Shown one piece after another: positions 1 to 64,000 of a DNA stretch of 64,000 nucleotides. Position 1 is the stretch's first letter. Every line of letters begins with the position of its first letter. This stretch comes from Serinicoccus profundi. Lineage in GTDB: Bacteria > Actinomycetota > Actinomycetes > Actinomycetales > Dermatophilaceae. Location: NCBI RefSeq assembly GCF_008001015.1, contig NZ_CP042862.1:2604001-2668000 (forward strand), given 5' to 3'. A program made the position numbers and the translations under genes. Under the pieces are notes generated by a model that saw only the letters and a list, made by a program, of their open reading frames with translations, did no database searches and was not told the origin of the DNA.

Positions 1-528
1 CTCCACCGCGGCGTCGTGGCCCTCCCCTGCCCCGAGGGTCGGGTCGGCGGCACTCTGGCGGTCGTCCCGGATCTGGCCGGCGCACAGCCGGACGAAGGTG
101 TCCGCCTGGATGCGCACAGCCTCGGCTCCGAGGCCCGCCACCACCGAGGAGGCGGTGCCGAAGAGCAGGTCGCCGACGAGGATGGCGGTGGAGTTGCCGT
201 AGCGGGCGTTCGCGCTGCTCACCCCGCGGCGCAGATCCGCCTCGTCCATGACGTCGTCGTGGTAGAGCGAGGCGAGGTGGGTGAGCTCGACGCCGACGGC
301 GGCGTCGACGACCCGCTCGTCCCACCCGTCGCCGACCTCGCTTGCCAGCAACGTCAGCAGGGGCCGGAAGCGCTTGCCGCCGGCCCGGGCCAGGTGCAGG
401 TTGGCCTCGGCGACGAAGGGGTCGTCGTGGTCGACGACCTCCTCGAGCCGCGCGGAGACCCGCTCCAGCCCGTCCGAGACCCGTGCGGTCAGCTCCTCGT
501 CGGCCCCGGGGATGCTCGCGGCGCTCAC
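1..528 (-). CDS. Polyprenyl diphosphate synthase, 3' end outside window
   Basis: Trans-type isoprenyl chain-elongating enzyme; it condenses isopentenyl diphosphate onto an allylic primer and probably makes the menaquinone side chain. The visible 176 residues contain GGKRFRP near residue 45, which binds isopentenyl diphosphate, and the first aspartate-rich motif DDVMDE near residue 90, which binds Mg-diphosphate. The second aspartate-rich motif would lie beyond the left edge. The GTG start at 528 overlaps the nuoN stop (GTGA), so it is the last visible gene of the nuo operon and is probably translationally coupled. Chain length cannot be read from this fragment. Family assignment is secure; the menaquinone role is inferred from context. 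Confidence 0.9.
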   Translation of the reverse strand, partial: MSAASIPGADEELTARVSDGLERVSARLEEVVDHDDPFVAEANLHLARAGGKRFRPLLTLLASEVGDGWDERVVDAAVGVELTHLASLYHDDVMDEADLRRGVSSANARYGNSTAILVGDLLFGTASSVVAGLGAEAVRIQADTFVRLCAGQIRDDRQSAADPTLGAGEGHDAAVE

Positions 529-2072
529 CGCAGGAACGCCGCGGTGCTCTGTGCGAGGTCCAGGACCGGGGAGGGCATGACCCCGAGCGCCAGCGTGATC
601 GCGACCCCGACGAGGATCGCCAGGGAGGTCATCCACGAGGGCCGGACGACGACCGTGTCGGTCGCGGCGCCGGGCTCACCGAGCCACATCTGCACGACGA
701 GCGTGAAGTAGATGTAGGCGGTGACGGCGCTGGCGAGGACGCCGATGACGGCGAGCCAGGCCCAGCCCTGGCTGACCGCGGCCGAGAAGACCGCGAACTT
801 GCCGGTGAAGCCGGAGGTCAGCGGGATCCCGGCGAAAGCCATGAGCAGGAAGGTGAAGCTCGCCGCGATCCACGGGGAGCGACGGCCCAGGCCCGCCCAC
901 TGGTCGACCAGCGTCGCCTCGGTGCCGGCGCTGCGCACGAGCGCGACGATGGCGAAGGCGGGGATCGTCATGAAGCCGTAGGTCGCGAGGTAGAACATCG
1001 TGCTCGACAGACCGGCGACGTCGAGGGCGACGACCCCGGTGAGGATGAAGCCGGCGTGCGCGATCGAGGAGTAGGCCAGGATCCGCTTGACGTCGGTCTG
1101 CACGATCGACAGCAGCGCCCCGACGACCATGGACAGCGCCGCGACGACGGCGATGACTGGCTGCCACTCGAGCCGCGCGCCCTCGACGGCGACGTAGAGC
1201 ACGCGCAGCATGGCGCCGAAGGCGGCCACCTTGGTGCAGGCCGCCATGAAGCCGGTGACCGGCGTCGGCGCACCCTGGTAGACGTCGGGGGTCCAGGCGT
1301 GGAAGGGCACCGCGCCGACCTTGAAGAGCAGGCCGACCGCGACGAGCAGGACACCGGGCACGAGCAGTCCGTCCATGCCCGCGTTGGTGCTGATCGCGGC
1401 CGCGATGTCGGCGAAGCGCATGGAGCCGGCGTAACCGTAGAGCAGCACGGCGCCGAAGAGGTAGAACGCCGAGGAGAAGCTGCCGAGCAGGAAGTACTTG
1501 AGCGAGGCCTCCTGGGAGAGCAGCCGACGTCGTCGGGCGAGCCCGGCCAGGACGTAGAGCGGCAGGGAGAGGATCTCCAGCGCCACGAAGAGCAGCAGCA
1601 GGTCGTTGGCGGCGACGAAGAGCATCATGCCGCCGACCGACAGCAGCGTCAGCGGGTAGACCTCGGTGGTGGTCGCCCCGACCTTGGTCGCCAGCGTCTC
1701 CTCCGCCGACCCCGGGGTCGACACCCCGGACTGGGTGAAGGCGTCCGGCTGCTCCCCGCCGAAGCGCTCGCTCATGACGAGCAGACCGAGGACCGACAGC
1801 ACGAGCACCAGGCCCTGCAGCGCCAGGGCCACCCCGTCGACGGCGACCGTCCCGGCCGCCGTGATGCCCTCGTTGTCCCGACCGAGCAGGACGAGCGCGA
1901 CGAGCGCCAGCACGAGGGTGGCGATGGACAGCGGCACCTGCACGGCATACCGCGTGCGGCGGGAGGCGAAGCCCTCCACCATGACACCGACCAGACCACC
2001 GACGAAGACGATGATCATCGGCAGCAGCGCGACGTAGTTGATGTCGGGCGCGACGAACATGGAGCCACCCAT
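525..2072 (-). CDS. nuoN: NADH-quinone oxidoreductase subunit N
   Basis: Membrane-arm antiporter-like subunit of complex I, 515 residues, with about 14 hydrophobic segments and the Proton_antipo_M core. It carries the conserved TM-helix segments LKYFLLGSFSSAFYLFGA and ILAYSSIAHAGFILTG that include the proton-channel lysines. It couples quinone reduction in the peripheral arm to proton pumping. Its ATG overlaps the nuoM stop (ATGA), and its stop overlaps the polyprenyl synthase start. Length and order (after nuoM) are normal for actinobacteria. Confidence 0.97.
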   Translation of the reverse strand: MGGSMFVAPDINYVALLPMIIVFVGGLVGVMVEGFASRRTRYAVQVPLSIATLVLALVALVLLGRDNEGITAAGTVAVDGVALALQGLVLVLSVLGLLVMSERFGGEQPDAFTQSGVSTPGSAEETLATKVGATTTEVYPLTLLSVGGMMLFVAANDLLLLFVALEILSLPLYVLAGLARRRRLLSQEASLKYFLLGSFSSAFYLFGAVLLYGYAGSMRFADIAAAISTNAGMDGLLVPGVLLVAVGLLFKVGAVPFHAWTPDVYQGAPTPVTGFMAACTKVAAFGAMLRVLYVAVEGARLEWQPVIAVVAALSMVVGALLSIVQTDVKRILAYSSIAHAGFILTGVVALDVAGLSSTMFYLATYGFMTIPAFAIVALVRSAGTEATLVDQWAGLGRRSPWIAASFTFLLMAFAGIPLTSGFTGKFAVFSAAVSQGWAWLAVIGVLASAVTAYIYFTLVVQMWLGEPGAATDTVVVRPSWMTSLAILVGVAITLALGVMPSPVLDLAQSTAAFLR

Positions 2073-3637
2073 CAGTGGTCACTCCCCTCGGAGTCGGAGG
2101 TGGTGGTGGCGAGCCCGGTGTCGACGGCGGGCGCCGGGTCGCTGATCCCGACCGTCTGCAGCGTCTGCTGCACGGCCGGCTCGAGCAGGTCGAGCACCGG
2201 CTTGGGGTAGAAGCCGAGGACGAGGAAGGCGGCGATGATCGGTGCGACCACCCACTTCTCCCGCCGGGTCATGTCGGGTATGCCCTCGACCTCCGGCCCG
2301 ACGGGCTTGGGCCCGGTGGCGACCTTCTGGTACATCACGAGGATGTAGACGGCCGCGAGGATGACGCCCAGCGCCGAGATGACCGCCAGCCACGGGTGGC
2401 GGCCGAAGGTCCCGACGATGACGAGGAACTCGCTGACGAAGGAGTTGAGCCCGGGCAGCGCCAGTCCGGAGAGGCCCGAGACGAGCAAAGCGCCGGCGAC
2501 CAGCGGGGTGACCCGCTGCCAGCCGCCGAAGTCGCGCAGGTCGCGCGAGCCGCGGCGGACGATGAGCATCCCGGCGACGAGGAACAGCCCGGCGGTGGTG
2601 AAGCCGTGGTTGACCATGTAGAGCGTCGCGCCGGTCTGGCTCACCGTGGTGAAGGCGAAGATGCCCAGCACGATGAACCCGAAGTGGCTGATCGAGGTGT
2701 AGCTGATGAGCCGCAGCATGTCGGTCTGCCCGATCGCGAGGAAGGCCCCGACGAAGAGCGAGATGAGCGCGAGGGTGAGGATCACCGGGGTGGCCCACTG
2801 GCTGGCCTCGGGGAAGAGCGCCAGGCAGAAGCGGATCATGCCGTAGGTGCCGACCTTGTCGAGCACGCCGACCAGCAGGACCGAGGTCGCCGGGCGGGCC
2901 TGCTCGGCGGCCAGCGGCAGCCAGGTGTGGACCGGCCACATCGGGGCCTTGATCGCGAAGGCGATGAAGAAGCCGAGGAAGAGCCAGCGACCGGCCTCCA
3001 CCGACAGGTCCATCCCGGTGAGGTTGGACAGCAGGAAGCCGTCGGTGCCGCGCGGACCGGCGAGGTAGACCCCGATGACGGCGACGAGCATGATGAGCCC
3101 GCCGGCCAGGGAGTAGAGCAGGAAGGTCGTGGCCGCCTTGGCCCGGCGGGTCCCGCCGAACATCCCGATGAGGAAGTAGACGGGGATGAGCATGGCCTCG
3201 AAGAAGACGTAGAAGAGGAAGACGTCGATCGCGGCGAAGACGCCGACCATCATCGAGGTGAGGGCGAGCATGAGCGCGAAGTAGCCGTGCTGGCGTCGAC
3301 CGACGGCCGGCACGTCGTCCCAGGCCGCGACGATGCAGATCGGCACGAGCACGAGGCCCAGCAGGATCATCGACAGCGAGATGCCGTCGACACCGAGGGC
3401 GTAGGACACCCCGAACTGCGGGATCCAGGAGTAGACCTCGGTGAGCTGGAACTGCTCACCCCCGGCGGCGCCGGAGAAGCGGAACTGGGTGGCGGAACCG
3501 ACCCCGACGGCCAGCGTCAGGAGGGCGGCACCGAGCGCCACGGGACGGACCAGGCTGCTGCCCTTGGGCAGCAGGGACACCACGAGCGCACCGACGAGCG
3601 GCAGCACGAGCAGCGTGGTCAACCAGGGAAAAGTCAT
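2072..3637 (-). CDS. nuoM: NADH-quinone oxidoreductase subunit M
   Basis: Antiporter-like membrane subunit of complex I, 521 residues if the ATG at 3637 is used (a GTG three bases upstream is the alternative). The segment MLIPVYFLIGMFGG has the conserved glutamate just before it (FFEAML), and WLPLAAEQARPATSVLL is the signature NuoM/NuoL region. The C-terminal tail after the last helix is short and acidic. The ATG overlaps the nuoL stop by one base (TGATG), fitting translational coupling. Confidence 0.97.
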   Translation of the reverse strand: MTFPWLTTLLVLPLVGALVVSLLPKGSSLVRPVALGAALLTLAVGVGSATQFRFSGAAGGEQFQLTEVYSWIPQFGVSYALGVDGISLSMILLGLVLVPICIVAAWDDVPAVGRRQHGYFALMLALTSMMVGVFAAIDVFLFYVFFEAMLIPVYFLIGMFGGTRRAKAATTFLLYSLAGGLIMLVAVIGVYLAGPRGTDGFLLSNLTGMDLSVEAGRWLFLGFFIAFAIKAPMWPVHTWLPLAAEQARPATSVLLVGVLDKVGTYGMIRFCLALFPEASQWATPVILTLALISLFVGAFLAIGQTDMLRLISYTSISHFGFIVLGIFAFTTVSQTGATLYMVNHGFTTAGLFLVAGMLIVRRGSRDLRDFGGWQRVTPLVAGALLVSGLSGLALPGLNSFVSEFLVIVGTFGRHPWLAVISALGVILAAVYILVMYQKVATGPKPVGPEVEGIPDMTRREKWVVAPIIAAFLVLGFYPKPVLDLLEPAVQQTLQTVGISDPAPAVDTGLATTTSDSEGSDH

Positions 3638-5619
3638 CACTGCATCACCCAGACTGCACCGAGGATCACGACGACGCCCAGGAGCATCGTCAGGGCATAG
3701 GAGCGGACGAAGCCGTTCTGCGCGCGGCGCAGCAGGCCGGACACGCTGCCCAGGCTGCTCGTCGTGCCGCCGGTGACGCCGCCCTCGACGAGGGTCGTGT
3801 CAGCCTCCACGGCGGTGCGCGACAGCGCCATCGTCGGCCCGGTGAACAGCGCGTCGTTGAGGTCGTCCTGGTAGAGGTCCCGACGGGCCGCCCGGGTCAG
3901 GGCGCTGCCCTCGGGAGCGGTGACCGGCACCTCGTCGCGACCGTAGCGCAGCCAGGCCAGAGCGACGCCGACCACCATGAGAACACCGACGGTGATCTGG
4001 ATGGCGAGGACCGGGATGAGCGGCTCTCCGTGCTCGGCGTGGCCGAAGACGGGCTCCAACCAGCCGGTGATGATGCCGGTGGGGTAGAGCACCGCACCCA
4101 GCAGCAGCGAGCCGAGCGCCAGCACCATCATCGGGATGGTCATCACCAGCGGCGACTCGTGCGGGTGCGCGTCATCGTGCCAGCGCGCCTTGCCGTAGAA
4201 GGTCATGAAGAACAGCCGCGACATGTAGAACGCGGTGATCCCGGCGCCGAGCATGGCCACGCCACCGAAGACCCAGCCCTGCCAGCCCGGAGCAGCCAGG
4301 GCGGTCTCGATGATGTAGTCCTTGGAGTACCACCCGGCGGTGAAGGGGAAGCCGATGATGGCCAGCCAGCCGGCGGCGAAGGTCAGCCAGGTGATCTTCA
4401 CCTCGCGGCTGAGCGCACCGAAGCGGCGCATGTCGACCTTGTTGTCCATGGCGTGCATGACCGAGCCGGCGCCGAGGAACATGTTGGCCTTGAAGAAGCC
4501 ATGCGTCACCAGGTGGAAGATGGCGTAGAGGTAACCGGCCGGGCCGAGCCCGACGGCGAGCATCATGTAGCCGATCTGGCTCATCGTCGAGGCCGCGAGG
4601 GCCTTCTTGATGTCGTCCTTGGCGCAACCGACGATCGCGCCGTAGAGCAGGGTCACCGCTCCGACGACCGCCACCACCAAGCGGGCGTCCGGGGTGAGGT
4701 CGTAGATCGCCTGGCTGCGGGCGATGAGGTAGACACCCGCGGTGACCATCGTCGCGGCGTGGATGAGCGCCGAGACCGGCGTCGGGCCGGCCATCGCGTC
4801 CCCCAGCCAGCTCTGCAGCGGGAACTGCGCCGACTTGCCGCAGGCACCGAGCAGCAGCGCCAGCCCGATGAGGGTCAGCGTCAGGTCGCTCGCGCCCCCG
4901 GCCGAGCCGTGCACCGTGGCGAAGTCGAGCGCCCCGAAGGTCGCGAGCATGATCGCCATCGCGGTGATGAGCCCGACGTCACCGACCCGGTTGACGACGA
5001 AGGCCTTGTTGGCGGCCTCGGCGTAGTCGGGGTTCCAGTTCCAGAAGCCGATGAGCAGGTATGACGCGAGACCGACACCCTCCCAGCCGACGAAGAGCAG
5101 GAGGTAGGAGTCGGCGAGCACGAGGATGAGCATCGCCGCCACGAAGAGGTTGAGGTAGGCGAAGAACCGGCGCTTGTCCGGGTCGTGCTCCATGTAGCCC
5201 AGGGAGTAGACGTGGATGAGGCTGCCGACGAAGGTGATGAGCATGACGAAGGCCAGCGACAGCGGGTCCAGTAGCAGCCCCGCGGACAGCGACAGCTCCC
5301 CCACGCTGACCCAGTCCCACAGCGGGACGGACAACGCCCGCTCCTCGGCGGGCAGACCGCTCAGCTGGACGATGATCGCGACGCCGACGGCGAAGCTGCC
5401 CCACGACAGGGCGGTCGCGAGGGCGGGGCCCCACTTGTCGGTCATCCGGCCGCCGAGCAGCAGCAGCGCGGCGCCCGCGAGGGGCAGCGCCACCAGCAGC
5501 CAACCGAGCGCCGCGAAGCCGCCTGCCTCGGTCGCCCGGACGGCGCTGTTGCCCCCGCTCGGGTCGGCGAGCGCGAGACTGGCCGTGGCCAGCCCGTGAC
5601 TCAGGTCGTGCACAGACAC
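3637..5619 (-). CDS. nuoL: NADH-quinone oxidoreductase subunit L
   Basis: Largest antiporter-like subunit of complex I, 660 residues, which forms the distal end of the membrane arm and carries the long lateral helix at its C-terminus. Visible family segments are GWEGVGLASYLLIGFW near residue 180, the channel region LIHAATMVTAGVYLIARS near residue 290, and DIKKALAASTMSQIGYM near residue 340. A clear AAAGGAG ribosome binding site lies 5-6 bases before the GTG start, so this start is preferred. It is separated from nuoK by only 10 bases. Confidence 0.97.
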   Translation of the reverse strand: MSVHDLSHGLATASLALADPSGGNSAVRATEAGGFAALGWLLVALPLAGAALLLLGGRMTDKWGPALATALSWGSFAVGVAIIVQLSGLPAEERALSVPLWDWVSVGELSLSAGLLLDPLSLAFVMLITFVGSLIHVYSLGYMEHDPDKRRFFAYLNLFVAAMLILVLADSYLLLFVGWEGVGLASYLLIGFWNWNPDYAEAANKAFVVNRVGDVGLITAMAIMLATFGALDFATVHGSAGGASDLTLTLIGLALLLGACGKSAQFPLQSWLGDAMAGPTPVSALIHAATMVTAGVYLIARSQAIYDLTPDARLVVAVVGAVTLLYGAIVGCAKDDIKKALAASTMSQIGYMMLAVGLGPAGYLYAIFHLVTHGFFKANMFLGAGSVMHAMDNKVDMRRFGALSREVKITWLTFAAGWLAIIGFPFTAGWYSKDYIIETALAAPGWQGWVFGGVAMLGAGITAFYMSRLFFMTFYGKARWHDDAHPHESPLVMTIPMMVLALGSLLLGAVLYPTGIITGWLEPVFGHAEHGEPLIPVLAIQITVGVLMVVGVALAWLRYGRDEVPVTAPEGSALTRAARRDLYQDDLNDALFTGPTMALSRTAVEADTTLVEGGVTGGTTSSLGSVSGLLRRAQNGFVRSYALTMLLGVVVILGAVWVMQ

Positions 5620-5629
5620 GAGCGCTCCT

Positions 5630-5929
5630 TTACAGCTTCAGCAGGTTGGCGTCGTCGACCGAGGCCGAACGACGTGCACGGAAGATGGACATGATGATCG
5701 CCAGCCCGACGACCACCTCGGCCGCGGCGACCACCATGACGAACAGGGCGTAGACCTGGCCGTCGAGGGAGCCGTGCAGGCGGGAGAAGGTGACCAGCGC
5801 CAGGTTGCAGGCGTTGAGCATGAGCTCGATGCCCATGAAGACGATGAGGGTGTTGCGTCGGGTGAGGACCGTGATCGCCCCGAGCGTGAACAGCACCACC
5901 GACAGATAGATGTATGCCTCGAGCCCCAT
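5630..5929 (-). CDS. nuoK: NADH-quinone oxidoreductase subunit K
   Basis: Small three-helix membrane subunit (99 residues) between NuoJ and the antiporter subunits. The two membrane glutamates expected for the proton pathway are visible in [16 protein letters not shown] and [11 protein letters not shown]. Start ATG overlaps the nuoJ stop by one base (TGATG). Length matches the family. Confidence 0.96.
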
Positions 5930-6828
5930 CAGCGCTCACCCCTCCCGGAGCCGTCGTGCCCGTCGGTGTCGCCCAGGTCGTCCTCGGGCTCCAGGTCGTG
6001 GCCGCGGTTGTCGACGGCGGCGTTGACCCCGCGGGGCAGGTCCTCGGGCGACTGGTCGGCCGGCGGCTGACCGTCGGTGCGGCCGCTGCCCCCGGCGAGA
6101 CGGTACTCCGCCGGGTTGGTGACCTGGCCGCGCGCGACCAGGACCCGCGGCACGGACTCCTCGACCGGGCTGCCGTCCGGCGCCAGGGCAGGGGTGTCGG
6201 CGGCGTTGTGCCGGGCATACACGCCGGGGTTCGGCTTGCCGGAGAGCCACTTCCCCGAGCGGAGGTTCTCCCGGGAGATGTCGCGCTGGGTCTTGCGCGG
6301 CGTGAGCCGCTCGCGGTGGGCGAGGACCATGGCCCCCATGACCGCAATGACGAGCAGCGCCCCCAGGGTCTCGAAGGTGAGCACCTGGCGCTCGAAGATC
6401 TCGCGGGCCAGGGCGGTGACGGTGCCCTCGGCCTGCACGGTCTCCAGCCCGACCGCCTGCGGCCAGGACACCCGGCTGAGGCCGTAGACGGAGACGGCGA
6501 CGAAGAGCGCGCCGAGGCCGAAGGCCCACAGCCGCTGGCCCCGCAGCGTCTCCACGGTGGAGTCCGAGGCGTCCACGCCGACGAGCATGACGACGAAGAG
6601 GAAGAGCATCATCACGGCGCCGGAGTAGACGAAGACCTGGATGATGCCGACGAACTCGGCCCGCTGGACGATGTAGATGACGCCGAGGCTGATCATCGTC
6701 GTCGCCATGGCCATGGCGGCGTGCACCGCCTTGCGCGCGAAGAGCAGGCCGAGCGCACCCGCGACGGCCACCACGGCGAGGAGCCAGAAGAGCCCGAGCT
6801 CCATGCCGTCGATCCGGTCGGGGGTCAT
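5929..6828 (-). CDS. nuoJ: NADH-quinone oxidoreductase subunit J
   Basis: Membrane subunit of complex I, 299 residues. The first 170 residues hold five hydrophobic helices, including the conserved [18 protein letters not shown] segment near residue 60. The last 120 residues are a hydrophilic, Gly/Asp/Pro-rich tail (ending in [13 protein letters not shown]); such tails are common in actinobacterial NuoJ but vary in sequence. I chose ATG 6828, which overlaps the nuoI stop (ATGA), over upstream alternatives that lie inside nuoI. Confidence 0.95.
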
Positions 6829-7541
6829 GACCTCTCCTCCGGGCGCGCCTCGGCACGGGCAGCGGCCGCGTCGACCGTGTCGGCGTCGCGCTGCTCGACG
6901 TAGGACCTCTGCCCCTGGGTCGAACCGGTGACCTTGCCCTGGTAGTAGTCGCGCTCCTCCATGCCCTCGGCCATGGGGAACGGCGGGGTGAGCATGTCGG
7001 GACGCAGCGGCGCCAGCAGCTGGTGCTTCTCGTAGATGAGCGGCGCCCGCTCGGAGTCGGCCATCTCGTACTCGTTGGTCATCGTCAGCGCCCGGGTCGG
7101 GCAGGCCTCGATGCACAGGCCGCAGAAGATGCAGCGCAGGTAGTTGATCTGGTAGACGCGGCCGTAGCGCTCGCCGGGGCTGAACCGCGCCTCGTCGGTG
7201 TTGTCCGCGCCCTCGACGTAGATGGCGTCCGCCGGGCAGGCCCACGCGCACAGCTCGCAGCCGACGCACTTCTCCAGCCCGTCCGGGTGGCGGTTGAGCT
7301 GGTGGCGACCGTGGAAGCGCTTGGCGGTGGGCCGCTTCTCCTCGGGGTACTCCTGCGTCGGGACCTTGCGGAACATGGTGCCGAAGGTCACGCCGAAGCC
7401 GGCGACCGGCGCGAAGAGCTGGCCGAGCAGCCCCGGCTCCTTCTTGCCCCCGGTGGCGTCGACCTCCTCGCGCCGCGCGGGCGCACGGTCGGTGTGGGTG
7501 CGGGCGGGCTCGTTCGGGTGAGGCTCTGTCGGGTCAGCCAC
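6825..7541 (-). CDS. nuoI: NADH-quinone oxidoreductase subunit I
   Basis: Peripheral-arm ferredoxin-like subunit that carries clusters N6a and N6b and passes electrons to NuoB. The two 8-iron ferredoxin motifs are [12 protein letters not shown] and [12 protein letters not shown], each followed by the usual spacing. The GTG at 7541 is preferred because GGAGAAGGAG lies just upstream; an ATG at 7559 sits inside nuoH. About 40 hydrophilic residues precede the core and about 60 follow it, making it longer (238 residues) than the E. coli protein. It overlaps the end of nuoH by 8 bases. Confidence 0.96.
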
Positions 7542-8976
7542 GGCGCTCCTTCTCCTCATCGGTGCTGCTGGCGGTGGACGCGTCGCTGTCGGTGGGTGCG
7601 GTGGCCCCGGCGGGGACGGTCACCGGTCGCGCCTGCTCGACGGCCGGGCGGGGCTCGATGAGCCGCTGGCCCGGCATCGGGGGCACGGGGTAGCCGTCGG
7701 CGAACGGGTCGATCTCCTCGGGGACCTCCTGGGCCTCCTCGCGTGCGGCGGCCCGGCGCTGGGCATACCGGTCCCACACGAGGATCCCGATGAGGACGAA
7801 GACGCCGATGCCGCCGAGGGTGATGACGGTGACCCAGCGGCCCTGACCGAAGTAGCCCTCCTGGGCCGAGCGGATGAGCATGACCGCGACGACCCACACC
7901 AGCGACAGCGGGATGAGGATCTTCCACCCCAGCGCCATGAACTGGTCGTAGCGGACACGGGGCAGGGAGCCGCGGACCCAGACGTAGAAGAAGATGAAGC
8001 TCCACATCTTGAGGGTGAACCACAGCAGGCCCCACCAGCCCTGGTCCAGCGCCCCGTCGAAGACGACGTTGAGCGGCCACGGTGCGTGCCACCCGCCCAG
8101 GAAGAGCGTGGTCGCGAGCGCGGAGACGGTGAACATGTTGATGTACTCACCGAGGAAGAACATGCCGAACTTCATCGAGGAGTACTCGGTGTGGAAGCCA
8201 CCGCCGAGCTCTCCCTCGCCCTCGGCGAGGTCGAAGGGCAGCCGGTTGGTCTCGCCGATCATCGTGATGACGTAGACGACGAAGCTGAAGAACAGCGGCA
8301 CGATGTACCACAGCGGGATGCCGAGGACGGTGCTCTGCTGCTGGGCCTCGACGATCTGGCTGGTCGACATGGACCCGGCGTAGAGGAAGACCGCGACGAG
8401 CGAGAGGCCCATGGCGATCTCGTAGGAGATGACCTGCGCGGTCGAGCGCAGCCCGCCGAGCAGGGGGTAGGTCGAGCCCGAGGACCAGCCGGCCAGCACG
8501 AAGCCGTAGGCGGAGACACCGGCGACCGCGAGCACGAGGAGCACGGCCACCGGGGTGTCGGTGAGTTGCAGCGGCGTGGTGTGCCCGAACATCTGCACGT
8601 CGCCACCCATGGGGATGATGGCGAAGGACACGAAGGCCAGCGAGGCGACGATGAGCGGCGCGGCGTAGAACATCAGCCTGTCCGCGCCCTTGGGCGTGAC
8701 GTCCTCCTTGAGGAAGAGCTTGATGCCGTCGGCCGTGGTCTGCAGGATCCCGAGCGGACCGAGGCGGTTGGGCCCAGGACGCTGCTGCATCCGGCCGATC
8801 ACCCGTCGCTCGAACCAGATGACGATGACGACGGAGATCATGACGTAGACGAACAGCAGGAACGCCTTGAACAACGAGAGCCACCAGGGGGTGTCGCTGA
8901 AGTCGGCGGCCGGCAGGTCCTCCATGACGAGCGGGACGCTCGCCACGACCTCGGGGTATGCCGTGAGCAGGCTCAT
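7534..8976 (-). CDS. nuoH: NADH-quinone oxidoreductase subunit H
   Basis: Membrane subunit that forms part of the quinone-binding chamber with NuoB and NuoD. Family segments seen are [19 protein letters not shown] near residue 60 and the acidic loop [18 protein letters not shown] near residue 245, both hallmarks of NuoH. Eight hydrophobic helices are followed by an unusual hydrophilic tail of about 85 residues (Arg/Glu-, then Thr/Ala-rich), giving 480 residues against about 330 in proteobacteria. The ATG overlaps the nuoG stop (ATGA). Confidence 0.97.
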
Positions 8977-11506
8977 ACCTCACCTCGCACAGTCTCGTGG
9001 GCGGATCCACCGGCGGCGGCCGCGGAGAGCGACACGACGGCCCCGGCGTCGACGCCGAGGGTGGCGCGGACGGCGGACCCCAGGGAGTTGGTCGGCACCC
9101 ACACCACGGCGTCCGGCATGGTCGTCACCACCAGCGGCAGCTCCAGAGAGCCGGTCGCCGTGGAAACCGCCAGCAGGTCGCCCTCGGTGAGACCGAGGCC
9201 GGCCGCGGTGGCGGCGGAGACCCGGGCCACCGCGGGCTGGGCGGTGCCCGCCAGGAACGGCTCGCCGTCCTGCAGCCGGCCGGCGTCCAGCAGGTGGTGC
9301 CAGGTCGCGAGGACGGCCTCACCCGGTCCGGGCGTCGACGGCCCCGGCGCGGTCACGGTCGGCATGGTCGGACGGGTGCCCGCCCAGCGGTCCAGGCCGG
9401 TCAGCTCGCGCCGGATGTCGGTCACCGTCTCGGTGCCCAGGCGGATGCCCATGGCGCCGGAGAGGCGGTCGAGGATGACGTGGTCCGAGCTCGCCCCGCT
9501 CTCGATGGCCCGCTCGAAGGGGCGCAGGCGCCCCTCCCAGGTGACGTAGGCGCCGGCCTTCTCCTGCTGCGGTGCGACCGGGAGGATGACGTCGGCGTAG
9601 GCGTGGACCCCGCTCTCGCGGATCTCGAGGGAGACCACGAAGGCGCGCTCGAGGGCACGGCGGGCCAGGGCCGGGTCGGGCAGGTCGTCGATCTCGACAC
9701 CGCCCACCACCAGCGCGGCCAGCTCACCGTCCGCGGCGGCCTCCAGGATGCCGGTGAGGTCACGACCGGTGTGGCCCGGCAGCGCGTCGACACCCCAGCG
9801 GGAGGCGACCTCGGCCACGGCGCCGGCGTCGCCGACCGGGCGACCGCCCGGCAGCAGGCCGGGCAGGGTGCCGACGTCGACCGCACCGCGCTCACCGGCG
9901 CGGCGCGGCACCCAGCCAGCGCGGCGCCCGTGGCCTGCGCGAGGGCCGCGGCGGCGGAGAGGGCACCGGGGGTCGCGGCGAGCCGCTCCCCTACGAGGAT
10001 GACCGACCCGGCGGCCAGGGCGTCGGAGGCCGCGTGGACCGGGTTGACGCTCAGCGCCTCGACGGGTCCGTCGTCCGGGGTGCCCGGGCCGTCGCTGCGG
10101 CGCTGGGCCAGCGCGTGCAGCACCTCGGCCTCGGTGCCCGGCGCGGAGGCCAGCAGCGTGCCGTCGAGCTTGTCGAGCCCCCGTGTCTCGAAGGGCGCCA
10201 CGGAGAAGACCTGGGTGGCGTGCTTGCGCACCCCCTTGCGCAGGCGGAGGAAGACGATCGGGCTCTCCTCCTCGGGCTCCAGCCCGACGAGCAGGACCGA
10301 GGGCGCCGCCTCGAGGTCGGCATAGCTCACCTCGCGCCGACCGGCCACCGCGGCGGCCAGGAAGTCGGCCTCCTCAGCGCTGTGCGGACGGGCGCGGTGG
10401 TCGATGTCGTTGGTCCCGAGGGTGACGCGGGACAGCTTGGCGTAGGCGTAGGCGTCCTCGACGCTGACGCGGCCACCGGGCAGCACCCCGACGCCGCCGG
10501 CTCCGCGGGCGGCGGACAGCCCGGCCGCCGCGGCGGCGTAGGCGTCCCGCCAGGAGGTGACGGCATACTCACCGTCCGCGCCACGCACGACCGGGTCGTG
10601 GAGGCGGTCCGGGAGGGTGGCGTAGGTGAAGGCCCAGCGGCCCTTGTCGCAGTTCCACTCCTCGTTGACCTCGGGATCGTTGAGGGCCATCCGGCGCAGC
10701 ACCTGGCCGCGGCGGTGGTCGGTGCGGGTCGAGCAGCCGTCGGCGCAGTGCTCGCAGACGCTCGGCGTGGACACGAGGTCGAAGGGGCGCGAGCGGAAAC
10801 GGTAGGCGGCACCGGTGAGCGCGCCCACCGGGCAGATCTGGACGGTGTTGCCGGAGAAGTAGCTCTGGAAGGGCTGCTCCTCGTAGATGCCGACCTGCTG
10901 CAGCGCACCGCGCTCGATGAGCGCGATGAAGGGGTCACCGGCGATCTGCTCGGAGAAGCGGGTGCAGCGGGCGCAGAGGACGCAGCGCTCGCGGTCCAGG
11001 AGCACCTGGCTGGAGATGCTCACCGGCTTGGGGAAGGTCCGCTTGATGTCCTCGAAGCGCGAGGTGGGCCGACCGTCGGACATCGCCTGGTTCTGCAGCG
11101 GGCACTCGCCACCCTTGTCGCAGACCGGGCAGTCGAGGGGGTGGTTGACGAGCAACAGCTCCATCACCCCGGTCTGCGCCTTGTCGGCGACCTCGGAGGT
11201 GTGCTGCGTCTTGACCACCATGCCCGGTGACACCGCGATCGTGCACGACGCCTGCGGCTTGGGCATGGGCTTGAGGTTGCCCTCGCGGTCCGGGGTGGAG
11301 ACGTCGACGAGGCACTGCCGGCACGCACCGACCGGCTCGAGCAGCGGGTGGTCGCAGAAGCGCGGGACGTGGATCCCGACCTCCTCGGCCGCCCGGATGA
11401 CCAGGGTGCCCTCGGGGACCTCGACCTCGACGCCGTCGATGGTGACCTCGACCATCGTCACGTCCGCGTCGGCGTCCGTCGCCGGGCGTTCTGTCTTGAC
11501 GCTCAT
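8973..11506 (-). pseudogene. nuoG: NADH-quinone oxidoreductase subunit G, frameshifted as assembled
   Basis: Large iron-sulfur subunit of the peripheral arm. The intact N-terminal part (11506 to about 9915) shows the [2Fe-2S] cysteines ([19 protein letters not shown]), the His-containing [13 protein letters not shown] cluster region, CVLCARC, and the molybdopterin-oxidoreductase CEHCADGC motif. Near 9914 the frame is lost: the sequence reads ALAG-C where relatives read [14 protein letters not shown], and that continuation is found one frame over from GTG 9911 to 8973. One missing base (GCC TGG reduced to GC TGG) explains it. All 13 other subunits are intact, so either a sequencing error or a very recent lesion is likely. 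Start ATG overlaps the nuoF stop. Confidence 0.9.
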
Positions 11507-12816
11507 GCGGGCTGGCTCTCCTTCGCGAAGAGGGTGTTGCGCTCGGCGGGGAAGAGCTCGTGCCACGGGGTGTGCATGCCCGCCTCGAACTCCTCGCGGA
11601 AGTACTTGATGCCCGAGGTGACCGGGCTCGTCGCACCGTCACCGAGGGCGCAGAAGCTGCGGCCCAGGATGTTGTCGCAGATGTCGTCGAGCTTCTCGAT
11701 GTCGCCCTCGCGACCCTGACCGGCCTCGAGGCGGGCCAGGATCTGCTTGAGCCAGAAGGTGCCCTCCCGGCAGGGGGTGCACTTGCCGCACGACTCGTGG
11801 GCGTAGAAGTCGATCCAGCGCGAGACCGCGCGGACCACCGAGACGGTCTCGTCGAAGATCTGCAGCGCCCGGGTGCCGAGCATCGAACCCTCCGCCGCGA
11901 CCGACTCGAAGTCGAGCGGGACGTCGAGGTGGGCGTCGGTGAAGATCGGCGTGGAGGAGCCACCCGGGGTCCAGAACTTCAGCGCGCGGCCTCCGCGCAT
12001 GCCGCCGGCCATCTCGATGAGCTCGCGCAGGGTGATGCCCAGGGGCGCCTCGTACTGCCCCGGCCGCTCGACGTGGCCCGAGAGGCTGAAGAGACCGAAG
12101 CCCTGCGACTTCTCGGTGCCCATGCCGGCGAACCAGTCGGCGCCGTGCAGGACGATCGGCGGGACGCTGGCGATGCTCTCGACATTGTTGACCACGGTGG
12201 GCCGGGCGTAGAGGCCCGCGACCGCGGGGAACGGCGGCTTGAGCCGCGGCTGGCCGCGACGACCCTCGAGGGAGTCCAGCAGCGCCGTCTCCTCACCACA
12301 GATGTAGGCCCCGGCGCCCGCGTGGACGGTGATGTCCAGGTCGAACCCGCTGCCGAGGACGTCCTTGCCGAGGTAGCCCGCGGCATACGCCTCCTCGACG
12401 GCGCGCATGAGCCGGCGGTAGACGTGGACGACCTCGCCGCGCAGGTAGATGAACGCGTGGTGGCAGCCGATGGCGTAGGAGGTGATGATCATCCCCTCGA
12501 TGAGGAACTGCGGCGCAGCCATGAGCAGCGGCATGTCCTTGCAGGTCCCCGGCTCGGACTCGTCGGCGTTGACCACGAGGTAGCGCGGACCACCGTCCGG
12601 GGGCGGCAGGAAGCCCCACTTCATGCCCGTGGGGAAGCCCGCTCCCCCGCGACCGCGCAGGCCGGAGTCCTTGGCGGCGGCCACGAGGTCGGCGGCATCG
12701 CCGGCCAGCGCCTTGCGAAGCGCGGCGTAGCCGTCGTGCTCCTCGTAGGTCTCCAGCGTCCAGGACCGCTCGGCGTCCCAGAACTCCGACAGGATCGGGG
12801 TCAGCTGCGTGCTCAC
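11503..12816 (-). CDS. nuoF: NADH-quinone oxidoreductase subunit F
   Basis: NADH- and FMN-binding subunit where electrons enter complex I. In order: the NADH-binding glycine-rich [13 protein letters not shown] near residue 50, the FMN region [14 protein letters not shown] near residue 165, and the [4Fe-4S] motif [12 protein letters not shown] near residue 345. Length 437 is typical. The GTG start at 12816 overlaps the nuoE stop; longer upstream reading is just open frame inside nuoE. Confidence 0.97.
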
Positions 12817-13672
12817 GCGTCGTCTCCCTTGCTCGTCTCGTCGACGTCCTTGACTCCCTCGGAGGTGGGGACCTCGTCCGGCTCGTTGGCGCCGGTGTTG
12901 ACCGAGTCGTACTGCCCGGCCGCCTGTCCGCCGGCCGCACCCTGGGCCGACGCGTCGGTGTCGGTGCCGGCATCGGGGCGCGGCGCCGTCCACCCCTTCT
13001 CCTTGGCCAGGAGGGTGCCGCGCAGCGACGCCTCGCCGGCGCCCGGCCCCTCGTCGGCCAGGCCGTCGGGGAAGCCGGCCAGCACCCGGCTGACCTGCTT
13101 GAAGCTGCAGACCCGCGAGGGCCCACGGGTCGGCGTCACCTGGTCGCCGGCCCGGAGGCGGTCCACGAGGTGCTTGGTGCTCTCCGGGGTCTGGTGGTCG
13201 AAGAACTCCCAGTTGACCATGACGACCGGGGCGAAGTCGCAGGCGGCGTTGCACTCCACCCGCTCCAGGGTGATCGCGCCGTCCTCGGTGGTCTCGTCGT
13301 GACCGACGCCGAGGTGCTCGCTGACCTCCTCGAAGATCTGGTCGCCGCCCATGATCGCGCAGAGCGTGTTGGTGCAGACGCCCACGGTGTACTCACCGTT
13401 GGGGTGACGCTTGTACTGGGTGTAGAAGGTCGCGACCCCGCTGACCTCGGCGGTCGTGAGGTCGAGCAACTCGGCGCACAACCGGACACCGCGGCCGGTG
13501 ACGTAGCCGTCGACCGACTGGACGAGGTGGAGCATCGGCAGCAGGGCCGAGCGCTTCTGCGGGTAGCGCGCGATGATCTGCTCGCTGTCCGCCACCAACC
13601 GGGCCAGCACGTCCTCGGGGTAGGGCTCCTCCGAGGCGTGCAGCGGGGTGTGGTGGTGCAGGGGGTCCGCAC

Positions 13673-13676
<4 letters not shown>
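12813..13676 (-). CDS. nuoE: NADH-quinone oxidoreductase subunit E
   Basis: Thioredoxin-like [2Fe-2S] subunit that binds NuoF. The four cluster ligands are in [11 protein letters not shown] and CNAACDFAP. The first 175 residues are the core; the remaining ~110 residues, including an Asp/Gly/Thr-rich low-complexity end, are an actinobacterial-style extension. Start ATG overlaps the nuoD stop. Confidence 0.96.
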
Positions 13677-15096
<1,420 letters not shown>

Positions 15097-15097
<1 letters not shown>

Positions 15098-15918
15098 CAG
15101 CTGTAGCTCCTGCGCTGGTCGGGGGCCGGGATGGTGGCACCCTTGTACTCGACCGGGATGCCGCCCAGCGGGTAGTCCTTGCGCTGCGGGTGACCGGGCC
15201 AGTCGTCCGGCATGAGGATGCGGGTCAGGCCGGGGTGGCCCTCGAAGACGATGCCGAACATGTCCCAGGTCTCCCGCTCGTGCCAGTCGTTCGCCGGGTA
15301 GGTGCCGACGATCGAGGGGATCCGCGGATCCTCGTCGGGGCAGGTCACCTCGATGCGCACCCGGCGCACCCCGTGGGTGATCGACTGGAAGTGGTAGACC
15401 GCGTGCAGCTCGGCGCCCTCCTGCTGCGGCCAGTGCACCCCGGACACGCCGGTGCAGATCTCGAAGCGCAGCCGCGGGTCGTCGCGCAGCGGGCGCACGA
15501 TCGCCGGCAGATGGTCACGGTGCACGTGCAGGGTGAGCTCGTCACGGTCCACGACCACGCGCTCGAGACCGGCGGCGACGGCCTGCGGGGCCGCGGCCTC
15601 GAGGGCGTCGACCACCTCGTCGAAGTAGGAGCCGTAGGGGCGCTCCGCGGCCCCGGGCAGCAGCACGGGCACCTGCAGCCCGCCGTAGCCGGAGGTGTCG
15701 GTGCCCAGCGAGCCGCCGAACATCCCCTTCTTGTGCGCGACCTGCACCGGCGCGGAGGAGTCGGTCTGCACCGACGCGGGCACGGAGCCGCCACCGCTCT
15801 CCTGGGCGCGGGTCGTGTCGACCTTCTGGTCCTCGGTGCGCTCCGGGGCGTTGGCGCGGTCCTCGGTGGTCTCCTGGGCCGGCGGCTGCTTGTCCGGCAT
15901 CTCGGGTCCGCTACCCAT
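15097..15918 (-). CDS. nuoC: NADH-quinone oxidoreductase subunit C
   Basis: 30-kDa-type peripheral subunit. The conserved [28 protein letters not shown] segment begins near residue 210 and is diagnostic. The first ~70 residues are a Glu/Thr/Ser-rich extension not present in short NuoC proteins. AAGGAG lies 9 bases before ATG 15918 (and 6 before an alternative GTG at 15921). Stop overlaps the nuoD start by one base. Confidence 0.96.
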
Positions 15919-15994
15919 CACGCCAGGCTCCTTCCGGCGTGATTCCGCGCTCGCTCCGGGCCTCGCTCCGCTGCGTGTCCTCGCTTCGCTGTCA
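15919..15994. repeat. nuoB-nuoC spacer with repeated GCGGAGCGAGG-like words
   Basis: This is the only sizeable gap inside the nuo operon. On the transcribed (minus) strand it contains several degenerate copies of a GMAGCGAGG word and is bounded by GGCGTGAT and its complement ATCACGCC, able to close a stem around the repeats. A second GGCGTGATG lies at the nuoC start. It could be a processing or attenuation structure; no family is recognised. Confidence 0.45.
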
Positions 15995-16549
15995 TCACGC
16001 CAAGAGCCCCTTCATCTCGCCCGTCGGCATCGCCCTCAGCGCCGCGGCCTCGGCCGCCCGGGCGGCCTCCTCGCGGTTGACCGAGAACTTGAACTCGCGG
16101 ATCTGCTTGTGCAGCTCCAGGACCGCATTGAGCAGCATCTCCGGCCGCGGCGGACAGCCCGGCAGGTAGACGTCGACCGGCACGATGTGGTCGACACCCT
16201 GGACGATGGCGTAGTTGTTGAACATGCCGCCCGAGCTGGCGCAGACACCCATGGAGATGACCCACTTGGGGTTGGGCATCTGGTCGTAGACCTGGCGCAC
16301 GACCGGCGCCATCTTCTGCGACACCCGCCCGGCCACGATCATGAGGTCGGCCTGACGCGGGGTGGCGGCGAAGCGCTCCATACCGAAGCGGGCGATGTCG
16401 TAGTCGGGGGTGCCGACCGCCATCATCTCGATCGCGCAGCAGGCCAACCCGAAGGTCGCCGGCCAGACGGAGTACTGCCGCAGATGGCCGGCCAGTCCCT
16501 CGACCGTCGCCAGCATGATCCCGCCGGGGATCTTGTCCTCAAGGCCCAT
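15995..16549 (-). CDS. nuoB: NADH-quinone oxidoreductase subunit B
   Basis: PSST-type subunit that carries the terminal cluster N2 and donates electrons to quinone. Cluster ligands are visible: tandem cysteines in [10 protein letters not shown] near residue 38, the cysteine of [12 protein letters not shown], and [11 protein letters not shown]. Length 184 is typical. ATG 16549 lies 25 bases after nuoA. Confidence 0.97.
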
Positions 16550-16574
16550 CGCTACCGCACCTCACTCTCTGTCG

Positions 16575-16940
16575 TCAGTCCCATTCCAGTCCCCCGCGGC
16601 TCCACTCGTAGACGAACGGCACCGACACGACCACCAGGAAGAGCAGCATCGCCAGCACCGAGAACAACCCGACCTGGTCGAAGGCCACCGCGAACGGGTA
16701 GAGGAAGAGCACCTCGACGTCGAAGACGATGAAGAGCATGGCCGTCAGGTAGTACTTCACCGGCACGCGTCCGCCCTCGTGCGCCTGCGGCGTCGGCTGG
16801 ATCCCGCACTCGTAGGCCTCGGCCTTGGCCCGGTTGTAGGTGGTGCGCCCCAGCAGGGCACCACCGAAGACCGACCCGAAGGCAAAGAGGAGGCCGAAGA
16901 GCAGGAAGAAGACGACCGGCAGATACGGGTGGTAGTCCAT
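16575..16940 (-). CDS. nuoA: NADH-quinone oxidoreductase subunit A
   Basis: First gene of the nuo operon; small three-helix membrane subunit (121 residues). KAEAYECGIQPTP is the conserved loop whose cysteine changes exposure with enzyme state, and VFDVEVLFLYPFAVAF is the second helix with the conserved acidic residues. I chose ATG 16940 because AAGGAG sits 11 bases before it; a GTG at 16952 overlaps that site. The preceding gene on this strand ends 85 bases upstream, leaving room for a promoter. Confidence 0.95.
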   Translation of the reverse strand: MDYHPYLPVVFFLLFGLLFAFGSVFGGALLGRTTYNRAKAEAYECGIQPTPQAHEGGRVPVKYYLTAMLFIVFDVEVLFLYPFAVAFDQVGLFSVLAMLLFLVVVSVPFVYEWSRGGLEWD

Positions 16941-17003
16941 CAGTGCCAGCACTCCTTTCGAGAGATGCCCGGCGTCGGGCCGGCCAGGGTCGCGCGCGTC
17001 CCA

Positions 17004-17009
17004 ATCCTA
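17004..17009 (-). promoter_or_regulatory. Possible -10 element for the nuo operon
   Basis: TAGGAT on the minus strand, about 65 bases before the nuoA ATG, in the only gap in front of the operon. No convincing -35 hexamer is seen, as is usual for actinobacterial SigA promoters. Confidence 0.35.
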
Positions 17010-17025
17010 GGGGTGAACATGGTCA

Positions 17026-18323
17026 TCATGCCGCCGGGGTCATCTTGCTCAAGGCATTGATGACCCGGTCGTCCAGACCACCACCGCGCTCCTGCGGCAG
17101 ATTGGCCATGATCTTGAGCAGCAGCCGCATGAGTGAGCGCCGGGGCAGACCGTACTTCACGGCGAGCCGCATGATCTCCGGCTTGCCGATGAGCGTGGCG
17201 AAACCACGGCCCAGCGTGTAGTAACCGCCGAGCGCGCCCTTCATCGCCGTGGTGTAGGAGCGCAGCACCGCCTCGGTCTCCCCGGGGGTGGCGCGCGCGA
17301 GCGCGGAGGCGATGACCTCGGCGGCGTGCCGGCCGGCCTCCATCGCCTCGGCGATACCCTCGCCGTTGAAGGGGTTGACCATGCCGCCCGCGTCACCGAC
17401 GAGGAGCAGGCCCCGGTCGTAGAGCGGCTGACGGTTGAAGCACATCGGCAGCGCAGCACCACGGATCGGGCCCTGCTGCGTCTCCTCCGAGAACGTCCAG
17501 TCCTGCGGCATGGTGGCGATCCAGCGCTTCATGACGTCGCGGTAGTCGAAGGTGCCGAAGGCCTCGGCCGTGTCGAGGATCCCGAGGCCGACGTTGGCCG
17601 TGCCATCGCCGACGGGGAAGATCCACCCGTAGCCGGGCATGAGGACCTCGTTCTGGCCGTTCTGGTCCTTGGTCCACAGCTCCAGCCAGGACTCGAGGTA
17701 GGGGTCGTCGTGCCGGGGGGTCTCGAAGTAGGCGCGCACCGCCCACCCCCATGGGGCGGTCGTCGCGCTTCGGCCGGTCCATGGCCAGCGAGAGTCGACT
17801 GGAGTTGCCGTCCGCCGCGACGACGACGCGGGACCGGAACTCGCGGCGCTCGCCGGTCGCGCGGCCGTCCTCGCCCATGACCTTGGCGCGGACGCCGCAG
17901 ATGTGACCGCGGCTGTCGAGCACCGGCTCCTGGACGTTGATGCCCTCGAGCAGCCGGGCGCCGCGCGTCACGGCGTGCCGGGCGAGGATCTCGTCGAGGT
18001 CGTGCCGGGTGCGGACCAGGCCGAAGGGCGGGAAGGTCTCGTTGCCCGGCCAGTCCCAGCTCCAGGCGCATGCCGCCACCGAGGATGCGCAGTCCGCGGG
18101 TGCGGTGCCAGCCGTCGGCCTCGTCGATGGGCACCCCGAGGCTGATGAGCTCGCGCACCGCCCGCGGGGTCAGCCCGTCGCCGCAGATCTTGTCGCGGGG
18201 GAAGGAGGACTTCTCCAGGAGGAGGACGTCGAGCCCGTGGGACGCGAGGTATGCCGCAGTGCTGGCGCCTCCCGGCCCGGCTCCGACGACGATGACATCG
18301 GCGGTCTCGACCTGCTCACTCAC
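17026..18323 (-). pseudogene. Geranylgeranyl-reductase-family flavoprotein with two frameshifts
   Basis: FAD-dependent reductase of the GGR/MenJ type, which in relatives saturates isoprenoid chains such as the menaquinone tail. The N-terminal dinucleotide fold VIVVGAGPGGASTAAYL and the LLVGDAGGMVNPFNGEGI FAD motif are clear, as is KICGDGLTPRAV. The product is split over three frames: an extra base in a C3 run at 18055-18057 (relatives read LELDWPGNETF) and an extra base in the C5 run at 17746-17750 (restoring WAVRAYFETP). Corrected, it is a full-length protein of about 430 residues. GTG 18323 is preferred (GCGAGG 9 bases upstream); TTG 18347 is possible. It lies between the quinone enzyme operon and menG/menF, supporting a menaquinone role. 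Confidence 0.85.
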
Positions 18324-18376
18324 GGTGTTTGGCCTCGCTTGTGACAACCTTCACGAACTCGGCCGAGTCTAGGCCT

Positions 18377-18405
18377 GCACCCCCTCCAGATCGGCCCAGG
18401 GGTGC
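18377..18405. other. Inverted repeat upstream of the reductase gene
   Basis: GCACCCC and GGGGTGC are separated by 15 bases in the 140-bp gap between the exonuclease stop and the reductase start. It could be a weak terminator for the upstream gene or an operator; there is no T-run. Confidence 0.3.
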
Positions 18406-18464
18406 CTCAGAGGGATTAGGCCACAGAACTGTCGCAAAACTGAGGCGTCGGGAGTCGGCCGAGC

Positions 18465-19184
18465 TCATCGTGACAGGACGTCGGAGAGCCGCAGCGCCGC
18501 CCCGCGCTGCTCCTCCATCTCCGCGGCCTGGGCGAGGAAGAGCTCGGCGCAGGCCAGGGCATCGGTCACCGCCGAGTGCGCGCGGTAGCGCGGGAGGCGG
18601 TAGTGCCGGCGGCAGGCGTCCAGCCGGAGCCGGCCGGAGGCCAGCTCCGGCGTCGGCACCCGCAGCAGTCGTTGCGCGAGGGTGAGGGTGTCGATGACCT
18701 GGAAGGGGACCCCCGCACCGTAGAGACGACGGCACGCCGCGGTGAGGAAGTCGACCTCGATCTGAGCGAAGTGGGCCAGCAGCACCCTGCGCACCGGCTC
18801 CGCTCCCCCAGCGTCCGCGGGCGGGGCCAGCAGCGCCCCCAGGACCCGGGGCACCACCGCCTCGAGGTCGGGGGCGAGGGCGAGCCGGTCGTCGGTGAGC
18901 CCGTGGTAGACCGCGGAGCCACCCACCGGGCCCTGCGGGCGGACCAGCTCGTGGCGGGCCTCCGACAGCACGATGCGGCCACGGACCACCGGCACCCACC
19001 CCACCGAGAGCACCTCGTGCCGGCGCGGGTCGATGCCGGTGGTCTCCAGGTCGAGAGCGAGCAGCTCCACCTCGACCAGGGGGGTGCGCGGGTCGACCGC
19101 CGCCGCGGCCGGGAGGTCGGCCACCGGACCGGGCGGCAGGTCCGGGCGTGCACCCCACCGGCCGAGCGCGTCGCGCCACCCCAT
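18465..19184 (-). CDS. DnaQ-like 3'-5' exonuclease (DEDDh)
   Basis: Exonuclease-fold protein of 239 residues. Exo I is LALDLETTGIDP (Asp/Glu ligands), exo II includes LLAHFAQIEVDFL, and exo III is YRAHSAVTDALACAELF with the DEDDh histidine and final aspartate. It follows the DUF294 gene directly, with the ATG overlapping that gene's stop. This pair is recurrent in actinobacteria and proteobacteria, suggesting a shared nucleotide- or RNA-related job, but the substrate is not known. Confidence 0.85.
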   Translation of the reverse strand: MGWRDALGRWGARPDLPPGPVADLPAAAAVDPRTPLVEVELLALDLETTGIDPRRHEVLSVGWVPVVRGRIVLSEARHELVRPQGPVGGSAVYHGLTDDRLALAPDLEAVVPRVLGALLAPPADAGGAEPVRRVLLAHFAQIEVDFLTAACRRLYGAGVPFQVIDTLTLAQRLLRVPTPELASGRLRLDACRRHYRLPRYRAHSAVTDALACAELFLAQAAEMEEQRGAALRLSDVLSR

Positions 19185-21037
19185 CAGGTGACCTGGGGCA
19201 ACCGCGAGGACAGGCCCTGCTGGGCGGTCCGGACGATGGCGAAGGCGTCCCGCAGGTGGCGGCGGTCCAGGCTCCCCAGCTCCCGCGGGTCGAGGTGGTT
19301 GTCGGGCGCCTCGCCGGCCGCGACGCGGTCCGCCTGGTGCCTCAGCCGGAGGTAGGAGAGCAGCTCCAGGGCATCGGTGAGGTCGGTCGCGCCCTCGGCG
19401 GACAGGAGGCCCGCGCTGCGGGCGGCAGCGAGCCGCGCCCCGGTGCCGAGGGCCGTCGAGGAGGCACGCAACGCCTGGACCCGGGCCAGCTGCACGATCG
19501 CCGCGATCCCCCGCTTGAGGTCGAGGGTGTCCCGGTGCTGACCGGCGTCCTCGAGGACGAATCCCCGGAAGAAGCCGATCGGTGGACGCATCCGCGTCGA
19601 CTGCGCGGTGAGGTAGGCCAGCAGGAGGTCCGACCTGGCGCCGAGGGGAACGACCTCCGAGCGCAGGGTCTCGACGAGGGTGTCGTCACCGTGCACGGCC
19701 CGCATGTCGTAGAAGATCGCCGCCCACAGCACGGCGTCGGGCGTCGGCTCCCCGCTCCACCGCGCGAACTGCTCGCGCCACGCGCTCGTGCGCAGGCGCC
19801 ACCGCGGGTTGGTCGCCATGATCTCGCCGTCGCACCGGGGGAAGCCGCAGGCCTCCAGGCCGGCGGTGACCCGCTCCGCGAGCTCGGTCCACCACGGGTC
19901 GTCGGGGTCGGCGTCGTCGGCGAGCACGAGCGCGTGGTCCTGGTCGCCGCCCAGTCCCTGCTCCTCTCGTGCGGCCGAGCCGAGCGCGGCCCAGGCATAC
20001 CTCCCGGGCGCGGGGCCGAGCTCGGCCTCGGCGAGCGCGATGAGGCGTCGGGTCAGCGCGTCGGTGAGGGCCGCGACGACCCGCCCGACGTCCTGCGCCG
20101 TGGCGTCCTCGCGCACGAGCTGGCCGACGACGGTCGGGATCCTCGCCGCCTGCTCGACGACGCCGGCCAGGTCGTCCTGCCGCTGGATGTCGGCCACGAC
20201 GTAGACCGGGTTGGACCGCTCGAGGCGCACGAGGTCGGTCGTGGTCACCAGCCCGAGCACGCGGCCGTCCTCGAGCACCGGCAGGTGGTGGATGTTGCGC
20301 CCGGTCATCTCCAGCATGGCCTCGAGCGCCAGCGCCCGGGCGGGGAGGGTGACGGGGTCACGGGTCATCACCTCGCCGACCGGGGTGTCCGCCGCCAACC
20401 CGGCGGCGAGCACGCGGCGGCGCAGGTCGCGGTCGGTGACGATCCCGACGAGGGCGTCACCCTCCATGACGAGCAGCGAGGAGACCCCCGCCCGCGTCAT
20501 GACCCGCGCCCCCTCCGCGACGGTGGCCGAGGGGGTGACGACGACGGGCTCGCCGCGCAGGAGGTCGCGGACCGAGGTCTTGAGCACCGCCGACCCCCGG
20601 ACCGGCGCCTGCAGCTGCCGGAGCGCCGCGGTGATGCGCCCGTGGTGGGTGGCCGCGAAGTGCACGGCCACCGCGGGGTGCTCGGCGACGAGGGTCTCGA
20701 AGTCCTCCTGCGGCAGCTCCAGCAGCAGGGTGTCCTCCCGCGCGGTGACGTCGTAGCGCGTGGGCAGGTGCTCCACGAGGGCCGACATCCCGAAGCCGCC
20801 CCCGGCGCCGACCCGGTCGACCAGGTGCCCGTCGTCGGTGATGTCCACGGCCCCGGAGCGGACGAGGAAGAGGCGGTCGCCACGCTCCCCGGCTCGCAGG
20901 ATGTGCGTGCCGCGTCGGGCATAGCTGATCGAGCAGCGCTGCGGGAGCGCGTCGAGGACCTGCGCCGGCAGGGCGTCGAAGGGCGGGTGCTCCGCGAGGA
21001 AGTCCCGGATCTCGGCCAGCTCGACGTCCATGGTCAC
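19184..21037 (-). CDS. cNMP-binding/CBS/DUF294 nucleotidyltransferase-like protein
   Basis: Multi-domain cytoplasmic signalling protein of 617 residues. A cyclic-nucleotide-binding-like beta-barrel occupies about 15-130 (GERGDRLFLVRSGAVDI), two CBS motifs about 155-275 (VSSLLVMEGDALVGIVTDRD and IHHLPVLEDGRVLGLVTTTD), a GlnD-like nucleotidyltransferase domain about 310-470 (ALGSAAREEQGLGGDQDHAL has the G-S and D-x-D catalytic pattern), and a C-terminal DUF294_C helical domain. CBS units usually sense adenine nucleotides. It follows menG and overlaps the exonuclease. GTG 21037 or ATG 21031 can start it. The target is unknown. Confidence 0.85.
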   Translation of the reverse strand: MTMDVELAEIRDFLAEHPPFDALPAQVLDALPQRCSISYARRGTHILRAGERGDRLFLVRSGAVDITDDGHLVDRVGAGGGFGMSALVEHLPTRYDVTAREDTLLLELPQEDFETLVAEHPAVAVHFAATHHGRITAALRQLQAPVRGSAVLKTSVRDLLRGEPVVVTPSATVAEGARVMTRAGVSSLLVMEGDALVGIVTDRDLRRRVLAAGLAADTPVGEVMTRDPVTLPARALALEAMLEMTGRNIHHLPVLEDGRVLGLVTTTDLVRLERSNPVYVVADIQRQDDLAGVVEQAARIPTVVGQLVREDATAQDVGRVVAALTDALTRRLIALAEAELGPAPGRYAWAALGSAAREEQGLGGDQDHALVLADDADPDDPWWTELAERVTAGLEACGFPRCDGEIMATNPRWRLRTSAWREQFARWSGEPTPDAVLWAAIFYDMRAVHGDDTLVETLRSEVVPLGARSDLLLAYLTAQSTRMRPPIGFFRGFVLEDAGQHRDTLDLKRGIAAIVQLARVQALRASSTALGTGARLAAARSAGLLSAEGATDLTDALELLSYLRLRHQADRVAAGEAPDNHLDPRELGSLDRRHLRDAFAIVRTAQQGLSSRLPQVT

Positions 21038-21046
21038 CGCGCCGCT

Positions 21047-21766
21047 CTACCCAGTGGTGACGGCGCCGGTCGGCGCGACCGCGTGGTGGAGCGCGACGAC
21101 GCCCCCGGTGAGGTTGGTCCAGCGCACCTGCTCCCACCCGGCGGCGCGGACCTGCTCGGCCAGCTCCCGCTGGCCCGGCCAGGCCCGGATCGACTCGGCG
21201 AGGTAGACGTAGGACTCGGGGTTGGAGCTGACCCGGCGCGCCACCTGCGGGAGCGCGCGCATGAGGTAGTTGCGGTAGACGGTCGAGAAGACGGGCACGA
21301 CCGGGCGGCTGAACTCGCACACGACGAGGCGCCCGCCGGGCCGCGCGACCCGCGCGAACTCGCGCAGCGCCGCGTCGACGTCGGCGACGTTGCGCAGCCC
21401 GAAGCTCATCGTCACCACGTCGAAGGAGTCGTCCGCGAAGGGCAGGCGCATGGCGTCGGCAGCGGTGAAGGGCAGGTCCGGGCGGCGGCGGTAGCCCTCG
21501 GCGAGCATGCCGATGGAGAAGTCGGCGGGGACCACCTGGACGCCGCGGTCGGCATACGGCTCGCTGGAGGTGCCGGTGCCCGCCGCGATGTCCAGCACCC
21601 GCTCCCCGGGGGCCGCGTCGACCGCCCGGGTCACGGCGCGGCGCCAGAGGTGGTCCATGCCGCCGGAGAGGACGGTGTTGGTGAGGTCGTAGCGGCGGGC
21701 CACCGCATCGAACATCCGGGCCACCTCGTGCGGCTGCTTGTCCAGGTCGGCTCGCGTCGGGCTCAT
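21047..21766 (-). CDS. menG: Demethylmenaquinone methyltransferase
   Basis: SAM-dependent C-methyltransferase of the UbiE/MenG family; it performs the last step of menaquinone synthesis. Visible: [17 protein letters not shown]-terminal signature, SAM-binding [12 protein letters not shown], and the family segment [23 protein letters not shown]. About 240 residues, normal. ATG 21766 (MSPTRADL) is preferred over one 9 bases upstream. It is divergent from menF with about 40 bases between them. Confidence 0.93.
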
Positions 21767-21790
21767 GACGGGCATTCTCCCACCACGTCC

Positions 21791-21796
21791 TACGAT
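21791..21796 (+). promoter_or_regulatory. -10 element for a probably leaderless menF mRNA
   Basis: TACGAT ends 8 bases before the GTG start and there is no ribosome binding site in between, so transcription should start at or next to the GTG. Confidence 0.45.
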
Positions 21797-21804
21797 GGTC
21801 GGCT

Positions 21805-23145
21805 GTGGCTGTGACCCGTCCCGTGTCCCGACTCCGCGCCCGCACCCTTGCGGTGGACGCGCCCGGCGACCTGCTCACCCGGATCCCGGACGAGATCGAC
21901 CCCACGGACGTCGTGACCTGGCTGCGGGAGGGCGACGGTCTCGTCGGCTGGGGGCGGGTCGCCGGGGTGCGCACCAGCGGCGAGCGGCGCTTCGTCGACG
22001 CCGAGCTCTGGTGGAACGAGGTCCAGGAGGTGGCCGAGGTCGAGGACGGCGTGCGGCTGCCCGGGACCGGGCTGGTGACCTTCGGGTCGTTCACCTTCTC
22101 GCCGGACTCGCAGGACGCCAGCGTGCTCACCATCCCCCGGGTCGTCATCGGGCGACGCGACGGGCTGGCCTGGGTCACCCAGGTGGTCCTCGAGGACGAG
22201 CCGTGGCCGACCGCCCACCCCGCCGAGCTGCTGGGGCGCACCAACGCCGACATCGAGGTGCTCGACCCCCTCGTCGAGTCGCCCGGGGCGGTCCCGGCGA
22301 CGCGCTGGCCCGAGGTCGTGGGTCAGGCCGTGGACCGGATCGGGCGCGGCGAGGTCGCCAAGGTCGTGCTCGCCCGGGACGTCGAGGTGCGCCACCGGGA
22401 CGGTCAGGTCGTGCGGCTCGCCCCGGTGCTGGAGCGGCTGGAGCGCAGGTATGCCGCCACGTGGACCTTCGCCGTCGGCGGGTTGGTGGGGGCCACCCCG
22501 GAGATGCTCGTGCGGCTGCAGGGCGGCCGCGCCCGCTCGCGGGTGCTGGCGGGCACGATCCGGCGCCCCAACGGCATACCGGTGCGACGGGTCGGTGACG
22601 CCCCCGGCGCGGCGCCGGACCCCGAGCACCCCGTGGACCCCCGGCTGCGGCTGGTGAGCAGCGAGAAGGACCTCGACGAGCACGCCTTCGCCGTGCGCTC
22701 GGTCGCGGAGGCGCTGGCGCCGCACTGCGCGGAGCTCGTCGTCCCCGAGGCGCCCTACGTCCTGGAGCTGCCCGACGTCTACCACCTCGCGAGCGACCTC
22801 ACCGGCACGATGCGCAGCGGCGCCACCTCGCTGCGCCTGGCCGCGGCGCTGCACCCCTCCGCCGCCGTGTGCGGCACCCCGACCGAGCCGGCCGCCCGGC
22901 TCATCGCCGAGCTGGAGGGGATGGACCGCGGCAGGTATGCCGGGCCGGTGGGCTGGATGGACGCCTCCGGCGACGGCGACTGGGGCATCGCCCTGCGGTG
23001 TGGCGAGCTCGCCGACGACCGGCACTCGATGCGCCTCTTCGCCGGTGGCGGCATCGTCGCGGCCTCCGACCCCTCAGCCGAGCTCGCCGAGACCGAGGTC
23101 AAGCTCACCGCCATGCGGCACGCCCTCGGCCTCGCGGGCGCCTGA
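21805..23145 (+). CDS. menF: Isochorismate synthase
   Basis: Chorismate-binding enzyme that isomerises chorismate to isochorismate, the entry step of menaquinone synthesis; MenD at 30.3-32.4 kb uses its product. Family motifs include [12 protein letters not shown] near residue 250, the Mg/chorismate site [18 protein letters not shown], and the C-terminal [21 protein letters not shown]. Length 446 is typical for MenF/EntC-type proteins. An EntC siderophore role is possible but no siderophore genes are nearby. Confidence 0.9.
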
Positions 23146-23188
23146 CCCGCCAGGCCCGTCCGCCCCGGCCGCTGATCCGTCAGCGCTC

Positions 23189-23297
23189 GGCCGCCAGGTC
23201 CACTCTCAGCCGCCAAGTCCACTCTCAGCCCCCTCGAGGCGGCCGAAGGATGACCTGGCGGACGAAAGATGACGTCGCGGCTGAAGGATGCGCCCGG
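23189..23297. repeat. Inverted tandem repeat, 19-bp units around CCTCGAGG (family B)
   Basis: In the convergent gap between menF and the acetyltransferase gene. Two plus-oriented 19-bp units start at 23190 and 23209 (CCGCCAGGTCCACTCTCAG-type); after CCCCTCGAGG come three minus-oriented units starting near 23240, 23259 and 23278. The arms can form an imperfect stem of about 45-50 bp. The same design is found at 55.6 kb in another convergent gap, so a bidirectional terminator role is plausible. Confidence 0.65.
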
Positions 23298-23305
23298 AGC
23301 GGCGG

Positions 23306-23809
23306 TCAGGCGCCGATCCAGTAGCGGGGGCGGGCGCCGCCTCCGGACCCCGGGACCCGGACGTCCTCCAGCACGCCGCCACAGCGCTCGATGGTGGCCG
23401 CGGAGGCCGCGTTGCCATCGGCGCAGGTGACCAGCACCCGGTCGACGCGGAGGACGCGCAACCGCTGGACCGACTGGCGCAGGATCTCCGTGGCGTGGCC
23501 GCGACGCCGGAACTGCGGGGCCACGGCATACCCGACGTGGCCGCCCAGCTCGAACAGGAAAGGTGTGAGCTCGTGCCGGATCGAGACCCGCCCCTCCGGT
23601 ATGCCGTCCACCTCCGCCACGAGGAAGTCCGCCCGCACCCTCCCGGCCGGCAGGTCCCGCCCGTCAGCCTCGCGGCGCACCTGCGCCAGGATCCACGCCC
23701 AGGTGCCCTCGGCCAGGAGGAAGCTGAAGTCCTCGGCGGCCAGCTGCTCGTGCATCGCGCGCAGGGCTGCCTCGTCGCGGACGGTCGGTGGTCGCAGGGT
23801 GAGCATCAC
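23306..23809 (-). CDS. GNAT-family N-acetyltransferase
   Basis: Acetyl-CoA-dependent transferase of 167 residues. The acetyl-CoA pyrophosphate loop is VAPQFRRRGHATEIL near residue 100, and NAASAATIERCGG is the usual GNAT motif B. The substrate is not identifiable. Its start overlaps the stop of the MFS gene, so they are probably co-transcribed, with the acetyltransferase second. Confidence 0.85.
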   Translation of the reverse strand: MMLTLRPPTVRDEAALRAMHEQLAAEDFSFLLAEGTWAWILAQVRREADGRDLPAGRVRADFLVAEVDGIPEGRVSIRHELTPFLFELGGHVGYAVAPQFRRRGHATEILRQSVQRLRVLRVDRVLVTCADGNAASAATIERCGGVLEDVRVPGSGGGARPRYWIGA

Positions 23810-25083
23810 CCCAGCGTGGCCGCCCGCGCGCGGTCCCGGCCACCGCTTTTCTCCCGCATGACCGGGGAGAGCACGAGGAGCAGGCCGAGGAAGCCGACGA
23901 CGAGGAAGAGCGCGCGGTCCAGGCCGATGACCTCGGCCAGCAGCCCGATCGTGGGCGCCCCGAAGAGGAACGCGCCGTAGGCGATCGTCGAGACCACGGT
24001 GATCGCGCGGTTGCCCCGACCGGGCACCTCACCGGCGGCCGAGATGGCCGCGGGGAAGATCGTCGCCACGCCGAGGCCCCAGAGCAGACCGCCCACGAGG
24101 GCGAGGGCGAGCGAGGAGCTGAGGGTCACGACGAGGATGGCCACCGCGGCGAGGGCTCCACCGGTCCGCACGACCGTGGCCCGGCCGAAGCGGTCGATGG
24201 CCGGCCCGCCGAGCAGCCGCCCGATGGTCATCGTGAGGTTGAAGGCCATGAGGGTGAGCGCACCGAAGGCCGCCGGGGCCCCGTGGACGTCGACGAGCAG
24301 CAGCGCCAGCCAGTCGTTGGCCGACCCCTCCGCCAGCGCGCCGGCCAGGCAGATGAGGCCGATGGTGATCTCCGCCGAGGTCACACCCCGGCGGGCCGGA
24401 GCCCGTGTCCCCTCGCCCGCGACCTGGTCCGGCGCCTCGCCGAGCTGGTCCGGCGCCTCGCCGAGCTGGTCCGGCGCCTCGCCGACCTCGGCGTGCACCT
24501 CCGGCGCCTCGGGGACGAACCGGCTGGCACCCCATCCCCCCACCACGGCCGCCACGGCCGCCAGCACGGGCAGCTGCACGAGACCGATCCCGAGCCAGGC
24601 GGCCAGCGCACCGGCCCCCGCGCCGAGCACGGCACCCCCGGAGAAGCAGGCGTGGAAGTAGGGCATGAGGGAGCGCGAGCGGGACTGCTCGACGTGGGTG
24701 CCCTGGATGTTCATCGCGACGTCCCAGACGCCGACGTTGGTGCCGGTGAGCACGAGCACCCCGAGGAGGACGGGCACCGACGGCACCGCGGCGACGCACG
24801 CCCACCCGAGGCAGCCGAGCAGGACCGCGACCATGACGACCCGGCGGCTGCCGAAGCGGTCCACCAGCCTCCCGGTGAACGGCATCGCCAGGAGCGAGCC
24901 CAGACCCATACCCATGAGTGCCAGGCCCAGGGCGCCGGTGTCGGCGCCCAGGTGGTCGCGCACCGCCGGGACGCGGGCCAACGCCTGCCCCATGACGAAC
25001 CCGGCGCTGGCGAAGACCGCCAGCACCGCCGTCACCGACCCACGCACATCCCGCACCACGAGCCCACTCCTTGCCGTCGACAA
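23806..25083 (-). CDS. Major facilitator superfamily transporter
   Basis: Twelve hydrophobic segments in 425 residues with the loop 2-3 signature GRLVDRFGSRRVVM and a second copy GGPAIDRFGRATVVR at the start of the C-terminal half. The YfkF/SetA-like sub-type is suggested by NVGVWDVAMNIQG, but the substrate is unknown. The cytoplasmic central loop contains a threefold 7-residue repeat (GEAPDQL). It is divergent from the Eis-like gene with a 48-base gap. Confidence 0.85.
   Translation of the reverse strand: MSTARSGLVVRDVRGSVTAVLAVFASAGFVMGQALARVPAVRDHLGADTGALGLALMGMGLGSLLAMPFTGRLVDRFGSRRVVMVAVLLGCLGWACVAAVPSVPVLLGVLVLTGTNVGVWDVAMNIQGTHVEQSRSRSLMPYFHACFSGGAVLGAGAGALAAWLGIGLVQLPVLAAVAAVVGGWGASRFVPEAPEVHAEVGEAPDQLGEAPDQLGEAPDQVAGEGTRAPARRGVTSAEITIGLICLAGALAEGSANDWLALLLVDVHGAPAAFGALTLMAFNLTMTIGRLLGGPAIDRFGRATVVRTGGALAAVAILVVTLSSSLALALVGGLLWGLGVATIFPAAISAAGEVPGRGNRAITVVSTIAYGAFLFGAPTIGLLAEVIGLDRALFLVVGFLGLLLVLSPVMREKSGGRDRARAATLG
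24424..24486. repeat. 21-bp tandem repeat inside the MFS gene, 3 copies
   Basis: Three successive 21-bp units encode GEAPDQL, GEAPDQL and GEAPDQV in the central cytoplasmic loop. The period is a multiple of three, so copy-number change would keep the frame. Confidence 0.8.
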
Positions 25084-25131
25084 CCCTGTAAATCCCCCGA
25101 CACATCAGCGTACGTGCTGCAGACTGGGCCG

Positions 25132-26448
25132 GTGACCACGTCGACCCCCGCCCTCATCGACCTCACGGAGCAGGACCTGCCACGCATCAGGGACCTCATC
25201 GAGACCGTGTGGTTCTCCGTCACTCCCGGAAAGACCCTCCAGCACCTCGACGAGGAGCTCGACCTGCGCCACGCGCGGGCCGTGCCTCGCCCCGGAGGGT
25301 CGCCGCTGCCCGGTGAGGCGGCTGGGGCTGCCCCGCTGCTCGGGCTCTACAGCGCCTTCGACCTCGGCCTCACCATCCCCGCCGCGCGGGGAGGTCTCAC
25401 GCGGGTGCCGATGGACGGGCTGACGATGGTGAGCGTCCACCCGGACGGCCGCCGCCAGGGCGTCCTGCGCCGGATGATGACCGACCACCTGCACCGTGTC
25501 CACGAGCGCGGAGAGGCCGCGATCGCCGGGCTGCACGCCTCGGAACCGGCGATCTACGGCCGCTTCGGGTATGGCCACGCCAGCGCAGAGGCCAAGCTCG
25601 TCGTGGGCCGCGGCACGACGCTCACCGCCCCGCCCGCGCTCACCGCCGAGGCCGAGCAGATCCGCACCCACGTCGTCGACCTCGACACCGAGGAGGCGCT
25701 CGCGGCGGTCCACCGGACCCACCTCGCCTGCGCCGCCGCGACCCTCGGCGCCGTCACCCGGCCGGCGTCGATGGAGCAGTCGTGGTTCGCCTTCCGCGAC
25801 CACCCCGAGGCTCGCGGCGGCAAGGAGCCGAGCCGCGTGATGTTCGCCCGCCGCGGCGAGGAGCTGACGGGGTATGCCGTCTTCCGCCGGGAGAGCAAGT
25901 GGGACGACGCGCAGCCCGCCGGCGAGGTGTCCGTGGGCGAGCTCGCCGCGGTCGACCAGGCGTCGGTGCTGGCCCTGGCGCGGCGCCTGGTCGACATGGA
26001 CCTCACCGGCCGGACCGTCTTCTGGTCGCGCCCCGCGGACGACCCGCTGGCGTGGTGGGCCGGCGGTCCGCGCTCGAGCGGGATGCGGGTCTTCGACGCG
26101 CTGTGGATCCGGCTGGTTGACCTGCCCCGCGCCCTCTCCGAGCGGGGGTACGCCGAGGGCGCTCCGCTGGACCTCGTGCTGCAGGTGCAGGATGAAGTGT
26201 GCCCGTGGAACGCCGGGCGGTGGCGGCTGCAGGTCGACGCAGATGGGTCGGCCTCCGTCACAAGCACCGACGCCGACGCCGACCTCGTGGCTCCGGTGGC
26301 GGCGCTGGGCGCGGCCTACCTCGGCGGTCGGACGCTCCTCGCTCAGGTGCCCACGCTCGGCGTGCAGGAGCAGACCCCGGGCGCCGTGCGGGCCCTCTCC
26401 CGCGCGATGCGCGCCGACCTCGACCCGGTGCCGGCGATCGGCTTCTAG
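25132..26448 (+). CDS. Eis-like GNAT N-acetyltransferase
   Basis: 438-residue protein with two fused GNAT-like regions and a C-terminal sterol-carrier-like domain, as in the mycobacterial Eis family. The acetyl-CoA loop is VSVHPDGRRQGVLRRMM near residue 110, followed by LHASEPAIYGRFGYGHAS, an Eis hallmark, and the C-terminal end is the free carboxyl group (PAIGF) expected to take part in catalysis. Eis proteins acetylate lysines or aminoglycosides; the natural substrate here is unknown. GTG 25132 has no Shine-Dalgarno sequence. Confidence 0.87.
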   Translation: MTTSTPALIDLTEQDLPRIRDLIETVWFSVTPGKTLQHLDEELDLRHARAVPRPGGSPLPGEAAGAAPLLGLYSAFDLGLTIPAARGGLTRVPMDGLTMVSVHPDGRRQGVLRRMMTDHLHRVHERGEAAIAGLHASEPAIYGRFGYGHASAEAKLVVGRGTTLTAPPALTAEAEQIRTHVVDLDTEEALAAVHRTHLACAAATLGAVTRPASMEQSWFAFRDHPEARGGKEPSRVMFARRGEELTGYAVFRRESKWDDAQPAGEVSVGELAAVDQASVLALARRLVDMDLTGRTVFWSRPADDPLAWWAGGPRSSGMRVFDALWIRLVDLPRALSERGYAEGAPLDLVLQVQDEVCPWNAGRWRLQVDADGSASVTSTDADADLVAPVAALGAAYLGGRTLLAQVPTLGVQEQTPGAVRALSRAMRADLDPVPAIGF

Positions 26449-26534
26449 CGCCCGGGGCCACGGCGTCGCGGGCTGATGGGTGACTCCGCTTGGGCACAGA
26501 GCCTGCGTGTGCGGCTCCCCTCTAGATCACCAGT

Positions 26535-26640
26535 CACCGACTCGTGCCCTGGACCACCAGACGCGGCTCCCCCGCCCACACACCGCGACTCCATCGCCAC
26601 ACGTCGCGGCTCCCCCGCCCACACACCGCGGCCCCACCTC
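26535..26640. repeat. Tandem repeat of about 22 bp, 3-4 copies (family D)
   Basis: In the 324-bp gap between the Eis-like gene and the HNH gene. CGCGGCTCCCCCGCCCACAC occurs twice exactly, separated by a degenerate copy (CGCGACTCCATCGCCACAC), and a partial copy follows. The rest of the gap (26449-26534 and 26641-26700) shows nothing recognisable. Confidence 0.6.
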
Positions 26641-26702
26641 GACCGCTAGGTGGGTCGGCGAGAGGTAGGTCCCCTCGCACACAAAGTCCTCACCCCCTGC
26701 AC

Positions 26703-26732
26703 TTGACAGTCGAACACTAGTTCGACTACGCT
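26703..26732 (+). promoter_or_regulatory. Promoter overlapped by a LexA (SOS) box
   Basis: TCGAACACTAGTTCGA at 26710-26725 is a perfect palindrome matching the mycobacterial-type LexA operator (TCGAAC-N4-GTTCGA). It lies between TTGACA (26703-26708) and a weak TACGCT (26727-26732), spaced 18 bases, so bound LexA would block the promoter of the HNH gene. Confidence 0.75.
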
Positions 26733-26772
26733 GGGGGGAAGAGACATCGTTCAAGCTCCGGGGGGAGGGACC

Positions 26773-27179
26773 GTGGCAGCATCAGTGATCGAGCAGCCGG
26801 TGACGCCGGAGTCTGCTGCGCTGGGGGCGTTGGGGACGATCGCTGCTGCTCGGTCGGGGTTGGAGGCGCGGTTGATCGAGGCGGCGCGTCTGGTGGTCGC
26901 GACGACCGGGGCCGCGGTGCTCGCGCACAAGGGGTTCACCAGCATCGAGGAGCTCAGCCAGGGCAGCGGGTGAAGTGGCGCGCGGAGACCAAGCGCGCGG
27001 CGTGCGCCGAGGTGGAGCTGGCCCTGGGTGTCGGGGTCAGCGAGGCACGTCATCTCGTGGGCCTGGCCTGCGCACCGGCGGACGTGCGCGTCGCCACCGT
27101 GGGCGCCCTGGACCGTGGGAGGTGACCTGGTCGATGGTGCGAGCCTTCTGGCGCCGCTGCGCGGCCCTGCCCTCAGAAG
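26773..27179 (+). pseudogene. DUF222/HNH endonuclease-like gene, 5' fragment
   Basis: Start of a 13E12-repeat-type protein (DUF222 then HNH). GTG 26773 follows GGGGGAGGG. The frame is broken near 26964 (relatives continue GQRVKWRAETKRA; one base is missing) and again near 27120 (GALDRG then EVTWSMVRAFWRRC in the next frame; one G missing). The fragment ends at the IS insertion, whose target copy CTCAGAAG is 27172-27179. Joining 27179 to 28666 restores ALPSEDAAVVADSLFGA, proving that the two parts were one gene. Confidence 0.85.
27172..27179. repeat. Target-site duplication, left copy
   Basis: CTCAGAAG immediately precedes the element and recurs at 28658-28665. Eight bases is the usual duplication for IS256-family insertions. 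Confidence 0.88.
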
Positions 27180-27207
27180 AGGGGGTGTCAGATGGTCTGT
27201 GTAAGTG
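27180..27207. repeat. IS256-family left terminal inverted repeat
   Basis: Matches the right end with the common inner stretch TGTGTAAGTG and an aligned TGTCA-GATG block; differences are a few substitutions and small gaps at the tip. Confidence 0.8.
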
Positions 27208-27237
27208 CCGGGTCTCCGACCGAGAAGGAGATTGACT

Positions 27238-28613
27238 GTGAGCATGACGCACGACGAGATGAGGGCCGAGGATCTGGACCAGGTCGAGGTGGAGCATCGG
27301 GCCGCGGCTGCGCGGCTGCGTGAGGAGTTCTTCGACGACGAGCTGGTCGACAAGTTGCTCGCGGCGACCGGTGAGCGCGGGGTGTCCTTGACCGGGGCCG
27401 GTGGCTTCCTGCCCGAGATGATCAAGACCGTCCTGGAGCGCGGCATGGGAGCCGAGCTGACCGACCACCTCGGGTACGCCAAGGGCGACGCGGCCGGCCG
27501 AGGTTCGGGGAACTCCCGCAACGGCACGACCCCCAAGACGGTGGGCACCGAGGTCGGTGACATCGCCCTGGACCAGCCGAGGGACCGCAACTCCACGTTC
27601 TCCTCGGCGCTGGTGCCCAAGGGCGCCCGCCGCCTCGGCGGGCTGGAGGACATGATCATCTCCCTGTACGCCGGCGGGATGACCGTTCGCGACATCCAGC
27701 ATCATCTGGGCGCGACGCTGGGCACCGAGCTGAGCCACGAGACGATCAGCAACGTCACCGACGCCGTGCTCGAGGAGGTCAAGGCCTGGCAGTCCCGCCC
27801 GCTGGAGGCGTTCTACCCGGTGATCTACCTCGACGCCCTGGTGGTCAAGGTCCGCGACGGGTCGCACGTGACCAACCGCTCGGCGCACGTGGCCGTCGGC
27901 GTCGACATGGACGGCGTCAAGCACGTCCTGGGCATTTGGGTCCGGCCACCGAGGGCGCCAAGTTCTGGGCCGGCGTGTGCGCCCAGCTGGCCAACCGCGG
28001 CGTCAAGGACGTGCTCATCGTCTGCTGCGACGGGCTGACCGGCCTGGCCGAGGCGATCGAGGCGACCTGGCCGCACGCGATGGTGCAGACCTGCGTGGTG
28101 CACCTGATCCGGGCCTCGATGCGGTTCGTCTCCTACGCCGACCGCAAGGCCGTCGCCGCGATGCTGCGCCCGATCTACACCGCCGCTGACGAGGACGCAG
28201 CGCTCATGGCGCTGGCCGCCTTCGCCGACTCCAACCTGGGCAAGAAGTACCCCGCTGCGGTCGCCACCTGGGAGAACGCCTGGGACCGGTTCATCCCCTT
28301 CCTGGCGTTCGGGCCCGCGCTGCGCAAGGTCATCTACACGACCAACAGCATCGAGAGCCTGAACTACCAGCTGCGCAAGATCATCAAGAACCGCGGCCAC
28401 TTCCCCAGCGACGAGGCCGTGATCAAGCTGCTCTGGCTGGCAATCATGAACATCGAGGACAAACGAGCCCGAGAACGAGCCAAGCAGGCCAGCAAGGGCA
28501 AAGACCGAAAGTCGGTGCCCCGCCTGATCGAAGGCGCCGCCGTCACCGGTTGGAAAGCCGCCCTTGGCGAGCTCGCCCTCGTCTACCCCGACCGCGTAAA
28601 CGCCTACCTGTAA
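27238..28613 (+). pseudogene. IS256-family transposase, single-base frameshift
   Basis: DDE transposase with the three expected acidic residues: Asp in VIYLDALVVKVRD, Asp in IVCCDGLTGLAEA, Glu in TTNSIESLNYQLRK; the VVHLIRASMRFV segment is the Mutator C-terminal helix region. GTG 27238 lies 7 bases after AAGGAG. The frame breaks near 27941: GIWV should be followed by QATEGAKFW, and one base is missing (GTCCGG for GTCCAGG). The downstream frame runs on to 28613. Total corrected length about 458 residues. IS256 elements do not use programmed frameshifting, so this copy is either inactive or misread. Confidence 0.9.
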
Positions 28614-28631
28614 ACCCAATGTGACCCACAT

Positions 28632-28657
28632 CACTTACACAAACATCGTGACAAGCT
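28632..28657. repeat. IS256-family right terminal inverted repeat
   Basis: Begins CACTTACACA, the complement of the inner left-end stretch, and ends against the second CTCAGAAG copy. Confidence 0.8.
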
Positions 28658-28665
28658 CTCAGAAG
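28658..28665. repeat. Target-site duplication, right copy
   Basis: CTCAGAAG directly after the element; identical to 27172-27179. Confidence 0.88.
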
Positions 28666-30268
28666 ACGCCGCGGTCGTCGCGGACAGTCTCTTCGGGGCC
28701 ACCCCAGACACCGCAGTCCCGGAGCGTCTGGGCCTGACGATGAGCTACGCGAACGCCCGTGGCACACGGGCGATTACGCCGCCGCCCTGGAACGGGAAGC
28801 CAAGCGCACCGAAGGCCAGGACGTCCTCGCCGAGCGAGAACGACGCCGGGTGGCCTACCGCGCCCGCCGCGCGAGCCTGCAGATCCACGACGACGGCACC
28901 GCCACCCTAGAAGTCACCAGCTCCGTGGTGTCCCTGGTCGCCGCCCACACCCGCATCGAACGCGCCGCCCGACTACTGCGCAAACAGGGCGACCCACGCA
29001 CCCTGGACCAACTCCGCGCCGACACCGCCGCAGCCCTCCTCGTCCACGGCCAACTCCCCCAACCCGAACCCACCGGGCACCCCGACACCACACCCACCGA
29101 CACCAGCAGGCACCCCGCCGCTGACCAAGCTGGGGAGCCCGGTTCCGTGTCGGGGTCCACGCTCGCCGTGAGCGAGGACGACCTGGTCGCGCCGGATCTG
29201 GAGGCCATGGCGCGGGTGATCTGTGGGATGCCGACGATCGAGCTGCACGTAGTCGTACCGTTCGATGCTCTCGCCGGTCGTGCCAGCCACCCGACCTGTC
29301 GCCATCCCAGCACCGACGACACCGCCACCACCCGTCACGGCGAGGTCGGGTTCCTCCTGGGTCGCCACCCGGCCTACCTCAGCCCCGGCCAGGCCCGCGA
29401 GTTCGCCCTGCTGCCCGGCACCACCCTGTCCAGACTGCTCACCGACCCCGCCGACGGGCGGCTCATCGAACGCCGCACCACCTCCTACCGCCCCGACGCC
29501 GCGATGCGACGCCAGATCCTCGCCGCCGACGTCACCTCACGAGCCCCCGGATCACGACAACCCGCCGCGGTCTGCGAGATCGACCACGTCACCCCCTGGT
29601 CCAACGACAGCCCCGGCGGGGCCACCGCCGAGACCAACCTCGTCGCCCTCGCCAAACGACACCACGACCTCAAGACCCGCGCCCTCGCGTTCACCGCACT
29701 CAACACCCGACGCGACCTGCGCTGGACCACCCTGCTAGGCCAGAGCGAAACCACCCGCACCCACGACTACCGGCAGTACACCCACCACCCGCAACCCACC
29801 ACCGCACGCGGTGAACGCCACCTCTCGGTCGAGGAGCTCCGCGACGCGGTCGACCGACTGGCCCCGCTGAAGCCAGACCCCGACGAGCTCGCTGGACCGG
29901 CTGACGCCCCGGACCAGCACCCCAGCCAACGCGCCGACCTCGACGACCGGCGCGACCTGCTCAACCGCGCCTTCTACGCCGCCCTCGCCCACCGCGGCCC
30001 GGACGCCTTCCTCCTCGACACCGACGACCACCCAGGCTCCACAGAACACGGCGGACCACTCTCAGGCTGGATGTGGATCACCCGCACCACCCCCTCCGGG
30101 CGACGACGCACCGGCGCCCACCCCGACACCCCCACCCTGCGCACAGTCCTCGGGCTCCCACCAGAGACCGACCCACCCCACACCAACCCGCCCGACACCA
30201 ACCCGCCCGACACCAACCCGCCCCAGCCCTGGACCGACAACACCCACGACGAACCCCCGCCCTTCTAG
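28666..30268 (+). pseudogene. DUF222/HNH endonuclease-like gene, 3' fragment
   Basis: Continuation of the interrupted gene. A further single-base loss lies near 28739 (GLT then DELRERPWHTGDYAAALEREAKRTEG in the next frame); from 28772 the frame is open to 30268. The C-terminal HNH nuclease motif is visible: CEIDHVTPWSNDSPGG followed by NLVALAKRHHDLKT. Before the stop there is a short Pro/Thr/Asn repeat (TNPPDTNPPDTNPPQ). Related 13E12-type proteins are numerous in mycobacteria and usually linked to repeats or phage-like DNA; their function is not settled. Confidence 0.85.
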
Positions 30269-30340
30269 ACCCTCACGCCAGGGCCCCCCAGGTCGACGCA
30301 GGGCGTCCCCAGACCTTGACGCCAGGACGTCCCTCGACCT
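30269..30340. repeat. Imperfect 22-24 bp repeats in a convergent gap
   Basis: Between the HNH gene and menD. Four degenerate units related to GACCTTGACGCCAGGACGTC follow one another, at least one in the opposite sense (GTCGACGCAGGGCGTC). They could form short hairpins and may end transcription from both sides. Confidence 0.45.
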
Positions 30341-32398
30341 TCACCCCAAGGCGTCGCGGACGCGGCGGTGGCTCGCCCGGTCGAGCGGCACCTCCAGCAC
30401 GCGGAGCCCTCGGGTGCGGTCGGCGAGCGCCTCGCGCAGCGCGGCGAGCGAGGCGACCCGCTCGTGGACCACGCCATAGGCCCGGGAGAGGGCCGCGAGG
30501 TCGGTGCCGTGCGGGGTGCCGAAGATCCGCTCGGTCGCCGCCGCCCTGTCCGCCCCGTCGGGGCCGGCGAGGCGGGCGGGGTCGCCGTACTCCAGCGTCG
30601 AGAAGATGCCTCCCCCGTCGTCGTTGACGACGACGATCGTGAGGTCGGGTCGCGGCTCCTCCGGCCCGATGAGCAGACCGCCCGCGTCGTGCAGGAAGGT
30701 CAGGTCGCCCATGAGCGCGACGACGCGAGGAAGGTCGATCTCGTCCGAGGCCGTGGACCCGCGGCGCAGGTGAGCGCTCAGCCGCCTGCGCTCGGCTGCG
30801 AGCGCCACGCCCACCGCCGTCGACACGGTGCCGTCGATGCCGGCCAGGCCGCGGTTCGCGATGACCCGGGCCGGTGCGGCCGACCCGTCCAGCGCGAGTG
30901 CAAGGTCCCGCGGGGCGGTCGAAGACCCGACCACGAGCACGTCGTCCTCCCCCAGCGCGTCAGCCACGGTCCGGGCGACGCCCAGCCCGGTCACGTCCCC
31001 GGCGGTCGTCGCGGCGACGACCTCGGAGAGCGCGGCGCCGGCGCGGACCCAGGCCGCCACCCACGCCCCGGCACCGGTATGCCGTGCCGGCGCCTCGCGG
31101 AGGGCGCCGATGCCGTGGACCCGGCTCACGACGTGCGAGGGGTCGGTCCAGGGATCCCGCGCGGCGACGTGCTCCACGACCATCCCGGGCAGGCGCAGCA
31201 GCGCCCCGAGCTCGCGGAAGAGCGTCAGTCGCCCGACCACCACGACCCGCTCCGGGCGCAGGTCCGGCAGGTCGCCGCGCGCGACCCGTGCGGCGACCAG
31301 GGGCGCGTGGGGCACGACGCCGGGCCCGGCCGGGAGGTGGCCGAAGGGTTCGGCGAGCACTGGCCACCCGGATTCCTCGGCCCACGCGAGCGCGCGAGCG
31401 CTCAGCACTGGATCGGGCAGGTCACCGAGCAGCACGAGCGTCCGCTCGCCGGGGGTCAGGGTGTCGGTCCGGGGCGCCTCGGTCGGGGCCACCTGCACCC
31501 ACGGCGCCCCACCCGCGCGGCCGGTCAGGCCGGCCGCCGCGCGAGCTTCCCCGGCAGCAGCCCCAGCACCCGCTCCCCCAGCAGCAGCCCCAGCACCCGC
31601 TCCCCCAGCAGCAGTCCCAGCGCCTGCTCCCCCGGCATCAGTCCCAGCGCCCACTCCCCCAGCAGCAGCCCCAGCACCCGCTCCCCCAGCAGCAGCCCCA
31701 GCACCCGCTCCCCCAGCAGCAGTCCCAGCGACCGCTCCCCCGTCAGCAGCCCCAGCACCCGCTTCTCCCTCGCCGCTCGGCCCAGCTGCCCTCAGTCCGT
31801 CGGTCTGCACCTCGCCCGGCCTGGACCCCTCGTCCAGCGCAGGCGCGAGCGGGTCGCGGAAGGAGACATTGAGGTGGACCGGCCCGGCCCCGCCCAGGCC
31901 TGCCGCGTCGGATCGCGCTGCGGCGAGCGCGCGGCATACCGTCGAGCGCCAGTGCGCACCGGCGGCCGCGCCCACCGACTCCGGCGCGGGCAGATCGGCC
32001 TCCCAGCGCACCGCACCGGCGAAGAGTCCGGGCTGCACCGTCGTCTGGTTGGCCCCGGTGCCGCGCAGCTCGGCCGGGCGGTCGGCAGAGAGCACCACGA
32101 GCGGGACGCCGCTGTGGTGCGCCTCGAGGACGGCCGGGTGGAGGTTGGCGACCGCGGTGCCCGACGTCGTGACCACCGGCACCGGCACGCCACCCGCCCG
32201 GGCCAGCCCCAGCGCGACAAAACCGGCCGTCCGCTCATCGATCCGGACGTGCAGCCGCAGCCGCCCCGCGCGGTCCGCCTCCTCGAGGGCGTAGGCCAGG
32301 GGCGCCGACCGCGACCCCGGCGCGAGCACCGCCTCCCGCACCCCGCCGCGGACCAGCTCATCGACGAGGACGGCGGCCAGAGCGGTCGAGGGGTGCAC
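30341..32398 (-). CDS. menD: SEPHCHC synthase with internal Gly/Ala repeat insertion
   Basis: 2-succinyl-5-enolpyruvyl-6-hydroxy-3-cyclohexene-1-carboxylate synthase, the ThDP enzyme that joins isochorismate and 2-oxoglutarate in menaquinone synthesis. N-terminal domain: VLAPGSRSAPLAYAL and HVRIDERTAGFVALG; C-terminal ThDP/Mg site: ALMGDLTFLHDAGGLL and VVNDDGGGIF. Residues ~205-300 are an Ala/Gly low-complexity insertion with seven to eight 9-residue repeats (AGGAGAGAA-like), lying in the linker after the first domain. That makes it 685 residues against about 550 for ordinary MenD. Both catalytic domains are otherwise complete, so it is probably active. Confidence 0.93.
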   Translation of the reverse strand: MHPSTALAAVLVDELVRGGVREAVLAPGSRSAPLAYALEEADRAGRLRLHVRIDERTAGFVALGLARAGGVPVPVVTTSGTAVANLHPAVLEAHHSGVPLVVLSADRPAELRGTGANQTTVQPGLFAGAVRWEADLPAPESVGAAAGAHWRSTVCRALAAARSDAAGLGGAGPVHLNVSFRDPLAPALDEGSRPGEVQTDGLRAAGPSGEGEAGAGAADGGAVAGTAAGGAGAGAAAGGAGAGAAAGGVGAGTDAGGAGAGTAAGGAGAGAAAGGAGAGAAAGEARAAAGLTGRAGGAPWVQVAPTEAPRTDTLTPGERTLVLLGDLPDPVLSARALAWAEESGWPVLAEPFGHLPAGPGVVPHAPLVAARVARGDLPDLRPERVVVVGRLTLFRELGALLRLPGMVVEHVAARDPWTDPSHVVSRVHGIGALREAPARHTGAGAWVAAWVRAGAALSEVVAATTAGDVTGLGVARTVADALGEDDVLVVGSSTAPRDLALALDGSAAPARVIANRGLAGIDGTVSTAVGVALAAERRRLSAHLRRGSTASDEIDLPRVVALMGDLTFLHDAGGLLIGPEEPRPDLTIVVVNDDGGGIFSTLEYGDPARLAGPDGADRAAATERIFGTPHGTDLAALSRAYGVVHERVASLAALREALADRTRGLRVLEVPLDRASHRRVRDALG
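31548..31764. repeat. 27-bp minisatellite inside menD, about 8 copies
   Basis: Head-to-tail 27-bp units, each coding for nine Gly/Ala-rich residues; several copies are identical and others differ by one or two bases. Because the unit is a multiple of three, gain or loss of units keeps the frame. Confidence 0.88.
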
Positions 32399-32462
32399 GA
32401 CCCGATCGTCGCACGACCCCGTCAGCAGGCCGACCGATGCCTCGGATCCGCGCCATGACGCC

Positions 32463-32468
32463 TAGAGT
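32463..32468 (+). promoter_or_regulatory. -10 element for a probably leaderless FGGY kinase mRNA
   Basis: TAGAGT ends 8 bases before the ATG at 32477, with no ribosome binding site between them. Confidence 0.45.
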
Positions 32469-32476
32469 GGTGGCTC

Positions 32477-33976
32477 ATGGCCTCGAACTTCGACATCGAG
32501 CTGAAGGACGCCGTCGCGCCGCTGGTCCTGGCGCTCGACGTCGGCTCCACCGCCAGCAGGGGCATGATCTACGACGCCCACGGCCGCCCGGTGGGCAAAC
32601 GCGCCAAGGTGCCCCACAGCTTCACCGTCGCCGGTGACGGCACCTCCGAGATCGATCCCGACCAACTCGTCGGCGAGGTCCGGACGATCATCGGGGAGCT
32701 GCTGGGCGCGCTCGGCGACGAGCAGGTCGCCGGGGTGGCGCTCGACACCTTCGCCTCCTCCCTCGTCGTCGTCGACGCCGAGGGCTCGCCGCTCACGCCC
32801 TGCTTCACGTATGCCGACGGACGGTGCGCTCCCCAGGTCACCGAGCTGCGCGACGAGCTCTCCGAGGAGAACCTCCAGCAGCGCACCGGCACCCGCGTGC
32901 ACTCCAGCTACTGGCCGGCCCGGCTGCGCTGGCTCGCCGCCGAGCAGCCCAAGGTCATGAAGAAGGCCGCCACCTTCCTCTCCCTCGGCGACTACCTCCT
33001 GCTCGCCCTCACGGGCACCGTCGCGACCGGCACCTCCACGGCGTCGTGGACCGGGCTGGTGGACCGGCATACCGCGCAGTGGTACCCCGAGCTCGTCGAG
33101 ATCAGCGGGATCGAGCCCGAGCAGCTGCCACCCATCCACCACCTGGACGAGCCGGTCGACGTCGCGCCGACGCACGTCGAGCAGATCGCCGCCGACTGGC
33201 CGGCGCTCGCGCAGGCGCGGTGGTATGCCCCGATCACCGACGGCCTCGCCGCCAACGTCGGCCTCGGCGCCCACGACGAGACCGCCATCGCCGCCTCGTG
33301 CGCCACCTCGGGTGCGTTGCGGGTGCTCGTGCGGGAGATGCCCGAGACGCTGCCGCCGGGGCTGTGGTGCTACCGCGTCTCCCACGACCGGGCCCTGCTC
33401 GGCGGCGCCCTCAACGACGTCGGCCGGGCCCTGGCTTGGGCGGACGTCACCCTCGCCGTCGACCAGGTCGGGCCGCAGGCGCTCTCCGAGGCCCTCACCG
33501 CGGAACCGCACCCGACGACGCCGCTCGTGCTGCCCTTCCTCACCGGCGAGCGCAGCACCGGGTGGGCCTCCGACGCGCAGGCCGTGATGACGGGCGTGAC
33601 CGTCGCCTCCGCGCCCGCCGAGGTCTACCGCGGGGTCGTCGAAGGGATCGCCCTGTCCTACGCCCGCATCGCCAGCCAGCTGCGCGAGGTCGCCCCGCAG
33701 CCGGAGAAGCTCTTCGCCGGTGGCGGGGTCGCCTCGGACCGGCCCGAGCTCATGCAGATCATGGCCGACGCCATGCGCACCCCCGTCACGCCGGTGACGA
33801 TCAAACGCTCGACGCTGCACGGCACGGCGCTGCTCGCCCTGGAGACCCTGGCCCCCGACGTCCGGCGGGCCAAGCTCGAGCGCGGCGCGACCCTGTCCCC
33901 CGACTACAACCGGCGGCCCTACTACACCGACCGGTTCCGGCGTTTCCAGCAGGTCTACGAGGCTCTCATTGACTGA
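32477..33976 (+). CDS. FGGY-family carbohydrate kinase
   Basis: ATP-dependent sugar kinase of 499 residues, nearest in feel to gluconate/xylulose kinases. N-terminal phosphate-binding LALDVGSTASRGMIYD near residue 20; FGGY C-terminal signature region PLVLPFLTGERSTGW near residue 350 and the adenosine-binding LFAGGGVASDRPELMQIMAD near residue 415. It is divergent from menD. Its last bases overlap the start of the next gene, so the three genes up to the acyltransferase may be one transcript. Substrate is not determined. Confidence 0.85.
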   Translation: MASNFDIELKDAVAPLVLALDVGSTASRGMIYDAHGRPVGKRAKVPHSFTVAGDGTSEIDPDQLVGEVRTIIGELLGALGDEQVAGVALDTFASSLVVVDAEGSPLTPCFTYADGRCAPQVTELRDELSEENLQQRTGTRVHSSYWPARLRWLAAEQPKVMKKAATFLSLGDYLLLALTGTVATGTSTASWTGLVDRHTAQWYPELVEISGIEPEQLPPIHHLDEPVDVAPTHVEQIAADWPALAQARWYAPITDGLAANVGLGAHDETAIAASCATSGALRVLVREMPETLPPGLWCYRVSHDRALLGGALNDVGRALAWADVTLAVDQVGPQALSEALTAEPHPTTPLVLPFLTGERSTGWASDAQAVMTGVTVASAPAEVYRGVVEGIALSYARIASQLREVAPQPEKLFAGGGVASDRPELMQIMADAMRTPVTPVTIKRSTLHGTALLALETLAPDVRRAKLERGATLSPDYNRRPYYTDRFRRFQQVYEALID

Positions 33977-36204
33977 GTCGCCCGTCCGCTCGCTCGCCGA
34001 CGACCTGCGGGCCCGGAGCGACGACGAGCTGGCCGCGCTGCTGCAGTCCCGGCCCGACCTCGCCCGCCCGGCCCGCCGACGTCACCGCCCTGACCGGGCG
34101 CGCCACCACGCGCGCCAGCGTGCAGCGTGCCCTGGAAGGGCTGGACCTCGCTCACCTGCAGGCGCTGGAGGCCATGATCGTCGCCTCCCCCGCCTCGACG
34201 GAGGACGTCGCCGACCTGCTGGGCGCGGATGCTGCGCGGGCCGAGGAGCTCGTCGGGGACCTGCACGCGCTGGCCCTGTGCTGGCGCTCACCGGAGGGTA
34301 TGCGGCCCGCCCGAGCCGTGGCGGACGTCGTCGGCCTCCCCGGTGGGTTGGGTCCGGTGGGGTCGGGTGTGCCGACCGGGGAGGCGCTGCGCGCGGCGCT
34401 CGACGGGCTCCAGCCGCGGCACCGCAGCCTGCTCGACGCCCTGACCTGGGGCCCGGCGCGCGGCGCGGTGGCGGCGGTGCCCGGGCAGGGCGCGGCCTCA
34501 CCGGTGTCCGTCGCCGCGCAGGAGCTGGTCGAGGCCGGTCTGCTGGAGCGCGAGGACGACGCGCACGTCGTCCTGCCGCGCGAGGTCGCCCTGGCTCTGC
34601 GCGGGGGACGGCTGCACCGCACCTCGGGCGTGGCGGCGCCGCAGGTGGAGCACCGGAGCCTGGACCTGGAGGTCGTCGACGCCGCCGCGGGCGGGCGCGC
34701 CGCCGAGCTGATCGTGCTCGTCACCGAGGTCGTCGAGGAGTGGGGCACCCGCCCGCCGCGGGTGCTGCGCTCCGGTGGCCTGGCCGTCCGCGACCTCGGC
34801 CGCCTGGCCGCCCACCTCGAGACCGGCACCGACGAGGTGGCCTGGCTGCTGGAGACGGCCCACGCCGCCGGGCTGCTCGCCGTCGACGACGGCCGCCAAC
34901 GGGTCCGCGCCGACGAGGCAGCCGTGTGGGCACCGACCGCCCTCGCCGACGAGTGGCTCGCCGACGACGCCGGTGACCGGTGGGCCGCGCTCGCGGCGGC
35001 GTGGTGGTCCACCTCGGCCGCGCCCAGCCTCGTCGGGACCACCGAGGGCGGACGCGTCAACGCGCTGTCGACCGCCACGTCATACCCCTTGGCGCGGCAG
35101 CGCCGCCACGACACCCTGCGCGCCCTGGCCAGCCTGCCGCCCGGTGCGGTGGGCGGCGAGGAGGCGCTGGGCGAGCTGCTGCGCTGGCGCCACCCGCTGC
35201 GCTCGGCCCGGTCCACCGGCGACCACGGGGTCGGCCCGGCGACCGTGCTGCGGGAGTCGGAGTGGGCCGGGGTCACCGGCCGAGGCGCCCTCTCGACGCC
35301 GGGGCGAGCGGTCGTCGCCGGCGACCCTGCCGCCGACCTCATGGCGCCGCTGGTCCCCCCGGCGGTCGACCACGTGCTGTTGCAGGCCGACCTCACGGCG
35401 ATCGCACCGGGGCGCCTGGACGGCCCGGCCCGCTCCCTGCTGCGGCTGCTGAGCGAGGTGGAGTCGCGCGGCGGGGCGAGCGTGCACCGCTTCGACGAGC
35501 AGAGCGTGCGACGCGCCCTCGACCTGGGCTGGACGGCCGACCGGGTGCTCGAGGAGCTGGCCGCGGTCTCCCGGACCCCGGTGCCGCAACCGCTGGACTA
35601 CCTCGTGCGCGACGTCGCGCGCCGGCATGGCGTGGCCCGGGTCGGGGCGTGCGCGGCCTACCTGCGCTGCGACGACGCCGCCCTGCTCGACCGGATCGAG
35701 CACGACCGCGCGCTCGGCATGCTGCAGTGGCGCCGCATCGCGCCCACCGTGCTCGTCTCCCCCGTCCCCGCCCCGACGGTGCTGGACCTGCTGCGCGAGG
35801 AGCAGTACGGCCCGGTCGCCGACGGCGGCGACGGCGGTCTGGCCCTCGCAGCCGCGCAACAGCACCGGGCGCCCCGGCCGAGCACTCCGGCGGTGCGGGT
35901 CAGCGGCGTCGACGCCGAGGTCGCGCGCCAGGTCGTGGGGGTGATGCGCCGCGGCGACGTCACCGCGAGCAGCAGCGGTGAGGCCAGCACCGACCCGGTC
36001 GTCGTCAGCGCCACGGTCCGCGAGGCCGCCGTGGACGGTCAGGCGCTGTGGATCGGGTATGCCGACGACGCCGGCGGCGTCGCCACCCACCTCGTGCGGC
36101 CGCTCGCGGTCGAGGGCGGCCGGGTCCGCGCCAGCGTGGGCGACGCCGACGTCACCCGCACCTTCCTGCTGCACCGGATCACCAGGGTGAGCCCGGCCTG
36201 GTGA
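33969..36204 (+). pseudogene. Helicase-associated DNA-binding protein (Helicase_C_3 type), frameshift near the start
   Basis: Large protein of about 740 residues that resembles actinobacterial proteins encoded next to XPB helicases (M. tuberculosis Rv0862c type). The first ~33 residues (RSLADDLRARSDDELAALLQ) are in one frame from TTG 33969; the frame changes between 34060 and 34076 in a C/G-rich stretch, and the rest (from VTALTGRATTRASVQRAL) is open to 36204. Notable C-terminal features are a Helicase_C_3-like region (VDHVLLQADLTAIAPGRL, then a WYL-like end ALWIGYADDAGG...LVRPLAVEGGRVRA). It begins inside the kinase stop and ends in a GTGA overlap with the acyltransferase. The XPB gene is 14 kb away here. 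Confidence 0.8.
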
Positions 36205-38315
36205 GCACGACCACCGACGCCGCCCGCACCGACCTGCCCGGCAACGATCCTCGCCGCGACGACCCGGCCGCCGGGTCAGCCCACCCGCTGCTCACCAACC
36301 GCCACCGCCCCGAGCTGCACGGGCTGCGCGGCCTGGCGATCGCCCTCGTCGTCCTCTTCCACGTCTTCGGCGACGGGCGCGTGTCCGGCGGCATCGACGT
36401 CTTCCTGGCCATCTCCGGCTTCCTCTTCACCGGGATGCTCGCCCGCGAGGCGGTACGCACCGGCGGAGGCATCGACCTCGCGCGCTACCTCGGCCGCATC
36501 GTGCGACGGCTGCTACCCGCGGCGCTCCTCGTGCTCGCGGCGACCTGGGCCGCCGGGCGGCTGCTGCTCCCGGAGACCCGGTGGGTCCAGCTCGGCCGGG
36601 AGGTGCGCGCCAGCCTGACCTACGTCGAGAACTGGGAGCTCATCTCCTCCCAGCTCGGGTATGGCGCGGCCGGGGCGTCGACGAGCCCGCTGCAGCACTT
36701 CTGGTCGATGTCGGTGCAGGGGCAGTTCTACCTCGTGTGGCCGGTGGTCGTCGTGCTCTGCGTCGTCGCCGCCCGGCGGCTGCGCCGCCCGGTGTGGCCG
36801 GTGCTGCTGGGGGGAATCGCCCTGGTCACCGCGGTGTCCTTCGGGTATGCCGCGTGGTTGCACGCCGCCGACCAGCAGGTGGCCTACCTGCACACCGGGG
36901 CCCGGCTCTGGGAGCCCGCCCTGGGCGGGGTGGTGGCGCTGCTGGCCTTCGACACCCGCCTGCCCCGGTCCTGGCGGCTGCCGCTCGGCTGGGTGGGGGT
37001 CGGGCTCGTGGCCACCTCCGGTGTGGTGCTCGACGGAGGGGCGCTCTTCCCCGGCCCGGCGGCGCTGTGGCCGGTGGGCGGCTTCGCGCTGGTGATGATG
37101 GCGGGGTCGACGGGCAGCGGGTGGGGCGCCGACCGGTGGCTCTCGGGTCGACTGCTCGCCTGGGTGGGCGACATCGCCTACCCGCTCTTCCTCTGGCACT
37201 GGCCGATCGTCGTCTACACCCTCGTCGTCACCGGGCAGGACCGCCTGGGCCTCACCGCCGGTGCTCTCGTCATCGCCGCGTCGGTCCTCCTGGCCCACCT
37301 CACGCATACCCTCCTCGAGCGGCGGGTGACCGCCTCACCGATGCGGCGGCCCTGGCTCGTCGTGGGCGTGGGCGCACTGGTGCTCGCCCTCGGCGCCGCC
37401 CTGGCGAGCGGCTGGACGGGGACGCTGGTGCGCGAGCGCGAGACCGCCCTGGCCCGCGCCGCGCAGGACTCCCCCGACCACCCCGGTTCGGCTGCGCTGC
37501 ACGAGCCCGGCTTCGGCAACACCGGCATCACGCCGGTGCCCGACCTGGCCGCCGCGCCGCAGGACAATGCCGATGTCTACGACCAGGGCTGCATCCAGAG
37601 CCACGAGGACACCGAGGCTGCCTCCGAGCTGCTGGTCTGCCCCGGCACGGACCCGGGCGCGGAGCACACCCTGGTGCTCACCGGCGGGTCGCACGTCGTG
37701 CACTTCGTGCCCGCCTGGCAGGTCGTCGCCCGGGAGCAGGGGTGGAACCTCGTCGTCGCGAGCCGCTCCGGCTGCCACCTCACGACCAACCCCGGGGACT
37801 ACCCGTCGGAGACCGACGCGACCCCGACGCAGAGCTGCAGGGACTGGAACGACGCCTTCCTGGAGCAGATGGAGGAGCTCGACCCCGACGCGGTCGTGAC
37901 CCTGGGGTCGACCACCCAGCCCGGGTCCGAGCAGGTGTCCCGCGGCTTCGTCGAGGTGTGGCGCGAGCTCGACGAGCGCGGGATCGACGTCATCGGGATG
38001 CGCGACACGGCCCGGATGCCCCTGCACGTGCCCGACTGCCTCACCGAGCACCCCGGGGACCCGCAGGCGTGCGCGATGCCGAGGGCGCAGGGTTACCAGG
38101 ACGTGGCGCCCTACCTCGGCCGCGACGACCTGCCGGACAACGTGTCCTTCGTCGACCTCGTCGACGAGCTGTGCACCGACACCACGTGCCCGGCGGTGGC
38201 CGGCAACGTCGTCGTCTACAGCGACCACAGCCACGTCACCGCGACCTACATGCGCACCCTGGCCCCGGCGCTGGACGCCGAGCTGCGCCGGGTCGCTCCG
38301 CAGCTCTACCGCTGA
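36201..38315 (+). CDS. OafA/YrhL-type acyltransferase with SGNH domain
   Basis: Integral membrane O-acyltransferase of 704 residues. The acyltransferase-3 domain covers about 30-360 with ten hydrophobic helices; the HGLRGLAIALVVLFH segment holds the catalytic histidine and SPLQHFWSMSVQGQFYLVWP is typical of the OafA/peptidoglycan acetylase group. The extracytoplasmic C-terminal domain has SGNH-type blocks (VLTGGSHV in place of GDSH, and YSDHSHVT near the end with the Asp-x-x-His pair). The SGNH nucleophile position reads Gly-Gly-Ser-His. Likely acylates a cell-wall or surface glycan. GTG start overlaps the upstream stop. Confidence 0.88.
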   Translation: MSTTTDAARTDLPGNDPRRDDPAAGSAHPLLTNRHRPELHGLRGLAIALVVLFHVFGDGRVSGGIDVFLAISGFLFTGMLAREAVRTGGGIDLARYLGRIVRRLLPAALLVLAATWAAGRLLLPETRWVQLGREVRASLTYVENWELISSQLGYGAAGASTSPLQHFWSMSVQGQFYLVWPVVVVLCVVAARRLRRPVWPVLLGGIALVTAVSFGYAAWLHAADQQVAYLHTGARLWEPALGGVVALLAFDTRLPRSWRLPLGWVGVGLVATSGVVLDGGALFPGPAALWPVGGFALVMMAGSTGSGWGADRWLSGRLLAWVGDIAYPLFLWHWPIVVYTLVVTGQDRLGLTAGALVIAASVLLAHLTHTLLERRVTASPMRRPWLVVGVGALVLALGAALASGWTGTLVRERETALARAAQDSPDHPGSAALHEPGFGNTGITPVPDLAAAPQDNADVYDQGCIQSHEDTEAASELLVCPGTDPGAEHTLVLTGGSHVVHFVPAWQVVAREQGWNLVVASRSGCHLTTNPGDYPSETDATPTQSCRDWNDAFLEQMEELDPDAVVTLGSTTQPGSEQVSRGFVEVWRELDERGIDVIGMRDTARMPLHVPDCLTEHPGDPQACAMPRAQGYQDVAPYLGRDDLPDNVSFVDLVDELCTDTTCPAVAGNVVVYSDHSHVTATYMRTLAPALDAELRRVAPQLYR

Positions 38316-38326
38316 GGCGGACCGGT

Positions 38327-40309
38327 CTAGAAGATCCGCACCCGGTCGGCGGGGGCGAGCCAGAGCCCGTCACCCTCCTGGGTGCCGAAGGCCTCGTGGA
38401 AGGCGTCGACGTTGCGGACCGTGTTGGCGCGCAGGTCGGCCGGGGCGTGCGGGTCGATCGAGAGCAGCCGCCGGGCCTCCTCCGCCCGGGCGACGGTCCG
38501 CCAGACCGAGGCCCAGCCGAGGAAGAAGCGCTGGTCACCGGTCCAGCCGTCGACCTCGGGAGCGGCGCCGTCGGTGGCGATGGAGTAGGCGAGGTGGGCG
38601 AGCTCGAGACCGCACAGGTCACCGATGTTCTCGCCGACGGTGAGCCCGCCGTTGACCGTCGCGGTGCCGCCGGGGATGTCGCGCGGGGAGAGGCTGTCGA
38701 ACTGCTCGATGAGGCGCTTGCTGCGGGCGTCGAAGGCCTCCCGGTCGGCCTCGGTCCACCAGTCGGTGAGCGAGCCGTCCCCGGCATACCGGCTGCCCTG
38801 GTCGTCGAAGCCGTGCCCGATCTCGTGCGCGATGACCGCGCCGATGCCGCCGTAGTTGGCGGCGTCGTCGGCGTCGACGTCGAAGAACGGCGGCTGCAGG
38901 ATGGCCGCCGGGAAGACGATCTCGTTGAGCATCGGGTGGTAGTAGGCGTTGACCGTCTGCGGGGTCATGAGCCACTCGTCCCGGTCGATCGGGCCACCGA
39001 TCTTGGCGAGCTCGCGGTCGGTCTCGAAGGCCGCGCCGCGACGGACGTTGCCGACGAGGTCGCCGGCGTCGAGCTGGTAGTCGGAGTAGTCACGGAAGGT
39101 CGGCGGGTGGCCGATCTTGGGTCTGAAGGTGGCGAGCTTCTCCTCGGCGCGGGCGCGGGTCTGCTCCCCCATCCACTCCAGCTCGCCGATGCGGCGGCGG
39201 AAGGCCTCGGTGACATTGGCGACGAGCTCGCTCATCCGCTCCCGGGCGGCCGGGGGGAAGTGCGCCTCGACGTAGAGCTGCCCGGCGGCCTCGCCGAGCA
39301 GGGCCTCGACGAGGCCGACGCCGCGCTTCCACCGCTCCTTGTTGGCCGGGGTGCCCGACAGGGCCTTCCCGTGGAAGTCGAAGTGCGCGGCGACGAGGTC
39401 GTCGGTGAGGTAGGGGGCGAGCGAGTCGAGCAGCCGCACGACGAGCCAGGCCTGCCAGTCGGCGAGCGGGACGTCCTGCAGGGCCGTGCCCAGCGCCGCG
39501 AGCACGTCGGGCTGGCGGGCGACGAGGGCGTCGAGGGAGCCGGCGGCGGCTCCGAGGCCGTCGGCGAAGGCGTCCCAGTCCATGCCGGGGGTCTGCTCGG
39601 CCAGCTCGGCACGGGTGAGGCGGGTGTAGCTCTTCACCGCGTCTCGGGAGGCCACGCGGTCCCAGTGGGCGGAGGCGAGACGCTCCTCCAGGGCGTAGAC
39701 CCGGTCCACGGCGTCCTCGCCCAGCACGTCGGCCACTCCCGCCTCGGCGAGGGCCGGGGCGGCGATCTCCAGGAGGCGGGCGAGGTAGGTGCGGTAGGCC
39801 TCGCGCACCGCGGCGTGCTCCTCGGCGGTGTAGTAGGCCTCGTCGGGCAGGCCGATGCCGCCCTGGTGGAGGTAGGCGACGTAGCTCTCGGGGTCGCCGG
39901 CGTCGGCAGTCACCCAGAGGTGGGTGAGACCGTCGACGCCCTCGCGCTGGAGCCGTGCGGAGAGGCGGACCAGGGCGCTGGTGTCCGGCACCTGCGCGAT
40001 CTCGCGCAGCGGGTCCGCGAGCGGGGTGAGCCCCAGCTCGGCGACGCGGGCCTCGTCCATGAAGCTGGCGTAGAGAGCCCCCACCTTGCCGGCCGCGGTG
40101 TCGAGGGCGGGCTGGGCCTCGGCGGCCTTCTCGATGAGCGCGCGGACCGCGGTCTCGGCGTTCTCCCGCAACATGTCGAAGGATCCGTAGCGCGAGCGGT
40201 CCTCCGGGATGATCGCGGTCACCAACCACCCCCCGTTGACGTGGGCGAAGAGGTCGTCCTGGGCACGGACGTCGGTCTGCATCATGGCGCGGTCGATCCC
40301 TGACTTCAT
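38327..40309 (-). CDS. M13 (neprilysin-like) zinc metallopeptidase
   Basis: Oligopeptidase of 660 residues. Zinc site VIAHEIGHGFDDQG near residue 500 (HExxH), third ligand in the ENIGDLCGLELA block about 55 residues later, and substrate-binding NAYYHPMLNEI upstream. No signal peptide or N-terminal membrane segment is seen, so it is probably cytoplasmic, or exported by a non-classical route as proposed for the mycobacterial Zmp1. It converges on the acyltransferase gene with only 11 bases between them. Confidence 0.92.
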   Translation of the reverse strand: MKSGIDRAMMQTDVRAQDDLFAHVNGGWLVTAIIPEDRSRYGSFDMLRENAETAVRALIEKAAEAQPALDTAAGKVGALYASFMDEARVAELGLTPLADPLREIAQVPDTSALVRLSARLQREGVDGLTHLWVTADAGDPESYVAYLHQGGIGLPDEAYYTAEEHAAVREAYRTYLARLLEIAAPALAEAGVADVLGEDAVDRVYALEERLASAHWDRVASRDAVKSYTRLTRAELAEQTPGMDWDAFADGLGAAAGSLDALVARQPDVLAALGTALQDVPLADWQAWLVVRLLDSLAPYLTDDLVAAHFDFHGKALSGTPANKERWKRGVGLVEALLGEAAGQLYVEAHFPPAARERMSELVANVTEAFRRRIGELEWMGEQTRARAEEKLATFRPKIGHPPTFRDYSDYQLDAGDLVGNVRRGAAFETDRELAKIGGPIDRDEWLMTPQTVNAYYHPMLNEIVFPAAILQPPFFDVDADDAANYGGIGAVIAHEIGHGFDDQGSRYAGDGSLTDWWTEADREAFDARSKRLIEQFDSLSPRDIPGGTATVNGGLTVGENIGDLCGLELAHLAYSIATDGAAPEVDGWTGDQRFFLGWASVWRTVARAEEARRLLSIDPHAPADLRANTVRNVDAFHEAFGTQEGDGLWLAPADRVRIF

Positions 40310-40366
40310 GGGCTCACCGTATGCGTTAGGCCCTGGTACGGCGCAGCAGGTCTTCCTGCCGCAACG

Positions 40367-40507
40367 TCAGGCAGGCGGGGCGTGCCGGTCGGCCTCGGCG
40401 GCCCCGTCCGTCGACCGTCGTTGCGCGGAGCGTCCTCGCAGGTGCCGCCACCAGAGGACGCCCGCGATGAGGGTCCAGCCGGTGGCGATGGCGACGTAGA
40501 AGAGCAA
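40367..40507 (-). CDS. Possible small membrane protein
   Basis: A 46-codon frame with one hydrophobic segment (LLFYVAIATGWTLIAGVLWW) and a basic, then acidic tail. The only start in frame is a TTG with a poor ribosome binding site, and codon usage is unremarkable. The remainder of the 274-bp gap (40310-40583) has no other recognisable gene, only a GGCATAC...GTATGCC pair at 40561-40578. Confidence 0.35.
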   Translation of the reverse strand: MLFYVAIATGWTLIAGVLWWRHLRGRSAQRRSTDGAAEADRHAPPA

Positions 40508-40583
40508 CCCGTCCGCACGCCACTCCCGCCCCCGGGCGCCAGCGCCCGCCCTGTCCCGTCGGCATACCCGGAGTATGCCCGGC

Positions 40584-41048
40584 TCAGAGCAGGTCGGCGA
40601 GGGCGTCCGGGACGAGGCGGGGTAGGTCGGTGCCGGTGACGGAGCGCCGTACCCCCACGTCCGTCGGCGCGTCGAGCACCGGGAACGGCCCCCGGTCGAG
40701 CATCGCGCGGTCGAGGAAGCGCGCCTCGTGGACGACGATCCACTCGTGCCCCGGGCGGCCGTTGAAGACGAAGATGTTCTCGAGCACGCCCAGCCGCTGC
40801 CCCACCTCGAGCTTGGTGTCGAACTCCTCGCGGAACTCCCGCCGCAGCGCCTGCTCGGAGGTCTCGCCGAACTCGATGCCGCCTCCCGCCGGACGGTGCA
40901 GGACCTCCCCGCGGGCGGGGTCGAGGTACTCGGAGACGAACAACGCTCCGGTGTCTGGGTGGCGGATCAGCGCCAGGCTGAGCACCCGGACGTGCGTCGG
41001 CGGGAGGTAGTCGCTGGCGCTGGCCCCGGCCGCGGTCTCGGTGTCCAC
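40584..41048 (-). CDS. NUDIX hydrolase
   Basis: 154-residue pyrophosphohydrolase. The Nudix box is complete: [18 protein letters not shown] continues into REEFD, giving G-x5-E-x7-RE-x2-EE. It hydrolyses a nucleoside diphosphate linked to another group; which one cannot be told. GTG 41048 is chosen because the frame upstream runs into the ABC gene's promoter region. Divergent from the ABC exporter genes. Confidence 0.87.
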
Positions 41049-41071
41049 CGGCCAACTGTAGGGCTCAGGAG

Positions 41072-41077
41072 TAGCGT
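41072..41077 (+). promoter_or_regulatory. -10 element for a probably leaderless ABC exporter mRNA
   Basis: TAGCGT ends 7 bases before ATG 41085 in a 36-base divergent gap; no ribosome binding site is visible at the proper distance. Confidence 0.4.
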
Positions 41078-41084
41078 CGCCACC

Positions 41085-41975
41085 ATGAACGCCATCGAGC
41101 TGCGCGAGGTCACCAAGCGGTTCGGACGCACCACCGCGCTCGACGCCCTGTCGATGCAGGTGGCGGCCGGGGAGGTGCACGGATTCCTCGGGCCCAACGG
41201 CTCGGGCAAGTCGACGACGATCCGGGTGCTGCTCGGGCTGCTGCGCGCCGACTCGGGCACGACGCGCCTCCTCGGTGGTGACCCGTGGACGGACGCGCCG
41301 ACCCTGCACCGACGCCTGGCCTACGTGCCCGGCGACGTGGCCCTGTGGCCCAGCCTCACCGGAGGTGAGGTCATCGACCTGCTCGGGCGGCTGCGTGGCG
41401 GCACCGACCCCGCCCGCCGCGCCGCGCTGCTGGAGCGCTTCGACCTCGATCCGACCAAGAAGGGCACGACCTACTCCAAGGGCAACCGGCAGAAGGTTGC
41501 GCTCGTCGCGGCGCTCGCCTCCGACGTCGAGCTGCTCCTGCTCGACGAGCCGACCAGCGGCCTCGACCCGCTCATGGAGGCGCAGTTCCGCGCCGTCATC
41601 GGGGAGGAACGCGCGCGCGGACGCACCGTGCTCCTCTCCAGCCACATCCTGTCCGAGGTGGAGCACCTCTGCGACCGGGTCTCGATCATCCGCGCCGGGC
41701 AGATCGTGGAGTCCGGCACCCTCGCCGAGCTGCGCCACCTCACCCGCACCCTCGTCGTCGCCGAGCTCGCCGTGCCGGTCCCCCCGGGGGTCGCGACCGC
41801 GCCAGGCGTCCACGACGCCGAGGTGGACGGGCACCGGATCACCTGCCAGGTCGACGACACCGAGCTGGGCTCGGTCATGTCCCGTCTCTCGGCCCTCGGC
41901 ATCCGGTCGATCACCTCCACTCCCCCGACGCTGGAGGAGCTCTTCCTGCGCCACTACGACGAGTCCGGCCGATGA
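41085..41975 (+). CDS. ABC transporter ATP-binding protein
   Basis: Cytoplasmic ATPase of 296 residues for the exporter encoded by the next gene. Walker [10 protein letters not shown], signature YSKGNRQKV in place of the classic LSGGQ (a known variant in drug-exporter ATPases of this group), Walker [14 protein letters not shown] and the switch histidine in LLSSHIL. The last 80 residues are the DrrA-like extension. Stop overlaps the permease start (ATGA). Confidence 0.92.
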
Positions 41976-43569
41976 CGGGTCTCGGCACCCTCCTGCGGCT
42001 GGCGCTGCGACGCGGTCGCTGGTTCTACCTCGCCTGGATCCTCGCCCTCACCGCGGTGGTGCCGCTCACGGCGGCGGCCTACGAGCAGATCATCGACCCC
42101 GCCAACGCCGACCTGCTCATCGCCACGATGACCAACAACCCGACCATGCGGGCGATGCTCGGGCCACCGCTCGACCTCACGACCGCGGGCGGCTTCACGG
42201 TATGGCGCGTGGGCACCTTCGTCGCCGCCATGGCCGGGATCATGGCTGTGCTCGGGGTCGTCCGCTCCACCCGCGCCGAGGAGGAGGACGGTCGCACCGA
42301 GCTGCTGCGCTCCGGCTCGACCGGTCGGCACGCGCCGCTCGTGGCCGGGGTGCTGCTCGCCCTGCTCGCCTGCGCGACGCTCGGGGTGCTCGTCGCGGTC
42401 GCGATGAGCGCGGTCGGGGCGCCGGTCGCCGGGTCGGTGGCCTTCGGTGCCGGACTCGCCCTGGTCGGCGCCACCTTCGCCGGCGTCGCGGCGGTGGCGG
42501 CCCAGCTCACCGCGTCGGCGCGCACCGCCTCGGCGCTGGGCCTGTGGACCCTCGCCGCGGCATACACCCTGCGCGCCGTCGCCGACGGCTCCGGCGACGA
42601 CGCCGTCCGGCAGCTCGCGTGGGGCTCTCCGGTGCAGTGGATGGCGCTGGCCCGACCGTATGCCGACGAGCGCTGGTGGGTGCTCGCGCTGCCGCCGCCG
42701 TGGCGACGCTGCTGCTCGTGGGGCTGGCCGTCGTGCTGGAGGCGCGGCGCGACCACGGCGCCGGTCTGTGGGCGGCCCGGCGCGGACGGGGTGAGGCCGC
42801 GGCGTCCTTCGCCAGCGCGGGGGCCCTGGCCCGACGGCTCCAGCGCGGCCAGGTGATCGGCTGGACGATCGGGCTGCTCCTCTTCGCGCTGGCGATGGGC
42901 TCGCTGTCGACGACCTTCGACGACATGCTGGAGCAGGTGCCCCAGCTGCGGGCGATCTTCGAGCGGGCGGGTGGCGGCGCGGAGCAGCTCGTGGAGGCGT
43001 TCTTCGTGGCGATGCTCTCGATCGTGGCGGTGCTCGTGGCGGTGGTCGCGGTCCAGCTCTTCTCCCGGCTCGCGGCCGAGGAGCAGCGGGGCCACGCCGA
43101 GCTGGTGCTCTCCACCGGGGCCACCCGCGGGCGCCTGCTGGGGGCATACCTCCTCGTCGCGGCGCTCGCGCCGGTGCTGCTCCTCGTCGCGGTCGGTGCC
43201 GTGCTCTCGCTCAACCAGGCCCGGACCACCGGCGAATGGGGCGTCGTGGGCGAGGTGGCCGGGGCCGGGGCGGCGCTCGCGCCCGGCGGTCTGGTGGTGC
43301 TGGGGATCGCCGTGCTGCTGCACGGGTGGGCGCCGCGACTGGCGTGGCTCACCTGGATCGTCGTCGGCTGGAGCCTGGCCATGGTGTGGGTCGGTGCCGC
43401 CCTCGACCTGCCCGAGTGGCTGACCGGGCTCACGCCGTGGTCGCCCCTGCCGCAGCTGCCGGTGGAGAAGATGGACTGGCCGGCCGTCCTCGGGATGCTC
43501 GGCCTGGCAGTGGTGCTCCTCGGGCTCGGGGCCGTGGGCTACCGCAGGCGCGACATCAGCGGCGCCTGA
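41972..43569 (+). pseudogene. ABC exporter permease (polyketide-exporter type), frameshifted
   Basis: Membrane partner of the preceding ATPase, with about 12 hydrophobic segments in two similar halves, as in large antibiotic-exporter permeases. The first half reads from ATG 41972 to about 42690; there one base is missing (CTCGCGCTGCCGCC), and the second half continues in another frame from AAVATLLLVGLAVVLEARR to the stop at 43569 (GYRRRDISGA). Corrected length is about 532 residues. An active exporter needs both halves, so sequence confirmation decides whether this pair works. Confidence 0.85.
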
Positions 43570-43578
43570 CCACCGGCC

Positions 43579-44313
43579 TCAGGGAAGCTCGCCCAGGAGC
43601 CGGATCAACCCCCTGATCGGCAGGCTCAGCAGACGCGCGGCCCCCACGAGGACGTCGAGGAACTCCAGCGCGTCGCCGATCCCGGCCATCACGTCGACCA
43701 CGTCCCCGGCCACCTCGCCCGCGCCGGCCCGGGCCTGGGCGTCCTGCGGCAGGGAGGTCGGGAAGTAGTGCAGGTCGGTGCGCAGCGTGTGCACGATGGT
43801 CGCCGCCCGATCAGCCAGGACCAGCGGATCCTCGTCGGGGAGCAGGGTCGGCAGCAGGTCGAGCTCGAAGGCCAGGGCGACGAGCAGCGCGGTATGCCGA
43901 TCAGGTCGGCGGTCGACCCCCAACGCCTCCCGCAGCAGGGCCCGGACACCGGCCTCGGGGTGGGCGTCGCGCGGCAGGTGCCGGCCGCGGAGTACCCAGC
44001 CCCGGCGCAGGACACCCTGCCCGCGCAGGCGACCGAGCAGCTGGGCCACCTCGGTCCGTCGCGGGTGCGGCATCTTCTCGGGACGGTGGCCGACGACGTC
44101 ACGGGCGACCCGCTCGAGGATCTCGTCACCCCCCGTCCCTCCCGGCACACCGTCCACGAGCACGCCGGAGTCGTCGAGGGCCAGCCGGCGCCGGGCCAGG
44201 AGGTCCACCACCAGCGCCACCCGGACCGCGCCCCGCACCGCGGGGCGACGGACGAGCCAGACCCCCCTGCGGTCGTCGAGGAGGAGCAGGATCAGCTCGT
44301 CGGCCAACAACAT
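43579..44313 (-). CDS. GPP34 (GOLPH3-like) family protein
   Basis: 244-residue protein starting MLLADELILLLLDDRRGV, the typical N-terminus of actinobacterial GOLPH3/GPP34 proteins. In eukaryotes the family binds phosphoinositides; the bacterial role is unknown, though many actinomycetes have several copies. ATG 44313 is chosen because the longer open frame upstream consists of the repeat region. It converges on the ABC permease with a 9-base gap. Confidence 0.82.
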   Translation of the reverse strand: MLLADELILLLLDDRRGVWLVRRPAVRGAVRVALVVDLLARRRLALDDSGVLVDGVPGGTGGDEILERVARDVVGHRPEKMPHPRRTEVAQLLGRLRGQGVLRRGWVLRGRHLPRDAHPEAGVRALLREALGVDRRPDRHTALLVALAFELDLLPTLLPDEDPLVLADRAATIVHTLRTDLHYFPTSLPQDAQARAGAGEVAGDVVDVMAGIGDALEFLDVLVGAARLLSLPIRGLIRLLGELP

Positions 44314-44396
44314 CGCCCCAGCGTAGGACGCCCCCCGCCCCGAGCGCCCCGTCCTCCACAGGCTCGACCATCGTGAGGACGCCGAGTATGCCCGCC

Positions 44397-44575
44397 GCAC
44401 CAACCTGAGCAAGCCGAGTCCTCCGGCTGCACCAACCTGAGCAAGCCGAGTCATCCGGCTGCACCATGGCCATGCTGCAGCGTGCAGACCCAGCTTGCTC
44501 AGGTCCCACATGGGCATCGCAGGCTTGCCCAGGTGCCGAGTGCGCATCGCGGGCGTGCCCAGGTCGGCAGAGTGT
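44397..44575. repeat. Inverted tandem repeat with ACCTGAGCAAGC core (family C)
   Basis: Between the GPP34 and HMG-CoA lyase genes (277-bp gap). Plus-oriented units begin at 44397, 44429 and (degenerate) 44461, exactly 32 bases apart, with core ACCTGAGCAAGC. Minus-oriented units with GCTTGCYCAGGT begin at 44493, 44523 and 44553, 30 bases apart. Both sets together can fold into a long imperfect hairpin. Confidence 0.75.
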
Positions 44576-44590
44576 CACCGGGCCAGGGGC

Positions 44591-45529
44591 TCAGCCGCCG
44601 GCGAGCGCCTTCACCACCCGCGAGGGTGCGGGGCGGCCGAGCTGGTCGGCCATCCAGGTGCTCGTCGCCACGAGCGCGTCGAGGTCCGCGCCGTGCTCGA
44701 TCCCGAGCCCGTCCAGCGCCCACACGAGATCCTCGGTCGCGAGGTTGCCGGTGGCCGACTTAGCGTAGGGGCACCCCCCGAGGCCGCCGGTCGAGGCGTC
44801 CACCACCTCGACCCCGCGGCGGATCGCGGTCATCGTGTTGGCCAGCGCCTGGCCGTAGGTGTCGTGGAAGTGGACGGCGACCTGCTGCATACCGATCCCT
44901 GCGTCGTCCAGAGCGTCGAGCAGCCGCAGGACGTGCCCGGTGGTGCCCACCCCGATGGTGTCCCCGATCGAGAGCTGGTCGCAGCCGAGGTCCATGAGGC
45001 GCGAGCAGACGTCGACGACCTGCTCGACCGGCACCGGGCCCTCCCAGGGGTCGCCGAAGCACATCGACACGTAGGCGCGCACCCACGCCCCGGCGTCGAG
45101 GGAGCGTTTGACGACGGGGGCGAACATCTCGATCGACTCGACGACCGAGCGGTTGAGGTTCTTCTGGGCGAAGGTCTCGGTGGCGCTGCCGAAGATCGCG
45201 ACCGACGTCACGCCCTTCTCCAGGGCCCGGTCGAGCCCGCGCTCGTTGGGCACGAGCACCGGCCGGTGCTGCCCGAGACCCGCGTCCCCCAGCAGGTCGA
45301 GGAGGTCCTCGGCGTCGCCGAGCTGGGGAACCCACCGCTGCGGGACGAAGCTCGTGAGCTCGACGGTCTCCAGGCCCGCGGCGAGCAGGCGTCGCACGAA
45401 CTCGGCCTTGACCCCGGTCGGCACGACGGTCTTCTCGTTCTGCAGGCCGTCCCGCGGCCCGACCTCGTAGATCGTGACCCGCTCGGGCAGTCCGGTCGTC
45501 GGCTCCGTCATCGGCAGCGCACGCGTCAT
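44591..45529 (-). CDS. mvaB: Hydroxymethylglutaryl-CoA lyase
   Basis: TIM-barrel lyase splitting HMG-CoA to acetyl-CoA and acetoacetate in leucine catabolism. Active-site segments: YEVGPRDGLQNE near residue 25, VHFHDTYGQALANT near residue 215, and the catalytic-cysteine loop GGLGGCPYAKSATGNLATED near residue 250. Length 312. No other leucine-degradation genes are in the window. ATG 45529 or 45511 may start it. Confidence 0.9.
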   Translation of the reverse strand: MTRALPMTEPTTGLPERVTIYEVGPRDGLQNEKTVVPTGVKAEFVRRLLAAGLETVELTSFVPQRWVPQLGDAEDLLDLLGDAGLGQHRPVLVPNERGLDRALEKGVTSVAIFGSATETFAQKNLNRSVVESIEMFAPVVKRSLDAGAWVRAYVSMCFGDPWEGPVPVEQVVDVCSRLMDLGCDQLSIGDTIGVGTTGHVLRLLDALDDAGIGMQQVAVHFHDTYGQALANTMTAIRRGVEVVDASTGGLGGCPYAKSATGNLATEDLVWALDGLGIEHGADLDALVATSTWMADQLGRPAPSRVVKALAGG

Positions 45530-45556
45530 GGCCTCAGCGTCTCAGATGGACGTGAC

Positions 45557-45716
45557 CCACCGAGCGCCGCAGATGGTCGCCCTCACACCCACCGAGCGCC
45601 GCAGATGGTCGCCCTCACACCCACCGAGCGCCGCAGATGGTCGCCCTCACACCCACCGAGCGCCGCAGATGGTCGCGCTGACACCCACCGAGCGCCGCAG
45701 ATCGTTGGATCCGAGC
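45557..45716 (+). repeat. 32-bp phased array, 5 plus-oriented units (family A)
   Basis: Units start at 45557, 45589, 45621, 45653 and 45685, exactly 32 bases apart. Each has CCACCGAGCGCCGCAGATGG followed by TCGC and an 8-base less conserved segment. The fifth is slightly degenerate. The 86 bases to the next array (45717-45802) show no gene. Confidence 0.92.
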
Positions 45717-45802
45717 CCGAGCAAGCAGCGGACGCTGCCTCGACGGCGCACCCGCCGTGCACCGGCATACTCAGAGATCGGCCGCGATCGTCATCTCTGC
45801 CA

Positions 45803-45962
45803 GCGACCATCTGCGACGCCCAGTCAGCGAACCAGCAACCATCTGCGACGCCCAGTCAGCGAACCAGCAACCATCTGCGACGCCCAGTCAGCGAACCAGC
45901 AACCATCTGCGACGCCCGGTCGGTGAGACAGCGACCATCTGCGACGCCCGGCGGGTAGGTCA
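45803..45962 (-). repeat. 32-bp phased array, 5 minus-oriented units (family A)
   Basis: Units start at 45803, 45835, 45867, 45899 and 45931, again exactly 32 apart, reading GCGACCATCTGCGACGCC on the plus strand. The last unit ends on the ribH stop codon, so the array is the beginning of the rib operon 3' region and can pair with the plus array 87 bases away. Confidence 0.92.
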
Positions 45963-46421
45963 GCGCAGCGCGAGGGCGGTCGCGATCGCCGCGGTCGCCG
46001 CCTCGTGCCCCTTGTCCTCCGAGGACCCGGGCAGCCCCGCCCGGTCGAGGGCCTGGGCCTCGTCGTCGCAGGTGAGGACCCCGAAGCCGACGGGCACACC
46101 CGTGTCGATGCTCACCTGGGTCAGCCCGGAGGTCGCCGCCTGACAGACGTAGTCGAAGTGCGGCGTCCCGCCCCGGATGACCACGCCGAGCGCGACGACG
46201 GCGTCGGCGCCCTCCCGGGCCAGGCGGGCGGCGGCCACCGGCAGCTCGAAGCTGCCCGGCACCCGCACCTCCCGCACGCCCTCGACGCCCGCGTCGGCCA
46301 GTGCCCGTCGGGCGCCGTCGAGCAGGCCGTCCATGACGGTGGTGTGCCAGGACGCGGCTACGACGACGACCCGCAGGCCGCGTCCGTCGACAGTGATCGT
46401 GGGTGCTCCGGCGCCGCTCAT
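45960..46421 (-). CDS. ribH: 6,7-dimethyl-8-ribityllumazine synthase
   Basis: Penultimate riboflavin enzyme; condenses the ribD product with the 3,4-dihydroxy-2-butanone phosphate made by RibBA. Visible motifs: [16 protein letters not shown] near residue 20, [11 protein letters not shown] near residue 53 and [13 protein letters not shown] with the catalytic histidine near residue 88. 153 residues, normal. AGGAG precedes ATG 46421, which overlaps the ribBA stop. Confidence 0.96.
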
Positions 46422-47737
46422 GCTGTGCTCCTCGTGTCGTGCGTGTGGGGTGCTGCTGTGGTGGGCAGTGGCTCGTGAGGCCCGTCGCCCGCGAACCCCT
46501 GGCCCGCAGGTTCGGTAGCGGGTGACGGTGCGGCCGACAGGTGCGGCGTGTGGCCGAGACGCTCCACCTTGGTGCGCAGGTATGCCGTCGCCTCGGCGGG
46601 CGCGGGGCGCCCCGATGGCACCGTCTCGGCGACGGTGAGCCCGAGGTCCGCGAGTGCCGCCACCTTGTCCGGGTTGTGGGTGAGCAGCCGCAGCGGCCGA
46701 TCTGCGAGACCGAGGTCCTCCAGGACGGCGGCGGCGACGGAGTAGTCCCGGGCGTCCACCGGCAGCCCCAGCGCCTCCTGCGCGGCGACGGTGTCGAGTC
46801 CCCCGTCCTGCACGGCATACGCGCGCAGCTTGTCGATGAGTCCGACCCCTCGCCCCTCGTGCCCGCGCAGGTAGACCACCGCGCCGCCCTCCCGGGCGAT
46901 GCGGGCGAGAGCGTCCTGCAGCTGCGGGCCGCAGTCGCACCGCCGCGAGCCGAGCGCCTCCCCGGTCAGGCACTCGGAGTGGACGCGCACGAGCGGGCTC
47001 GGGCCCGGATCGGGGCGCCCCAGGAGGGCGAGGTGCTCGGTGCCGGTCACGAGATCGCGGTATCCGTGCACGACGAGCTCACCGTGCTCGGTCGGCAGGG
47101 TCGAGCTGGCGAGCCGTTGCACCCGGTCGTACCGCTGGCGGTGGGCGACCAGCTCGTCGATCGTCAGGACCGGGAGGTCATGCTCGGCGGCGAGCGCGTG
47201 CACCTGCGGCCCGCGCAGCATATCGCCCCGGTCGTCGACGAGCTCACCGATGACACCGACCGGCTCGAGACCGGCGAGCCGGCACAGGTCGACGGTGGCC
47301 TCGGTGTGGCCTGGGCGGGCAAGGACTCCCCCGGCGCGGGCGCGCAGCGGGATGAGGTGGCCGGGGCGGCGCAGGTCCGCGGGCCGGGTCGTGGGGTCGG
47401 CGAGCACGCGCGCCGTGCGGCACCGGTCGGCGGCGCTGATGCCGGTGGTCACCCCCTCGGCGGCGTCCACGGTGATCGTGTATGCCGTGCGCAGCTCGTC
47501 CTCGTTGTCCCGCACCATGATCGGCAGCTCGAGACGGTCGGCGACTTCCGGAGGCATCGGCGCGCACAGGAAGCCGGAGGTGTGACGCACCGCCCAGCCG
47601 GTCCACTCCGGGGTGAGGGTCTGGGCGGCCAGCACGACGTCGCCCTCGTTCTCCCGGTCCTCGTCGTCGAGCACGAGCACGGGTCGACCCTCGCGCAACG
47701 CCATGACGGCGGCCTCGAGTCGGGGCGAGAGGCTCAT
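46418..47737 (-). CDS. ribBA: Bifunctional DHBP synthase / GTP cyclohydrolase II
   Basis: Fusion enzyme making both riboflavin precursors. The RibB half (1-210) has [13 protein letters not shown] and TTGISAADR; the RibA half shows the zinc motif [20 protein letters not shown] and [11 protein letters not shown]. After the core there are about 50 residues of Ala/Pro/Thr-rich tail. The ATG at 47737 overlaps the ribE stop; the open frame upstream is inside ribE. Confidence 0.95.
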
Positions 47738-48348
47738 GACCCGGCCTCCGCGGGGGCGAGGCGGGAGTCGAGCAGGCGCTCGGCATACTTCGCGAGCACG
47801 TCGACCTCGACGTTGAGCGCCTCCCCCGGCGTGCGTCGCCCGAGGGTCGTGAGGTCCAGCGTGGTCGGGATGAGGGACACCTCGAACCAGTCCGCTCCCA
47901 CCGCCGACACCGTGAGCGACACCCCGTCGAGGGCGACCGACCCCTTGTGCGCGACATACCGCGCGAGGTGGGGCGGGAGGGCGAGGCGGACGACCTCCCA
48001 CTTCTCGCCGGGCGTGCGGGACAGCACCGTGGTGGTGCCGTCGACGTGGCCCTGGACGATGTGCCCGCCGAGCCGGCCGGTGACCGGCAGCGAGCGCTCG
48101 AGGTTGACCGGGTCGCCCGCGGCGAGCGCGCCGAGGGTGGTGACGGCGAGGGTCTCGGCCATGACATCGGCGGTGAAACCGTCCTCGGTATGCCTCGTCA
48201 CGGTCAGGCAGACGCCGTTGACGGTGATCGAGGCGCCGTGGGTGGCGTCACTGGCCACGAGCGGGCCGCGGATCTCGACGACGCTGGAGTCGGGGCCGTC
48301 GGTGCGGGAGACGAGCGTGCCGAGCTCCTCGACGATGCCGGTGAACAT
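47734..48348 (-). CDS. ribE: Riboflavin synthase alpha chain
   Basis: Dismutates two molecules of 6,7-dimethyl-8-ribityllumazine to riboflavin. Two similar lumazine-binding domains begin at MFTGIVEELGT and at GGHIVQGHVDG, the second half repeating the fold. 204 residues, normal. Start overlaps the ribD stop by one base; third-to-last gene of the operon. Confidence 0.95.
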   Translation of the reverse strand: MFTGIVEELGTLVSRTDGPDSSVVEIRGPLVASDATHGASITVNGVCLTVTRHTEDGFTADVMAETLAVTTLGALAAGDPVNLERSLPVTGRLGGHIVQGHVDGTTTVLSRTPGEKWEVVRLALPPHLARYVAHKGSVALDGVSLTVSAVGADWFEVSLIPTTLDLTTLGRRTPGEALNVEVDVLAKYAERLLDSRLAPAEAGS

Positions 48349-49507
48349 CAGTCCTCCTGGGGGGTGGGGTCTGGGGTGGTGGAGGTCGCCTGCGTGCTGG
48401 ACGTCGACGTGGCGGGGTCGCTGGTGCTGTCCGCGGCGGTCCCGCCTGCGGTGGGCCGGAGCCGCAGCTGCAGGTCGGGGCCGAGCCGGGTGAGGTCGAC
48501 CAGGTCGAGCCGGGCGGCGTCGCTGATCGTGGTGATGCCGAGGTCGGGCACGGCGAGGGGGCCGGCGCCGAGGAGCGCGGGGGCGAGATGGACGAGCAGC
48601 TCGTCGACGAGCCCGGCCCGCCAGAACGCTCCGCCCAGCGTGGGCCCGCCCTCCAGGAGCACGCTGTGGACGCCGCGCTCGCGGAGCTCGTCGAGCACCC
48701 GGGCCGGGTCATGGGTGCGCAGATGCAGCACCGCGCCGCCCTCCGCAGACAGGGCACCGCCGGCGGCGAGGGCCAGCGCCGACCCCGCGGGCAGGTCGCG
48801 CTCCCCCACGACGACACGCAGGGGCTGGTCGGCCAGCAGGGTGCCGTCGGCGTCGCGGGCGGTGAGGCTGGGGTCGTCGGTGAGGGCGGTACCGGTGCCG
48901 ACGAGCACGGCCCCGACCTGGGAACGCACCTGGTGGGCGGCCCGGCGGGCCTCCGGCGAGGTGATCCACCGGCTGGTGCCGTCGGCGGCGGCGACCCGTC
49001 CGTCCAGGGTGCTGGCGACCTTCCACGTCACGTGGGGCCTCCCGAGCCGGGCCGCCCGCGCCCAGTCGGCGACGAGGTCCTCGGCCCCGGGGTGCGGCTG
49101 GTGGTCGACCCGCACCCGGCGGACGTCAGCGTCCGGGCACCGCCGCCGGCGCGCGTGGGGTCGGCGACGGCATACACGACGTGGGCGACGCCGGCCTCGA
49201 CGAGCGCCGTCGCGCAGGGAGGGGTGCGGCCGTGGTGGGAGCAGGGCTCGAGGGTGACGACGGCGGTCGCGCCCGCTGCGGCGGGTCCGGCGGCCGCAAG
49301 CGCAGCGGCCTCGGCGTGCGGGGTGCCCGCCCCGCCGTGGTGACCCTCGGCGAGGGTCGTGCCGTCGGGCGCGAGCAGGACGCAGCCGACCCGCGGGTTG
49401 GGGTCGTGGAGGGGGCCACGGCGGGCGAGCGCGACGGCACGGTCGAGGGCAGCCGCGATGGCGGCGGGGGGCGCGATGCGCCCGGGAGCGTGGGTGGTGC
49501 CCGTCAC
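48348..49507 (-). pseudogene. ribD: Riboflavin deaminase/reductase, single-base frameshift as assembled
   Basis: First gene of the rib operon. Deaminase half (from GTG 49507): zinc-binding HAEAAALAAAG and LEPCSHHGRTPPC. Reductase half (to 48348): PHVTWKVASTLDGRVAA and VLLEGGPTLGGAFW. The frame is lost at 49115-49117, where a C run is one base short; adding one base restores SAGVRVDHQPHPGAEDLVADWA. The start GTG has GGAGAGGA upstream. The C-terminal ~35 residues are Ser/Thr/Pro-rich. In a one-copy riboflavin pathway this lesion would cause auxotrophy, so a read error is likely. Confidence 0.9.
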
Positions 49508-49624
49508 CGGCGTCCTCTCCTGGTCAGCCCGGGGACGGACGAGGGAGGTTCGCAGGGAGGGCGGGTGCACGGCGCCCGGCGACGGCAGATGCCGACGGCC
49601 CGGGCGACGGGACGTCCCGTCGAC

Positions 49625-49752
49625 CCTCGCGCTGCCTCCCATCCGGACTTTCACCGTCGGTCCCGGAGTTTCACCAGGTCAACCGGCCGCTGGCTGCGGC
49701 CGGGTCGCGGACTGTCACCGCCGGTTCGGACTTGCACCGACCCCGGAGCGCG
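49625..49752 (-). promoter_or_regulatory. FMN riboswitch (RFN element)
   Basis: On the minus strand the conserved blocks appear in order: GGGGTCGGTGCAAGTCCGAA, CCGGCGGTGACAGTCCGCGA, a variable hairpin, GGTGAAACTCCGG, and GACGGTGAAAGTCCGGATGG, closing with GAGGCAGCGCGAGG. It lies about 120 bases before the ribD start and should repress the operon when FMN is high. Confidence 0.95.
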
Positions 49753-49794
49753 TATGTCGTTCCCCGCCAGTCTAGCTCTCGCCCGCCCCATCCC

Positions 49795-49890
49795 CCACCG
49801 AGCGTCGCAGATGGTTGCCAGGACACCCACCGAGCGTCGGAGATGGTCACCAGGACAGTCACCGGGCGTCGCAGATGGTTGCCAGCGTGA
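49795..49890 (+). repeat. 32-bp phased array, 3 plus-oriented units (family A)
   Basis: Units start at 49795, 49827 and 49859. They share ACCGRGCGTCGSAGATGGT. The array begins 40 bases beyond the riboswitch, that is, in the promoter-side region of the rib operon. Confidence 0.9.
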
Positions 49891-49918
49891 CCACGGGCGA
49901 CACCCGGTCGGGCCGTGC

Positions 49919-50078
49919 ACGACCATGTGCGACGCCCGGTCGGGTCGAGGACGACCATCTGCGGCGCTCGGTCAGGCCAGGCGCGACCATCTGCGACGCC
50001 CGGTCAGGCCAGGCACGACCATGTGCGGCGCTCGGTCAGGCCGTGAGCGACCATCTGCGGCGCTCGGTCGGAGGGGGT
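49919..50078 (-). repeat. 32-bp phased array, 5 minus-oriented units (family A)
   Basis: Units start at 49919, 49951, 49983, 50015 and 50047 with the plus-strand core GACCATSTGCGRCGCYCGGT. Only 28 bases separate it from the plus array. It ends about 70 bases before the XPB helicase start, so both divergent promoters must lie in or beside the arrays. Confidence 0.92.
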
Positions 50079-50134
50079 GGTTGGGTGCTGGCGCGGGTTG
50101 GCATTGGGCGCCGCGGAATGCGGAGGGCGCGGCA

Positions 50135-50140
50135 TACCGT
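50135..50140 (+). promoter_or_regulatory. Possible -10 element for the XPB helicase gene
   Basis: TACCGT (inside a GGCATACC word) ends 10 bases before ATG 50151; a TAGGTC follows it. No ribosome binding site is seen, so a leaderless or near-leaderless mRNA is likely. Confidence 0.35.
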
Positions 50141-50150
50141 TAGGTCCACG

Positions 50151-51839
50151 ATGAATGGCCCTCTGATCGTCCAGTCCGACAAGACCCTGCTCCTCGAGGT
50201 CGACCACCCCGACGCCGAGACGGCGCGGCGCGACATCGCGCCCTTCGCCGAGCTCGAGCGCGCGCCCGAGCACGTGCACACCTACCGCGTCACCCCGCTC
50301 GGCCTGTGGAACGCCCGCGCGGCCGGCCACGACGCAGAGCAGGTCGTACACGCGCTCGTCGAGCACAGCCGCTACCCCGTGCCCCAGGCCCTGCTCGTCG
50401 ACGTCGCCGAGACGATGGCGAGGTATGGCCGGCTCACCCTCACCAAGGAGTCGCTGACCGGGGAGGACGAGCCGGTCCTCGTCCTGCGCACGACCGACCG
50501 CGCCGTGCTCGCAGAAGTGTTGCGGCACAAGAAGATCAGCCCCCTCATCGGCGACCGGGTGGATGAGGACACGGTGCGGGTGCACGCCTCGGAGCGGGGC
50601 CATCTCAAGCAGGAGCTGCTCAAGGTGGGGTGGCCGGCGGAGGACCTCGCCGGCTACGTCGACGGGGAGGCGCACCCGATCGACCTCGACACCACCGACT
50701 GGTCGCTGCGGCCCTACCAGCAGCAGGCGGTCGACGGCTTCTGGGACGGCGGCTCCGGCGTCGTCGTCCTGCCCTGCGGCGCCGGCAAGACCCTCGTCGG
50801 CGCCGGCGCGATGGCCCGCTCCTCGACGACGACCCTCATCCTCGTGACCAACACGGTGAGCGCCCGCCAGTGGCGTGAGGAGCTGCTGCGGCGCACGACG
50901 CTCACCGAGGACGAGATCGGCGAGTACTCCGGCTCCCGCAAGGAGATCCGCCCCGTCACGATCGCGACCTACCAGGTGCTCACCCTCAAACGGAAGGGCA
51001 TCTACCCCCACCTCGACCTGCTCGACGCCCGCGACTGGGGGCTCATCCTCTACGACGAGGTGCACCTGCTGCCGGCGCCGATCTTCCGGATGACCGCCGA
51101 CCTCCAGGCGCGCCGCCGCCTCGGGCTGACCGCGACGCTCGTCCGCGAGGACGGCCGTGAGTCCGACGTCTTCTCCCTCATCGGCCCCAAACGCTTCGAC
51201 GCGCCGTGGAAGGACATCGAGGCGCAGGGCTACATCGCCCCGGCCGACTGCGTCGAGGTGCGGGTGACGATGTCGGAGTCGATGCGGATGGCGTATGCCG
51301 TCGCCGAGCCCGAGGAGCGCTACCGCTTCGCCGCGTGCGCGCCGGCCAAGGACGACGTCGTCGACCGGCTCGTGGAGCGCCACCGGGGCCAGCCGACGCT
51401 GGTCATCGGGCAGTACCTCGACCAGCTCGAGCAGCTCTCCGGGCGGCTCGACGCGCCGCTCATCACCGGTGAGACGACCGTCGCGCAGCGCCAGGAGCTC
51501 TTCCGGCAGTTCCGCGAGGGCGAGATCACGCTCCTGGTGGTGAGCAAGGTCGCCAACTTCTCCATCGACCTGCCCGAGGCCAGCGTCGCGATCCAGGTGT
51601 CCGGCACCTTCGGGTCCCGCCAGGAGGAGGCTCAGCGGCTGGGTCGGGTGCTGCGCCCCAAGGGCGACGGGCGGACCGCCCACTTCTACACCCTCGTCGC
51701 GCGGGACACGGTGGACGCCGAGTTCGCCGCCCACCGCCAGCGCTTCCTCGCCGAGCAGGGCTACGCCTACCGGATCGTGGACGCCGACGACCTCGGCGAG
51801 CTGGCCGAGCTGGGCGCCCCCGGGCAGCCCGGCAGCTGA
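50151..51839 (+). CDS. XPB/Rad25-type DNA repair helicase
   Basis: Superfamily 2 3'-5' DNA helicase of 562 residues. N-terminal damage-recognition-like domain about 1-170, then Walker A LPCGAGKTLVGAG near residue 215, DEVH box LILYDEVHLLPA near 300, LGLTATLVREDG, and motif VI EEAQRLGRVLRPKG near 495. Bacterial XPB homologues occur in actinobacteria and unwind DNA in repair-like processes. Its usual neighbour (Helicase_C_3 protein) is at 34-36 kb here. ATG 50151 is the first in-frame start after the repeats; upstream open frame is repeat-derived. Confidence 0.93.
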   Translation: MNGPLIVQSDKTLLLEVDHPDAETARRDIAPFAELERAPEHVHTYRVTPLGLWNARAAGHDAEQVVHALVEHSRYPVPQALLVDVAETMARYGRLTLTKESLTGEDEPVLVLRTTDRAVLAEVLRHKKISPLIGDRVDEDTVRVHASERGHLKQELLKVGWPAEDLAGYVDGEAHPIDLDTTDWSLRPYQQQAVDGFWDGGSGVVVLPCGAGKTLVGAGAMARSSTTTLILVTNTVSARQWREELLRRTTLTEDEIGEYSGSRKEIRPVTIATYQVLTLKRKGIYPHLDLLDARDWGLILYDEVHLLPAPIFRMTADLQARRRLGLTATLVREDGRESDVFSLIGPKRFDAPWKDIEAQGYIAPADCVEVRVTMSESMRMAYAVAEPEERYRFAACAPAKDDVVDRLVERHRGQPTLVIGQYLDQLEQLSGRLDAPLITGETTVAQRQELFRQFREGEITLLVVSKVANFSIDLPEASVAIQVSGTFGSRQEEAQRLGRVLRPKGDGRTAHFYTLVARDTVDAEFAAHRQRFLAEQGYAYRIVDADDLGELAELGAPGQPGS

Positions 51840-51950
51840 GCAGTCAGGGCCCGGCGGCTCGGCCGTCGGTCCCGCCCACGACGTCGACGATCGGCGACAC
51901 GCGCAGCGAATTCCCAGCAGAACTCCAGACTGCGCCCTCAGGATGGGTGT

Positions 51951-52658
51951 ATGACCGCGAGCCAGACCGAGCCGGAGGCCACGCTCCTCGTCGTTGAGGA
52001 CGAGACCAACATCCGCGAACTGCTGACCACGAGCCTGCGTTTCGCGGGCTTCGCCGTCCACGCCGCCGCGGACGGCCGCGCGGCCCTGCAGCTCTCCGGC
52101 GAGCACGACTTCGACCTCGCCGTGCTCGACATCATGCTCCCGGACATGGACGGCTTCACCGTCACCCGCACCCTTCGCGAGCGTGGCCTGGACCTGCCGA
52201 TCGTCTTCCTCACCGCCAAGGACTCCCTCGACGACAAGATCAAGGGGCTCACCGTCGGCGGTGACGACTACGTCACCAAGCCGTTCAGCCTCGAGGAGGT
52301 CGTGGCCCGCATCCGCGCCGTGCTGCGCCGGACCCGGGTGGCCGACGAGGACGACGACCACGCCCTGCGGGTGGCCGACCTGGAGCTCGACGAGGACAGC
52401 CACGAGGTGCGCCGGGCCGGCAAGGTCATCGAGGTCTCCCCCACCGAGTTCAAGCTGCTGCGCTACCTCATGCTCAACCCCGGCCGGGTGCTGTCCAAGA
52501 GCCAGATCCTCGACCACGTGTGGGACTACGACTTCCGCGGCGAGATGAACATCGTCGAGTCCTACATCTCCTACCTGCGCCGCAAGATCGACGTCGTCGG
52601 CGAGCCGCTGATCCACACCAAGCGCGGCGTCGGCTACGTCCTGCGCGAGCCGCGCTGA
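51951..52658 (+). CDS. OmpR-family response regulator
   Basis: 235-residue transcription factor. Receiver domain with acidic pair EDE near residue 16, phospho-acceptor Asp in VLDIMLPDMDG near 60, and the conserved lysine in DDYVTKPFS near 110. Winged-helix DNA-binding domain from ~140 ends with the recognition-helix region NIVESYISYLRRKID. It precedes the histidine kinase by 16 bases and the HtrA gene follows, so it probably controls an envelope-stress type set. Confidence 0.92.
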   Translation: MTASQTEPEATLLVVEDETNIRELLTTSLRFAGFAVHAAADGRAALQLSGEHDFDLAVLDIMLPDMDGFTVTRTLRERGLDLPIVFLTAKDSLDDKIKGLTVGGDDYVTKPFSLEEVVARIRAVLRRTRVADEDDDHALRVADLELDEDSHEVRRAGKVIEVSPTEFKLLRYLMLNPGRVLSKSQILDHVWDYDFRGEMNIVESYISYLRRKIDVVGEPLIHTKRGVGYVLREPR

Positions 52659-52674
52659 GCGGCATACCCGCTCC

Positions 52675-54165
52675 GTGCTGCACCACCTGCGCCGCGCCGC
52701 CTACACCAAGCTCCACGGGCTGTCCCTGACCCGACGCCTGGTGACGGTGCTCGTGCTCCTCGTGCTCGCCGCCTACCTCCTCACCACCTCGGTGACGATC
52801 ACCATGCTCCGCGGCTACCTCGTCGACCGGGTCGACACCGACCTGGAGACCTACATCTCCCCGCTGGCCGAGCGCGTCTCGGCCCAGCTCCTCGAGGAGG
52901 CGACCGGGCAGCAGGACACCAGCGCCGAGCTGTGGCTGCCGCCGAACTCCTACTACATCCTCGTCACGCCACTGGACGACGAGGCGCGGCCCGTCTCGCT
53001 CACCTCCCGCGGCATGAACGACACCCCGGACCTCACCCGGGTCGCGCTCGACGACGAGCGGCTCGGCGAGACCTTCACCGTCGGCAGCGCGGAGGGCGGC
53101 GGCACCTGGCGCGTGCTCGCGCTTCCGCTCAAGGGTGACGGCGGCCTGCTCTCCGGGACGATCGCCGTTGCGCTGCCGCTCGACGAGGTCGACAGCACCA
53201 CCCGGCAGCTGGCCTTCCTCACCGTCGTCATCGGCCTGACGACGATGATCGTCGTGGGGGTGCTCGGGTGGTTCGCGGTGCGCCGCGCCTTCCGCCCGCT
53301 GACCCGGATGGAGGACACCGCCGCCGCGATCGCCCAGGGCGACCTCACCCGCCGCATCCCCCCGCCCGGCGCCCGGGACGAGGTGGGCTCGCTCTCGGAG
53401 TCGCTCAACGGGATGCTCGCCCGCATCGAGCACTCCTTCGCCGTCCGCGAGGCCTCCGAGCAGCGGATGCGCGACTTCGTGGCCGACGCCTCGCACGAGC
53501 TGCGCACCCCGCTCGCGACGGTCAAGGGGTATGCCGAGCTGCACCGTTTCGGGGCGATGACCCAGCCCGAGGACGTCGCCGGGGCGATGCGCCGGATCGA
53601 GGACGAGGCGACGCGGATGACGCGCCTGGTGGAGGACCTCCTGACGCTGACCCGCTGGGACTCCCAGCCTCAGATGGCCCCCACCAAGGTGGACCTGACC
53701 GTGCTGGCCTCCGACGTCGTCCAGGACGCGCGGGTCCGTGCCCCGGACCGGTCGGTGCGGCTCGTGCCGCTCGCCGATGCCCTCCCCGGGACCGCGCCGG
53801 TCGTCGTCGGGGAGGACGGTGCGCTGCGCCAGGTGCTCACCAACCTCGTGGCCAACGCCCTGGCCCACACCCCCGCCGGGACGGCCGTCGAGGTGGCCGT
53901 CGGCCGCGTGGACGGGACCGTCGTCGTCGAGGTCCGCGACCACGGCACCGGGCTCGACCCGGACACCGCCGGGCGCGTCTTCGAGCGGTTCTACCGCGCC
54001 GACAAGTCGCGCAGCCGGGCCTCCGGAGGCACCGGCCTCGGGCTCGCGATCGTGGCCGCGATCGTGGGCCGGCACCGCGGCTCGGTGCGCCACTCCCCCA
54101 CCCCCGGCGGTGGGGCGACCTTCCGGGTCGAGCTGCCGGCCGACCCGCGTCCAGCGGATTCATAG
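52675..54165 (+). CDS. Sensor histidine kinase
   Basis: 496-residue membrane kinase. Transmembrane segments about 22-45 and 178-200 flank an extracytoplasmic sensor of ~130 residues; HAMP about 200-255; H-box FVADASHELRTPLATVKGY near residue 270; N-box NLVANALAHTP, G1 RDHGTGLDPDTAG and G2 GGTGLGLAIVAAI in the ATPase domain. Partner of the response regulator. GTG 52675 follows a GGCATACCCG word and has no Shine-Dalgarno sequence. Confidence 0.92.
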   Translation: MLHHLRRAAYTKLHGLSLTRRLVTVLVLLVLAAYLLTTSVTITMLRGYLVDRVDTDLETYISPLAERVSAQLLEEATGQQDTSAELWLPPNSYYILVTPLDDEARPVSLTSRGMNDTPDLTRVALDDERLGETFTVGSAEGGGTWRVLALPLKGDGGLLSGTIAVALPLDEVDSTTRQLAFLTVVIGLTTMIVVGVLGWFAVRRAFRPLTRMEDTAAAIAQGDLTRRIPPPGARDEVGSLSESLNGMLARIEHSFAVREASEQRMRDFVADASHELRTPLATVKGYAELHRFGAMTQPEDVAGAMRRIEDEATRMTRLVEDLLTLTRWDSQPQMAPTKVDLTVLASDVVQDARVRAPDRSVRLVPLADALPGTAPVVVGEDGALRQVLTNLVANALAHTPAGTAVEVAVGRVDGTVVVEVRDHGTGLDPDTAGRVFERFYRADKSRSRASGGTGLGLAIVAAIVGRHRGSVRHSPTPGGGATFRVELPADPRPADS

Positions 54166-54210
54166 GAGACACCCAGGCTGTGCCGACCTGAGGGTGATTG
54201 CATCGGCACC

Positions 54211-55536
54211 ATGACCACCCCACAGCACGACCCGCAGGACCTCGCCTCCGGCCGGCAGCACCCCACGCCCGGGTACCCCGCCGGCACGACCGGTCCCCAG
54301 CGCGACGGCGACCCCACCGGACCGGTCCCCACCGATGCGACCGCGCCCGTGCCCGCGCAGACCTCCACCGTGGCTGCACCGTCCACGCCCCGCCCCCGCG
54401 AGCGCCGACGCTACGGCGACATCGCCGTGGCCAGCGTGCTCGCGGCGCTGCTCGCCTCCGGCGGCACCTTCGCCGCGGTGGAGCTCGCCGGTGACGACAC
54501 CAGCACGCAGAGCTCCAGCGCCGAGCAGGGTGCGGGCGAGCAGGCCAGCGGCGACGCCCGCGGCACCACCGTGTCCCTCACCGGCGAGCAGGACTGGGCC
54601 TCCATCGCCGAGGCCGTCACGCCGAGCACCGTCTCCATCTCGGTGGCCGGGATGGGCGGGGAGGGCTCCGGCTCCGGCGTCGTCTGGGACGACCAGGGGC
54701 ACATCGTCACCAACGCGCACGTCGTGGAGGGGGCCCAGCAGGTGCAGGTCATGGTGCCCGGCGGACGGTCCTACCCCGCCGACGTCGTGGGCTCCGACCC
54801 CTCCAGCGACCTGGCCGTCCTGCAGCTGGAGACGGTGCCCGACGACCTCACCCCGATCGCGGTCGGGGACGACTCGGCGCTGGGCGTCGGCGACCCGGTG
54901 ATGGCGGTCGGCAACCCCCTGGGCCTGTCCGGCACGGTGACCACCGGCATCGTCAGCGCCCTGGACCGACCGGTCACCACTCAGGGATCCAACGGCAACC
55001 CGGCCGACCCCAACGCCGCGGTCTACACCAACGCCATCCAGACCTCGGCCGCCATCAATCCCGGCAACTCCGGCGGTGCGCTCGTCAACGCCGCGGGCGA
55101 GCTCGTCGGCATCAACTCCTCCATCGCCTCGCTCTCCTCCGGCGCCACCGGGCAGAGCGGCTCGATCGGCATCGGCTTCGCCATCCCCTCGGGCAAGGTG
55201 CAGCTCATCGCCGACCAGCTCATCGAGACCGGCACCGCGACCCACGCCTTCCTCGGGGTGGGCCTCGATGACGCGCAGGCCGAGGTGGACGGTGCCGTGC
55301 TCACCGGGGCCGCGGTCACCCAGGTCGAGACCGGCTCGCCCGCCGACGGGGCCGGCCTGCAGTCCGGCGACCTCATCGTCGGCATCGACGACGAGCAGAT
55401 CACCAGCGCCACCGCCCTCATCGGCCAGGTCCGCGAGCGCGGCGCCGGTGACGAGGCCCGCGTCGCCTACATCCGTGACGGCGAGCGCGCCGAGGTCACG
55501 GTCACCCTCACCACCCGGCCGGACGAGGAGGGCTGA
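54211..55536 (+). CDS. HtrA/DegP-type trypsin-PDZ serine protease
   Basis: 441-residue surface protease. A Pro/Thr-rich cytoplasmic N-terminus of about 70 residues is followed by one membrane helix (IAVASVLAALLASGGTFAAVEL) and the protease domain with catalytic His in HIVTNAHVVEGA, Asp in DPSSDLAVLQLE and Ser in NPGNSGGALVN, then a single PDZ domain from about 345 (GSPADGAGLQSGDLIVGI). Immediately downstream of the two-component genes, whose regulator likely controls it; HtrA proteases degrade misfolded envelope proteins. Confidence 0.93.
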   Translation: MTTPQHDPQDLASGRQHPTPGYPAGTTGPQRDGDPTGPVPTDATAPVPAQTSTVAAPSTPRPRERRRYGDIAVASVLAALLASGGTFAAVELAGDDTSTQSSSAEQGAGEQASGDARGTTVSLTGEQDWASIAEAVTPSTVSISVAGMGGEGSGSGVVWDDQGHIVTNAHVVEGAQQVQVMVPGGRSYPADVVGSDPSSDLAVLQLETVPDDLTPIAVGDDSALGVGDPVMAVGNPLGLSGTVTTGIVSALDRPVTTQGSNGNPADPNAAVYTNAIQTSAAINPGNSGGALVNAAGELVGINSSIASLSSGATGQSGSIGIGFAIPSGKVQLIADQLIETGTATHAFLGVGLDDAQAEVDGAVLTGAAVTQVETGSPADGAGLQSGDLIVGIDDEQITSATALIGQVRERGAGDEARVAYIRDGERAEVTVTLTTRPDEEG

Positions 55537-55624
55537 GGGTCAGCGGGCCGGCGCGGGCCGGCGCGGGTCGGTGCGCGTCGGGCCCAGCTCGGGGGCCTTC
55601 CAGCCGCCCACTGTCGGCCGGTTG

Positions 55625-55700
55625 GTCCACTGTCGTCCGCGATGTCATCTGTCGGCCTCCTCGAGGAGGCTGACAGATGACATCGCGGCTGATAGTTCAC
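55625..55700. repeat. Long hairpin of 19-bp units around CCTCGAGG (family B)
   Basis: Convergent gap between htrA-like and ABC-F genes. Units such as CCGCGATGTCATCTGTCGG and the inverse CTGACAGATGACATCGCGG face each other across CCTCGAGG; 35-base arms match at about 29 positions, including 17 in a row. A third plus-oriented unit begins near 55618. It probably acts as a bidirectional terminator. Confidence 0.8.
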
Positions 55701-55716
55701 GGCGCGGCGTACGCCC

Positions 55717-57420
55717 TCACCGGGACCGGTCGACCCGGCCCTCGTCCCAGACCGGGGCGCTGCTCTCGCGGACCGTGCCGTCGGCGCCGAAGACGACGAA
55801 GCGGTCGAAGGAGGAGGCGAACCAGCGGTCGTGGGTGACCGCCAGGACCGTCCCCTCGAAGGCCTCCAGCCCGTCCTGCAGCGCCTCGGCCGAGTGCAGG
55901 TCGAGGTTGTCCGTGGGCTCGTCGAGCAGCAGCAGGGTCGCGCCGGACAGCTCCAGTAGGAGGATCTGGAAACGCGCCTGCTGCCCGCCCGACAGCGAGT
56001 CGAAGCGCTGCTCACCGGCCCGGGCCAGCTCGTAGCGGTCCAGCACCCGCGACGCCTCCTCCCGCGGCAGCCCGCGCCGGTGCTCATCGCCCCGGTGCAG
56101 GATCTCCAGCAGGGTCCGACCGACGAGGCTCGGGTGGTCGTGGGTCTGGGCGAACCACCCTGGCCGCACCCGTGCGCCGAGCCGGGCCACGCCAGTATGC
56201 GCCACCGGCGCCGGCACGACGTCGCCGACCGGGCGGTGCTCGGTCTCGGGGTCGCTGCCGCCCGCGGCCAGCAGCCGCAGGAAGTGCGACTTGCCCGAGC
56301 CGTTGGACCCCAGGACGGCGACGCGGTCGCCGTACCAGACCTCCAGGTCGACCGGCCTCATCAGCCCGGTCAGCTCCAGCCCCTCGCAGATCACCGCGCG
56401 CTTGGCCGTGCGCCCGCCCCGCAGCCGCATCGTCACCCGCTGCTCCTGCGCCACCACCTCCGGCGGCCCGGCCTCCTCGAACCGGCGCAACCGGGTCTGG
56501 GCGGCGTGGTACTGGCTGGCCATGTCGGCGTTGTAGGCCGCCTTGGCCTTGTAGCGCAGCATGAGGTCGCGCAGCTTGGCGTGCTCCTCGTCCCAGCGCC
56601 GCCGTGCTTCCTCCAGCCGGTCGTTGCGCTGCTGCCGCGCCTGGTGCCAGGTCGTGAAGCTGCCGGGGTGCACCCACAGCGTGCTGCCGGCCCCACCGGG
56701 CTCGAGCGTCGCGACCCGGGTCGCCACCTGCGCCAGCAGCTCGCGGTCGTGGCTGACGAGCAACACCGTCTTGGGGCTGGCCCGCAGCGCCTCCTCCAGC
56801 CAGCGCTTGGCCGGCACGTCGAGGTAGTTGTCCGGCTCGTCCAGCAGCAGCACCTCGTCCGGCCCGCGCAGCAGCGCCTCCAGCGCCAGCCGCTTCTGCT
56901 CCCCGCCGGACAGGGCCTGGGTGCTGCGCCACTGGGCGCGCTCGAACGGCATACCGAGCGCGGCGACCGTGCAGACGTCCCACGCCGTCTCCTGCTCGTA
57001 GCCGCCGACATCGGCCCAGTCCGCGAGCGCCTGCGCGTAGGCGAGCTGGGCGGGTTCGTCGTCGACCTCCATCATCGCCAGCTCGGTCGCCTCCAGCGCC
57101 TGCGCCGCGGCGCGGATCCGCGGCGGCGCGACCGAGACCAGCAGGTCCCGCACCGTCGGCGCGCTCTCCCCCGGAGCGACGTCGCGGCCCATCGTCCCGA
57201 TGAACTGCGCCATCACTCCCAGGCCGCCACCACGCGAGATCGAGCCCTCGTGCGGGCGCAGCTGGTCGGCCACGATCCGCAGCAGCGTGGTCTTGCCGCT
57301 GCCGTTGGGCCCGACGAGAGCCACCCGCGCACCCTCGCCGACGCGCAGGCTGACGTCGTGCAGCAGCGGGCGGCCGTCGGGCAGGTGGAAGCCCACCCCG
57401 GCGATCTCGACGTGTCCCAT
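55717..57420 (-). CDS. ABC-F family ATPase
   Basis: Soluble tandem-ABC protein (567 residues) of the kind that acts on the ribosome (EttA/antibiotic resistance group). Half 1: GPNGSGKTTLL, LSGGEQKRLALE, LLLDEPDNYLD. Half 2: [35 protein letters not shown]. The linker (about 265-320) is Arg/Lys/Glu-rich and long, as in ribosome-acting members. There are no membrane segments. ATG 57420 is chosen because the frame upstream lacks conserved sequence. Whether it gives resistance or works in translation quality control cannot be decided. Confidence 0.88.
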   Translation of the reverse strand: MGHVEIAGVGFHLPDGRPLLHDVSLRVGEGARVALVGPNGSGKTTLLRIVADQLRPHEGSISRGGGLGVMAQFIGTMGRDVAPGESAPTVRDLLVSVAPPRIRAAAQALEATELAMMEVDDEPAQLAYAQALADWADVGGYEQETAWDVCTVAALGMPFERAQWRSTQALSGGEQKRLALEALLRGPDEVLLLDEPDNYLDVPAKRWLEEALRASPKTVLLVSHDRELLAQVATRVATLEPGGAGSTLWVHPGSFTTWHQARQQRNDRLEEARRRWDEEHAKLRDLMLRYKAKAAYNADMASQYHAAQTRLRRFEEAGPPEVVAQEQRVTMRLRGGRTAKRAVICEGLELTGLMRPVDLEVWYGDRVAVLGSNGSGKSHFLRLLAAGGSDPETEHRPVGDVVPAPVAHTGVARLGARVRPGWFAQTHDHPSLVGRTLLEILHRGDEHRRGLPREEASRVLDRYELARAGEQRFDSLSGGQQARFQILLLELSGATLLLLDEPTDNLDLHSAEALQDGLEAFEGTVLAVTHDRWFASSFDRFVVFGADGTVRESSAPVWDEGRVDRSR

Positions 57421-57572
57421 GGGTCCATTGTCAGGGCTGGGGTATGCCGCCCCTACCGGTTTTCGCGGCCCGTGGGAGGCGACGAGATGCCACCGCGACA
57501 GCCCGGCATTGATACCTTGACGTCTGCGTGCGTCCAGCCCCGTCACGCCCCCCGACGTTCTAGGAGTCACCC

Positions 57573-58790
57573 GTGAAGATCGCTGTGCTCGGCGGTGACG
57601 GTTTCTGCGGCTGGCCCGCGGCGCTGCACCTGTCGGACCTCGGCCACGACGTGGTCATCGTCGACAATCTCATCCGGCGGCGGATCGACGAGGAGCTCGG
57701 GGCCTCCTCGCTCACCCCGATCGCGAGCCCGCAGGAGCGCCTCGACGCGTGGGCCGAGGTCGGCGGCCGACCGATGGAGTTCGTCGAGCTGGACCTCGCG
57801 CAGGACTACGACGGCCTGCTCGCCTTCCTGGTGTCCGCGCGGCCGGACGCCGTCGTGCACTTCGCCGAGCAGCGCTCCGCGCCCTACTCGATGAAGTCGC
57901 CGGGGCACAAGCGCTACACCGTCGACAACAACACCAACGCGACCCACAACGTGCTGTGCGCGCTCGTCGAGAGCGGGCTCGACGCGCACCTGGTCCACCT
58001 CGGCACCATGGGCGTCTACGGCTACGGCACGGCCGGTATGGCGATCCCCGAGGGCTACCTCGACGTCGAGATCGCCGGGGACGACGGCACGCGGGTGGAG
58101 CAGCAGATCCTCTACCCCACCAACCCGGGGTCGATCTACCACATGACGAAGTGCCTGGACCAGCAGCTCTTCGCCTACTACGCCAAGAACGACGCGCTGC
58201 GGATCACCGACCTGCACCAGGGCATCATCTGGGGCACCCACACGGAGCAGACGGTGCGCGACGAGCGGCTCATCAACCGCTTCGACTACGACGGCGACTA
58301 CGGCACGGTGCTCAACCGCTTCCTCATGCAGGCGGCGGTCGGCTACCCGCTCACCGTGCACGGCACCGGCGGCCAGACCCGCGCCTTCATCCACATCCGC
58401 GACATGGTCCGCTGCGTGCAGATCGCCCTGGAGAACCCGCCCACCGCCGGTGACCGGGTCAAGATCTTCAACCAGATGACGCAGACCCACCGGGTGCGCG
58501 ACCTCGCCGAGCTCGTCGCCCGGATCAGCGACGCCGAGGTCGAGCTGGTCCCCAACCCGCGCCACGAGGCGGCCGAGAACGAGCTGCACGTGCACAACGA
58601 GACCTTCCTCGACCTCGGGCTCGAGCCGACGCTGCTCGAGGAGGGCCTGCTCATGGAGGTCGAGGACGTCGCCCGGCGCTACGCCGACCGGGCCGACCTC
58701 GAGAAGATCCCCTGCACGTCCACCTGGACCCGCGCCCAGCAGGCCGGCGTGCCCGCCTCCCGCGGCTCTTCCGTCGAACGCACGGCCTGA
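57573..58790 (+). CDS. sqdB: UDP-sulfoquinovose synthase (SQD1/SqdB type)
   Basis: Short-chain dehydrogenase-like enzyme converting UDP-glucose and sulfite to UDP-sulfoquinovose, the head group donor of the sulfolipid SQDG. 405 residues. The N-terminus (GGDGFCGWPAALHLSDLGHD), the IVDNLIRRR segment, the SLTPI element and RSAPYSMKS closely follow SQD1; the catalytic YxxxK is in YHMTK near residue 190 with the conserved Thr in LGTMGVYGYGT. GTG 57573 follows TAGGAG. The next gene, 21 bases away, is the matching glycosyltransferase. Confidence 0.9.
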   Translation: MKIAVLGGDGFCGWPAALHLSDLGHDVVIVDNLIRRRIDEELGASSLTPIASPQERLDAWAEVGGRPMEFVELDLAQDYDGLLAFLVSARPDAVVHFAEQRSAPYSMKSPGHKRYTVDNNTNATHNVLCALVESGLDAHLVHLGTMGVYGYGTAGMAIPEGYLDVEIAGDDGTRVEQQILYPTNPGSIYHMTKCLDQQLFAYYAKNDALRITDLHQGIIWGTHTEQTVRDERLINRFDYDGDYGTVLNRFLMQAAVGYPLTVHGTGGQTRAFIHIRDMVRCVQIALENPPTAGDRVKIFNQMTQTHRVRDLAELVARISDAEVELVPNPRHEAAENELHVHNETFLDLGLEPTLLEEGLLMEVEDVARRYADRADLEKIPCTSTWTRAQQAGVPASRGSSVERTA

Positions 58791-58811
58791 GCCGGGCGAC
58801 GGCATACCCGC

Positions 58812-60008
58812 ATGCGCATCGCGCTCTTCACCGAGGTCTTCCTGCCCAAGGTCGACGGGGTCGTCACCCGCATCACCCGCACCCTGGACCAGCTGACCGA
58901 CCTCGGCCACGAGGCGCTCGTCTTCGCGCCCGGTGAGCCGCCGACGCACTACGGCCCGCACCGTGTCGTCAAGGTGCGCTCGGTGTCCTTCCAACCGTGG
59001 TACCCCGAGATCATGGTCGGGCTGCCGACGGCCCGGATCGCCCGCGAGATGCAGGCCTACCACCCCGACATCGTGCACGCGGTCAACCCCGTGTGGCTGG
59101 CGGCCTACGGCGTGATCTCGGCCCGACGGCGCAACCTGCCGCTGCTCGCGAGCTTCCACACCGACGTCCCGTCCTACACGACGCGGCTCGGCAACGGTCT
59201 GTCCGTGCTGCGCGCGCCCTCGCAGGCGTGGATCACCGGGATGCACAACCTCGCCGAGGTCAACCTGTGCACCTCGATGCAGATGGTGCAGCGGGCCCGC
59301 GAGGTCGGCATCCGCGAGGTCGACCTGTGGCCCAAGGCCGTCGACACCGTCGGCTACCACCCCTCCAAGCGCAGCGCGCAGATGCGCGACCGGCTCAGCG
59401 GTGGGCACCCGGACGCCCCGCTCGTGCTCTACGTCGGGCGGCTGTCGCGGGAGAAGGACCTCGACCAGCTGCTGGAGCCGATCCGCGCGCTCGCTCCTGA
59501 GGGGGTGCGGCTCGCGTTCGTCGGGTCCGGGCCGGCGCGGGAGGAGCTGGAGACGATGTTCGCCGGCACGCCGACCGTCTTCACCGGCTACCTCGCCGGG
59601 GAGGACCTCGCTTCGGCCTACGCCAGCGCGGACGCCTTCGCCTTCCCCTCGACGACGGAGACGCTCGGGCTCGTCGCGCTGGAATCGATGGCCAGTGAGG
59701 TGCCGGTCGTGGGCGCCCGGGCCGGCGGCATACCGTTCGTCATCGAGGACGGCGTCACCGGCTTCCTCGTGGAGCCGGGCGACACGACGGGGTATGCGGA
59801 CCGCCTGCGCCGGCTGCTCCTGGAGCCGGGGCTCAAGCAGCGCATGGGCGCCGCGGCCCGGGCGGACGCGCTGACGCACTCGTGGCGGGCCTCGACCGAG
59901 TCGCTCGTGGAGTCCTACGAGCTCGCGGTCGAGCGGCACGCCGGCCGCCGCCCGGTGCCCAAGCCGCTGCGTGCCCGGGCGCACCGCGACCTCCCGCCCC
60001 CAGGGTAG
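58812..60008 (+). CDS. sqdX: GT4 glycosyltransferase, sulfoquinovosyltransferase (SqdX) type
   Basis: 398-residue GT-B fold enzyme. N-terminal FTEVFLPKVDGVVTRITRTL is the SqdX/PimB-like donor-site motif; the sugar-nucleotide binding blocks are LYVGRLSREKDLDQLLEP near residue 215 and the ESMASEVPVVGARAGG plus E-x7-E region. It probably transfers sulfoquinovose to diacylglycerol at the membrane. GT4 homologues that make mannosylated lipids are very similar, so the specificity rests mainly on the adjacent sqdB. Start ATG follows GGCATACCCGC. Confidence 0.85.
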   Translation: MRIALFTEVFLPKVDGVVTRITRTLDQLTDLGHEALVFAPGEPPTHYGPHRVVKVRSVSFQPWYPEIMVGLPTARIAREMQAYHPDIVHAVNPVWLAAYGVISARRRNLPLLASFHTDVPSYTTRLGNGLSVLRAPSQAWITGMHNLAEVNLCTSMQMVQRAREVGIREVDLWPKAVDTVGYHPSKRSAQMRDRLSGGHPDAPLVLYVGRLSREKDLDQLLEPIRALAPEGVRLAFVGSGPAREELETMFAGTPTVFTGYLAGEDLASAYASADAFAFPSTTETLGLVALESMASEVPVVGARAGGIPFVIEDGVTGFLVEPGDTTGYADRLRRLLLEPGLKQRMGAAARADALTHSWRASTESLVESYELAVERHAGRRPVPKPLRARAHRDLPPPG

Positions 60009-60026
60009 GAGCCCCGCCCGACCATC

Positions 60027-60154
60027 CCACCGAGCGCCGCACATGGTCGCCCCGGGACCCACCGAGCGCCGCAGATGGTCGCTCTCACCCCGACCGAGCG
60101 CCGCAGATGGTCGCCCCACGCCCCACCGAGCGCCGCAGATGGTCGCCACATGTC
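60027..60154 (+). repeat. 32-bp phased array, 4 plus-oriented units (family A)
   Basis: Units at 60027, 60059, 60091 and 60123, core ACCGAGCGCCGCASATGGTC. Starts 18 bases after the sqdX stop and ends 30 bases before the possible -10 of the transporter gene. No inverted partner is adjacent. Confidence 0.92.
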
Positions 60155-60183
60155 GCTGCAGCAGCACGCGCCCACCACGGTGC

Positions 60184-60189
60184 TACCGT
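60184..60189 (+). promoter_or_regulatory. -10 element for a probably leaderless transporter mRNA
   Basis: TACCGT ends 7 bases before ATG 60197; no ribosome binding site lies between. Confidence 0.4.
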
Positions 60190-60196
60190 GCGGCCC

Positions 60197-61465
60197 ATGG
60201 TGATCGATGGGGAGACCACAACCGCGACCGAGCGCTCGACCTGGAGCAGCAAATGGGCAGCGATGGGGCCAGGGCTACTCGCGGCCTCGGCGGCCATCGG
60301 CGCCTCCCACCTCATCTCCTCCACCCAGGCGGGGGCCCTCTTCGGCTGGCAGCTGGTGTGGCTCATCGTACTCGCCAACGTGCTGAAGTACCCGTTCTTC
60401 CGGTTCGGCCCGCAGTATGCCGCCGAGACCGGCCGCAGCCTGGTCGAGGGCTACGCGCGGCGCGGCAAGGCATACCTCTGGGTGTTCTTCGTCCTGGCGG
60501 CGGTGTCGTCGGTCATCTCCACGGCGGGCGTCGCGCTGCTGTGCACCGTGATCTTCGCCTACCTGCTGCCGGCGTCCTGGGGGCTCGGGGTCCCGGTGCT
60601 CGCCGCCGCCCTGCTCGCGGTGACCTGGATGCTGCTCGTGGGCGGGCACTACACCGCGCTCGACGGCGTCACGAAGATCATCATGGCCGTGCTCGCGGTC
60701 TCCACGGTGGCCGCGGTGGTCATGGCCGCCAGCCAGGGGCCGGTCCGCCAGCCCGGGTTCGAGGACCCCTCGCCGTGGACGCTGGCGACGCTGCCCTTCC
60801 TCGTGGCCGTCATCGGCTGGATGCCCGCGCCGATCGAGATCAGCGCCCTCAACTCGCTGTGGGTCAAGGCCAAGGCCAACGGTCGGCGCCTCGCCGTGCG
60901 GGACGTCCTCTTCGACTTCAACCTCGGCTACACCGTCTCCACCGTGCTCGCGGTCTTCTTCGTCGGCCTCGGCGTCTTTGTCCAGTACGGCAGCGGACAG
61001 GAGCTGGAGATGGCCGGCGGCGCCTACATCCCGCAGCTCATGAGCATGTACGGCGCGGCGATCGGTCAGTGGGCCGTGCCGCTCATGGCGCTCATCGCCT
61101 TCGCCTGCATGTTCGGGACGGTCATCTCGGTCGTCGACGGGTATGCCCGCGCGTGCGCCGAGTCGCTGCGGCTCATCCGTGGCGGCGAGGAGATGAGCAG
61201 CCGTTCCAAGGACCTGTGGATCACCGGGATCTCGGTCATCGCCCTCGCGATCGTCGTCTGGATGAGCGCCTCCCTGGCCGACATGCTGCGCTTCGCGATG
61301 GTCAGCGCCTTCCTCACCGCGCCGGTCTTCGCGTGGCTGAACTTCTCGATCATCCGCAGCGAGCGGCAGCTGTCGAGCAGCATGCGGGTGCTGTCCTACG
61401 CCGGGCTGGTCTTCCTCATCGGCTTCACGCTGCTCTTCCTGGCCTCGCTGGTCGGCCTGCTCTGA
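60197..61465 (+). CDS. Nramp-related membrane transporter lacking metal-site motifs
   Basis: 422-residue protein with about 11 membrane helices and the overall Nramp pattern (GPGLL in TM1, ANVLKYPFFRFGPQYAAETG after TM2). In canonical Nramp the TM1 motif is DPGN and TM6 has MPH; here the corresponding places read AAIGASH and WMPAPIEISAL, so the metal ligands are absent. Such divergent members are annotated as Nramp-family but their substrate is unknown. It fills the space between two repeat arrays: one ends 42 bases upstream and the other begins two bases after its stop. Confidence 0.82.
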   Translation: MVIDGETTTATERSTWSSKWAAMGPGLLAASAAIGASHLISSTQAGALFGWQLVWLIVLANVLKYPFFRFGPQYAAETGRSLVEGYARRGKAYLWVFFVLAAVSSVISTAGVALLCTVIFAYLLPASWGLGVPVLAAALLAVTWMLLVGGHYTALDGVTKIIMAVLAVSTVAAVVMAASQGPVRQPGFEDPSPWTLATLPFLVAVIGWMPAPIEISALNSLWVKAKANGRRLAVRDVLFDFNLGYTVSTVLAVFFVGLGVFVQYGSGQELEMAGGAYIPQLMSMYGAAIGQWAVPLMALIAFACMFGTVISVVDGYARACAESLRLIRGGEEMSSRSKDLWITGISVIALAIVVWMSASLADMLRFAMVSAFLTAPVFAWLNFSIIRSERQLSSSMRVLSYAGLVFLIGFTLLFLASLVGLL

Positions 61466-61466
61466 C

Positions 61467-61626
61467 CCACCGGGCGTCGCAGATGGTCGCCCAGCGACCC
61501 ACCGAGCGTCGCAGATGGTTGCCCACCGGCCCACCGAGCGTCGCGGATGGTCGCCCACCGGCCCACCGGGCGCCGCAGATGGTTGTCCACCGGCCCACCG
61601 GGCGCCGCAGATGGTTCGCGCGCCAG
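61467..61626 (+). repeat. 32-bp phased array, 5 plus-oriented units (family A)
   Basis: Units at 61467, 61499, 61531, 61563 and 61595. The array occupies 160 of the 162 bases between two converging stop codons. Core ACCGRGCGYCGCRGATGGT; the interunit segments here vary but include CCCACCGGC twice. Confidence 0.93.
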
Positions 61627-61627
61627 G

Positions 61628-61933
61628 TCAGTCGTCGGAGAGGTATGCGTTGACCCGGTCCACCTTCTCGGTGAGTTGGCCGGCATACCCCGGTCGCAGG
61701 TCGGCCTTGAGCACGAGCGAGACGCGCGGTGAGTGGTGCGCGACGGCGTCGCACGCGGCCTTGACGACCGGTATGACCTCGTCCCATTCCCCCTCGATCG
61801 TGGTGAACATCGAGGTCAGCTCGTAGGGCAGGCCGGAGTCGCGGACGACCCGGATGGCGTCGGCGACGGCGGCGCTGACCGAGCCGGACTCGTCGGCGGA
61901 CTGGGTGGGAGCGACGGAGAAGGCGAAGAGCAT
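61628..61933 (-). CDS. Thiamine-binding (MTH1187/YkoF-type) protein
   Basis: 101-residue cytoplasmic ferredoxin-fold-like protein (PF01910 type), starting MLFAFSVAPTQS, with the family segments YELTSMFTTIEGEWDEVIPVV and RVSLVLKADLRPG. Relatives bind thiamine or pyrimidine precursors. It is a single gene bracketed on the left by plus-oriented and on the right by minus-oriented family A arrays. ATG 61933 has no strong ribosome binding site. Confidence 0.85.
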   Translation of the reverse strand: MLFAFSVAPTQSADESGSVSAAVADAIRVVRDSGLPYELTSMFTTIEGEWDEVIPVVKAACDAVAHHSPRVSLVLKADLRPGYAGQLTEKVDRVNAYLSDD

Positions 61934-61973
61934 GCCACCACGCTAGCCCGCGATCGGTATGCCGGCTCGAGCG

Positions 61974-62069
61974 GCAACCATGCGCGACGCTCGGTCGGAG
62001 CCAGGGCGACCATCTGCGACGCTCGGTCGGAGCCAGCGCAACCATCTGCGGCGCCCGGTGGGGGTATGG
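61974..62069 (-). repeat. 32-bp phased array, 3 minus-oriented units (family A)
   Basis: Units start at 61974, 62006 and 62038; the last runs into the TATGGT -10 of the HelD-type gene. Plus-strand core ACCATCTGCGRCGCYCGGT. Confidence 0.9.
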
Positions 62070-62070
62070 T
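62065..62070 (+). promoter_or_regulatory. Possible -10 element for the HelD-type helicase gene
   Basis: TATGGT, 54 bases before the ATG at 62125. It overlaps the last 32-bp unit. A GAGG ribosome binding site follows before the start. Confidence 0.4.
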
Positions 62071-62124
62071 GCTTCTCCCCCCTCCTCCCCACCCGCCGCT
62101 CCTGCTCCAGCGAGGTCTGCCGCG

Positions 62125-64000
62125 ATGCCCGCTCCCACCCCCTCCGACCCCCGCGCCGAGCTCGCCGCCGAGCAGGCCCATCTCGTCCGCGCCCGCACCG
62201 AGCTGGCCCGCATGCGCGAGCACACCCTGTCGTTGCAGGCGGACGGCGGTGACGCGATCGCGGGCGAGGCGCTCGCGCAGACCCTGTGGTTGCGGGCCAA
62301 GGCGCTCCAGGACGACCCGGGGACGACGCTGTTCTTCGGCCGGGTCGATCGCGAGGCCGGGCCCGCCGATGCAGAGGAGGAACGTCTCTACATCGGGCGC
62401 CGCCACGTCTCGGACGGGCACGGCGACCCGGTCGTCATCGACTGGCGGGCGGGGGTGTCGACGCCGTTCTACCGCGCGAGCACCCAGGACCCGATGGGCC
62501 TGCGGCTGCGGCGTCGCTTCGGTGTGGAGGGTGGGCAGATCACGGCCTACGAGGACGAGCTGCTGGGCACGGGGGCGGACGACGGGTCTGCGCGCGATGC
62601 CGATACCGGAGGTCGGGGCGGCACCGGCGCGGGCAGTGGCAGCAGCATCCTCGCGCGCGAGATCGAACGACCCCGGATCGGGCCGATGCGCGACATCGTC
62701 GCCACGATCCAGCCCGAGCAGGACGAGATCGTGCGCGCCGACGTCAGCACGACGCTGTGCGTGCAGGGCGCCCCCGGCACCGGCAAGACCGCCGTCGGGC
62801 TGCACCGCGCGGCCTGGTTGCTCTATGCGTTCCGCGACCGGTTGGCCCGCTCCGGCGTCCTCGTCGTCGGTCCCAACCGGGCGTTCCTCGAGCACGTCGG
62901 GGCGGTCCTCCCCTCGCTCGGCGAGATCAGCGTGCGGCACACCACGGCCGACGACCTGGTCGTCGGCGGCACCTCGGCGAGCGTCCGCACCACCGAGAGC
63001 ACCGAGGTCGCCCGGCTCAAGGGCGAGGCCCGGATGGCCGGCGTCCTACGTGCGGCACTCTGGGGCGGGGTCGGGCCGGCCACCGAGGCCCTCGTCGTCC
63101 CGCGCGGCTCGCGCAAGTGGCGGGTCCCCGCGTATGAGGTGCAGGACATGATCGAGGAACTGCGCGGGCGGGGCGTGAGCTACTCCGCCGCCCGCGCCAT
63201 GCTGCACCAACGGCTCGCGCACGCGGTCATGGTGGCGATGGAGCGCTCCGGCGACTCCCCCGACGACCGGGTGCAGGACAGCGTGGCCCGCTCGGCCCCC
63301 GTCAAGGCCTACGTCAAGCAGGTATGGCCTGAGGTCAAGCCGGGCGCGGTCCTGGCCCAGGTCCTCTCGACCGGCGAGCACCTGGCAGAGGACCAGCAGG
63401 CGATCGTGTGGGAGAAGCCGCCGCGCACGCCCGCCGGGGCGCGGTGGAGCGCCGCCGACCTGGTGCTGCTGGACGAGCTGGCGGACCTGCTCGACCGCAC
63501 CCCCAGCCTCGGGCACGTCGTGCTCGACGAGGCCCAGGACCTCTCCCCTATGCAGCTGCGCGCCGTCGGACGCCGGGCCTCCACCGGCTCGCTCACGGTG
63601 CTGGGCGACCTCGCCCAGGGCACCACGCCGTGGTCGACGGCGTCGTGGGAGGAGTCGTTGCGTCACCTGGGCAAGGACCTCTCCTCGCCGACGACCCACC
63701 TGGAGGAGCTGGTCCGCGGCTTCCGGGTACCCTCGGCCGTCATCGACTTCGCGGCGCGGCTCCTCCCGGCGATCGCCCCCGACCTCGCCCCGCCGGAGTC
63801 GGTCCGGTCCAACCCCGGGCGACTGGACGTCATACCCGTCGCTGACGCGGTCGCGGGCGCCGTCGAGGCGACCACCAACGCGGCCACGCACGAGGGATCG
63901 GTCGGCGTGATCGTGCCGGACGCCTGGATGGAGGTGGTGGGCACGGCCCTGCGCGGGACGGGGGTCACCCACGAGGTGATGGACGGGGAGCACGCCGAGG
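62125..64000 (+). CDS. HelD-like superfamily 1 helicase, 3' end outside window
   Basis: UvrD/Rep-related ATPase of the HelD family, which in Gram-positive bacteria removes stalled RNA polymerase from DNA. 625 residues are visible. A coiled N-terminal arm (about 10-70, AELAAEQAHLVRARTELARM) is followed by Walker A CVQGAPGTGKTAVGLH near residue 215, motif II VVLDEAQDLSPMQ near residue 475 and motif III TVLGDLAQGT. The gene still lacks its C-terminal motifs IV-VI. ATG 62125 follows GCGAGG. A Gly/Ser-rich linker (about 155-175) is present. Confidence 0.9.
   Translation, partial: MPAPTPSDPRAELAAEQAHLVRARTELARMREHTLSLQADGGDAIAGEALAQTLWLRAKALQDDPGTTLFFGRVDREAGPADAEEERLYIGRRHVSDGHGDPVVIDWRAGVSTPFYRASTQDPMGLRLRRRFGVEGGQITAYEDELLGTGADDGSARDADTGGRGGTGAGSGSSILAREIERPRIGPMRDIVATIQPEQDEIVRADVSTTLCVQGAPGTGKTAVGLHRAAWLLYAFRDRLARSGVLVVGPNRAFLEHVGAVLPSLGEISVRHTTADDLVVGGTSASVRTTESTEVARLKGEARMAGVLRAALWGGVGPATEALVVPRGSRKWRVPAYEVQDMIEELRGRGVSYSAARAMLHQRLAHAVMVAMERSGDSPDDRVQDSVARSAPVKAYVKQVWPEVKPGAVLAQVLSTGEHLAEDQQAIVWEKPPRTPAGARWSAADLVLLDELADLLDRTPSLGHVVLDEAQDLSPMQLRAVGRRASTGSLTVLGDLAQGTTPWSTASWEESLRHLGKDLSSPTTHLEELVRGFRVPSAVIDFAARLLPAIAPDLAPPESVRSNPGRLDVIPVADAVAGAVEATTNAATHEGSVGVIVPDAWMEVVGTALRGTGVTHEVMDGEHAE

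Follow-up and report, generated by a model that had tools for sequence, protein, structure and literature searches.

Short intergenic repeats of bacteria are usually ascribed to transposition or to RNA hairpins. Iterons of plasmids and partition arrays, sopC among them, are tandem direct repeats in helical phase on which a protein assembly nucleates, and they cluster next to a rep or par gene. CRISPR arrays consist of a conserved plus a variable part, often with a degenerate last unit, and Rickettsia palindromic elements (RPE) that lie in genes are in frame. REP elements and BIMEs (GTAG and CGTC families) are, in the available part of PMC3733652, high-copy, mainly intergenic repeats of 20-40 bp found near 3′ ends, in convergent and unidirectional gaps, sometimes in genes and sometimes providing the stop codon, a description to which the arrays reported here come close. 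The window, the whole 64-kb stretch of DNA that was analysed, harbors seven such arrays:

45560..45708, plus strand: array of five units with a 32-bp period, its 5′ end ~26 bp away from the minus-strand HMG-CoA lyase start codon
45803..45951, minus strand: array of five units, its edge 3 bp from the ribH stop codon
49798..49882, plus strand: array of three units in the divergent gap between ribD and an XPB-helicase gene
49919..50067, minus strand: array of five units facing the array at 49798..49882
60030..60146, plus strand: array of four units, sense, ~17 bp past a glycosyltransferase-like gene's stop and ahead of an Nramp-like gene
61470..61618, plus strand: array of five units that begins immediately past the stop codon of the Nramp-like gene and occupies the convergent gap
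61974..62058, minus strand: array of three units in a divergent gap, adjoining the start of an MTH1187-like gene

The original prediction counted 30 units in these arrays, phased at exactly 32 bp, and both a recount (5, 5, 3, 5, 4, 5, and 3 units) and TRF agree with it. The 17-bp core, at up to 3 mismatches, has 32 matches in the window vs. 3.65 +/- 1.80 in 100 shuffles (largest 10). Gap orientation runs from convergent (61470) through codirectional (45560/45803 and 60030) to divergent (49798/49919 and 61974), as had been described; the type of the 49.8-kb gap is taken from the list of open reading frames, the gene caller having missed part of ribD. The further claim that units never lie inside a gene is true of the called genes of the window but not of the genome, where 7 of 79 arrays are within genes (5 called automatically, L208 and L200 by manual assignment based on reading frame and orthology).

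The repeat unit has the bipartite consensus ACCGRGCGYCG-NNN-RTGGTYGC. Position counts across species show nearly invariant core flanks, with positions 12-13 and the spacer free, and arrays often end, by eye, in a degenerate last copy. Such a unit may represent an asymmetric bipartite DNA site of ~24 bp (CC[C/G]ACCGRGCGYCG, 2-3 free bases, RTGGTYGCC), each copy of which would be recognised by a candidate sequence-specific DNA-binding protein. A core without enrichment elsewhere, or spacing that is not kept at other loci, had been named as grounds for refuting the original prediction, and the results did not refute it: the own genome (G000) holds 352 core copies at up to 2 mismatches vs. 9 for the reversed control, and 9 of 31 genomes of the same genus, which probably form one clade, are enriched. 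The 79 arrays mapped in the own genome, 6 of them single units, occupy 47 stretches plus the window and are scattered over the chromosome. Beyond the genus, a scan of genome contigs with the 17-bp core returned, among the matches listed, single matches in scattered taxa; five viral contigs have one match apiece, and phage and plasmid records have none to the array at 45555-45702. Titles and abstract openings, within a limited coverage of journals, contain no description of this repeat.

Spacing follows a physical rule. When units were detected blind to spacing, the 451 direct neighbours less than 100 bp apart were separated by 32 bp in 413 cases, 33 in 32, 31 in 4, and 37 and 90 in 1 each. The constant 32 bp of the original prediction is kept throughout the window and relaxed outside it, since spacings within genes are mostly 33 bp (12/15 in the own genome and 14/16 in relatives, the remainder 32), a length that preserves the reading frame, whereas intergenic spacings are 32 bp in 183/185 and 218/228, respectively. 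The figures for relatives carry a bias, units with more than one mismatch having been retained there only given a neighbour near 32 bp; spacing claims thus use the spacing-free detection or a matrix scan of the own genome. Three units 45 bp apart occur in G021 among the matches listed. On this three-helical-turn lattice (32 bp, mostly 33 within genes) bound molecules would be aligned on the same helix face, where they could touch each other, so that binding might be cooperative.

A comparable regularity is seen where two arrays meet. Facing arrays up to 75 bp apart are separated by a junction of 24-27, 35-36, 57 or 68 bp at all 18 unique loci, classes about one helical turn apart, of which 57 and 68 equal the first two plus 32 and may simply be 25 and 36 with one period added. 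The best period in the 6-20 bp range is 10.7 bp (R 0.87; jitter p 0.0002, the lowest value that 5000 trials allow), with R = 0.78-0.87 for all periods from 10 to 11 bp; the classes were noticed first and then tested on overlapping data, and the test identifies discrete classes spaced by ~11 bp rather than a large number of independent turns. Within the window, the junction between 49798..49882 and 49919..50067 is 25 bp, counting a degenerate minus unit that lies between them. Outside the rule are the 115 bp between 45560..45708 and 45803..45951 and the 144/176 bp of a glycosyltransferase locus. Orthologous loci shift by approximately whole turns: from 57 bp in G000 to 36 in G026 and G028 at one (about two turns) and from 36 bp in G000 to 24 in G026 at another (about one). 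Spacing-free detection of arrays within 260 bp of each other gives 31 pairs in the plus-minus order and 1 in the reverse order; the reverse order occurs at one own locus (86 bp) and also among the matches listed for G028 and G011. Arrays that meet thus do so nearly always 3′ end to 3′ end, and a junction of ~25 or 36 bp keeps the rotational phase, so both arrays could build one continuous assembly.

Arrays are most frequent between convergent genes: in the own genome they occupy 23/50 convergent, 30/216 codirectional, and 8/50 divergent gaps, and in relatives 24/58, 35/220, and 14/61, counts made with no length filter and therefore including short operon gaps. Gyrase wraps a length of DNA comparable to ~85-150 bp, the length of typical arrays of 3-5 units, and its known preference is unlike a 24-bp specific site. 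Together with the enrichment in convergent gaps, the similar length would suit arrays to which a general topology factor, e.g., gyrase, binds with high affinity where positive supercoils collect; the 24-bp site does not suit that enzyme. According to the available part of PMC8360656, E. coli and yeast both show an enrichment of positive supercoiling between convergent genes. Sites of a universal enzyme would not be expected to be restricted to 9 of 31 genomes, and this explanation is judged highly improbable.

Where the 5′ end of an array faces a stop codon, the array starts within 30 bp of it in 34/47 cases in the own genome and 44/57 in relatives; array 3′ ends lie equally close to a stop in 24/47 and 18/40. 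Codirectional gaps show a weak strand bias of arrays. Starts so near to stop codons, and facing arrays that form inverted repeats and could pair, would be expected of a transcribed structured RNA or intrinsic terminator with hairpins of units or facing arrays at transcript ends. Folding of a random 160 of 614 units argues against this, with z near 0 (-0.17/+0.29 sense/antisense for 70 own units, +0.09/+0.44 for 90 units of relatives), and for 58 own arrays stability falls below that of shuffles (+0.84/+0.74). The strongest association in the own-genome core, at positions 4-8, does not have the character of base pairing, and arrays occur on one strand only in 49/61 own array gaps. An Rfam search of 45500-62200 in the window found an FMN riboswitch above its gathering score and three matches below theirs, none at the arrays. 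The structured RNA offered by the original prediction is accordingly very unlikely.

Of the three roles it proposed, a binding platform agrees best with the 32/33-bp rule, the junction classes, and the conserved positions. The preferred reading, for which the sequence patterns give about an even chance, is a helically phased platform for a candidate DNA-binding protein at gene ends, chiefly convergent ones, acting as a boundary. Platforms often begin just after stop codons and are commonest between convergent genes, where they may serve as a roadblock or topological boundary between adjacent transcription units. The motif, its spacing, the junction classes, the positions, their conservation, and the restriction to a clade are observed, and from these the protein, its cooperative binding, and the boundary role are inferred.

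A third proposed role, the remains of a mobile unit, is partly sustained: the presence and size of arrays vary between species, but the genus yielded no transposase of the Y1 (RAYT) type (PF01797, 0/31 genus genomes vs. 5/14 control genomes). In its general form, a ~32-bp unit would have been copied by some process, grown in tandem, and been tolerated mainly after stops, with no host function; its fixed period would be set by the way it is copied, with 33 bp as the nearest length that keeps the frame in genes. The nine genomes differ in copy number, with 14 at the lowest and 323 at the highest. CobQ has no units in G011 and G021, 1 in G017 and G028, 3 in G029 and G030, and 4 in G000, and the own NadE-like gene is 75 bp longer than that of G017 at three antisense units. 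The occurrence of arrays inside genes suggests proliferation, not precise placement. Such arrays are found in several frames and on either strand, for which reason a functional in-gene peptide was ruled out. Placement after stop codons is also REP-like, as far as the available part of PMC3733652 describes it. Against such a selfish or mutational repeat, the own genome, too, has an array in 41 of the 42 orthologous gaps that could be tested, despite a four-fold-site identity of 0.58-0.69, vs. 13 of 92 control gaps that lack an array in the relative. Orientation is the same in 46/49 arrays at orthologous gaps; two arrays of one block are reversed, and one own gap has no array. Presence is not universal, which counts against the platform reading: around the Nramp-like gene in the nine clade genomes, an array is present in the 5′ gap in 5/9 and in the 3′ gap in 1/9. 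The few turn-related junction distances likewise count against simple copying, which is a credible but less than even possibility.

The central triplet bears on the same question. It is nearly uniform in G000 only (90 of 100 rows, counted by eye among the matches listed for a neutral pattern); between arrays of the other genomes the triplet mismatch is 0.45-0.55 per site, and many different triplets are found among the matches listed for G028 and G021. Statements on triplets use neutral-pattern listings, since own-genome regions, and mostly those of G017, G021, G028, G029, and G030, were picked via core matches containing AGA. Spacers of G000 are not common to different arrays, being more alike within an array (mismatch 0.38) than between arrays (0.67); the similarity within arrays favours a selfish repeat, while triplet uniformity with no shared neighbouring spacer speaks against it. 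Gene conversion of long tracts is disfavoured because arrays do not share spacers. A bolder and rather doubtful version of the platform reading is a clade-specific boundary, in which a dedicated protein would occupy phased gene-end arrays, facing arrays would form one in-phase insulating filament, and specificity in the own species would have settled on one triplet that nearly all sites followed.

The family combines whole helical turns in direct repeats with discrete, turn-related distances between facing arrays, and arrays stay in place despite extensive divergence at silent sites. Should these arrays be read by a protein, they would make up a boundary system of bacteria in which nature provides hundreds of copies as well as variants in spacing, and the role of repeats at convergent gene ends would become directly testable. 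A near-uniform triplet in one genome, with no shared spacers, would then illustrate how binding sites in nature follow a protein.

Compared with known systems, the arrays resemble CRISPR in combining conserved and variable parts and, by eye, in their often degenerate last unit, but the variable part is ~8 bp and alike within an array, and arrays are scattered over the chromosome. Like RPE, described in the available part of PMC3733652 as short repeats within protein genes, some arrays lie in coding sequence; unlike RPE, they have no stem-loop signal, are tandem, and are mainly intergenic. With REP elements they share an intergenic position near 3′ ends, frequently in convergent gaps. The palindromic stem-loop of REP elements (stems of 8-9 bp in CGTC families) is not seen, the 160 sampled units folding no better than shuffles, nor is a terminal GTAG or CGTC tag: CGYC is internal to the core, and position counts show no conserved GTAG. 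A RAYT is expected for GTAG families, not for CGTC families. Restricted junction distances further set the arrays apart from REP elements. Iterons and partition arrays cluster by a replication or partition gene, whereas the 79 arrays are spread over the chromosome; what the arrays have in common with them is the direct repeat at whole-helix-turn spacing.

The original prediction of phased 32-bp units in the window (C1:2604001-2668000 of a 3,475,711-bp genome in one contig) is borne out: 30 units lie in seven arrays with every spacing at 32 bp, far above chance expectation. The Serinicoccus profundi unit, CC[C/G]ACCGRGCGYCGC-AGA-TGGTYGC[C/T]C, is a bipartite core around a central triplet (positions 12-14), and about 8 weakly constrained bases separate successive units. 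At up to 2 mismatches the whole genome holds 183+169 copies, vs. 5+4 with the reversed pattern. A matrix scan of 47 stretches and the window (~387 kb) gave 79 arrays with 279 units, 6 arrays being single units, and 0 matches in its reversed control.

Direct neighbours, detected blind to spacing (n = 451, orthologous loci of several species entered separately), lie 32 bp apart in 413 cases, 33 bp in 32, 31 bp in 4, and 37 and 90 bp in one each. In S. profundi, 65 of 73 multi-unit arrays have 32-bp spacings throughout; intergenic spacings are 32 bp in 183/185, and in-gene spacings 33 bp in 12/15, two in-gene arrays (one at locus L200, the other on the plus strand at L208) having been assigned manually with reading frame and orthology as the guide. 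An exception to the rule occurs in the related genome G021 (C1:1002222-1002332), where three family units are 45 bp apart. Among the host genes of in-gene arrays is CobQ (NCBIfam match above cut-off); others, named by reading the sequence, encode HisI-like, NadE-like, MFS transporter-like and lipoyl E2-like products, an AAA protein and an ABC protein that resembles CydC. At L222 (~2458-3977) a lipoyl E2-like gene falls into two open frames where an array lies.

Facing arrays obey a rule of their own. Between a plus unit and a minus unit that comes next at less than 75 bp, the distance is 24-27, 35-36, 57 or 68 bp at 18/18 unique loci, with a best period of 10.7 bp (6-20 bp tested; R 0.87, jitter p 0.0002). 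Because R is similarly high for any period of 10-11 bp (0.78-0.87), the test demonstrates discrete classes separated by roughly one helical turn. The longer distances equal shorter ones plus one array period (25 to 57, 36 to 68); the extra period seen in the window is due to a degenerate unit. Orthologous gaps may differ in class: 57 in S. profundi and 36 in G026 and G028 at L217, 36 and 24 (G026) at L207. If distances are referred to the GCG-Y-CGC centre, the junctions would become 32 and 43 bp, or 3 and 4 turns, matching the direct-repeat lattice; other choices of reference point give a fit as well. Array order within 260 bp is '+-' in 31 cases and '-+' in 1, with further '-+' order, apparently one locus, among units listed for G028 and G011. 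Junctions of 115 (window) and of 144 and 176 (glycosyltransferase locus) fall off the rule, and that of L218 (123) fits modulo 32 only. Given the spacing and junction rules, binding by proteins to double-stranded DNA is the favoured reading of the arrays; RNA folding of units and arrays gave no signal.

The pattern CCGRGCGYCGCNNNTGGTYGC (up to 1 mismatch) was searched in 31 same-genus and 265 further family or order genomes. It is enriched in 9 of the 31 (323 copies in S. profundi, 179 in G026, 150 in G028, 129 in G030, 116 in G017, 97 in G021, 91 in G029, 39 in G011 and 14 in G007), vs. 0-2 copies in the remaining 22, 0-6 in the further 265 and 0-9 with the reversed pattern. Since their Nramp-like protein is 92-94% identical to the S. 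profundi copy and the next best is 76%, the nine genomes are probably one clade. In G155, of another genus in the family, CCGGGCGTCGGTGATGGTCGC occurs five times; it has one mismatch to the pattern and is perhaps part of a longer element.

For 42 of the 73 array-bearing gaps of relatives, a counterpart between adjacent orthologs could be assigned in the S. profundi stretches; for 31 none could. An array is present in the S. profundi gap for 41/42; as those stretches were chosen for arrays, it is the contrast with gaps lacking an array in the relative (array in S. profundi at 13/92) that counts, not the raw fraction. Of the 49 arrays concerned, 46 have the same orientation in S. profundi, 2 the opposite one, and 1 has no counterpart; four-fold-site identity is 0.58-0.69. 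Around the Nramp-like gene, arrays occupy one gap in 5/9 genomes and the other in 1/9. CobQ carries 0, 0, 1, 1, 3, 3 and 4 units in seven aligned species (by eye; twelve genomes searched, of which G002, G003, G007, G025 and G026 escaped the anchor). The main rival, a functionless proliferating repeat, accounts for such growth and for the in-gene insertions, but poorly for the junction classes and kept positions. Two other repeats occur beside the Nramp-like gene: its 3' gap in G007, G017, G021, G028, G029 and G030 (loci L291-L293, L295, L297, L298) holds, in place of an array, a long inverted repeat whose arms resemble GCGACTGCACCGGGTATGTCG, and the gap before it in G026 (L296), array-bearing in five other species, holds a different, longer-period tandem repeat.

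The proposed reading is a putative platform of bound proteins that would sit at gene ends and serve as a boundary. Counting gaps of all lengths, arrays occupy 23/50 convergent, 30/216 codirectional and 8/50 divergent gaps in S. profundi, and 24/58, 35/220 and 14/61 in relatives. A stop codon facing the 5' array end is within 30 bp in 34/47 cases (relatives 44/57), and one facing the 3' end in 24/47 (relatives 18/40); the stop-to-core distance is exactly four bases in 9/47 S. profundi cases. TGA predominates beside arrays, as in all genes.

Relatives' units (335 in 91 arrays, from 60 stretches of G017, G021, G026, G028, G029 and G030) carry almost no information at positions 12 and 13 and a purine at position 14 in 328/335, most flanking positions being nearly fixed, R and Y positions excepted. 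AGA occupies the triplet in 90 of 100 S. profundi matches listed with the neutral pattern (221 in all; early forward strand), in none of the exact matches listed for G026 (mostly YYG or GTG) and in 2 of ~100 listed for G028; several triplets per genome occur among matches listed for G028, G021, G011 and G007. Per-site mismatch between S. profundi arrays, which were AGA-seeded (the neutral listing being the unbiased check), is 0.13 in the triplet and 0.67 in the spacer; between S. profundi and relatives it is 0.63 and 0.59 for orthologous and 0.66 and 0.67 for non-orthologous arrays. As triplet mismatch is 0.45-0.55 within G026, G030, G028 and G017, the core looks homogenised genome-wide without its spacers in S. 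profundi only, which is compatible with a copying process restricted to the core, or with selection that a binding protein exerts.

Other features of the window and genome are as follows:
Window 44367-44565: second, rarer repeat family ACCTGRGCAAGCC, 30-32 bp period, facing copies, CACCATGGCCATGGTG-like centre
Genome ~635512 (L193): same family and centre
Genome ~2888420 (L220): same family and centre
Genome 2806400: same family, as listed
Window 48348-49654 (-): ribD, deaminase and reductase halves
Window 49626-49754 (-): FMN riboswitch above gathering score, preceding riboflavin genes

The second family has 11 exact copies in S. profundi and 0-3 in the other genomes of the genus, against 0-2 there for the reversed control. 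The ribD gene looks frame-shifted or misassembled, as its two halves occupy different frames.

REP elements (PMC3733652) have a similar placement to these arrays, which fail their palindrome and tag tests. No Y1 transposase match was found in the genus, and no description of the repeat in titles and abstract openings of a literature search whose coverage leaves out many journals. Iterons and partition sites offer the architectural comparison: their architecture is alike, the difference being the many arrays here.
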